A stretch of 34,731 bases of DNA from Gammaproteobacteria bacterium. Lineage in GTDB: Bacteria; Pseudomonadota; Gammaproteobacteria; Burkholderiales; Rhodocyclaceae. The position numbers were made by a program, and so were the translations under genes. Below, one piece after another: positions 1 to 34,731 of the stretch. The notes below the pieces were generated by a model. The model made no database searches. It was given only the letters and a program-made list of their open reading frames with translations, and was not told the origin of the DNA. Every line of letters begins with the position of its first letter. The first letter of the stretch is position 1. The stretch covers positions 1 through 34,731 of the forward strand of contig JAHJHI010000019.1 in NCBI GenBank assembly GCA_018824085.1, given 5' to 3'.

Positions 1-114
1 CGCCCAATTTTTCGGGTCTTTGATCAGCTTGGCGACGTCGGCGTTGGCCAGCGCGGTGCCCGGGATGGCGAGTGCTGCGACCCACAGGGGCAGTTGCTTC
101 ATCTTGCTAGACAT
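1..114 (-). CDS. PQQ-dependent methanol dehydrogenase large subunit (MxaF/XoxF type), N-terminus only
   Basis: Only the first 38 codons lie in the window; the gene runs off the left edge. The ATG at 114 follows a strong GAGGAG ribosome site at 118-126. The protein opens with a Sec signal peptide (Lys at 4 and 6, hydrophobic 8-20, cleavage expected after ALA at 21-23 or just beyond). The mature start reads NADVAKLIKDPKNWA, which resembles the N-terminal 'L-x-K-x-(S/D)-x-x-x-NW' segment of MxaF and XoxF methanol dehydrogenases, periplasmic quinoproteins that oxidise methanol to formaldehyde using PQQ plus Ca or a lanthanide. The position downstream of an mxaRSACKL-type operon supports the call. 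XoxF, MxaF and Mdh2 cannot be told apart here because the metal-ligand region is outside the window; a XoxF-like type is my leaning. Confidence 0.72.
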   Translation of the reverse strand, partial: MSSKMKQLPLWVAALAIPGTALANADVAKLIKDPKNWA

Positions 115-117
115 AGG

Positions 118-126
118 CTCCTCCTC
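118..126 (-). promoter_or_regulatory. ribosome binding site of the MDH gene
   Basis: On the minus strand this reads GAGGAGGAG, ending three bases before the ATG at 114. It is a strong purine-rich site and fixes the start codon of the truncated dehydrogenase gene. Confidence 0.7.
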
Positions 127-140
127 ATTGCTACCAGAAT

Positions 141-169
141 GGCGGAACCTTCGAACGAGCGGTTCCGCC
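141..169 (-). promoter_or_regulatory. perfect stem-loop in the MDH mRNA leader
   Basis: GGCGGAACC at 141-149 and GGTTCCGCC at 161-169 are perfect inverted repeats around an 11-base loop. The element lies 26 bases upstream of the dehydrogenase start codon, just before its ribosome site, so it would form in the 5' leader. It could stabilise the mRNA, control translation, or be a DNA operator. The sequence shows only the structure; the role is open. Confidence 0.55.
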
Positions 170-216
170 GTCATACCTGTGACCCATAAATGGCCTCGTT
201 GACACAGGTTATGGGG

Positions 217-225
217 TTTATAGCA
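217..225 (-). promoter_or_regulatory. putative extended -10 of the MDH promoter
   Basis: The minus strand reads TGCTATAAA, an extended -10 (TGn plus a TATAAT-like hexamer). It would start transcription near 210 and give a leader of about 97 bases that contains the stem-loop at 141-169. No good -35 lies 17 bases upstream, which suits an extended -10 promoter or one needing an activator. An imperfect operator-like inverted repeat, CGGGA-5-TCCCG, lies upstream at 242-256. Confidence 0.4.
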
Positions 226-409
226 TAGCAATTTGCAACGCCGGGAGAATATCCCGCATGTATTTGAACAAACTCATTTTTCAAGGGAAATCGTCCCGTA
301 TCAATGGGTTGAGGATTCCCGAAAATGCAGGGTCGAGCCGGCGCGGACGTGCGAGACAGTCTTTCTTGGGCGCTTCCGTTGCAGAATGAATCTGTGCTGA
401 GCCGAGGTG

Positions 410-436
410 TCTTCCGTCAACGAGAGCACCGGAAGA
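410..436 (-). terminator. possible terminator hairpin after mxaL-1
   Basis: TCTTCCG at 410-416 pairs with CGGAAGA at 430-436 around a 13-base loop, about 50 bases past the mxaL-1 stop. There is no T-run, so an intrinsic terminator is uncertain. Confidence 0.3.
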
Positions 437-484
437 GGGGCCCGCGGCCTGAGCGCGCGCGGACGTGGGGCGGAGAGGGACGGG

Positions 485-1471
485 TCAGTCGGCGCGTGAC
501 CGGCGCCAGGCATCCGGACGATAGGCCCAGGCCAGACACAGCAGGCCGAGCAGTGCAGGGATCCAGCCGAGGCGGGTCGGCACGGATTGCGTGCGCGAGA
601 ATGCGGGGTTCTGCAGCGCCCTGGCCAGGTCCTCCGGTGCCCGCAGCGCCCGGTATTCGAGACCGGTCTGCGCGGCCAGATCCTTCAGGTGCGGTGCTTT
701 CAGGCTGGAGAGGTGTTCAGTGCCACTGGCCACGCTGCGGGTGATCGCCCGGCCGTTCTCGTCGACCATGTTTTCCGTTCTGTCGCTCGTGCCATGGCGT
801 CCGCGCGTTGCCGAATCCGTCTGCGCGACTTCGTCGGCCTTCCAGTAGCCAAGAGGCCGGCCGTCCGGATCGAACTTCGGGATCGGGCTCAGCGTGTCGC
901 CACCGGTGCCGACGATCAGCCCTTTCACCAGCCCCGGTTCGCCATCGAACGTCGGGCGCATCGTCGGGTGCAGCGGGGGCGACTCCTGTCCGTCGGTAAT
1001 GAAGACCAGCGTGGGGGCCGGCTCCATCGCCTTGAGCGCACGGATCGATGAAAAGAGGCCCTTCGACACTTCGCTCGCGCCGGCCCAGGCCATCTGTCCA
1101 TTGATGTTGGATAGCGTCGCCAGCAGTTCGTGGTAGTTGCCGCAGACCTCGACCGGCGTCATCAGCGCCAGCAGCCGGTACTCGTTGAACACGCCCCAGC
1201 CGACGCTGGAGCCGCAGGGCAGGCTGCGCAGCGACGCCGCCAGGCTGCGCTTGGCATAGGCGAGCCGGCTGACGGGCTTGCCGTCGATCTCGTAGTCGAG
1301 CGTGTTCATGCTCTGCGTGATGTCGAGCACGATCAGGTGGTGATAGCTGCGCCCGGGTACCGGCAGCGGCGGCAGTACGGCGGCAAGCGCGAACAGCAGC
1401 GCGGCCGCAGTGAACGGCAGCACCTGCGCGTGGCGCGCGCGCGCCAGCAGCACGCGTGGCGACGGGATCAC
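485..1471 (-). CDS. mxaL: MxaL-like VWA-domain membrane protein (cluster 1)
   Basis: This 328-residue protein is the last gene of the first six-gene operon. MxaL is one of the proteins (with MxaA and MxaK) shown in Methylobacterium to be needed for calcium insertion into methanol dehydrogenase. The protein has one N-terminal membrane segment (about 17-37) followed by a von Willebrand A domain. Its metal-site motif is D50-I-T52-Q-S54, with Thr in place of the usual first Ser. A second VWA hallmark, ITDGQE, follows. A C-terminal hydrophobic helix lies near residues 305-318. I chose GTG at 1471 because it overlaps the mxaK-1 stop as GTGA. Compared with the second copy (19498-20418) it carries an extra segment of about 20 residues before the conserved SGTEHLS. 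Confidence 0.82.
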   Translation of the reverse strand: MIPSPRVLLARARHAQVLPFTAAALLFALAAVLPPLPVPGRSYHHLIVLDITQSMNTLDYEIDGKPVSRLAYAKRSLAASLRSLPCGSSVGWGVFNEYRLLALMTPVEVCGNYHELLATLSNINGQMAWAGASEVSKGLFSSIRALKAMEPAPTLVFITDGQESPPLHPTMRPTFDGEPGLVKGLIVGTGGDTLSPIPKFDPDGRPLGYWKADEVAQTDSATRGRHGTSDRTENMVDENGRAITRSVASGTEHLSSLKAPHLKDLAAQTGLEYRALRAPEDLARALQNPAFSRTQSVPTRLGWIPALLGLLCLAWAYRPDAWRRSRAD

Positions 1472-2007
1472 GGCAGCCCCAGCGTGAAGGCCTTCATCGT
1501 CGTCACCGCGCGCTCGCTGTTCTGCGGCAACGGTGGCGCTTCGCTGGCAACCTCCTCGCGTTCGGGCGCGAGGCGCAATGCGCGCTCGAGGTTGTATTTG
1601 GCGTCCCAATGTTCCGGATTGATGCGCAGCAATTCGCGATAGCTGCCTTTCGACAGCTCTGCCAGCGGCAGCGATTTGCCGATGCTTTCAGGCCCGTACT
1701 GCAGCGCTTCGCGCAGATGGAGATTGCCGAGGTTGTAGAGCACGGACTGCAGCAGCGCGCCGCTGCTGTGGCGCGACAGATCCTTGTAGGCGCGTACCGC
1801 GCCCTCGTAGTCATTGCGGGCGGCCAGCGACATGGCGCGCGCGAATTCGGCTTCCGGCGACGACTGTGTCGCGGCGGCGTCGACCGCGCTGTCGACCAGC
1901 CGGTTGAAGTCGCGCGCCTGTGACAGCCGGTAGGCCTCCCAGGCGGCGTACAGCAGGCAGATGACGATGACGGATGCGAGCAGCGAGCCCAGGCTGCGCA
2001 GCTTCAT
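1468..2007 (-). CDS. mxaK: MxaK-like TPR-type protein (cluster 1)
   Basis: This is a 179-residue protein with one N-terminal membrane anchor (about 8-24) and a soluble, probably periplasmic, helical part. The stretches NDYEGAVRAYKDL, YNLGNLHLREAL and YNLERALRLAPE look like tetratricopeptide helices. MxaK in methylotrophs is required with MxaA and MxaL for active, calcium-loaded methanol dehydrogenase. The ATG at 2007 overlaps the mxaC-1 stop as ATGA, and its own stop overlaps the mxaL-1 GTG. The second copy has exactly the same length (179 residues) and keeps the YNLGNLH and YNLERAL signatures, which supports the shared assignment. Confidence 0.8.
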   Translation of the reverse strand: MKLRSLGSLLASVIVICLLYAAWEAYRLSQARDFNRLVDSAVDAAATQSSPEAEFARAMSLAARNDYEGAVRAYKDLSRHSSGALLQSVLYNLGNLHLREALQYGPESIGKSLPLAELSKGSYRELLRINPEHWDAKYNLERALRLAPEREEVASEAPPLPQNSERAVTTMKAFTLGLP

Positions 2008-3029
2008 GATTGCAACTCCTGTTTCCATGCGGGCCGGGTGATCAGCCGGATTGCGAGCGCCAGCGCGCCTGCGGCCAGCGCAACCACGAAGCACCAGGTC
2101 GAGAGGTCACGTCGCGGAATGCGTTCGGCGTAGTCGAGCGGCAGGTTCTGCTGTCGATCCACTTCGGCGACCGCCTGTTCGACCGCCTCCGGATCCTCCG
2201 CCTCGAACGCCTGGTAAGGCACGCCGGTGGATTGCAGGAAGCGGTGCAGCGCGGCCTCCGGCACATTGTCACTTTCGTCGGCGTCGAGGCCGAGGCTGAG
2301 TGCCGAGCGGATGAACACCCAATAGACGGCGATCCGGTTGCGCGTCAGCGCGCGGGCGATACGCTCGCGGATCTCCGGGTCCATCTGCGCGGCGCCGTCC
2401 GACACCAGCAGCAGGATGCGACTGCCCGAATAGGCGCGCCGCTCGAACTGTTCGGCGCCGGCCAGCAGTGCGCGTCCGATGTCGGTTTCCGACAGGCCGC
2501 GCCCGATGCCACCCGCCTCGATGGCCGCCTGCACCACGTCGCCGTGCTGCGTGAACGGCACGATCGGCAGCGGACTGGTGCTGAACAGCAGCAGTGCGTA
2601 GCGGTCTTCCGGGCGGCGCGCGGCAAACTCGCCGAGCAGGCGGCGCGCAACCTTGCCCTTGGATTCGTGCGTCGTGTCGATCGCCGGCTGACGCCCTTTC
2701 GGCACCAGCGCTTCGTCCATGCTGCGGCTGCGGTCGAGCACGATGACGATTTCCGCGCCGCGTCCGGTGCGCTGCACCTCGGTCGCGGGCTGCCCCAGCC
2801 CGGACAGGCCCAGCACCGCAGCCAGCATGGCGAGCGCCGCGGCGACGCGCCCGGCCAGCAGCAGCAGGTCGCCGAGCCGGTCGTGCGGCAGCCAGTCGAC
2901 GCAGCCGTAGTCGAGTGCATGGCGGCGGCGCGGCCACAGCGGCAGCAGCGCGAGCGGTGCCGCCAGCAGCCACAGCGGTGTCGTGAATTCGATCGCACCC
3001 GGCCACAGGCCCAGGGTCCATCCCGTCAT
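2004..3029 (-). CDS. mxaC: MxaC-like VWA-domain membrane protein (cluster 1)
   Basis: This is a 341-residue protein of BatA/MxaC architecture. Two N-terminal membrane segments (about 17-33 and 54-78) precede a VWA domain with the canonical metal site D99-R-S101-R-S103, and a C-terminal membrane helix sits near 311-331. The GRGLSETDIGRAL stretch supplies the later Thr and Asp of the site. It probably partners the MoxR ATPase and the other VWA proteins as a membrane-anchored assembly or metal-insertion complex for a PQQ dehydrogenase. ATG at 3029 overlaps the preceding stop as ATGA. The second copy has an acidic, Pro-rich insertion that this one lacks. Confidence 0.82.
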   Translation of the reverse strand: MTGWTLGLWPGAIEFTTPLWLLAAPLALLPLWPRRRHALDYGCVDWLPHDRLGDLLLLAGRVAAALAMLAAVLGLSGLGQPATEVQRTGRGAEIVIVLDRSRSMDEALVPKGRQPAIDTTHESKGKVARRLLGEFAARRPEDRYALLLFSTSPLPIVPFTQHGDVVQAAIEAGGIGRGLSETDIGRALLAGAEQFERRAYSGSRILLLVSDGAAQMDPEIRERIARALTRNRIAVYWVFIRSALSLGLDADESDNVPEAALHRFLQSTGVPYQAFEAEDPEAVEQAVAEVDRQQNLPLDYAERIPRRDLSTWCFVVALAAGALALAIRLITRPAWKQELQS

Positions 3030-3943
3030 GCGAGTGCCCGCCGTTCCAGCCTTGCGGCGCGCGAGCACAGCGTCACCGGTTCGACGCCTTCGGTCGGGCG
3101 GTCCGCGAAGAAGCGCGTCTGGGACGCGTCGAAGAACTGTTTCAGTTCGCCTTCCATGGGCTTGAGCCAGGGCGCGTGCAGCAGCAATGACGCCAGGTCG
3201 TGGCCGCGCACGACCTGGCCGGCTGTTTCATCGAGCGCCCGGTGCAGCCTGCGCCATACCGGAAGGGAGCCGCGTTCGAGCCGGCGCATCTCGATCGCCG
3301 CGCGGCTGAACGGCAGGCGCCGTCGTGCCTGCCATTGGCGCAGCGCGGCGAGCGCCAGCCACAGCGCGATCAGGGTTCCCGCCAGGTAGAGCGCGCCGTG
3401 CAGCCGGCGTTCCAGCGGTGCCGTGGCGATGTGCGGGGCCGGCGCGTCCGGGCGCATCTCTTCCAGTCCGGCGCGCGCGAGCACCACGGTCGGCGTGATC
3501 GGCGCCACCGTCAACGGCTGCGCCTGGGTCACGATGCGCCGGCCTTCCCGGGTCGTCGCGAGGTCGAGTGCCGGCAGTTCGATGGCGCGCAGTTCTTCCG
3601 GCACGTTGATGACCTGGTAGTCGAGTGCCAGCCAGCGCTGGCCGGCCGCGTCGTGCTCGATGCGCGCGTCGCGCCGCTCGAACCAGTTGCCGGTGCGCTC
3701 AAGCGCCGGCATTTCGGGCAGGTCGAGTGATTCGCCTTCGTGTTCCAGCGCTATGTGCTGCGTGACGACGTCTCCCAGCACATAGCCGAAGGGGCGAGGC
3801 GACACGACGTCCGGTGTGATCTGGACGATCTGTGCCGGCACGCTGCCGTCGGCGGCGGCCTGCGCGTGACAGGGCGGGCAGCACAGGATGGCCAGCGCCG
3901 CGCAGGCGCTGAGCAATCGCAGGCGCCAGTAACTGTGGTGCAT
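3026..3943 (-). CDS. mxaA: MxaA-like membrane protein (cluster 1)
   Basis: This is a 305-residue protein with a signal peptide (about 1-28, Cys-rich core, ending in HAQA), a periplasmic part (29-180) and one membrane helix (about 183-203), followed by a cytoplasmic Arg-rich tail. Conserved with the second copy are PFGYVLGD-V-TQ, RW-A-DYQ-IN-P and the ATAPLERR segment just before the helix. MxaA in Methylobacterium is needed for calcium incorporation into methanol dehydrogenase. I chose ATG at 3943, one base past the mxaS-1 stop; a longer start upstream would overlap mxaS-1 and lack a signal peptide at the N-terminus. The linker after the signal peptide is about 20 residues, against about 55 in copy 2. 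Confidence 0.78.
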   Translation of the reverse strand: MHHSYWRLRLLSACAALAILCCPPCHAQAAADGSVPAQIVQITPDVVSPRPFGYVLGDVVTQHIALEHEGESLDLPEMPALERTGNWFERRDARIEHDAAGQRWLALDYQVINVPEELRAIELPALDLATTREGRRIVTQAQPLTVAPITPTVVLARAGLEEMRPDAPAPHIATAPLERRLHGALYLAGTLIALWLALAALRQWQARRRLPFSRAAIEMRRLERGSLPVWRRLHRALDETAGQVVRGHDLASLLLHAPWLKPMEGELKQFFDASQTRFFADRPTEGVEPVTLCSRAARLERRALA

Positions 3944-3944
3944 G

Positions 3945-4796
3945 TCAGACGGCCTCGAAGAAATGGCGCGACAGGGCGTCCGCGTCAAAGCGCCCTGTCA
4001 TGTGGAAAGCGCGCATGCCGCGCGTGGTGAACAGCTTTTCCAGATCCGCGCGTCGCTGCGCGAAGGTGTCGCGCCACTGCCGGCGCACCAGCGGGCGCAA
4101 CCAAAGGCCGCGGCGATGGCCGTTTTCGATGTCGCGCAGCGCGAGCAGGCCGTCGCCTTCCGGCGCTTGCGGTTCGACCTCGTCCCAGATGACCATCGGC
4201 ACGACGTGTGCGTGCGACAGCAGGTCGAGTGCGGCGCCCAGTTGCGCCAGCGGCGCGTGGAAATCAGATGCGACGAAAACCAGCGCCTGCTTGCCGGCGA
4301 TGCGCATGCACGCTTCCGCAAGACCGGCGCCGGAGGGCTGGTCGGCGCGCGCATGAAGCAGCGATTCGCTCATCAGCACGCCCGCGCCGCGCGAACGCAT
4401 GGGCGCGAGCATGAGGTCGGTGCGTTCGTGGCGGTCGAAAGCCAGCATGCCCAGCGCGTCGCCCATGCGGAACGTGGCGTCGCCCAGCGAGCGCGCGAAT
4501 TCGGCCAGCCGCTCGAGCTTGCTGCCATCGGAGCCGAACGTCATCGAGGCGGACACATCCGCCAGCAGATAGACCGGAATGCCTGAACGCTGCCGGTTCA
4601 CCCGCACCAGCCAGCGTTGTTCCGGGTCGCGGATGCTGGCGCGCAGGTCGAGGCGGCGCGGGTCCGGCCGATCGAACAGCGCCTGATGGGCGATGAATTC
4701 CTGGCCGCTGCCGGTGGCCGTGCCACGGTGCGCACCGGGGCGCTGTCCGCCGACTCGGGCCGGCATGCGGTAGTGGAAATCGCGGGGTGCGCTCAT
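3945..4796 (-). CDS. mxaS: MxaS-like DUF58 protein (cluster 1)
   Basis: This is a 283-residue soluble protein of the DUF58 family that travels with MoxR ATPases. The DUF58 signature DRPDPRRLDLRAS lies at about 42-54, and a VWA-like metal site D80-V-S82-A-S84 follows. No signal peptide or membrane segment is seen, so it should act in the cytoplasm, probably as a MoxR partner. ATG at 4796 lies 26 bases past the moxR-1 stop; this is the only intergenic gap in the operon larger than one base. The ribosome site is weak. It is clearly homologous to 23106-23975, with near-identical DUF58 and metal-site segments but a more variable C-terminal half. Confidence 0.82.
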   Translation of the reverse strand: MSAPRDFHYRMPARVGGQRPGAHRGTATGSGQEFIAHQALFDRPDPRRLDLRASIRDPEQRWLVRVNRQRSGIPVYLLADVSASMTFGSDGSKLERLAEFARSLGDATFRMGDALGMLAFDRHERTDLMLAPMRSRGAGVLMSESLLHARADQPSGAGLAEACMRIAGKQALVFVASDFHAPLAQLGAALDLLSHAHVVPMVIWDEVEPQAPEGDGLLALRDIENGHRRGLWLRPLVRRQWRDTFAQRRADLEKLFTTRGMRAFHMTGRFDADALSRHFFEAV

Positions 4797-4822
4797 GGGG
4801 TCGGGGCTGCCGGGCGGCGCGG

Positions 4823-5842
4823 TCAGGGCGTGGCCACGCGCTCCAGCATCTGCGCCACCAGCGCATCGGCCAGCTCGGTGCGCCGCAGCTCGTAGACCGG
4901 CGTGAAGAAGACCCGATGGACCAGCGTCGACGGCAGCACCGCACGGATGTCTTCCGGCGTCAGGTAGTCGCGTCCGTCGAACCACGCGACGACCCGTGCC
5001 GCACGCATCAGCATGCCCATGCCGCGCGGGCTGGCGCCGGCGAGAACGAGGCGCGCCATGTCGACCCCCTCGATCTGCAGGCCGTATTTCACCGGATCGC
5101 TGGTGGCCGACCAGATGTCCATCGCATAGCGCTGCAACGCGTCCGACGCGGAGACCGCCTGCTGGATCGCGGCGCCGATGGTATTCATCTGCATCCAGTC
5201 GACGACGCCCGGCGTGACCCGCTCGATCAATGCGTCGGTGTCGTGGAAGCGCGGGTCGAACACCAGCGCGCGGCGCGTGTCCTCGTCCGACGGCGTCAGC
5301 ATGCGCAGCTCGAACATGAAGCGGTCGCGCGCGGCAGACGCCAGCTCGAACGTTTCTTCCTTTTCCACCCGGTTACGGTCCGCGAACACCGTCATGTGCG
5401 GGAAGCTGTACTCGCGGTTGAACGCGGACAGCGTGCGTTCCGCCATCGCGCGCAGCAGCAGTGACTGCACCTGCGGGCGGGCGCGGTTGATTTCGTTGAA
5501 GAAGAAAGTCGTCAGCCGCTCGCCGTGGCGCAGCAGCGGACCGGGTTCGATGCGCGGCTTGCCATCGCCGTCGACATAGGTGTGATACACGAGGTCGTTC
5601 GGCATCAGGTCGACGGTGCCCTCGACCCGCTCGAAGTCGCCGCCGATGGCGCGTGCAAACGCACGCAGCACGGTGGTCTTGCCGACGCCCACGTCGCCTT
5701 CAAGCAGCACGTGGCCGCGTGCGAACAGCGCGACGTTGATGAGTCGCAGTGTCCCGTCCTGACCCACCACCGCATGGCGAACTTCGTCTTCAACGCGCAG
5801 CGCCAGGCCACGCCAGTCCTGCAAAGCTTCCTGAGAGAGCAT
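4823..5842 (-). CDS. mxaR: MoxR-family AAA+ ATPase, MxaR-like (cluster 1)
   Basis: This is a 339-residue MoxR-type AAA+ ATPase, first gene of the cluster 1 operon. Walker A is GDVGVGKTT (49-57). Walker B is FFFNEINRA (113-121), where many MoxR proteins have DEINR. The arginine-finger region ARDRF lies at 171-175. It should remodel the VWA and DUF58 partners encoded next to it to mature a PQQ dehydrogenase. ATG at 5842 is preceded by GAAGG at a suitable distance; an in-frame TTG directly before it (5845) is the alternative. From residue 35 to 181 it differs from the cluster 2 ATPase by only five conservative changes, whereas the C-terminal third has drifted more. It is divergent from msrA. Confidence 0.88.
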   Translation of the reverse strand: MLSQEALQDWRGLALRVEDEVRHAVVGQDGTLRLINVALFARGHVLLEGDVGVGKTTVLRAFARAIGGDFERVEGTVDLMPNDLVYHTYVDGDGKPRIEPGPLLRHGERLTTFFFNEINRARPQVQSLLLRAMAERTLSAFNREYSFPHMTVFADRNRVEKEETFELASAARDRFMFELRMLTPSDEDTRRALVFDPRFHDTDALIERVTPGVVDWMQMNTIGAAIQQAVSASDALQRYAMDIWSATSDPVKYGLQIEGVDMARLVLAGASPRGMGMLMRAARVVAWFDGRDYLTPEDIRAVLPSTLVHRVFFTPVYELRRTELADALVAQMLERVATP

Positions 5843-6014
5843 CAACTAACCTTCGGGCTCGGTTTATGGACGGGAGATTGCCTCGCACGATACAAGGTTT
5901 GTTTCCCGCGCGCATGCTGCAGCGCGAAGCACCTGTCTCACTTTCCGGATGAACCTCCGGCGCATCGGCGGGTCGATCACGCACCACCGGACGACATTCA
6001 CGGGAGGAGGAATC

Positions 6015-6569
6015 ATGGAGACTCTGGCGACACAAACCGCCGTATTCGGCGGCGGCTGCTTCTGGTGCCTGGAAGCCGTATTCAACCGCGTGGAAGGTGT
6101 GGCGCGCGTCGAACCCGGCTACGCGGGCGGGCATGTCGACAACCCCACCTACGAGCAGGTGTGCTCCGGCAAGACCGGCCACGCGGAAGTGCTGCGCGTC
6201 ACCTTCGATCCCGCGGTCGTGTCCTTCGCGGATCTGCTGGACGTGTTCTTCGCGTTGCACGACCCGACGACAGAGAACCGTCAGGGCAATGACGTGGGCA
6301 CGCAGTACCGTTCGGTCATCTTCTGCCGCGACGCGGAACAGGCCGGGACGGCGCGGGCGGTGATGGCGCGCCTGGCCGCCGAAGCGAGCTACTCGGCACC
6401 CATCGTGACCCGGGTGGAAGGCACCGTGCCGTTCTGGCCGGCCGAGGACTACCACGTCAGCTACTACGAACACAATTCGATGCAGCCCTACTGCATGGCC
6501 GTCGTCGCGCCCAAGGTTGCGCGGCTGCGCAAGCTGTTCGGTACGCGGGTGAAAACTGTCCTGCAGTAG
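6015..6569 (+). CDS. msrA: peptide-methionine (S)-S-oxide reductase MsrA
   Basis: This is a 184-residue enzyme that reduces methionine-S-sulfoxide in oxidised proteins. The catalytic signature GGGCFWC-E lies near the N-terminus (about 13-20). The family motifs YAGG, Y--V-(S)GKTGHAE-(V)-V-(F)DP and GTQYRS--F are all present, as is the C-terminal PAEDYH--Y followed by PYC. I chose ATG at 6015 because it follows a very strong GGGAGGAGG site (6002-6010) and places the active site where the family has it; an upstream ATG at 5949 gives an unconserved extension. No signal peptide, so cytoplasmic. Divergent from the moxR-1 operon. Confidence 0.93.
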
Positions 6570-6615
6570 TCCGCGCGGTTAAACTGTGCCGCCCCTTTCA
6601 ACCGGAATACGAAAC

Positions 6616-6960
6616 ATGTCAGCCATCACCACAGAAAGCGGCCTCATCATCGAGGACACCACGCCGGGCAGCGGAGCGGAAGCCGTCGCCGGCAACCAGG
6701 TCAGCGTGCATTACACCGGCTGGCTCGTCGACGGCAAGAAGTTCGACTCCAGCCGCGACCGCAACCAGCCGTTCAGCTTCCATCTCGGCGGACGCCAGGT
6801 CATCGGCGGCTGGGACGAAGGCGTCGTCGGCATGAAGGAAGGCGGCGTGCGCAAGCTCACGATTCCGCCGCACCTGGGCTACGGCGCACGCGGCGCCGGC
6901 GGCGTCATTCCGCCCAATGCCACGCTGGTATTCGAGGTTGAACTGGTGAGTGCAGGCTGA
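6616..6960 (+). CDS. FKBP-type peptidyl-prolyl cis-trans isomerase
   Basis: This is a 114-residue single-domain FKBP. It shows the full family pattern: [65 protein letters not shown]. No signal peptide is seen, so it should be a cytoplasmic folding factor. ATG at 6616 is preferred over a GTG 30 bases upstream because conserved sequence starts just after it. Its TGA stop at 6958-6960 is followed with no gap, and in the same frame, by the TTG start of tamA. Confidence 0.93.
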
Positions 6961-8751
6961 TTGACGCGCCTTCGGTACGTTCTGTGCCTGTTCGCGCTGA
7001 CCGTGCTCCACGCCGGGCAGCCGGCGCGGGCGGCCGAGGGCGAGGTGGCGGACGAGGCGTCCGCCGATGCTGACGATGCACCGTCGGCCGGTGCCGGCAC
7101 GCTCGCGCTTGACGCGCCGGCGCTGTCAAAACCGGTGCGTGACATGCTCTTGCGGCACGCACGATCGCTGGTGCTGCGCGAGCCGCTGACCGACGAGCGC
7201 TCCCGCCGTCGCGCGCTGCGGCGCATCCGGCGGGAGGTGAGCGATCTGCTCGCCACCGAAGGCTATTTCACGCCGCAGTTCGACATCGCCGGCGATCCGC
7301 CGTCGCTGCGCATCGAACCCGGTGCGCAGGCGGTGATCGGCGACGTGGCCATCGAGTTTGAAGGCGATCTCGCGGGCGACACCCCGGAGCATGGCGAGCG
7401 GCGCGAAGCGCTGCGCATGTCCTGGCGGCTGTCCGCCGGCAAGCCGTTCCGGCAGTCCGACTGGTCGGCCGCCAAACAGGCCCTGCTGGACGACCTGCAG
7501 GCGCGCGACTACGCCGCCGGCTCGCTCGCCGGCAGCCGCGCCGAAGTCGATCCCGAAGCGGCGAAGGTGGCGCTGCAGGTGCGCCTGGACAGCGGCCCCG
7601 CATTCCGTTTCGGCGACATCGAAGCGGTCGGGCTGGCGCTGCACGACCTCGATCTGGTGCGCCGCTATTCCTCGCTGCGCCCCGGCGACCCCTATTCGGT
7701 CGATGCGCTGCTCGCGTTCGAGCGCTCGTTGCAGGCGTCGCCCTATTTCAGTTCGGCACAGATATCGGTGGACCGCGATCCGGCGCGTGCAGCCGCCACG
7801 CCGGTCACCGTGAGCGTTGCCGAATCGAGCCCGAAGAAGCTGTCGTTCAGCGCAGGCCTGAGCAGCAACACCGGCTATCGCGGCGAAGTCGGCTGGACGC
7901 AGAACAACCTGTTCGACCGCTCCTGGCTGCTCACCAGCGCGGTGCGCCTGGAGCAGCTGCGCCAGATCGCGTTCGCCGACATCATGCTGCCGCCCGCGAC
8001 CGACGGCTATCGGGACAGCTTTGGCGTGCTCGCCGAGTCGGCCGACATCCAGGACCTGATCACCCGGCGTGTCGGCGTGGGCGCGGTGCGCGCGCGCGTG
8101 CGCGGCGACATCGAAATCCGCCACTCGCTGAGCCTGCAGCGCGAGCAACGCGAGATCGACGGGCTCGTCACCAGCACGCAGCAGTCGCTCGCGCTGAATA
8201 CCTCCTGGACCTGGCGCCGCGTCGACGACCTGTTCAACCCGCGCGACGGCTGGGTGCTCAATGCGCAGGTCGGCGGCGGGCTGAAAGGTGTGCTGTCGGA
8301 CACCAACTTCGTTCGCGGCTACCTGAAAGGGCAATGGTTCCTGCCAATCGGCGCGCGCGACCAGCTCATCCTGCGCGGCGAAGCCGGCCTGACGGCGGGT
8401 GCCGCCGAATCGTTGCCGCAGGACTTCCTGTTCCGCACCGGCGGGTCGACCTCGGTGCGCGGCTACGACTATCTCGCGCTCGGCGTGCGCCAGGGCAGTG
8501 CCATCGTCGGCGGGCGCCTGCTTGGTGTCGCCAGCGTCGAATACGTGCACTGGATGTCGGCGCAGTGGGGCGCCGCCTTCTTCGTTGACGCCGGTGACGC
8601 GGCCGACAGCCGCAAGGACTTCGACACCGCTTTCGGCGTCGGCGCCGGCGTGCGCTGGCGCTCGCCTGCCGGCCCGATCGCGTTCGACATCGCCTACGGC
8701 GAGCGCGAAAAAACCTGGCGTCCGCACTTTTCACTGGCCATCGCGTTCTGA
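6961..8751 (+). CDS. tamA: TamA, outer-membrane translocation and assembly module (Omp85 family)
   Basis: This is a 596-residue Omp85-family protein. It has a signal peptide (about 1-24), a soluble region consistent with three POTRA domains, and a C-terminal beta-barrel (from about 300). The Omp85 lid motif is seen in GGSTSVRGYDY, and the protein ends in an aromatic residue (SLAIAF), the usual outer-membrane insertion signal. With TamB it helps export or assemble outer-membrane proteins or lipids. The start must be TTG at 6961, because the codon before it is the FKBP stop in the same frame. tamB begins 2 bases after the stop, so the pair is co-transcribed. Confidence 0.92.
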   Translation: MTRLRYVLCLFALTVLHAGQPARAAEGEVADEASADADDAPSAGAGTLALDAPALSKPVRDMLLRHARSLVLREPLTDERSRRRALRRIRREVSDLLATEGYFTPQFDIAGDPPSLRIEPGAQAVIGDVAIEFEGDLAGDTPEHGERREALRMSWRLSAGKPFRQSDWSAAKQALLDDLQARDYAAGSLAGSRAEVDPEAAKVALQVRLDSGPAFRFGDIEAVGLALHDLDLVRRYSSLRPGDPYSVDALLAFERSLQASPYFSSAQISVDRDPARAAATPVTVSVAESSPKKLSFSAGLSSNTGYRGEVGWTQNNLFDRSWLLTSAVRLEQLRQIAFADIMLPPATDGYRDSFGVLAESADIQDLITRRVGVGAVRARVRGDIEIRHSLSLQREQREIDGLVTSTQQSLALNTSWTWRRVDDLFNPRDGWVLNAQVGGGLKGVLSDTNFVRGYLKGQWFLPIGARDQLILRGEAGLTAGAAESLPQDFLFRTGGSTSVRGYDYLALGVRQGSAIVGGRLLGVASVEYVHWMSAQWGAAFFVDAGDAADSRKDFDTAFGVGAGVRWRSPAGPIAFDIAYGEREKTWRPHFSLAIAF

Positions 8752-8753
8752 CC

Positions 8754-11700
8754 ATGACCCAGGCACCCGACGACACCGATAGCCCGCCGCCCGCCGCCAC
8801 GCCGCGCCGTTCCTTGCGCGCGCGCAGCCGCATCGGCGGCGTGGGCATCGCGCTGACCGACATGGTGCTGGTCGCCATGCCGATACTGCTGCTCGGCTGG
8901 CTGCTGGCCAGCAACGGCGGGCTGCGCGCGCTGGCCGCCGGTGCGCAGTGGGCGTTGCCGGCGCTGCAGCAGATCGACGTCGGCAGCGGCAGCCTGCTGT
9001 CGTCGCCGAGGTTCGACGCGCTGCGCTATGACGACGGGCAGATGCGCATCGAAGCCCGCGCCCTTGCGCTCGACTGGCGTCCGTACGCACTGCTCGCCGG
9101 CCGCCTCGATCTGGTGGAACTGTCGATCGACGAACTCGCGGTGGCGACGGCGCCCAGCGACGCGCCGCCGACGGTGCCGGCGCAGCTCGACGCACCGCTT
9201 GCGCTGCGTGCCCACGTCAGCATCGGACGCTTGCGGCTGGGCGATTTCGCGCAGCCCGGCGTCGATGCCGTCGTGCTCGACAAGCTGAGTGCGCGCATCG
9301 AATCCGACGGCCGGTTGCACGTGCTGAGCGACATTGCGCTCGGCACGCCGTGGGGCGCGCTGAGCGGCCACGCGAGCCTGAACGGCGACGCGCCTTTCGC
9401 GCTGTCGGGCGAACTGGCGTTTGCCGGCACGGATTACGCGGCGCAGGCCACGCTGGGCGGTGCGCTGGCCGACGGCGTCACCATCGAAGCGCGTGCCAGC
9501 GGATACGGCCTGTCCGGCAGTGCGGCGCTGCGCGCGCTGCCGTTCGCGGTGCAGCCGCTGGCGGCGCTGCGCCTGGCGCTCGACGCCTTCGATCCGCAGA
9601 AGTTGAACCCGGCGGCACCGGCCGGTCAGTGGACGGTGGAAGCCGACCTGCGTCCGAAGGACGGCGACGCCGGCGTGCTGAGCGGTCCGGTGCGCGCGAG
9701 CAACGGCGCGCCCGGGCGCATCGACGCGCAGCGCGTGCCGGTGACGGCCGTGTCGGCGCGCATCGACGCCTCGCCCGATGCGGTGTCGCTGCACGAACTG
9801 CACGTGCGGCTGGCGGGCGGGGGCGACATCCGCGGTTCCGCCGGCTGGCGCGCGAGCGGCGAGCTGCCGCTGGTGGCGGCGCTCACGCTGCATGAGGTCA
9901 ATGCGGCGGCGCTGCACGGACAGGGCGTGCCGACGAAGCTGGGCGGGCGGGTCGACGTCAGCGCATCGACTGAACGCCAGCAGTTCGAGGTCGATATCAA
10001 GGATGCCGGCCCGAGCCGCATCGCCCTCACCGCCAGCGGCTCGGTCGCCGACGGGCTGGTCACGCTGGCGCGCACGCAGCTCGCCGCGCGTGGTGCGCAG
10101 GCGACGCTGGCCGGCACGCTCAGGCTGGACGACTCGCTGACATTCGCGTTCGACGGCGCCTTGCAGAAGTTCGATCCGTCGGCATTCGCGCGCGTGCCCA
10201 AGGCCCGCCTGTCGGCCACGTTTTCGGCGAGCGGCCGCGTGCAGCCACAGATCGACGCGCGCGTCGACCTTGCTTTCGCACCGAGCACGCTGATGGGCGA
10301 GCCGCTCGGCGGTGCCGTGAAGGCGCGCGTCCGGGGCACGCGCATCAGCGACGCCGACATTGCACTCGACTGGGCCGGCAACCGGCTCGGCGCGCGTGGC
10401 GCGTTCGGCGGCCGCGACGACGTGCTCGACTGGACGCTCGACGCGCAGCGCCTGCAGGCGCTGCGCGAACTTACCGGGCTGGCGCTGGCCGGCCGCGTGC
10501 AGGGGCAAGGCCGGCTTGCCGGCACGCTCGCCGCCCCCCATGGCGACGCGAAGCTGGAGATGCGCGCGCTGCAGCTGGGCGAGCTGGGCAGCGTGGCCAG
10601 TGCCGACATCGACGCCGAACTGGCGCCGGGCGCGGACGGCCGGCTGCGGCTGGCGCTCGACGCGACGGACCTGCGCAGCCCGTCGGCGCCGGCGGCGGTC
10701 GAGCACCTGCGTGTCGATATCGATGGCTCCCGCGCGGCGCATCGCATGAGCGCCGACGTGCGGATGGCGGAACAGAAGGAAGAGCGGGCGTCGCGCAACG
10801 ACGCGCCGGTGCGCCAGTCGCTGAAGCTGGCGGCGCATGGTGCGCTGGGCGACGGTCCCGCGTGGTCCGGCGTGCTGGACAGTGTGGCGCTCGTGCTGTC
10901 GCCCGAACTGAGCGCCACGCTGTCGGCGCCGGTGCCGCTGAGTGCGTCGGCGCAGCGCGTGGCGCTCGGTTCGGCGAAGTTCGCGCTGACCGGCGACGGC
11001 GAGCTGGTGCTCGACCGTACCGAATGGACGCCGGAACGCATCGACGCAGTCGGCCGGGCGCGCGGCGTGCCGTTGCGCCTGGTGTGGCGCGACCGGGAAG
11101 CGGGCGTTGCCGCGCGTGCGCCGCTGAAGCTGGGCGCGGACTGGTCCGTGCATGCCGCACTCACCGGCGACGAAACGCTGAGCGGGCAGCTGTCCGTATT
11201 CCGGGAGGGCGGAAAGGTTGTCGTGTCCGGTGACGGACGGGTCGAGTTCTCGCTGGACGAAGCCCGCGTGCAGGCTGAGTTCGCCGGCCGCACGGCGACG
11301 GTGACGGCGCGCCTGTCGGGGCCGGAGATCGGCAGTGCGGCGGCGCGCGTGCGCGTGCCGATGCGGCGTGACGACGGCATCTGGCAACCGGATCTTGATG
11401 CGCCGGTGACGGGCGAGGCGACGCTTGATCTGCCGTCGCTGGCCTGGATCGGGCGCGCGTTGCGCCCCGACATCACGACCGGTGGTGCCGTGAAGGCGGA
11501 CGTTCGCCTGGCCGGGCGCCTGCGTGCGCCAGAGGTGTCCGGCCGTATCGACGGCGACGGGCTCGCTTTCGCGCTGGCCGATCTCGGACTCAGGCTCGAA
11601 CGCGGCCAGCTGCGCGCGCAGTTCACCGGCGACCGCCTGAAGCTGGAGAACCTGAGTTTCGAGAGCGACAACATGAGTCCGCCGGCCGACGCGCGACTGA

Positions 11701-12752
11701 AGGCCGCGCAACTGACGCGCGAGCCGGGGCGCCTGTCGGCCAGCGGCGAGGTCGACATCGCCACTGCGCGCGCCGACATCGCCATCGCCGTGCGCCACTT
11801 CGTGCCGCTGCAAGGCGGCGACCAGTGGCTCATGCTGTCGGGCGACGGCACGCTGAACGGCTCATCGAAGGACGGCATGGCGCTCAAGCTCGCGCTGGCG
11901 GCCGATGCCGGCCTGTTCACTGTGCCCGAACAGTCGCCGCCCTCACTGGGCGACGACGTGGTGATCAAGGGCCGCAAGGCGGACGCCGCAGCCGGGCCGC
12001 CGCTCGCGCTTCAGATCGACATCGATCTTGGCGAGCGCCTGTATTTCCGGGGGCGCGGGCTCGATACGCGCCTGGCCGGCACGCTGGCACTGCGCGACAG
12101 CGGTCGCGGCCTGGGCGCCACCGGCAACATCCGGACGGTGGACGGGCGCTATCGTGCCTATGGCCAGAATCTGGTCATCGATCGGGGTGTCATCAGCTTT
12201 CAGGGCTCGCTCGCCAACCCGGGGCTGAACGTGCGCGCGCTGCGACCGGACATTCCGGTGCAGGCCGGGGTGGAGGTCAGTGGCACGGTGCAGCGGCCGC
12301 GCGTGCGTCTGGTGTCCGATACCGCGATGCCCGACAGTGAAAAGTTGTCCTGGATCGTGCTCGGTCGCGGCCAGGACGCGGCCGGCGGTTCCGACCTGTC
12401 GCTGCTGGCGACGGCGGCCGGCGCGCTGCTCGGTGGCGAGGGCGACGGCATGACGGGGTCACTCGCGCAGGCGCTCGGACTGGACCAGATATCGCTTGCG
12501 CAAAGCTCGACCGACAGCGGCCCGCGCAGCCAGGTCGTGAGCTCGTCGGGTGGCAACACGACGGTTGGCGGTCAGGTGGTGAGCGTCGGCAAGCGCCTGT
12601 CGTCGAATGCGCTGCTGACCTACGAACAGGGCATATCGGGCGCCGGCAGCGTCGTGAAGCTCACCTGGAGCCTCACCCGCCATCTTGCACTGATCGGCAG
12701 TACCGGCACCGAGCAGGCGGTCGACGTGCGCTACGTGTTCTCTTTCAAGTAG
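8754..12752 (+). CDS. tamB: TamB, inner-membrane-anchored translocation/assembly protein
   Basis: This is a 1332-residue protein, typical for TamB. One N-terminal membrane anchor (about 38-60) precedes a very long, low-Cys periplasmic region of beta-helical character with repeating 'D-G-L-L-A-G--R---L-G---V' style segments. The conserved C-terminal DUF490 domain contains ATGNIRTVDGRYRAYGQ and GVISFQGSL-NPGLN-RA, and ends in the expected VRYVFSFK. It bridges the periplasm and works with TamA in delivering outer-membrane components. ATG at 8754 is 2 bases past the tamA stop. Confidence 0.93.
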   Translation: MTQAPDDTDSPPPAATPRRSLRARSRIGGVGIALTDMVLVAMPILLLGWLLASNGGLRALAAGAQWALPALQQIDVGSGSLLSSPRFDALRYDDGQMRIEARALALDWRPYALLAGRLDLVELSIDELAVATAPSDAPPTVPAQLDAPLALRAHVSIGRLRLGDFAQPGVDAVVLDKLSARIESDGRLHVLSDIALGTPWGALSGHASLNGDAPFALSGELAFAGTDYAAQATLGGALADGVTIEARASGYGLSGSAALRALPFAVQPLAALRLALDAFDPQKLNPAAPAGQWTVEADLRPKDGDAGVLSGPVRASNGAPGRIDAQRVPVTAVSARIDASPDAVSLHELHVRLAGGGDIRGSAGWRASGELPLVAALTLHEVNAAALHGQGVPTKLGGRVDVSASTERQQFEVDIKDAGPSRIALTASGSVADGLVTLARTQLAARGAQATLAGTLRLDDSLTFAFDGALQKFDPSAFARVPKARLSATFSASGRVQPQIDARVDLAFAPSTLMGEPLGGAVKARVRGTRISDADIALDWAGNRLGARGAFGGRDDVLDWTLDAQRLQALRELTGLALAGRVQGQGRLAGTLAAPHGDAKLEMRALQLGELGSVASADIDAELAPGADGRLRLALDATDLRSPSAPAAVEHLRVDIDGSRAAHRMSADVRMAEQKEERASRNDAPVRQSLKLAAHGALGDGPAWSGVLDSVALVLSPELSATLSAPVPLSASAQRVALGSAKFALTGDGELVLDRTEWTPERIDAVGRARGVPLRLVWRDREAGVAARAPLKLGADWSVHAALTGDETLSGQLSVFREGGKVVVSGDGRVEFSLDEARVQAEFAGRTATVTARLSGPEIGSAAARVRVPMRRDDGIWQPDLDAPVTGEATLDLPSLAWIGRALRPDITTGGAVKADVRLAGRLRAPEVSGRIDGDGLAFALADLGLRLERGQLRAQFTGDRLKLENLSFESDNMSPPADARLKAAQLTREPGRLSASGEVDIATARADIAIAVRHFVPLQGGDQWLMLSGDGTLNGSSKDGMALKLALAADAGLFTVPEQSPPSLGDDVVIKGRKADAAAGPPLALQIDIDLGERLYFRGRGLDTRLAGTLALRDSGRGLGATGNIRTVDGRYRAYGQNLVIDRGVISFQGSLANPGLNVRALRPDIPVQAGVEVSGTVQRPRVRLVSDTAMPDSEKLSWIVLGRGQDAAGGSDLSLLATAAGALLGGEGDGMTGSLAQALGLDQISLAQSSTDSGPRSQVVSSSGGNTTVGGQVVSVGKRLSSNALLTYEQGISGAGSVVKLTWSLTRHLALIGSTGTEQAVDVRYVFSFK

Positions 12753-12772
12753 CGCCGCCTGTGCGGCGGCGC
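12752..12772. terminator. GC-rich hairpin between convergent tamB and lapA-domain gene
   Basis: The 24-base gap between the two stop codons holds GCGCCGC (12752-12758) pairing with GCGGCGC (12766-12772); a shorter-loop register also forms. It probably terminates both transcripts, though no T-run follows. Confidence 0.5.
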
Positions 12773-12776
12773 GTGG

Positions 12777-13208
12777 TCAGTGCCGCTCGCCGAGCGCGCG
12801 GTCGAGCTTGTCCTCGACCTCGCCGATGACCGCCGCCAGTGAATTGGTGGACTCGCCGGCGAACTGCTTGATCGCCTCGCGCAGGTCGGCGAATTCCTTC
12901 TGCATCGACGCATTCAGTTCGGTGAAGCGCGACGCTTCCGCCTGATCGGCCAGCAGGCGCTGTTCGCGCATTTCCTTCGCGTGGCGGCGCGCTTCGAACA
13001 GCGTCGAGGTGTGCAGCGTGAGCGTGTAGGCGCCGAGCAGCACGAGCAGCAGTGCGGTGCCGCCGAGCAGGATGATGCCGGCCGGCGCATCGATGCTGGC
13101 GACAAGCAGTGACACGCTGACCGGCATGACCAGCACCTGCCAGTTGGCGATGACGAATGCGGAAAGCAGGCCCAGTACCAGAATGCCCAGTGCGCCAATC
13201 AGTTTCAT
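12777..13208 (-). CDS. LapA-domain (DUF1049-like) membrane protein
   Basis: This is a 143-residue protein with two N-terminal membrane helices (about 4-22 and 42-65). A charged, helical cytoplasmic tail (about 68-143), probably coiled coil, follows. The pattern resembles the lipopolysaccharide-assembly LapA/YciS (DUF1049) family, although the tail is longer than usual. A role in envelope biogenesis is likely but not shown by the sequence. Convergent with tamB; its start at 13208 is 77 bases from the stop of the MFS gene, which is on the same strand upstream of it. Confidence 0.65.
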   Translation of the reverse strand: MKLIGALGILVLGLLSAFVIANWQVLVMPVSVSLLVASIDAPAGIILLGGTALLLVLLGAYTLTLHTSTLFEARRHAKEMREQRLLADQAEASRFTELNASMQKEFADLREAIKQFAGESTNSLAAVIGEVEDKLDRALGERH

Positions 13209-13285
13209 GCGGTGTCTCCCCGGTTTGCAATGGCGCGATTGTCACGCATATGTCGTCCGCCCGCCATCGGGGCGGCGTGTGTGCG

Positions 13286-14479
13286 TCACGCGGGGGCCGC
13301 CTCCATGCGTGCTTCGCGGATCGGCAGGTTCACCAGCGCGGCCGCGGCCGCGAGTGCGGCGTCGGCGTACCACATCCACTGGTAGTCACCGGTGTGCGCG
13401 ACCGCGAGCCCGCCCAGCCAGGCGCCGAAGAAGCCGCCGATCTGGTGCGACAGCAGCGTGAGGCCGAACAGCGTCGCCAGATAGCGCGTGCCGAACAGCT
13501 TGCCGACGACGCCGGCGGTCGGCGGCACGGTGGCCAGCCAGGTCACGCCGAGACCGATGGCGAACAGATAGAAGGTCCATTCGGTGCGCGGCGCTGCGAG
13601 ATAGATGACGATGAGCAGCGCGCGCGATGCGTACATCGAGAACAGGATCATCTTGCTGCGCCAGCGCCCCACGGCCCAGCCGGCAAGCAGGCTGCCGGCG
13701 ACGTTCGCGAGTCCGATCAGCGCCAGCGCATTGCCGGCGACCGAAGCCGGCAGGCCGCACAGGCCCACTTCGCCCGGCAGGTGGGTGACCAGAAAGGCGA
13801 TGTGGAACCCGCAGGTGAAGAAGCCGGCGTGCAGCAGCAGATAGCTGCGGTCGCGCAGCGCGTCGCGCACCGCGTGGCGCAGACCGCCGCTGCCGTCCGC
13901 GTGCGCATGGCTGACGCCGGGTTCGCGCGCACGCAGCGCACGGGCCAGCGGCAGCGCCGCCAGCGCGGCAACGGCCAGCGCGTACATCGCGCCCATCCAG
14001 CCGACGGTGGCGATCAGTCTTTGCGCGAGCGGTGCGAACACGAACTGGCCGAGCGAGCCGCCCGCATTGATGATGCCGGAGGCCTGGCCACGCTTTGCCA
14101 CGTCGAGCCGGCGCGTGGCGGCGCCGATGAGCACGGAGAAGCTGCCGGCGCCGGAGCCGGCGGCGGACAGCAGACCCAGCGCGACCACCATGCCGGTGGT
14201 GCTGTCCATGAAGGGCGTCAGCGCGGTGCCGACAGCGAGCACGACGAGGCCGGCGGCGAGCACGCGGCCCGGGCCGTAACGGTCGGCCACGGCGCCGGCG
14301 ACGGGCTGGATGGCACCCCAGACGAACTGGCCGATGGCCAGCGCAAAGCTCAGGCTGACCACACCGAGGCCGGTCGTCGTGTTGATCGGAGAGATGAACA
14401 GGCCGGACGACTGGCGGATGCCCATGGTCACCATCAGCAGCAGGGCGGCGCAGAGGACTGCGGACAGCGAGGCGGGCAT
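13286..14479 (-). CDS. MFS transporter
   Basis: This 397-residue protein has about 12 hydrophobic segments and a central cytoplasmic loop (about 185-205). The MFS signature after helix 2 reads GAVADRYGPGRVL, close to the G---DR-G-R-- consensus. Its general character (MGIRQSSGLFISPI at the first helix) matches the group that includes oxalate/formate and monocarboxylate permeases. The substrate is unknown; a one-carbon acid would fit a methylotroph but nothing in the sequence proves it. Divergent from the YnfA-family gene with 97 bases between them. Confidence 0.85.
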   Translation of the reverse strand: MPASLSAVLCAALLLMVTMGIRQSSGLFISPINTTTGLGVVSLSFALAIGQFVWGAIQPVAGAVADRYGPGRVLAAGLVVLAVGTALTPFMDSTTGMVVALGLLSAAGSGAGSFSVLIGAATRRLDVAKRGQASGIINAGGSLGQFVFAPLAQRLIATVGWMGAMYALAVAALAALPLARALRAREPGVSHAHADGSGGLRHAVRDALRDRSYLLLHAGFFTCGFHIAFLVTHLPGEVGLCGLPASVAGNALALIGLANVAGSLLAGWAVGRWRSKMILFSMYASRALLIVIYLAAPRTEWTFYLFAIGLGVTWLATVPPTAGVVGKLFGTRYLATLFGLTLLSHQIGGFFGAWLGGLAVAHTGDYQWMWYADAALAAAAALVNLPIREARMEAAPA

Positions 14480-14576
14480 GACGGTCGGACTTTCGCGGCG
14501 GGCAGGGATGTCGGCCGCAGGCTAGCACAGGGCGACGCATCGGTAGCAGGGGCGGACTTCGGGGTATCTTCGCGCA

Positions 14577-14909
14577 ATGATGAATGTGCTCAACACCACG
14601 GCGCTGTTCTGCCTGACCGCGCTGGCCGAGATCGTCGGCTGCTATCTGCCATGGCTCTGGCTGAAGGCGCGTGCGCCGGTCTGGGTGCTGCTGCCGGCGG
14701 CGCTGTCGCTGGCCGCGTTCGTCTGGCTGCTGTCGCTGCACCCGACGGCGGCCGGGCGCGTCTATGCTGCCTACGGCGGCGTCTATGTCTGTGTCGCCGT
14801 GCTGTGGCTCTGGCTCGTCGACGGCGAACGTCCGCACGTCTGGGATGTCACCGGTGTGGCGGTCGCCCTTGCCGGCATGGCCATCATCATGTTCGCGCCG
14901 CGATCCTGA
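14577..14909 (+). CDS. YnfA/UPF0060 family inner-membrane protein
   Basis: This is a 110-residue protein with four membrane helices. It matches the UPF0060 pattern: [19 protein letters not shown] at the start, [18 protein letters not shown] in the middle, and a last part with [20 protein letters not shown]. Family members resemble small multidrug-resistance transporters, but a transport role is not established. Start at ATG 14577; a second in-frame ATG follows directly. Confidence 0.88.
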
Positions 14910-14962
14910 ATTTCCGCCCCGCATCTGTTGCGCGCGGCGCCACCACCCACAGGAGTCAAACC

Positions 14963-15742
14963 ATGGACCTGCAACTGAAGAACCGTCTCGCGCTGGTGTC
15001 CGGCAGTACCGCCGGCATCGGCCACGCCATCGCCGAAGCGCTGCTGCGCGAGGGCGCGCGCGTCATCGTCAATGGCCGCACGCAGGCGGCTGTCGACACC
15101 GCCGTGGCCGGGCTGGGTACCGGCGCCATCGGTTTTGCCGGCGACCTGTCGACCGCAGCCGGCGCCGACGCGCTGGCCCGCGCCCATCCGGATATCGACA
15201 TTCTGGTCAACAACCTGGGCATCTTCGAGCCGAAAGCCTTCGAGGACATTCCGGACGAGGACTGGCTGCGCTTCTTCGAAGTGAATGTGCTGAGCGGCGT
15301 GCGTCTGGCGCGCGCCGTGCTGCCCGGCATGAAGCGGCGCAACTGGGGCCGCATCCTGTTCATTTCGAGCGAGAGCGGCGTGCAGATTCCGGCGGAAATG
15401 ATCCACTACGGCATGACCAAGTCGGCGCAGATCGCGATCGCGCGCGGGCTGGCCGAGTCGGTCGCCGGTACCGGCATCACCGTCAACAGCGTACTGCCGG
15501 GCCCGACCCGTTCGCGCGGTGTCGGCGACTTCGTGCAGGCGATGGCGGACGAGAGCGGGCAGACGTTCGACGAATTCGAGAAGGCGTTCTTCGAGACGGT
15601 GCGTCCGACCTCGCTGATCAAGCGTTTTGCCACGCCCGAGGAAGTGGCCTCCATGGTGGTTTATCTCGCCAGTCCGCTTGCGTCGGCGACGACCGGTGCG
15701 GCGCTGCGCGTCGATGGCGGCGTCGTGAAGAGTGCCTTCTGA
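14963..15742 (+). CDS. short-chain dehydrogenase/reductase (SDR)
   Basis: This is a 259-residue classical SDR with a Rossmann fold. The cofactor motif is GSTAGIG (about 14-20) and the NNLG segment stands for NNAG. The catalytic Ser sits in FISSES and the Tyr-Lys pair in YGMTK. The C-terminal substrate loop is long, and the end reads GAALRVDGGVV. The Arg in VNGRT after the second strand hints at NADPH preference. Start ATG 14963 has AGGAG at 14951-14955. The 3' end overlaps the start of the DUF2127 gene by 11 bases, so the two are probably co-transcribed. Substrate unknown. Confidence 0.9.
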   Translation: MDLQLKNRLALVSGSTAGIGHAIAEALLREGARVIVNGRTQAAVDTAVAGLGTGAIGFAGDLSTAAGADALARAHPDIDILVNNLGIFEPKAFEDIPDEDWLRFFEVNVLSGVRLARAVLPGMKRRNWGRILFISSESGVQIPAEMIHYGMTKSAQIAIARGLAESVAGTGITVNSVLPGPTRSRGVGDFVQAMADESGQTFDEFEKAFFETVRPTSLIKRFATPEEVASMVVYLASPLASATTGAALRVDGGVVKSAF

Positions 15743-16313
15743 ACATCGGTCACCGGCTGCGCCCTCGCGCACGCTGCGCGGCATAGCGCTGCTTGAGGCA
15801 GCCAAGGGCGCGCTGGTGCTGCTGGCCGGATTCGGCCTGCTTTCACTGGTGCACCGGGATGTCCAGCGCATCGCGGAAAGCTTGGTCCGGCACGCCCATC
15901 TGAACCCGGCGTCGCACTATCCGCGCATTTTCGTCGACGCGGCGGCGCAACTGACCGACATGCGCCTGCTCATGCTCGCGGCCGGTGCGGCGGCGTACGC
16001 ATTGGTTCGTTGCGTCGAGGCGTACGGGCTCTGGCATGGGCGGCGCTGGGCGGAGTGGTTTGCGGCGATCACGGGCGCCATCTACGTGCCGTTCGAACTG
16101 CTGGAGATGTTCCGCCACGCGAGCTGGCCCGGCGCCGGGGTATTGGCACTGAACGTGCTGGTCGTCGCTTTCGTGCTCGATCGCCTGCGCCGCCGGCAGC
16201 CCGCACCGGGCGGCAGCGGTTCAGACCGGTCTTTCCGGCACCAGCGCCCTGCGCAACCGGTGAGCACCGACCGCGGCGAGCAACAAGGCGATCGCCCAGT
16301 CCGACCCGGATGA
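15732..16313 (+). CDS. DUF2127 membrane protein
   Basis: This is a 193-residue predicted membrane protein with about four helices. It shows the DUF2127 pattern: LRGIALLEAAKGALVLLAGFGLL-L-HRDV, then LVR-VEAYGLWHGRRWAEWFA and PFELLEM-RH-SW. The GTG start at 15732 lies inside the last codons of the SDR gene. The C-terminal 35 or so residues are hydrophilic, look unconserved, and overlap the convergent CPBP protease gene by 93 bases. Function unknown. Confidence 0.8.
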   Translation: MPSEHRSPAAPSRTLRGIALLEAAKGALVLLAGFGLLSLVHRDVQRIAESLVRHAHLNPASHYPRIFVDAAAQLTDMRLLMLAAGAAAYALVRCVEAYGLWHGRRWAEWFAAITGAIYVPFELLEMFRHASWPGAGVLALNVLVVAFVLDRLRRRQPAPGGSGSDRSFRHQRPAQPVSTDRGEQQGDRPVRPG

Positions 16314-17012
16314 CCCGAAATGCCCCGGACCGGTGGCGAGCAGGCTGGTCCAGAAGCTGGCCGAGTTGTAAGCCGCATGCAGCACGATGCAGGGCCACAG
16401 CGAGCGCGTGCGTTCATACAGCCAGCCGGCGGACACGCCGAGCACCAAGGCCACGGTGAACTGGTAGACGTTCATGTGCGCGAGACCGAACAGCACGGAC
16501 GACGCGGCAATGGCGAACCCGCGCGGATACTGGTGCAGGAAGCTGCGCAGGATGACGCCGCGGAACAGCATCTCTTCGACGACGGGCGCGAGAACGCACA
16601 CCATGACGAACATCGCGATGCCGCCGGCGCCGTAGCGATCGAACATTGCCTGTTCCGGCGCGGACATCGGAAAGGCGGCTTGCACCAGCGCCACGATGAC
16701 ATTCATGCCGAGCATCAACGCCGGTGCCAGCAGCAGTATCGGCAGGCTCAGCAGACCGAGCGTCGTGCCGACCGGCTGGTCCGACGCGTGCATGAGCGAT
16801 CGATAGCCAAGATTCTTGTAGTGCATGACGGCTGACAGCAGCAGGCCGTTGGAGGCGAGCATGATGAATGCGGCGGCGCCGGCCTCGCCGCCGTCGGCGA
16901 GTGCGCCGACATCATGCAGCGCGGCACCGACGAGCATTTCCGCCGCGAACAGCGCGACGATGACGAATACGGATTCCAGCGCCGATGGAAAGTCCTTGTG
17001 TTGTTCCCGCAT
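16221..17012 (-). CDS. CPBP-family (CAAX protease-like) intramembrane metalloprotease
   Basis: This is a 263-residue protein with about seven or eight hydrophobic segments. It carries all three motifs of the CPBP/Abi family: EEMLFRG (EExxxxR), FGLAHMN (FxxxH) and HAAYN (HxxxN/B). In this family the glutamates and histidines form a metal-dependent active site in the membrane. The in vivo substrate is unknown. Start ATG at 17012. The 3' end overlaps the 3' end of the DUF2127 gene on the other strand. Confidence 0.88.
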   Translation of the reverse strand: MREQHKDFPSALESVFVIVALFAAEMLVGAALHDVGALADGGEAGAAAFIMLASNGLLLSAVMHYKNLGYRSLMHASDQPVGTTLGLLSLPILLLAPALMLGMNVIVALVQAAFPMSAPEQAMFDRYGAGGIAMFVMVCVLAPVVEEMLFRGVILRSFLHQYPRGFAIAASSVLFGLAHMNVYQFTVALVLGVSAGWLYERTRSLWPCIVLHAAYNSASFWTSLLATGPGHFGSSGSDWAIALLLAAVGAHRLRRALVPERPV

Positions 17013-17111
17013 CCCGTTTCGGCCGCCCCGAAAGCCACGTCAGCCGTGGCCAGTCAAATGCGGGCCAGTTTGCGCGGATTTCATGACAACCGTCGTCACG
17101 CCGTGGCGCGT

Positions 17112-18299
17112 TCAGCGCGACGTCACCGGGGCGGCGTGTGGCGTGCCTTGAGGCGTGCCCCCGGCGGTCGCCGGGTGCGCGACGGGTCGGGGGTGGCGCA
17201 CCGCATCCAGCCAGGCGGCCAGCGCCGTCATCAGCGCGACGCCGGCCAGACCGGCGAGCACCTGGACCGGCCAGGCATCGCCGGCGATGGCGCCGGCGGC
17301 GTCGGCCAGCGGCGCCAGCAGAACACTGAGGCAGAACACCTCCAGCGAGTGGCGTCCGAGCAGGCGCAACAGTGCGGCCGGCCGGCGCTCCAGCCAGGGG
17401 CCTGGGCGCAGCAGGCGCACCGTCACGGCTGCCAGCACGAGGAAGTGGGCGATACGCAACAGGTCAAGGTCGGTCTTGCTGATCGGATAGATCAGCTGCG
17501 CCAGTGCCGCCGGCATCAGTGCGTCGTGCAGCGCAGGCCAGTGCCAGGACAGCGTGAGCAACAGCGAGGCCAGCAGGAAGAGCAGGGCGGGCGGCATCAG
17601 CAGGCGGTAAAGCAGCAGGCGATCAGGCGCGCGCAGGCGCACCAGCGGCTCGGGGCGTGCGCAGCAGGCGCCGAGGAAGAACAGGAACTGCCAGGCCAGC
17701 GGGTTGAAGAACCAGACGCCTTCGGGTGCCGATGGCAGGTTGAGGCCGGTCTGTTTCTCCAGCAGCCACAGCAGGCCCGACGGCACCAGCACCCACCAGG
17801 GACGGCGCACCAGCAGCGGCAGCAAGCCGGCCATCAGCGTCATCAGGATGACGTACAGCGGCAGCGGATCCATCAGCACCGGCTTGAACTGCAGCAGCAC
17901 GCCGCCGACCAGTGCCGACTGCGGCGCGTTCAGGAAGTAGTCCAGCCCCATTTCGCCGATGAAATCACGTGTTTCCACGCGCGCGTTCGCGACGAACACC
18001 ACGGCCATCAGTTGCGCCAGCAGGAATACGTGCGCCACGTACAGCACCCAGGCCCGTCTGAGCACCTTGACCGACGCCGGAAAATAGCCGTCGCGCAGGT
18101 AGGCGCGGCCATAGGCCAGCATGGCACCGTAGCCGGCGAGGAAGACGAACAGTTCGGCGGCGTCGCTGAGGCCGATGTTGCGCAGCGTGACGTAGCCCAG
18201 CGGATTGCCGGGAATGTGGTCCCAGAACATGCAGACGAGTGCGATGCCGCGGAAGAAGTCGACGCGCAGGTCGCGCGCGGCGCTGAATTGACCGGTCAT
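17112..18299 (-). CDS. OpgC-family membrane acyltransferase
   Basis: This is a 395-residue integral membrane protein with about ten helices that fits the OpgC (osmoregulated periplasmic glucan succinylation) family. Its start, R-LRVDFFRGIALVCMFWDHI, carries the family's conserved Asp-Phe-Arg-Gly and His. Further hallmarks are LS-AAELFVFLAGY, WVLYVAHVFL, and the C-terminal GRHSLEVFCLS. It should modify a periplasmic or surface polysaccharide with an acyl group. I took ATG at 18299, which has GGAG about ten bases upstream; an in-frame ATG three codons earlier has a site too close. The name opgC is not assigned because no opgGH lies nearby. Confidence 0.85.
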   Translation of the reverse strand: MTGQFSAARDLRVDFFRGIALVCMFWDHIPGNPLGYVTLRNIGLSDAAELFVFLAGYGAMLAYGRAYLRDGYFPASVKVLRRAWVLYVAHVFLLAQLMAVVFVANARVETRDFIGEMGLDYFLNAPQSALVGGVLLQFKPVLMDPLPLYVILMTLMAGLLPLLVRRPWWVLVPSGLLWLLEKQTGLNLPSAPEGVWFFNPLAWQFLFFLGACCARPEPLVRLRAPDRLLLYRLLMPPALLFLLASLLLTLSWHWPALHDALMPAALAQLIYPISKTDLDLLRIAHFLVLAAVTVRLLRPGPWLERRPAALLRLLGRHSLEVFCLSVLLAPLADAAGAIAGDAWPVQVLAGLAGVALMTALAAWLDAVRHPRPVAHPATAGGTPQGTPHAAPVTSR

Positions 18300-18466
18300 T
18301 GTGTGCATGCTCCAGACGGGGCGGCCGGCGTGGCGCCGGTGGCAGGATACGGACGTGCCGACGGACGCAGCATGGCACCGGGGCGGATGATACGGCGTCG
18401 GCGGGGCGGCCGTGCGCAAGTCGGCGCAGGACGACAAGGGACATCGCCTCCCGGGGGCCGGCACGT

Positions 18467-18976
18467 TCAGCGCAGCAGTGCCATGGAAAAGGTGTCGAAG
18501 TACCTGCCATCGACACGGAACGCGCGCGCGCACAGCCCTTCGGTCTTGAATCCCATGCGCTGGTACAGGTTCATCGCAGCGAGATTGTCGATGCGCACCG
18601 TCAGTTCGATGCGCGTCATGCCGGCGGCCCAGGCGGCGTCGATGGCCCGTCGCATCAGCAGGCCGCCGATGCCGAGGTGGCGTGCGCGCCCGACGAGGCC
18701 GATGCCCAGCGTGCCGACGTGGGCGCGCGCCTCGCCGTGCGTCGGCAGCACGTCGCACCAGCCGCAGACCCGGCCGTCCAGCAGCGCGACGAAATGCACC
18801 TGCCCGCAGGCGACGATGTTCCGGTAGAAAGCCAGCACGTCGCTCCGTGGCGGTGCGCGCGTGAACGCGAGGTAGCGCTTTTCTCGTGCGATTTCATCGA
18901 GCACCGGACGCAGCGCGGAGAAATGCCTGGCGGCCAGCGGCTCGATGGCCAGACGCGTGCCGAGTGCTCCGGTCAT
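18467..18976 (-). CDS. GNAT-family N-acetyltransferase
   Basis: This is a 169-residue GNAT protein. The acetyl-CoA binding motif is present as VGRARHLGIGGLLMRRAID (Q/RxxGxG/A variant), preceded by the HVGTLGIGL strand and followed by IELTVRIDN-AAMNLY-RMGF, the usual C-terminal motif B. It resembles RimI-like or phosphinothricin-type acetyltransferases acting on small amines or protein N-termini; the substrate cannot be read from sequence. Start ATG 18976. It lies downstream of the cluster 2 operon on the same strand, after a gap of about 200 bases. Confidence 0.87.
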   Translation of the reverse strand: MTGALGTRLAIEPLAARHFSALRPVLDEIAREKRYLAFTRAPPRSDVLAFYRNIVACGQVHFVALLDGRVCGWCDVLPTHGEARAHVGTLGIGLVGRARHLGIGGLLMRRAIDAAWAAGMTRIELTVRIDNLAAMNLYQRMGFKTEGLCARAFRVDGRYFDTFSMALLR

Positions 18977-19177
18977 GTCGCCGGCGTGCCGGCAGGGCTG
19001 GCGGAAAGGGATGCGGAAGCGGTCGCAGGCAGTGGCATCGTCTGCTCTCCATCCAAAGCGGCCAGCCATTCTGCATGAAATCCGCGCCGCGATGCGGCGG
19101 GCCGGCCCGCTTCATGACAGCGCGGCGTGCGCTGAAAACGCGGGTTCAGATTCGCGCGGCTGGCGCAAGCCGTCGCG

Positions 19178-19492
19178 TCAGGCGTCCTCGACGAGGAAGA
19201 GGCGCACGAGCGCCGTGACGGCACGTGCCTTGTGAGCCGTGTCGCCGCCGGCGGCGATGGACAGGCCGCAGCCCTGCGGGTAGCGCACGACGCGTCCGCG
19301 GAAATCGATTTCCAGTGTCCCCTCCAGCACGATGCCGGTGTGGCCGCGGCAGCACCAGTCCGGTTCGACGAATTCCGGTGTGAGCTCGAGCAGGCGCAGT
19401 TGCCGCTCGCCCAGCCGGACCGCCTTGCAGCGCGCGCCAGCGGCAAGCGGCTGCCAGGGCAGTGATGCGAAGTCGATGGCGTCCGGCTGCAT
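19178..19492 (-). CDS. small cupin-domain protein at the end of mxa cluster 2
   Basis: This is a 104-residue single-domain cupin. The first cupin motif is G-H-TGIVLEGTLEIDF (His near 51, Gly-rich turn) and a second His lies in GGDTAHKAR. There is no signal peptide, so it is cytoplasmic. It begins 5 bases after the mxaL-2 stop, so it is very likely the seventh gene of that operon; cluster 1 has no counterpart. A metal-binding or sensing role in dehydrogenase maturation is possible but is only inferred from position. A weak hairpin (CGGCT-6-AGCCG, 19157-19172) follows the stop. Confidence 0.78.
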   Translation of the reverse strand: MQPDAIDFASLPWQPLAAGARCKAVRLGERQLRLLELTPEFVEPDWCCRGHTGIVLEGTLEIDFRGRVVRYPQGCGLSIAAGGDTAHKARAVTALVRLFLVEDA

Positions 19493-19497
19493 GGCGT

Positions 19498-20418
19498 TCA
19501 GTGCGCTCTTTCCGGGCGGAAGCGCAGCGCCAGCACGGCCAGCGCGATCAGCGCCGGCACCCAGCGCAGGTCGGTCGGCACCGGGCGCGACGTGGCCAGA
19601 CCCTGGCTGCGCATGGCATTGCCCAGCGCGTCCGGACTGTCCATCGTCGCGTAGTCGAGACCGACCTGGGTGGCGATCTCCCGCAGGTGCGTCTCGCGCC
19701 GGGCAGACAGGTGCTCGCTGCCGGGCACGCGCCGGCCGTCGGCGGTACGCGCGTCGGGCTGCATTACCTGATCCGCGCGCCAGTAGCCGGTGCGCCGGCC
19801 GTCGTCGTCGCTCTTCGGGATCGGTTGCGCGGCGTCGCCGCCGGCGCCGATGACCCAGCCGCGGATCTCGCCCGGCGTGATGTCGTCGAAACCCGGACGG
19901 CTGCCGGCACGCAGCGGCGGCGCTTCCTGACCGTCGCTGACGAAAATGACGTTCGGACTGTCGCCCGATTCCTTTGCGACGCGCACCGACCAGAACACGC
20001 CCTTCGCAACTTCGCTGGAATTGCCCCAGCGCATGCGCCCGTCGATGTTGTCGAGCGAGGCGAGCAGGTCGCTGTAATTGGCGCAGACCTCGATCGGCGC
20101 GAGCAGCAGCAGCGTGCGGTATTCGGCGAAGGCGCCCCAGCCGACGCGCGAGCCGCACGGCAGTTCGCGCAGCGCGCGCCGGGCCGACGCGCGGGCGTAT
20201 GCGAGGCGGCTCACCGGCTGGCCGTCGAGTTCGTAGTCCTCCACATTCATGCTCTGCGTCAGGTCGAACACCACCAGCGTGTCATAGCTGTCGCGCGGCA
20301 GATCGATGCGCGGCATCAGCAGCGCGACCAGCAGCAGCAGCAGCGCGATCACGAGCGCGCGCGAGTCGCGTTCGAACAGGCTCGCGAACAGCGAGCGCAG
20401 GAAGACGCGGACCCTCAT
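19498..20418 (-). CDS. mxaL: MxaL-like VWA-domain membrane protein (cluster 2)
   Basis: This 306-residue paralogue of the protein at 485-1471 is roughly half identical by eye. One N-terminal membrane helix (about 20-36) is followed by a VWA domain with metal site D52-L-T54-Q-S56, again with Thr where Ser is usual. The conserved blocks are DGQPVSRLAYA, LPCGSRVGWG-F-EYR, EVCANY--LLASL-NI-G and VSDGQEAPPL. A C-terminal hydrophobic helix lies near 285-299. The first-copy insertion before SEHLS is missing here. ATG at 20418 overlaps the mxaK-2 stop as ATGA. The expected role is calcium or metal insertion into a PQQ alcohol dehydrogenase. Confidence 0.82.
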   Translation of the reverse strand: MRVRVFLRSLFASLFERDSRALVIALLLLLVALLMPRIDLPRDSYDTLVVFDLTQSMNVEDYELDGQPVSRLAYARASARRALRELPCGSRVGWGAFAEYRTLLLLAPIEVCANYSDLLASLDNIDGRMRWGNSSEVAKGVFWSVRVAKESGDSPNVIFVSDGQEAPPLRAGSRPGFDDITPGEIRGWVIGAGGDAAQPIPKSDDDGRRTGYWRADQVMQPDARTADGRRVPGSEHLSARRETHLREIATQVGLDYATMDSPDALGNAMRSQGLATSRPVPTDLRWVPALIALAVLALRFRPERAH

Positions 20419-20954
20419 GGCAGGTCCAGCCGCACGCCCTGCAGCGTGGTGACGACGCGTTCGCGCGGCACCTCGCCGCTGTCGTCCTCGACGATGGACG
20501 GCTCGATCTCGGGCGCCAGCCACAGCGCGCGCTCCAGGTTGTAGCGCGCGTTCCAGTCGTCGGGGCGCGTGCGCAGCGCGTCGCGGTAGCGTTGCTTCGC
20601 GAGTTCGATCAGTGGCAGCGCGTCGTTGATGCCGCCTTCGCCGCTGGCCAGCGCGCCGCGCATGTGCAGGTTGCCGAGGTTGTACTGCGCGCCCTGGCGC
20701 AGGTCGGCACGCTTGCCGTCGATGAGCGCCTTCCATGCCTTGGCGGCGGCTTCGGCGTCGCCGCCTTCGGCCAGCCGTTTGGCACGCGCAAAGCGGGCTT
20801 CCGGCAGGTCGGCTTCGAGCGACCCGGCGTCGGCCGAGGCGATGGCGGCATTGACCTCGGTGGCCCGTTGCAGTTGCAGCGCGTGCCAGCCCGCAAGCAG
20901 GCCGGTGGCCAGCGCGGTGGCGCCGAAGGCGATGTGCAGTGTCAGTCGTTTCAC
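20415..20954 (-). CDS. mxaK: MxaK-like TPR-type protein (cluster 2)
   Basis: This is a 179-residue protein, the same length as copy 1. One N-terminal membrane anchor (about 6-22) precedes an Ala-rich helical domain with TPR-like segments GDAEAAAKAWKAL, YNLGNLHMRGAL and RYNLERALWLAPE. I chose GTG at 20954 because it overlaps the mxaC-2 stop as GTGA and puts the Lys-Arg just before the anchor; an upstream ATG (21005) would add about 17 residues inside mxaC-2. Role by family: one of three proteins needed for metal loading of methanol dehydrogenase. Confidence 0.8.
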   Translation of the reverse strand: MKRLTLHIAFGATALATGLLAGWHALQLQRATEVNAAIASADAGSLEADLPEARFARAKRLAEGGDAEAAAKAWKALIDGKRADLRQGAQYNLGNLHMRGALASGEGGINDALPLIELAKQRYRDALRTRPDDWNARYNLERALWLAPEIEPSIVEDDSGEVPRERVVTTLQGVRLDLP

Positions 20955-22036
20955 AGCCAGCTCCGAAGCAGCATTGATCGGTAGATGAGCAGTCCGGTGC
21001 AGCACAGCACGGCCAGCGCGATGAACAGCCGGCTGTGGTCCTGACGCGGGATCTGCTCCTGAAAGTCGAGCGGGAAATTCTGTTGCCGGCCGACTTCCGC
21101 GACCGCCTTGGCGAGGTCCTCGGGACTGTCGGCCTGGTACAGGTGATAGGGCGTGGGCAGCGACTGGAAGTAGCGGTGCAGCGACACCTCGGGGATGGAT
21201 TCCTGTGTCGCCCAGGCGTTGCGGGCTTCGATCGAGGCCGGGTCGTCGCCCGGCGCGTCCGGCGGCCCGGCGCTCGCCTCGTCGCCCAGTTCCGGCGCGT
21301 TCAGCGTGCGCAGGTAGAGCCAGTGCAGCGCGATGCGGTTTGCCTGAAGTCCGCTGCGGATGCGCTTGCGCGTCGGCTCGTCGAGATGGGCGCCGCCGTC
21401 GGTCACCAGCATGATGATGCGGCTGCCCGAGTAGGCGCGCTGGTCGAACGACTCGATCGCCGCGATGAGGCCGCGTCCGACGTTCGTGTCGGACAGCCCG
21501 CGGCCGAGGCCGCCGGCCTTGATGCCGGCCTGCACCACGGCGTCATGCTGCGTGAAGGACACGACATTCATCGGTCCGGCGCTGAAGAACATCAGCGCAA
21601 AGCGGTCGTCCGGACGCTGGTCGACGAACTTCGACAACAGGTCGCGCGCCACGGCGGACTTCGGTTCGCCGCGCGAATCGATCTGGTGCAGCAGCGAGTG
21701 CGGGTCGATGGTGCGCCAGTCGCTCGGCTTCATCTTCGCGTCCATGCTGCGGCTGCGGTCCATCAGGATGAGGATTTCCGCGCCGCGCCCGGTGCGCGTG
21801 ACCGATGTTTCCGGGCTGCCCGGACCGGCCAGCGCGAGCACGATGGACAGCAGGCCGAGTACCGCCAGCGCGCGCCACGCGAAACCGGCGATGCGCCCGG
21901 CGCGGTCGTGCGGCAGCCACGCGAGGTGCGGAAACAGCAGCGTGTCGCGCCGGCGCCGCAGCAGCGGCAGCACGGCGAGCGGCAACAGCAGCAGCGCCCA
22001 GGGCTGCGTGAAATCAATGTCGGTGAACGGGTTCAT
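20951..22036 (-). CDS. mxaC: MxaC-like VWA-domain membrane protein (cluster 2)
   Basis: This is a 361-residue paralogue of 2004-3029. Two N-terminal helices (about 12-27 and 52-71) are followed by a VWA domain with canonical metal site D93-R-S95-R-S97 and GRGLSDTNVGRGL, then a C-terminal helix near the end. It shares SFTQHDAVVQAGI, RAYSGSRIIMLV-DGGA and FPLDFQEQIPR with copy 1. A Pro/Asp-rich insertion of about 20 residues (after LNAPELGDE) is absent from copy 1. ATG at 22036 overlaps the mxaA-2 stop as ATGA. Confidence 0.82.
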   Translation of the reverse strand: MNPFTDIDFTQPWALLLLPLAVLPLLRRRRDTLLFPHLAWLPHDRAGRIAGFAWRALAVLGLLSIVLALAGPGSPETSVTRTGRGAEILILMDRSRSMDAKMKPSDWRTIDPHSLLHQIDSRGEPKSAVARDLLSKFVDQRPDDRFALMFFSAGPMNVVSFTQHDAVVQAGIKAGGLGRGLSDTNVGRGLIAAIESFDQRAYSGSRIIMLVTDGGAHLDEPTRKRIRSGLQANRIALHWLYLRTLNAPELGDEASAGPPDAPGDDPASIEARNAWATQESIPEVSLHRYFQSLPTPYHLYQADSPEDLAKAVAEVGRQQNFPLDFQEQIPRQDHSRLFIALAVLCCTGLLIYRSMLLRSWL

Positions 22037-23109
22037 CGTTCGTGCCGTTTTTCCAGGGCGCGCAACTGCTTCGCCAGCGCGCGCACCGACAGCGCGTCGG
22101 CGGGCAGTCCGGTGCCGAAGAAGAATTCGGCCGATTGCGTGTAGAAGCGCTCGATGTCGGCGCGGCGCGCTTCCAGGTGTGGCGCGCGCTCGAACAGACG
22201 GTGCAGCGACGCGCTTTGCGTGCTGCGCCCGGCGGTGCGGTCGAACGCCAGATGCAGTGCCTGCCAGCTTTCGGGGGCGGTGTCGGCGCGCCCGCGCATG
22301 TCCTGCAGCGCACGGGCGAACGGCCGGTTGTGCCGGGCACGCCAGTCGCGCCATACCCACCACAGCGCCCAGCCGAGCAGCGTGGCGATGCACAGGCCGC
22401 CCCACAGCATGATGCGGCGCTCGATCGGCGCGGTGGCGATGACCGGTGCGTCGCGATCCGGTTGCAGTGCGTCGAGCGCGCCCTGCGCGAAGGTGTTGCG
22501 CGGGGTCAGCGGCGCGATGCTGAACGGCCAGGACGCGACCGACAGCGCGCGTCCGTCCGTTGTGCCCAGCGTCCATTCGGGCAGCGTCAGCGCGATCAGC
22601 GATTGCGGCGCATTGATGATCTGGTAGCTCATGACGAGCCAGCGCCGGCCGTCGGCGTCGCGTTCGATGCGCCCGGTCTGGCGTTCCAGCCACACGCCGA
22701 GGCGCTGCGGCGGCGGCAGCGCGGCCGGTTCGAATTCGCGGCCGTCATGCGACAGCCGCACGCGCTGCGTGAGCACGTCGCCCAGCACATGCCCGAAGGC
22801 GCGCGGCTGCTGCACGACGGCCGGCGGTGCGGCGATGACCGGCTCCGGCGTGGTGGCCGGCGCGTCTGCGGGCGCCGCCTGGGTGGCTTGCGCATCGGTT
22901 GGTTCGGTTGCCTGCGTGGCGTCGGGCGTCGTGCCGGCCATGCCGGATGCCGCGGCGTCGACCGATGGCGGGACGGCGACATCGGCCTGCGCCTGACTGG
23001 CGCCCGCCTGCAGCAGCAACGCGGCGGCAAACAGCGCGGACAGGACGACGGACACGCCGGCGCTGCGCCGGCCGTGCGCAGGCAGGGGGCCGCGAGACAG
23101 TGGATTCAT
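22033..23109 (-). CDS. mxaA: MxaA-like membrane protein with long Ala/Pro/Thr linker (cluster 2)
   Basis: This is a 358-residue protein. A signal peptide (about 15-41, ending SQAQA) is followed by a low-complexity Ala/Pro/Thr/Gln linker (about 43-100). The conserved MxaA periplasmic part comes next (FGHVLGDVLTQ, RRWLVMSYQIINAP), then ATAPIERR, a membrane helix (about 233-253) and a cytoplasmic tail. The linker accounts for most of the extra length over copy 1. ATG at 23109 overlaps the mxaS-2 stop as ATGA. The role by family is calcium incorporation into methanol dehydrogenase; the exact target here is unknown. Confidence 0.78.
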   Translation of the reverse strand: MNPLSRGPLPAHGRRSAGVSVVLSALFAAALLLQAGASQAQADVAVPPSVDAAASGMAGTTPDATQATEPTDAQATQAAPADAPATTPEPVIAAPPAVVQQPRAFGHVLGDVLTQRVRLSHDGREFEPAALPPPQRLGVWLERQTGRIERDADGRRWLVMSYQIINAPQSLIALTLPEWTLGTTDGRALSVASWPFSIAPLTPRNTFAQGALDALQPDRDAPVIATAPIERRIMLWGGLCIATLLGWALWWVWRDWRARHNRPFARALQDMRGRADTAPESWQALHLAFDRTAGRSTQSASLHRLFERAPHLEARRADIERFYTQSAEFFFGTGLPADALSVRALAKQLRALEKRHER

Positions 23110-23975
23110 GCGGTGGCCTCGAAGAAGTACTGTGACATCGCCTCGGCGTCGAAGGCGCCGTGGATGTAGAAGGCGCGCAGGTCGCGCGCGGAGAAGAAGG
23201 CGTCGAGTTCGGCCCGCCGCGCGGCGACGCCTTCGCGCCATTGCGCGCGCAGCTTCGGGCGCAGGAACAATGTGCGGCGCACGCCGCTTTCGGCGTCGCG
23301 CAACGGGGCCACCGCGTCGTGCGGCGGCGGCTCGATTTCCGCCGGGTCCCACACGACGACCGGCACGACGAAGGTGTGCGACAGCAGGTCGAGTACGGCA
23401 CCCAGGCGGTCCAGCGGCCAGTGGAAGTCGCTCACGAGGAACACCAGCGCCTCGCGCCCGGTGAGCTGCATCACGGCCTCTTCGAGACCTTCGATGCCGC
23501 CGGCGGTGGTGTCGCAGCCACGAAGGCTGTCCGCCATCACGCCGCCGAGGCCGCGGCTCAGCGTGGCGGGCATGCAGAGGTCGGGGCGTTCGCGGTGGTC
23601 GAACGCCAGCATGCCCAGCGCGTCACCGATGCGGAACGCGCTGTGGCCGAGCGAGGCGACGAAGTCCGCGCTGACCTGCAGCTTGCTGCGCTGCGCGCCG
23701 AAGTTCATCGATGCGGACACGTCGACCAGCAGCTGCACCGCGACGCCGACGCGCTGACGGTTCACGCGCACCAGCCAGTCACCGGTAGTGCTGCGCACGC
23801 TGGCGCGCAGGTCGAGGCGGCGCGGGTCCGGGCGGTCGTACAGACTCATGTGCGACACGAATTCCTGCCCGCTGCCGAGACTCGTGCCGGGGTGCGAGCC
23901 GGGGCGCTGCCCGCTCGCCCGATACGGCAGGCGGTAGTGGAATTCCTGCACGGCGTCATCGCTGCGCTGGCTCAT
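23106..23975 (-). CDS. mxaS: MxaS-like DUF58 protein (cluster 2)
   Basis: This is a 289-residue cytoplasmic DUF58 protein. It shows DRPDPRRLDLRAS (about 47-59), VNRQR and a metal site D85-V-S87-A-S89. Blocks shared with copy 1 include GSGQEF, FRIGDALGMLAFD, LVFLVSDFH and LDLLSH-FVVP-V-WD. It is predicted to be a partner of the adjacent MoxR ATPase. ATG at 23975 overlaps the mxaR-2 stop as ATGA, tighter than the 26-base gap at the same junction in cluster 1. Confidence 0.82.
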   Translation of the reverse strand: MSQRSDDAVQEFHYRLPYRASGQRPGSHPGTSLGSGQEFVSHMSLYDRPDPRRLDLRASVRSTTGDWLVRVNRQRVGVAVQLLVDVSASMNFGAQRSKLQVSADFVASLGHSAFRIGDALGMLAFDHRERPDLCMPATLSRGLGGVMADSLRGCDTTAGGIEGLEEAVMQLTGREALVFLVSDFHWPLDRLGAVLDLLSHTFVVPVVVWDPAEIEPPPHDAVAPLRDAESGVRRTLFLRPKLRAQWREGVAARRAELDAFFSARDLRAFYIHGAFDAEAMSQYFFEATA

Positions 23976-24994
23976 CGCGGCGTGGCCACCTTTTCCATGA
24001 TCTGCGCGACCAGCGCGTCGGCGATCTGCGCGCGGCGCATTTCGTAGACCGGCGTGAAGAACACGCGGTGTCCCAGCGTCGAGGGCAGGATGGCCTGCAC
24101 GTCGTCCGGCACGAGGTGGGTGCGTCCGGCCATCCACGCGACGACGCGCGCGGCGCGCAGCATCGCCATCATGCCGCGCGGGCTGGCGCCGGCGAGGATG
24201 AGCTTCTTCATGTCGACACCGTCGATGCGCACGTCGAACGCGGACGGGTTCTGGCTTGCGTCCCACAGGTCCATCACGTAGCGCTCCAGCGATTCGCTGG
24301 CGGTGACGGTGCGCTGGATGGCGGATGCGATGCGGTTCAGCGACTGCCAGTCGACGACGTCGGGCGCGACCTGCTGCAGCAGTTCGTCGACGTCGTGGAA
24401 GTCCGGGTTGAACACGAGCGCGCGCCGGACCGCCGGATCGCGCGGCGTTTCCATGCGCAGCTCGAACATGAAGCGGTCGCGGGCGGCCGATGCCAGCTCG
24501 AACGTCTCTTCCTTCTCCACCTTGTTGCGGTCGGCGAACACCGTCATGTGCGGGAAACTGTATTCACGGTTGAACGCGGACACCGTGCGTTCGGCCATCG
24601 CGCGCAGCAGCAGCGACTGCACCTGCGGGCGGGCGCGGTTGATCTCGTTGAAGAAGAAGGTGGTCAGGCGCTCGCCGTGGCGCAGCAGCGGGCCGGGCTC
24701 GATGCGCGGCTTGCCTTCGCCGTCGACATAGGTGTGATAGACGAGGTCGTTCGGCATCAGGTCGACGGTGCCCTCGACCCGTTCGAAGTCGCCGCCGACG
24801 GCGCGTGCGAAGGCGCGCAGGATGGTCGTCTTGCCGACGCCGACATCGCCTTCAAGCAACACGTGGCCGCGCGCGAAAAGTGCCACGTTGATGAGCCGCA
24901 CCATGTTGTCCTGGCCGATCACGGCCTTGCGAACTTCGCTCTCCACACGCAGTGCGGCATTGCGCCAGTCCTGCAGCTGTTCCTCTGTTGTCAT
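23972..24994 (-). CDS. mxaR: MoxR-family AAA+ ATPase, MxaR-like (cluster 2)
   Basis: This is a 340-residue MoxR ATPase and the first gene of cluster 2. Walker A is GDVGVGKTT (49-57), Walker B is FFFNEINRA (113-121), and ARDRF follows. I chose ATG at 24994 because AAAGGA lies at a proper distance upstream; an upstream ATG at 25084 would add an unconserved Arg-rich extension. Its numbering aligns without gaps to copy 1 through the core. The upstream neighbour on the same strand (25161-25703) ends in a hairpin, so this operon probably has its own promoter in 24995-25128. Confidence 0.88.
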   Translation of the reverse strand: MTTEEQLQDWRNAALRVESEVRKAVIGQDNMVRLINVALFARGHVLLEGDVGVGKTTILRAFARAVGGDFERVEGTVDLMPNDLVYHTYVDGEGKPRIEPGPLLRHGERLTTFFFNEINRARPQVQSLLLRAMAERTVSAFNREYSFPHMTVFADRNKVEKEETFELASAARDRFMFELRMETPRDPAVRRALVFNPDFHDVDELLQQVAPDVVDWQSLNRIASAIQRTVTASESLERYVMDLWDASQNPSAFDVRIDGVDMKKLILAGASPRGMMAMLRAARVVAWMAGRTHLVPDDVQAILPSTLGHRVFFTPVYEMRRAQIADALVAQIMEKVATPR

Positions 24995-25128
24995 GGATGT
25001 CCTTTGTTGCGTATCGGCAATGGACGGCCGCGCCCGGGCGCGGGCACCGCCGTGTCGTGAAAAAAGGGATGTCGGCGCGGGCAAAGTCTAGGCAATTCGC
25101 CGCGGGCAAGTTGCCTGCGCTGGTCCGC

Positions 25129-25149
25129 GCGCAGCCGTCCTGGCTGCGC
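25129..25149 (-). terminator. perfect 8-bp hairpin downstream of the small membrane protein gene
   Basis: GCGCAGCC (25129-25136) pairs perfectly with GGCTGCGC (25142-25149) around five bases. It lies 12 bases past the stop of the 25161-25703 gene and upstream of mxaR-2, so it would insulate the mxa operon. No strong T-run follows. Confidence 0.5.
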
Positions 25150-25160
25150 CCGCGGCGTGC

Positions 25161-25703
25161 TCAGACGCTGTCCGGCAGCGGCCGCGACGGCTGCATCAGC
25201 CGCGCGATGAGCCGCGCATTGGCCCAGCCGAACAGGCAGCCGGCGAACAGCGCCAGCGGCAGCGCGATGATGACGTTGTCCATTCGCAGGGCGGTCAGCA
25301 CCGCGACATCGAAGCGCCCCGGCGTATCGAGATAGGCCCAGTTCGCCGCGAAGCCATAGACGCAGACCGGCGTGATCGCGAGACGCGGCCACCAGGCTGC
25401 CGCGCTCATGACGCCGACGGCCGCGCCGATGACCAGCGGCACCCACAGCGTGGACGGCATCAGCGCGGGCAGCGGCTGGATCAGGATGGCGAGCGCCGCC
25501 AGCCAGCCGACCGCCACGCCCAGCACCGCGTGCGACAGCACGGCGACGATGGCGGCCGGCGGGCGGTCGCCGCCGCCCAGATGGAAGAAGCAGCCCCAGG
25601 CGATGACCATGGGCCACATGGGGAGCGTGGCGGACTGCATGGAATACGTCATGACGATGGCGAGCACTGCGTTGGCGCAGGTGATGGCAGCAAGCGGTTT
25701 CAT
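25161..25703 (-). CDS. small integral membrane protein, DUF1097-like
   Basis: This 180-residue protein has about five hydrophobic helices and few charged residues. Parts such as WPMVIAWGCFFHLGGG and the C-terminal ALPLALFAGCLFGWANARL recall the DUF1097 family of bacterial inner-membrane proteins, but I am not certain of this. ATG at 25703 is preceded by GGGGAGGT, a strong ribosome site. It is on the same strand as the upstream PPOX gene with a 76-base gap, so co-expression with that IclR-adjacent gene is possible. No function is assigned. Confidence 0.6.
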   Translation of the reverse strand: MKPLAAITCANAVLAIVMTYSMQSATLPMWPMVIAWGCFFHLGGGDRPPAAIVAVLSHAVLGVAVGWLAALAILIQPLPALMPSTLWVPLVIGAAVGVMSAAAWWPRLAITPVCVYGFAANWAYLDTPGRFDVAVLTALRMDNVIIALPLALFAGCLFGWANARLIARLMQPSRPLPDSV

Positions 25704-25779
25704 GGGCAATACCTCCCCCGTGGCGGCGCGCGGCCGCATCGGATCACGTTCGGAAAGGCGGCCGGACGGCCGCCACCGG

Positions 25780-26448
25780 TCAGGCTTCGCCCTTGACCAC
25801 GAGCGCCGCGTACTCGTCACCCGTGAGCACGCCGCCGAGCTGCGCGGCGATGTCGCGGTCACGGGCCGGCAAGGCGTCCTGCAGGGCGTCGATGCGCTTC
25901 CACTGCGGCGGCGGGGCGGGGCAATCCGGTCGCGGCACGTAGCGCGAACTCGCCAGGCGCCGGTAGCGATGGATGTAGCGCGGGCAATTGACGAAGATTT
26001 CCGTGACGTGCACGCGCACCACCATTTCCGCGCCGTGAAAGGCGGGCAGGCCGGCGTTCATCAGCGGGTCGTCGCGGCTCGCCGTGGCTTCGCCATGCAC
26101 GCGCACGCGATGCGGCGTTTCGAAATCGATGAACAGCAGTCCGACCTTGCTGTTCTCCACGATGTTGCCCATCGACAGGTACATGCTGTTGCCATCGAGG
26201 CTGGGGAAAGCCAGCGTCGTGCCATCGAGCACCTTCACCAGTCCGGCGGCGCCGCCCTTGTGCGACACCGTCGGGTAGCCGCGGTGATCCACCGTGCTCA
26301 GGAAGAAGAAGTCGCGTGATTCGATGAAGCCCTGGTGCTCGGGCGGAATCTCGGGCAGCACGATGGCTTCGCGCACGCGCTCGGCCAGTGGCTGCACGCC
26401 GAACGCTTGCTGCAGCGCGCGTTGCCGTTCGCCATAGATGTCTGTCAT
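25780..26448 (-). CDS. PPOX-type (pyridoxamine 5'-phosphate oxidase family) FMN protein
   Basis: This is a 222-residue split-barrel flavoprotein. The features are FIESRDFFFLSTVDHRGYPTVSHKGG (FMN-binding strand-turn-strand), FPSLDGNSMYLSMGNI, and KVGLLFIDFE-P-RVRVHGEA, all typical of PPOX-fold proteins that bind FMN or F420. The C-terminal part (NCPRYIHR, Pro-rich PAPPPQWKR) resembles the larger 'general stress or detoxification' members rather than true PdxH. ATG at 26448 follows GGAGGAG. It is divergent from an IclR regulator and has a palindromic operator about 20 bases upstream, so it is a likely target of that regulator. Confidence 0.82.
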   Translation of the reverse strand: MTDIYGERQRALQQAFGVQPLAERVREAIVLPEIPPEHQGFIESRDFFFLSTVDHRGYPTVSHKGGAAGLVKVLDGTTLAFPSLDGNSMYLSMGNIVENSKVGLLFIDFETPHRVRVHGEATASRDDPLMNAGLPAFHGAEMVVRVHVTEIFVNCPRYIHRYRRLASSRYVPRPDCPAPPPQWKRIDALQDALPARDRDIAAQLGGVLTGDEYAALVVKGEA

Positions 26449-26470
26449 GTCTCCTCCGTGTCGGCAAAAG

Positions 26471-26489
26471 ATGTCCGGTGACCGGACAT
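26471..26489. promoter_or_regulatory. palindromic operator 1 in the PPOX/IclR intergenic region
   Basis: ATGTCCGGT-G-ACCGGACAT is a perfect 9-bp inverted repeat about one base. It sits just upstream of the PPOX gene. Its outer eight bases match operator 2 exactly, so both are probably bound by the divergent IclR-family regulator. Confidence 0.75.
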
Positions 26490-26568
26490 TCAGTTTTCTG
26501 CACTTTCTTTATTTTTCTTCGATGCTAGTGTTCGGCGTTCCCGAGGGCAACAACGTACGGGTACATAG

Positions 26569-26587
26569 ATGTCCGGTATCCGGACAT
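26569..26587. promoter_or_regulatory. palindromic operator 2 in the PPOX/IclR intergenic region
   Basis: ATGTCCGG-TAT-CCGGACAT repeats the arms of operator 1 around a different 3-base centre. It ends 12 bases before the IclR gene start and next to its GGAGG site, a position suited to autorepression. The centres of the two operators are 98 bp apart. Confidence 0.75.
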
Positions 26588-26599
26588 GATGGAGGCCGC

Positions 26600-27433
26600 A
26601 TGTCCGCCAAGCATGAAACGACCCGCCGGCCCCGCGCCGCTCCGACCACCGATGACGCGCCCGCCGGCAGCCTGCATCGTGCGCGACTGCTCATCACCAC
26701 CATTGCGCGCGGCTCGCGCCGGGGCAGCCTGCTCACCGAACTGGTGGCGCGGACCGGCCTGCCGCGACCCACGATTCATCGCGTGCTCGACATGCTGATG
26801 GACATGGGCTGGGTCGAGCGCGACGCGGCGACGATGCGCTTCAACCTCGGGCGCGATCTCGCCGCGCTCGGCCATTCGGCGATCAGCCGCCAGCCGGTGG
26901 AGCGCGTGGCGGCGGGCGAACTGAGTGCGCTGGCGCAGGAACTGGAACAGGTCGTGTTCCTGCAGGTGCGTTCCGGTCTGGACTGCGTGCTGATCGGCCG
27001 CTACGACACGCGTTCCCAGGTGCGCCTCGGGCGCGGGGACATCGGGCTTCGCACGCCATTCGGCATATCGCAGAGCTGTCTGGCGATGATGTCGCGCCTG
27101 CCCGAGGCGGAAGTCATGGACGTCGTGGCGCGCAACATGGCGCGCTATCACCGGATCGAGCGCTTCGACGAACAGCGTCATCGGGACGCGATCAGCTTTG
27201 CGCTGGCCAACGGCTATTCGTGTTTCGACGGCATGGTGCTGGACCGCGGCACCAGCGGCATGGGCGTGCCGATCTGTGACCCGTCCGGCTATCCGGTGGC
27301 CGGCATCGGCACCACCTACATCACCGTCTGGCTGGACGAGGCGGCAAAGAGTGCCTGCCGCGAGCGGCTGGAACAGGCGGCCGCACGCGTGCAGCAGCGC
27401 CTGTTCGCACTGCCCGACGAGACGGGTGTGTGA
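26600..27433 (+). CDS. IclR-family transcriptional regulator
   Basis: This is a 277-residue IclR protein. An N-terminal winged helix-turn-helix (about 25-90) includes SLLTELVARTGLPRPTIHRVLDML and GWVERD. The C-terminal effector domain (about 105-265) shows VVFLQVRSGLDCVLIGRYD, GIGLRTPFGISQSCLA-like and GMGVPI-D-SGYPVAGIG elements of the family. ATG at 26600 has GGAGG at 26591-26595. It shares an intergenic region with the divergent PPOX gene, with two identical-arm palindromes as likely binding sites. The effector is unknown. Confidence 0.9.
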   Translation: MSAKHETTRRPRAAPTTDDAPAGSLHRARLLITTIARGSRRGSLLTELVARTGLPRPTIHRVLDMLMDMGWVERDAATMRFNLGRDLAALGHSAISRQPVERVAAGELSALAQELEQVVFLQVRSGLDCVLIGRYDTRSQVRLGRGDIGLRTPFGISQSCLAMMSRLPEAEVMDVVARNMARYHRIERFDEQRHRDAISFALANGYSCFDGMVLDRGTSGMGVPICDPSGYPVAGIGTTYITVWLDEAAKSACRERLEQAAARVQQRLFALPDETGV

Positions 27434-27640
27434 TCAGCGCGTGATGAAGTGCACCAGCGTCAGGATGGTCGTGATGAACAGCGCGACACCGACGAGCGCG
27501 CCGGCGATCACCTGCGGCGGCGTGAGCTGGATCGATTCGCGGTCGTGGTCGCTGCGCTTGCGCACGCCGAAGAAGCTCCAGAACACGGTGCCCGCAACGC
27601 GGCGCAGGGACGGACGGGCCTGGGTGAGCGGTGGCGACAT
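27434..27640 (-). CDS. DUF2970 small membrane protein
   Basis: This is a 68-residue protein with the DUF2970 signature: TVFWSFFGVRKRSDHDRES followed by LTPPQVIAGALVGVALFITTILTLVHFI, a single C-terminal membrane helix. The family is common in betaproteobacteria and of unknown function. ATG at 27640 is preceded by GAGGAG. Its stop codon abuts the IclR stop on the other strand with no base between them. Confidence 0.88.
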   Translation of the reverse strand: MSPPLTQARPSLRRVAGTVFWSFFGVRKRSDHDRESIQLTPPQVIAGALVGVALFITTILTLVHFITR

Positions 27641-27790
27641 GTTCGATCTCCTCGGTATCGTTGCCGTGGCGGCACTGGAACGGCCACCATAGGCTGGATG
27701 CGGCCACGCTCACAGCGGCAGTCCGGTTCATATCCGACCGGCACAGCGGGGCGGGCATATTGCCTGCACCGGACGGCGCGGCGGCCCGGC

Positions 27791-27796
27791 TAGAAT
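27791..27796 (+). promoter_or_regulatory. possible -10 of the histidine kinase gene
   Basis: TAGAAT lies seven bases before the kinase ATG at 27803, within GGCTAGAAT. If used, transcription would start at or next to the start codon, giving a nearly leaderless mRNA. No good -35 was found at 16-18 bases. Confidence 0.25.
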
Positions 27797-27802
27797 GGGC
27801 CG

Positions 27803-29338
27803 ATGAAGCGTGGCATGAATCTGAAACTGACGCTGATGCTGCGCATCACGCTGCTGGCGGTTGCGATGGGCGTGTTCGCCTCGGCCGGCCTGATGTGGCG
27901 CACCACGACGCGGCTGCAGTCGGAAGCCGTGCGCAACGCCGATCTCGTGGCCCGTCTGATCACTGACCAGATGTCGCGCCAGCTGAGCGGGCTGGAGCTG
28001 GACATCGGCAAGCCCGACCTCGCCCGCTTCACCGAATTCGCCGACGTCACCCGGCTGTGCGTGCAGTACTTCGACCGCGCGGGCGCGCTGTCCGCCAACA
28101 GCTGCCAGCCGCGCACCGACGCGCCGGCGCCGGCGCGCAGTGCGCCCGACTGGTTCCGCGAGCTGGTGCGCTACACGCTCAACCAGCGCATCCATCGCGG
28201 CGAATCGCTCGGCGAGCAGCCGGGTGACGCACCCGGCGTGAAGGTCGGACGCAAGGTGCTGTGGTATCAGCCGTACGGCGTCGGTCTCGACGTGGGGCGC
28301 GCACCCGGCCTGAAGATGGGCGAGGTGCTCATCCGCGTCGATGCCGACCTGGAGAGCGAGGCGGTGTGGGACGAAATCACGCGACTGCTGCTGTGGACGG
28401 CGCTGGCCGTCGTCGCTTTCAACGTGCTCATCTACTTCAGCATCAGCCGCGCACTGCGTCCCGCGTCCGACGTGCTCGACGGCCTGAGCCAGCTCGAACG
28501 CGGCGATCTGGACGCGCGCCTGCCGTCGTTCGAACTGATCGAGTTCCGGCGCATCAGTTCGGTGTTCAACACGATGGCGGAGAACCTGCAGCAGAAGACG
28601 CGCGAGCAGCAGCGTCTGGCGCAGATGCTGCTCACCGTGCAGGAGGGCGAGCGCCGCCATCTGGCACGCGAGCTGCACGACGAATTCGGGCAGAGCCTCG
28701 CCTCGATCAGTGCGGAGGCGGCCTGCATCGTCAACGAGGCGGGGCGGCCCGCGCCGCAGCCCGGCGCGCTGCTCGACAGCGGGCAGGCGGTGGCGCGCAC
28801 CGTCAGTTCGATGATGGAGGCGCTGCACGGCATCCTGCGCCAGCTGCGCCCGGTCGGGCTGGACGAATACGGCCTGATCGCCGGGCTCGGCAATCTGGTG
28901 CGCATGTGGGACGCCCGGGCGCGCGGGCGCTGCGACTACCGCTTCGAGGCGATCGGCAATTTCGAACAGCTGCCGGATGACATCGCGATCAATCTCTACC
29001 GCATCGTGCAGGAGTGCCTGACCAATGCCGCGAAGCACTCCGGCGCCGCGACGGTGTCGGTGCGGCTGGAACACCGTCCGGCGCGCGGTGACATTCACCT
29101 GGAGGTGACCGACGACGGCGTGGCGCAGGGCCCGCAGTTGCCGGTGGTGCAGCAGGGCAGCGCAGGCGGTTTCGGCCTGATCGGCGTGAAGGAGCGGGTG
29201 ATCGCCCTCGGCGGCAGCTTGCAGCTGCATGCCGGAGAGCCGCAGGGCCTGACGATAGACATTTACGTGCCCTGGCAACGCAGCGACGCGCGCCCCGCGC
29301 AACGCACGGACACCGCAACGACGGAAAACCATGACTGA
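27803..29338 (+). CDS. NarX-type sensor histidine kinase (possible MxaY-like)
   Basis: This is a 511-residue membrane kinase. A first helix (about 13-31), a periplasmic domain to about 193, a second helix (about 194-213), HAMP (about 214-268) and a HisKA_3 domain with phospho-accepting His292 in RELHDEFGQSL follow in order. The ATPase domain has the N-box NLYRIVQECLTNAAKHS (Asn408) and GGFGLIGVKERV. The gene overlaps the response regulator by 8 bases. Kinases of this HisKA_3 class (MoxY/MxaY) control methanol dehydrogenase in Paracoccus and some methanotrophs; the nearby mxa clusters make that a reasonable but unproved guess. An in-frame ATG at 27815 is an alternative start. Confidence 0.87.
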   Translation: MKRGMNLKLTLMLRITLLAVAMGVFASAGLMWRTTTRLQSEAVRNADLVARLITDQMSRQLSGLELDIGKPDLARFTEFADVTRLCVQYFDRAGALSANSCQPRTDAPAPARSAPDWFRELVRYTLNQRIHRGESLGEQPGDAPGVKVGRKVLWYQPYGVGLDVGRAPGLKMGEVLIRVDADLESEAVWDEITRLLLWTALAVVAFNVLIYFSISRALRPASDVLDGLSQLERGDLDARLPSFELIEFRRISSVFNTMAENLQQKTREQQRLAQMLLTVQEGERRHLARELHDEFGQSLASISAEAACIVNEAGRPAPQPGALLDSGQAVARTVSSMMEALHGILRQLRPVGLDEYGLIAGLGNLVRMWDARARGRCDYRFEAIGNFEQLPDDIAINLYRIVQECLTNAAKHSGAATVSVRLEHRPARGDIHLEVTDDGVAQGPQLPVVQQGSAGGFGLIGVKERVIALGGSLQLHAGEPQGLTIDIYVPWQRSDARPAQRTDTATTENHD

Positions 29339-29981
29339 TACCCCGATAGGCATCCTGCTGGTCGACGACCACGCGGTCGTGCGCGAAGGCTACCGCCGGC
29401 TCATCGAGCGCCATCCGCCGCTGCACATCGTGGCCGAGGCCGATTCCGGAGAAGCGGCCTACCGGCTGTACGTGGAGCACACGCCTGACGTCGTGGTGAT
29501 GGACATCACGCTGCCCGGCGCGAGCGGCATCCAGACGCTGCAGCGCATCGTCCAGCGCGACCGCGATGCGCGCGTGCTCATCTTCACGATGCACCGTGAT
29601 GCCACGTTCGCCGAGAAGGCGCTCGAGTCCGGCGCGCTTGGCTACGTCACGAAAAGCTCGCCGCCGGAGCTGCTGGTGCATGCGATCTGCGACGTGTACG
29701 CGCGGCGCCAGACCATCAGCCCGGACATGCTGCCCGACCTCGCGGCGCTTCGCCGCAGCGGCAGCGCCGCGGCGAAGAACCCGCTGCACGCCTTGAGTGC
29801 GCGCGAATTCGAAATCCTGCGCATGCTGGTTGCCGCGCGCTCGCGCGAGGACATCGCCGAGACGCTGCACATCAGCACCAAGACGGTGTTCAACATCCAC
29901 TACCAGATCAAGTCCAAGCTCGGCGTATCGACCGACATCGAGCTGATGCACGCGGCGCGCCAGCTGAACCTGCTCGATTGA
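29331..29981 (+). CDS. NarL/FixJ-type response regulator (possible MxaX-like)
   Basis: This is a 216-residue response regulator. The receiver domain has the acidic pair D12-D13, phospho-acceptor D58 in VVVMDITLPG, Thr86 and Lys108. The C-terminal LuxR-type helix-turn-helix is LSAREFEILRMLVAARSREDIAETLHISTKTVFNIHYQIKSKLGVST, where ISTKTVFNIHYQIKSKLG is the recognition region (split here for description). It overlaps the kinase gene by 8 bases, so it is its cognate partner. Targets are unknown; mxa or MDH promoters in this window are candidates. Confidence 0.9.
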   Translation: MTDTPIGILLVDDHAVVREGYRRLIERHPPLHIVAEADSGEAAYRLYVEHTPDVVVMDITLPGASGIQTLQRIVQRDRDARVLIFTMHRDATFAEKALESGALGYVTKSSPPELLVHAICDVYARRQTISPDMLPDLAALRRSGSAAAKNPLHALSAREFEILRMLVAARSREDIAETLHISTKTVFNIHYQIKSKLGVSTDIELMHAARQLNLLD

Positions 29982-30003
29982 GTGCTCCGGCGGGAAGGGC
30001 GGC

Positions 30004-32910
30004 TCAGTCGTCGCCCGATGCGGCCGGGTCCGGTACCGGCTTTCTCCTGCCTGCCGCCGCCTTTCCGCTGCCCTTCGCGGCCGGCTTTGCCGCCGTCATC
30101 GCGAGCAGCGGCGCCAGATAGCGCCCGGTGTGCGAAGCCGGCTCGGCGGCCACCTGCTCCGGCGTGCCGGTGGCGATGATCTCGCCGCCGCCGGCGCCGC
30201 CTTCCGGGCCGAGATCCAGCAGCCAGTCGGCGGTCTTGATGACGTCCAGGTTGTGCTCGATGACGACGATGGTGTTGCCGGCGTCGCGCAGCCGGCCGAG
30301 CACGCCGAGCAGCATGTCGACGTCGTGGAAGTGCAGGCCGGTGGTCGGCTCGTCGAGGATGTAGAGCGTGCGGCCGGTGTCGCGTTTCGACAGTTCGAGC
30401 GCCAGCTTCACGCGCTGCGCCTCGCCGCCGGACAGCGTGGTGGCACTCTGGCCGAGGCCGATGTAGCCGAGGCCGACCTCGACCAGCGTCTCCAGCTTGC
30501 GCGCGACGGTGGGCACCGCGTCGAAGAAGCCGCGCGCCTCGTTCACGGTCATCGCCAGCACGTCGTGGATGGTCTTGCCCTTGTAGCGGATGTCCAGCGT
30601 CTCGCGGTTGTAGCGGCGGCCGTTGCACACGTCGCACGGCACGAACACGTCCGGCAGGAAGTGCATCTCGACGCGCACCAGACCGTCGCCCTGGCACGCT
30701 TCGCAGCGCCCGCCCTTCACGTTGAAGGAGAAGCGGCCCGGGCCGTAGCCGCGCGAGCGCGCTTCCGGCGTGCCGGCGAACAGTTCGCGTATCGGTGTCA
30801 GCAGGCCGGTGTAGGTGGCGGGGTTCGAGCGCGGCGTGCGCCCGATCGGCGACTGGTCGACATTGATCACCTTGTCGAACTGTTCCAGCCCGTCGATCGA
30901 GTCGTGCGCCGCCGGCAGCGCGGCCGAGCCGTACAGGTGATGGGCGGCGGCGGTGTAGAGCGTGTCGTTGATCAGCGTGGACTTGCCGGAGCCGGACACG
31001 CCGGTCACGCAGGTCAGCAGGCCGAGCGGAATGGCGGCGTCGGTGCCGCGCAGGTTGTTGCCCCGCGCGCCGCGGATGTGCAGCCAGGCGTCGGTCGGCG
31101 GCGTCCTTTTCACCGGCACGGCGATCCGCTGGCGTCCGGACAGATAGGCGCCGGTGAGGCTGGCTTCGGACGCGGCGATGTCGGCCGGCGTGCCCTGCGC
31201 GATCACTTCGCCGCCGTGCTGGCCGGCGCCGGGCCCCATGTCGACGACGTGGTCGGCCATTTCGATGGCTTCCTGGTCGTGTTCGACCACGACCACCGTG
31301 TTGCCGAGGTCGCGCAGGCGCGACAGCGTGCCGAGCAGGCGTGCGTTGTCACGCTGGTGCAGTCCGATGGACGGCTCGTCCAGCACGTACATGACGCCGG
31401 TGAGCCCGGAGCCGATCTGGCTCGCCAGACGGATGCGCTGCGCTTCGCCGCCGGACAGCGTTTCCGCCGAGCGGTCCAGGCTGAGGTAGTCCAGGCCGAC
31501 GTCGATGAGGAAACCGAGGCGCGACGAAACCTCGCGCATGATGCGGCTCGCGATGGCCGCGCGCGCGCCATCCAGTTCGAGTTCGTCGAACACCTGCTTG
31601 CAGGCGCGCAGCGGCTGGCCGGCGAGCTGCGGCAACGTGTGGCCGGCGACGCGCACGTGGCGCGCGTCGCTGCGCAGCCGCGTGCCCTGGCAGGACGGGC
31701 ACACCTTGGTGTTGCGATATTTGCCGAGTTCCTCGCGCACCACCACCGAATCGGTTTCGCGGTAACGGCGCTCCAGATTGGGCACGACGCCTTCGAAGGC
31801 GTGTTCGCGCACCGTCGTGCGGCCGGATTCCGACAGGTAGCGGAAGGGGATGCGCGTCTGCCCCGAGCCGTCGAGCACCACCGACTGCAGCCGCTCTTCC
31901 AGCTGGTCGAACGGCGTGTCGATATCGAACTTGTAGAAGGCAGCCAGGCTGGACAGCAGCTGGAAGTAGAACTGGTTGCGCCGGTCCCATCCACGGATCG
32001 CGCCGGCGGCCAGCGACATGTCCGGATGGGCGACGATGCGGCCCGGGTCGAAGAAGGTGACCATGCCCAGACCGTCGCAACTGGTGCACGCGCCGGCCGG
32101 GTTGTTGAACGAGAACAGGCGCGGCTCCAGTTCGGCCACGCTGTGGCCGCACACCGGGCAGGCGAAGCGGGCGGAAAACAGTTGCTCCGTGCCGTTGTCC
32201 ATGTCCAGCGCGATGGCGCGGCCTTCTGCCTGCTGCAACGCCGTTTCCAGCGATTCGGCCAGACGCTGGCGCACGTCGGGGCGCACCTTCAGGCGGTCGA
32301 CGACGACGTCGATCGAGTGCTTGATGTTCTTGTCCAGCTTCGGCAGCGCGTCGATATCCATCATCTTGCCGTCGAGGCGCACGCGCACGAAGCCGCGCGA
32401 GCGCAGCTCGGAAATCAGCTCGACCTGTTCACCCTTGCGCTCGCTCACGACCGGCGCGAGGATGGCCACCTTGCTTTCTTCCGGCATGGCGAGCACCGCG
32501 TCCACCATTTGCGACACGCTCTGCGCCGCCAGCGGTTCGCCGTGCTCGGGGCAGTGCGGCGTGCCTACACGGGCGAACAGCAGGCGCAGGTAGTCGTGGA
32601 TTTCAGTCACCGTGCCCACGGTGGAGCGCGGATTGTGGCTGGTCGCCTTCTGTTCGATGGAAATCGCCGGCGACAGGCCCTCGATGAGGTCCACGTCCGG
32701 CTTTTCCATGAGCTGCAGGAACTGGCGCGCGTACGCCGACAGCGATTCCACGTAGCGGCGCTGGCCTTCGGCGTACAGCGTGTCGAAGGCGAGTGAGCTC
32801 TTGCCGGACCCCGACAGTCCGGTGATCACCGTGAGGCGGTCGCGCGGAATGTCGATATTGATGTTCTTCAGATTGTGGGTGCGAGCACCTCGGATGCGTA
32901 TCCAGTCCAT
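30004..32910 (-). CDS. uvrA: UvrA, excinuclease ABC subunit A
   Basis: This is a 968-residue UvrA, the DNA-damage sensor of nucleotide excision repair. It has two ABC ATPase modules. Walker A motifs are GLSGSGKS (31-38) and GVSGSGKS (near 636), and each module has an LSGGEAQR signature with a following DEP. The zinc modules are CPVCGHS with CTSCDGLG in the first half, CPSCQGTRL in the middle, and [10 protein letters not shown] with [10 protein letters not shown] in the second half. A Lys/Ala/Pro-rich tail follows at the C-terminus. It is convergent with the response regulator (22-base gap, no hairpin) and divergent from the YajR-like gene, an arrangement common in betaproteobacteria. Confidence 0.97.
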
Positions 32911-32940
32911 CAGCGAGCCCAGGTCACAGCAAACCGGCTA

Positions 32941-32956
32941 TGAAAACCTATTTTCA
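32941..32956. promoter_or_regulatory. AT-rich palindrome in the uvrA/MFS intergenic region
   Basis: TGAAAA-CCTA-TTTTCA is a perfect 6-bp inverted repeat about 31 bases upstream of the uvrA start. It stands out from the GC-rich surroundings and may be a promoter element or operator. It does not match the CTGT-N8-ACAG LexA pattern. Confidence 0.3.
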
Positions 32957-33001
32957 GTTGAAACGCGAGCGGCAGAGTCGTGCAAGGTGCGTCGCGCTTG
33001 C

Positions 33002-33007
33002 TAGAAT
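33002..33007 (+). promoter_or_regulatory. putative -10 of the YajR-like MFS gene
   Basis: TAGAAT within TTGCTAGAATCC lies 27 bases before the ATG at 33034. A weak -35 (GTGCAA, 32980-32985) is 16 bases upstream. Confidence 0.4.
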
Positions 33008-33033
33008 CCGGTTTGCTCGTTTCCCTGCCTGAC

Positions 33034-34410
33034 ATGAATCCCCCGATCAAAGACCGCATGACCCGCACCGAATTGCGCGCCGGGGCTGCGTTGGCGTCAA
33101 TTTTTGCCCTGCGCATGCTGGGGCTGTTTCTCGTGCTGCCGGTCTTTTCGGTATTCGCGAAGACGCTGCCCGGTGGTGACAACATTCTGTGGACCGGGCT
33201 CGCGTTCGGCGTTTTCGGGCTGACGCAGGGCTTCATGCAGATTCCCTTCGGCATGGCATCCGACCGTTTCGGGCGCAAGCCGGTCATCGTGTTCGGCCTG
33301 CTGCTCTACGCGGCGGGCAGCCTGATGGCCATGTGGGCGCCGGACATCTGGTGGATGACGGCGGCGCGTGCGCTGCAGGGGCTCGGCGCCATTTCCGCCG
33401 CGGTCACGGCGCTGGCGGCCGATCTCGTGCGCGAGCAGCACCGCACCAAGGTCATGGCGATGATCGGCTCCACCATCGGCCTCGTGTTTGCCGCCTCGCT
33501 GGTGATCGCGCCGGCGCTGTACAGCGCGATCGGCATGGACGGCATCTTTCTCGTCATCGCCTGCATGGCCGTGCTGGCGATACCGCTGCTGCTCAAGGTG
33601 GTGCCCGACCCGGAAGCGCCGCCGGTCAAACTGCCGCCGCCGCCGTTTGCGAAGGTGATCGGCGACAGCCAGCTGATGCGCCTCAATTTCGGCGTGTTCA
33701 CCGTGCATCTGGTGCAGATGGCCATGTTCCTGATGATTCCGCTGGCGCTCGTCGAGCAGGTCGGCATGCCGGTGACGGCGCACTGGAAGATCTATCTGCC
33801 GGTGGTGCTCGCCAGCTTCGTCATCATGGTGCCGGCCATCATCTGGTCCGAACGACGCGCCCGCAACAAGACGCTGCTGCTCGCCGCGATACTGGCAATG
33901 GCCGCGTCGCAGCTGATGTTCCTCGTGTCCGGTGACACCTTGTGGACGATAGCCGGCGGCCTGTTCGTGTTCTTCACCGCCTTCAACCTGCTGGAGGCCT
34001 CGCTGCCCTCGCTGGTGTCGCGCATCGCGCCGCCCACCGCCAAGGGTGCCGCGCTCGGCGCATTCAACACGTCGCAGGCGCTGGGCGCGGCGCTCGGCAG
34101 CTCGGTCGGCGGCGCGATCGCGCTGAACTTCGGCGCGCGCGGCGTGTTCGTGTTCTGCACGGTGCTGGCGCTGGGCTGGTGGCTGTGGGCGCGCACGATG
34201 CGTCCGCTGCCGGTGATCGAAGTGCGCGAGTACGAGATCGGCGAAGATGTCGATATCGACGGGCTGCGTGCGCAACTGATGTCGTTGCCCGGTGCGCGGG
34301 AAGCGACGATAGAGGCGGAACGGCGCATCGCCAGCGTCAAGGTCAACCTCGAACTATGGGATGAAGCGCGCGTGCGCCGCCTGCTCGGCCTGCCCGCGGC
34401 AGCGCACTGA
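33034..34410 (+). CDS. YajR-like MFS transporter
   Basis: This is a 458-residue major facilitator with about 12 membrane helices. The loop 2-3 signature is GMASDRFGRKPVI, and a characteristic motif IRGWDxx-free ARALQGLGAISAAVTALAADL follows in helix 4-5. After the last helix comes a soluble C-terminal domain (about 395-458) with the ferredoxin-like pattern VDIDGLRAQLMSLPGAREATIE and VKVNLELWDEA, as in E. coli YajR and its YAM domain. Substrate unknown. ATG at 33034 was chosen; an in-frame ATG at 33058 is an alternative. It lies between uvrA and ssb. Confidence 0.88.
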   Translation: MNPPIKDRMTRTELRAGAALASIFALRMLGLFLVLPVFSVFAKTLPGGDNILWTGLAFGVFGLTQGFMQIPFGMASDRFGRKPVIVFGLLLYAAGSLMAMWAPDIWWMTAARALQGLGAISAAVTALAADLVREQHRTKVMAMIGSTIGLVFAASLVIAPALYSAIGMDGIFLVIACMAVLAIPLLLKVVPDPEAPPVKLPPPPFAKVIGDSQLMRLNFGVFTVHLVQMAMFLMIPLALVEQVGMPVTAHWKIYLPVVLASFVIMVPAIIWSERRARNKTLLLAAILAMAASQLMFLVSGDTLWTIAGGLFVFFTAFNLLEASLPSLVSRIAPPTAKGAALGAFNTSQALGAALGSSVGGAIALNFGARGVFVFCTVLALGWWLWARTMRPLPVIEVREYEIGEDVDIDGLRAQLMSLPGAREATIEAERRIASVKVNLELWDEARVRRLLGLPAAAH

Positions 34411-34515
34411 TTTATGCAGATCGGGAGTTTTTCGCGGTGCGTGCGCGGAGTAACATCCGGCGCGCGGGGCCGCATTCTATAAATTGGTCCCGGACATTCC
34501 CGGGGGAGGAAAATC

Positions 34516-34731
34516 ATGGCTTCAGTCAACAAGGTCATTCTGGTCGGCAATCTCGGTCGCGATCCGGAAACACGCTACGCGCCCAACGGCGACGCGATCT
34601 GCAACATCACCGTCGCCACCACGGACTCGTGGAAGGACAAGGCGACCGGTGAAAAGAAGGAAATGACCGAGTGGCACCGCGTGGCCTTCTTCGGCCGCCT
34701 GGCCGAGATCGCCGGCCAGTACCTGCGCAAG
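34516..34731 (+). CDS. ssb: single-stranded DNA-binding protein, N-terminal part
   Basis: The first 72 codons are present; the gene runs off the right edge. [21 protein letters not shown], the [10 protein letters not shown] segment and [19 protein letters not shown] are the standard OB-fold start of bacterial SSB, which coats single-stranded DNA in replication and repair. ATG at 34516 follows GGGGGAGGA. A possible -10, TATAAA (34478-34483), lies upstream. Confidence 0.95.

Follow-up and report, generated by a model that had tools for sequence, protein, structure and literature searches.

Two distinct mxaRSACKL-type gene sets in a Methyloversatilis genome and their probable association with the lanthanide-type dehydrogenase XoxF

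The mxaRSACKL genes are accessory genes of the mxaFJGIRSACKLD cluster, the cluster of the MxaFI methanol dehydrogenase, and MxaACKL are given a role in calcium insertion. To our knowledge, it is an open question how a PQQ dehydrogenase in the cell comes to contain a lanthanide as opposed to calcium.

The presence of several such sets in one genome is already in print. Methylophilaceae genomes carry 2-4 mxaRSACKL sets, of which one follows mxaFJGI and the rest lie at other sites, and the two strains lacking mxaFJGI in Table 4 of that work have two sets, with xoxF present (PMC4109929). The sections of that paper describing the sets do not tie set type to dehydrogenase type. In Sphaerotilus, mxa accessory genes have been reported together with XoxF5 and without mxaFI; the relevant part of the report presents them as fragments of the MxaFI-associated mxa cluster and not as a separate branch (PMC13300288).

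In this work we analyzed a contig of 34,731 nucleotides (JAHJHI010000019.1, assembly GCA_018824085.1), hereafter the window, from a genome whose best named matches assign it to the genus Methyloversatilis. It contains two complete mxaRSACKL-type sets, cluster 1 (485-5842) and cluster 2 (19498-24994), each with six genes on the minus strand in the order MoxR-type AAA+ / DUF58 / MxaA-like / VWA (MxaC) / MxaK-like / VWA (MxaL). Domain matches and alignments bear out an earlier note, made from the sequence alone, which had described two full co-linear sets separated by about 13 kb of other genes (here about 13.7 kb). That note had placed the boundary of cluster 2 at 19178, which we correct to 19498. 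The stretch 19178-19492 encodes a 104-aa protein of its own, which matches DHCW-cupin weakly (31.6 bits vs a cut-off of 70); this gene was rejected as a cluster member, as no match to it was found in the related loci compared. The 4-bp overlaps that it had seen throughout are present at all 5 junctions of cluster 2 but at only 3 of 5 in cluster 1, where R/S and S/A do not overlap with the starts chosen.

Cluster 1 comprises, all on the minus strand, an mxaR-like gene for a MoxR AAA+ ATPase (4823..5842, 339 aa; AAA_3 and AAA_lid_2 over the cut-off, Walker A motif GDVGVGKTT, 76% identity to R2), an mxaS-like DUF58 gene (3945..4796, 283 aa, start uncertain; DUF58 57.9 bits), an mxaA-like gene (3026..3943, 305 aa) without Pfam or NCBIfam match, whose product is 39% identical to A2 and aligns with A3 of the mxaF-linked set, an mxaC-like VWA gene (2004..3029, 341 aa; VWA 45.2 bits, DRSRSM motif), an mxaK-like gene (1468..2007, 179 aa; TPR_2 under the cut-off, 21.1 of 27) and an mxaL-like VWA gene (485..1471, 328 aa; VWA_2 28.1 bits, DITQSM motif); S, C, K and L are also assigned by alignment. 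The neighboring PQQ dehydrogenase gene mentioned in the earlier note is real. It is a xoxF, of which the window holds only the start (1..117, minus strand, 38 residues, 97% identity over 37 aa to Methyloversatilis XoxF), the gene continuing past the contig end.

Cluster 2, also on the minus strand, consists of mxaR-like (23972..24994, 340 aa, MoxR AAA+ ATPase; AAA_3 and AAA_lid_2 over the cut-off), mxaS-like (23106..23975, 289 aa; DUF58 66.6 bits), mxaA-like (22033..23109, 358 aa; no Pfam or NCBIfam match), mxaC-like (20951..22036, 361 aa; VWA_2 39.6 bits), mxaK-like (20415..20954, 179 aa, GTG start; no Pfam match) and mxaL-like genes (19498..20418, 306 aa; VWA_2 24.4 bits, under the cut-off of 27), all six aligning with their counterparts. 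The MoxR AAA+, DUF58 and VWA domains of the family are represented in the window sets, with the VWA match of L2 under the curated cut-off. Membership in the MoxR-VWA operon Bat was not supported by the NCBIfam Leptospira models (BatA 36.2 and 30.7 bits vs 380, BatC 17 vs 175). The idea that a two-component system at 27803-29981 specifically regulates the sets is not supported; its response regulator has closer paralogues in its own genome (55% on contig C36) than the one near mxaF (45% on contig C47).

The same genome carries a third set outside the window, mxaFJGI-RSACKL-D on contig C47. The window sets share with these classical accessory genes the six genes, their order and homologous proteins, but they lie away from mxaFJGI, cluster 1 adjoining xoxF and cluster 2 no structural gene, they fall in separate clades, and xoxF is linked to them or present in the same genome. 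Aligned identities between clusters 1 and 2 are 76% for R, 56% for S, 39% for A, 49% for C, 42% for K and 48% for L, and each cluster 2 protein is homologous to its mxaF-linked counterpart on C47, at 31-54% identity (R 54, S 33, A 31, C 39, K 38, L 32%). Because of these identities across all six proteins, the likeness between the sets is not due to chance.

In the trees the three sets fall in three clades, and both window copies occupy the separate conserved clades that the earlier note had proposed to look for. An origin of clusters 1 and 2 by duplication within the genus was rejected by the AU test (p=0.00012; 25 rows, LG+G4), and dN/dS was 0.05-0.57 in all 18 genes compared, indicating purifying selection, so that neither cluster is decaying. 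Trees, AU test and dN/dS together rule out a within-genus, recent or decaying duplicate. Clusters 1 and 2 are old, distinct sets. The host thus resembles the Methylophilaceae in holding several sets (PMC4109929), but the Methylophilaceae rows in our trees lie outside the cluster 1+2 clade. The set of Sphaerotilus mobilis (L082) falls in the cluster 2 clade, and the reported co-occurrence of Sphaerotilus accessory genes with XoxF5 (PMC13300288) is a further likeness.

We compared 13 Methyloversatilis genomes. Lanthanide-type xoxF adjoins cluster 1 in 12/12 loci and calcium-type mxaF adjoins the third-type set in 7/7, whereas neither is close to cluster 2 in any of 10 loci; the observation in the earlier note that this cluster lacks an adjoining structural gene holds. 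The note's statement that only maturation genes are duplicated fails, given the third RSACKL set after mxaF and the tandem xoxF found in 6 of the 12 cluster 1 loci.

Outside the genus the cluster 2 clade comprises 33 rows of the tree, and a search of 31 genomes from these rows found XoxF in 31/31 (69-82% identity) and MxaF in 0/31; 30 contained a single MxaR and hence only the cluster 2-clade set, and in 4 XoxF was the sole match at E<=1e-40. Among 80 named loci, 17 had a cluster-2-like set and, 3-6 kb upstream of it, a xoxF of the same orientation (8 of these sets were assigned by their place in the tree and 9 solely by best match), and no mxaF linkage was seen among loci placed in the cluster 1+2 clade. 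As a base rate, 36 of 370 genomes of the class had XoxF/MxaF-like genes and 14 had MxaR, all 14 within the 36 (Fisher p 4.7e-16, relatedness not corrected).

These results indicate that both window sets are probably mxaRSACKL-type MoxR/VWA maturation sets belonging to a clade that travels with XoxF, with the calcium, MxaF-linked set being the third one, elsewhere in the genome. From the genus loci together with the 31/31, 0/31 and 30/31 counts it follows that a calcium/lanthanide split most likely separates the third set from both window sets, and not the window sets from each other. By analogy with the role given to MxaACKL in calcium insertion, the MxaR ATPase, the DUF58/VWA proteins (S, C, L), A and K would remodel apo-XoxF so that PQQ and the lanthanide could be seated. 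Cluster 1 would be the set local to xoxF, and cluster 2 a further set on the XoxF side, with an ancestry of its own and perhaps retained for some other condition or client. We found no description of a xoxF-travelling mxaRSACKL branch in the open-access literature searched.

Several observations speak against this XoxF-side reading: XoxF manages without the set in some lineages, since MxaR is missing from 22 of the 36 genomes of the class in which XoxF/MxaF-like genes occur, a xoxF-linked set (L140) falls outside the cluster 1+2 clade, the majority of cluster-2-clade sets do not adjoin xoxF, and few residues separating xox-linked from mxa-linked proteins passed the thresholds. So do published statements: a 2024 review lists mxaACKLD and mxaRSEH as not required for XoxF (PMC11845868), verrucomicrobial methanotrophs are described with xoxF but without mxaFI and accessory genes (PMC7907005), and in Methylobacterium extorquens AM1 and Methylocella the genes or proteins of the mxa system, among them MxaR and MxaS, decrease with lanthanum (PMC6414531, PMC9291206).

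The earlier note had suggested that the two window copies divide calcium and lanthanide enzymes, or different PQQ dehydrogenases, between them, in which case cluster 2 could have a client other than XoxF, for example Mdh2 or ExaF/PedH. The lack of a structural gene beside cluster 2 and the several other PQQ dehydrogenases of the host genome speak for such a client. We nevertheless consider it unlikely, as the cluster 2-clade set is the only set in nearly all the extra-genus genomes searched, every one of which has XoxF, in four cases as sole match. The calcium-type MxaF has its own set and both window sets lie in the XoxF-associated clade, so that the calcium/lanthanide division is not supported, and ExaF-like matches (39-41%) also occur in both genus genomes with cluster 1 but no cluster 2.

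Equally doubtful is a redundant XoxF set without a client of its own, kept for dosage or another growth condition. The two clusters do share gene content, clade association and a similar strength of selection, and cluster 2 is dispensed with in 2 of the 12 genus genomes having cluster 1; against this stand the far-diverged A, K and C sequences (39, 42 and 49%), the separate ancestry and the conservation of each type in its own clade. Least probable, in our view, is a third alternative, in which the client of cluster 2 is the extra XoxF copy found in tandem in the genus. Two xoxF were found in 6/6 fully read genus loci of cluster 2 genomes and one in 2/2 without the cluster, and genome G000 may hold near-identical copies because its contigs C17 and C46 end inside xoxF. 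This link is suggestive, but four cluster 2 genomes, the host included, are cut inside xoxF, the partial xoxF at the window's edge is similar to the distal copy and not to the extra proximal one, and the genomes are few and related.

A branch of the mxaRSACKL genes that accompanies xoxF as opposed to mxaF provides named candidate genes for lanthanide insertion, and a genus with both branches in the same cell offers an internal control. More tentatively, many beta- and gammaproteobacteria might possess a dedicated lanthanide MxaRSACKL machine ('xoxRSACKL') seating lanthanide and PQQ in XoxF, Methyloversatilis having two distinct ones plus one calcium machine in about half of its genomes. If this is true, the published notion that XoxF can do without such a machine would be lineage-specific.

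Domain searches confirmed that the window, contig C17 (1-34731) of assembly G000 (4.28 Mb in 56 contigs), carries the two complete same-strand six-gene sets proposed in the earlier note, both on the minus strand. Each encodes, in order, MoxR AAA+, DUF58, MxaA-like, VWA, MxaK-like and again VWA proteins. On the chosen starts, cluster 1 runs from 485 to 5842 and cluster 2 from 19498 to 24994. The limit of 19178 previously given for cluster 2 includes a separate DHCW-cupin-like gene (19178-19492; 104 aa, weak family match), located 6 bp downstream of the cluster 2 mxaL and lacking a counterpart in the related loci compared. The 4-base overlaps attributed to both sets were found at all five junctions of cluster 2 and at only three of five in cluster 1. 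An 861-aa open frame (13157-15742, plus strand) has a family match (SDR oxidoreductase) limited to its last ~260 codons, the rest of it mostly overlapping, in antisense, an MFS gene (13286-14479).

A MoxR ATPase search of the genome yielded a third MxaR-like gene, on contig C47, in the gene order mxaF-J-G-I-RSACKL-D, where J, G, I and D are presumptive names based on position and general knowledge. For all six proteins the closer pair is clusters 1 and 2 (identities in alignments: R 76%, S 56%, A 39%, C 49%, K 42%, L 48%) rather than cluster 2 and the C47 set (R 54%, S 33%, A 31%, C 39%, K 38%, L 32%). The dehydrogenase motif in which the extra Asp sits reads DEWDYAG in the C47 MxaF and DEWDFDG in the XoxF of Methyloversatilis, the genus of the best named matches to the window. 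This Asp is described as a marker of lanthanide dependence in PMC12628762.

Among 13 Methyloversatilis genomes, six have three MxaR copies, four have two and three have one; the cluster 1 type occurs in 12, the cluster 2 type in 10 and the mxa-linked type in seven. All 12 cluster 1 loci have XoxF downstream (tandem in six, single in two, cut by the contig end in four), and all seven loci of the mxa-linked type have MxaF upstream. No XoxF or MxaF match of at least 55% was found around cluster 2 in the other nine loci of the genus (~8-18 kb each); the closest one in the window is the xoxF on the far side of cluster 1. Most, but not all, of the cluster 2 neighbourhood (uvrA, response regulator, histidine kinase, IclR, PNPOx, DUF1097, OpgC) is conserved across the genus. 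In seven genomes with both sets on one contig, clusters 1 and 2 are separated by ~19-35 kb; the distance is 1.2 Mb in an eighth (G011), and G003 and G008 have them on different contigs. In Piscinibacter (locus L160, G392:C15, 10972-14181), a histidine kinase and a response regulator directly precede a cluster-2-type set, the regulator being 51% identical to that of the window (29331-29981), ~4 kb upstream of cluster 2.

Joined R+S+C+L trees were built with 86 rows (LG+G4) and 52 rows (mixture model), by quick searches with SH-aLRT support only. In both, the three genus set types form separate clades (support 100 each), and cluster 2 nests with Steroidobacteraceae, Lysobacteraceae, Rhodocyclaceae MAGs, Variovorax, Sphaerotilus and Burkholderiaceae (support 99). 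Cluster 1 is sister to that clade, their union having support 100 in both trees; the mxaF-linked rows separate at a deeper node, starred in the 86-row tree but weak (66) in the 52-row tree. Forcing genus clusters 1 and 2 into one group lowered the log-likelihood by 92.7 units and was rejected (p-AU 0.00012; 25 rows, LG+G4). NG86 dN/dS was 0.05-0.57 for all 18 genes (window or locus L020 versus two or three relatives). Both sets in the window are old and have been retained. Cluster 2 may have been transferred between lineages, since the genus XoxF is closest by identity to those of Variovorax and Sphaerotilus (81-82%) and shares only 69-74% with that of Steroidobacteraceae, the family with which cluster 2 groups.

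Besides the 12 genus cluster 1 loci, xoxF lies upstream of a cluster-2-like set in 17 of 80 named loci, eight placed in the tree and nine assigned by best match only. None of the loci that the trees assign to the cluster 1+2 clade is mxaF-linked; of those outside, 13 are linked to mxaF and one (L140) to xoxF. Piscinibacter G392 has a second, divergent set, ~8.5 kb away from xoxF and on the opposite strand, which groups with locus L108 outside this well-supported clade. Outside the genus, cluster 2's clade comprises 33 rows, and 31 genomes, chosen for having the set, were searched. XoxF (69-82% identity) was present in 31/31 and a single MxaR in 30/31; MxaF was found in none, among matches listed down to a level far below MxaF scores. 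Four matches of 42-46% to XoxF reach at most 44% to MxaF. In four of the 31 (assemblies of unstated completeness) XoxF is the only match at E<=1e-40.

Because these genomes were picked for having the set, the class-wide base rate matters. In 370 evenly sampled class genomes, with the best few candidates per genome scored, MxaR was present in 14, each of them also among the 36 that have XoxF/MxaF-like genes (E<=1e-120); in one of the 14, G155, the sole XoxF/MxaF-like match is only 48%. The converse did not hold, as 22 genomes have XoxF/MxaF-like genes without MxaR.

The xoxF start lies at 117..1 (minus strand), at the left edge of the window. Contig C46 of the same genome (L150, 13734-14270) also breaks off within xoxF, keeping residues 422-600; after this fragment come an MxaJ-like gene and a pair of genes named xoxJ and xoxG from their positions in locus L042. 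Two contigs both ending inside xoxF suggest two or more near-identical copies, which probably broke the locus in assembly. A divergent XoxF-like dehydrogenase (L027, G000:C25, 6814-9159; motif DEWDYDG) is 55% identical to the genus XoxF; among genus matches listed, G011 and G005 have one of similar identity.

Multiple sets per genome have been published for Methylophilaceae (PMC4109929), as have accessory genes with XoxF5 and without mxaFI in Sphaerotilus (PMC13300288). The paper on Methyloversatilis universalis FAM5 (PMC5023235) gives XoxF1 and XoxF2 consecutive locus tags and nowhere uses the term mxa. No report of a xoxF-travelling branch was found in the mainly open-access literature searched.

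On the most parsimonious reading, clusters 1 and 2 are maturation sets for the XoxF side, and the C47 set is the calcium one. By analogy with MxaACKL, whose role is given as Ca insertion (PMC6028718), clusters 1 and 2 would mature XoxF; as a reason for the genus to keep two such sets, a link to a second tandem xoxF is no more than suggestive. Against this reading, a 2024 review states that XoxF does not require mxaACKLD and mxaRSEH (PMC11845868), and verrucomicrobial methanotrophs are described as using xoxF without accessory genes (PMC7907005). With La, the AM1 mxa cluster is down 8-256-fold (PMC6414531) and MxaR and MxaS decrease in Methylocella (PMC9291206), drops that are as expected of calcium-side sets. 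Given these published contrary cases, the proposal that such sets serve XoxF is therefore a lineage-specific one.
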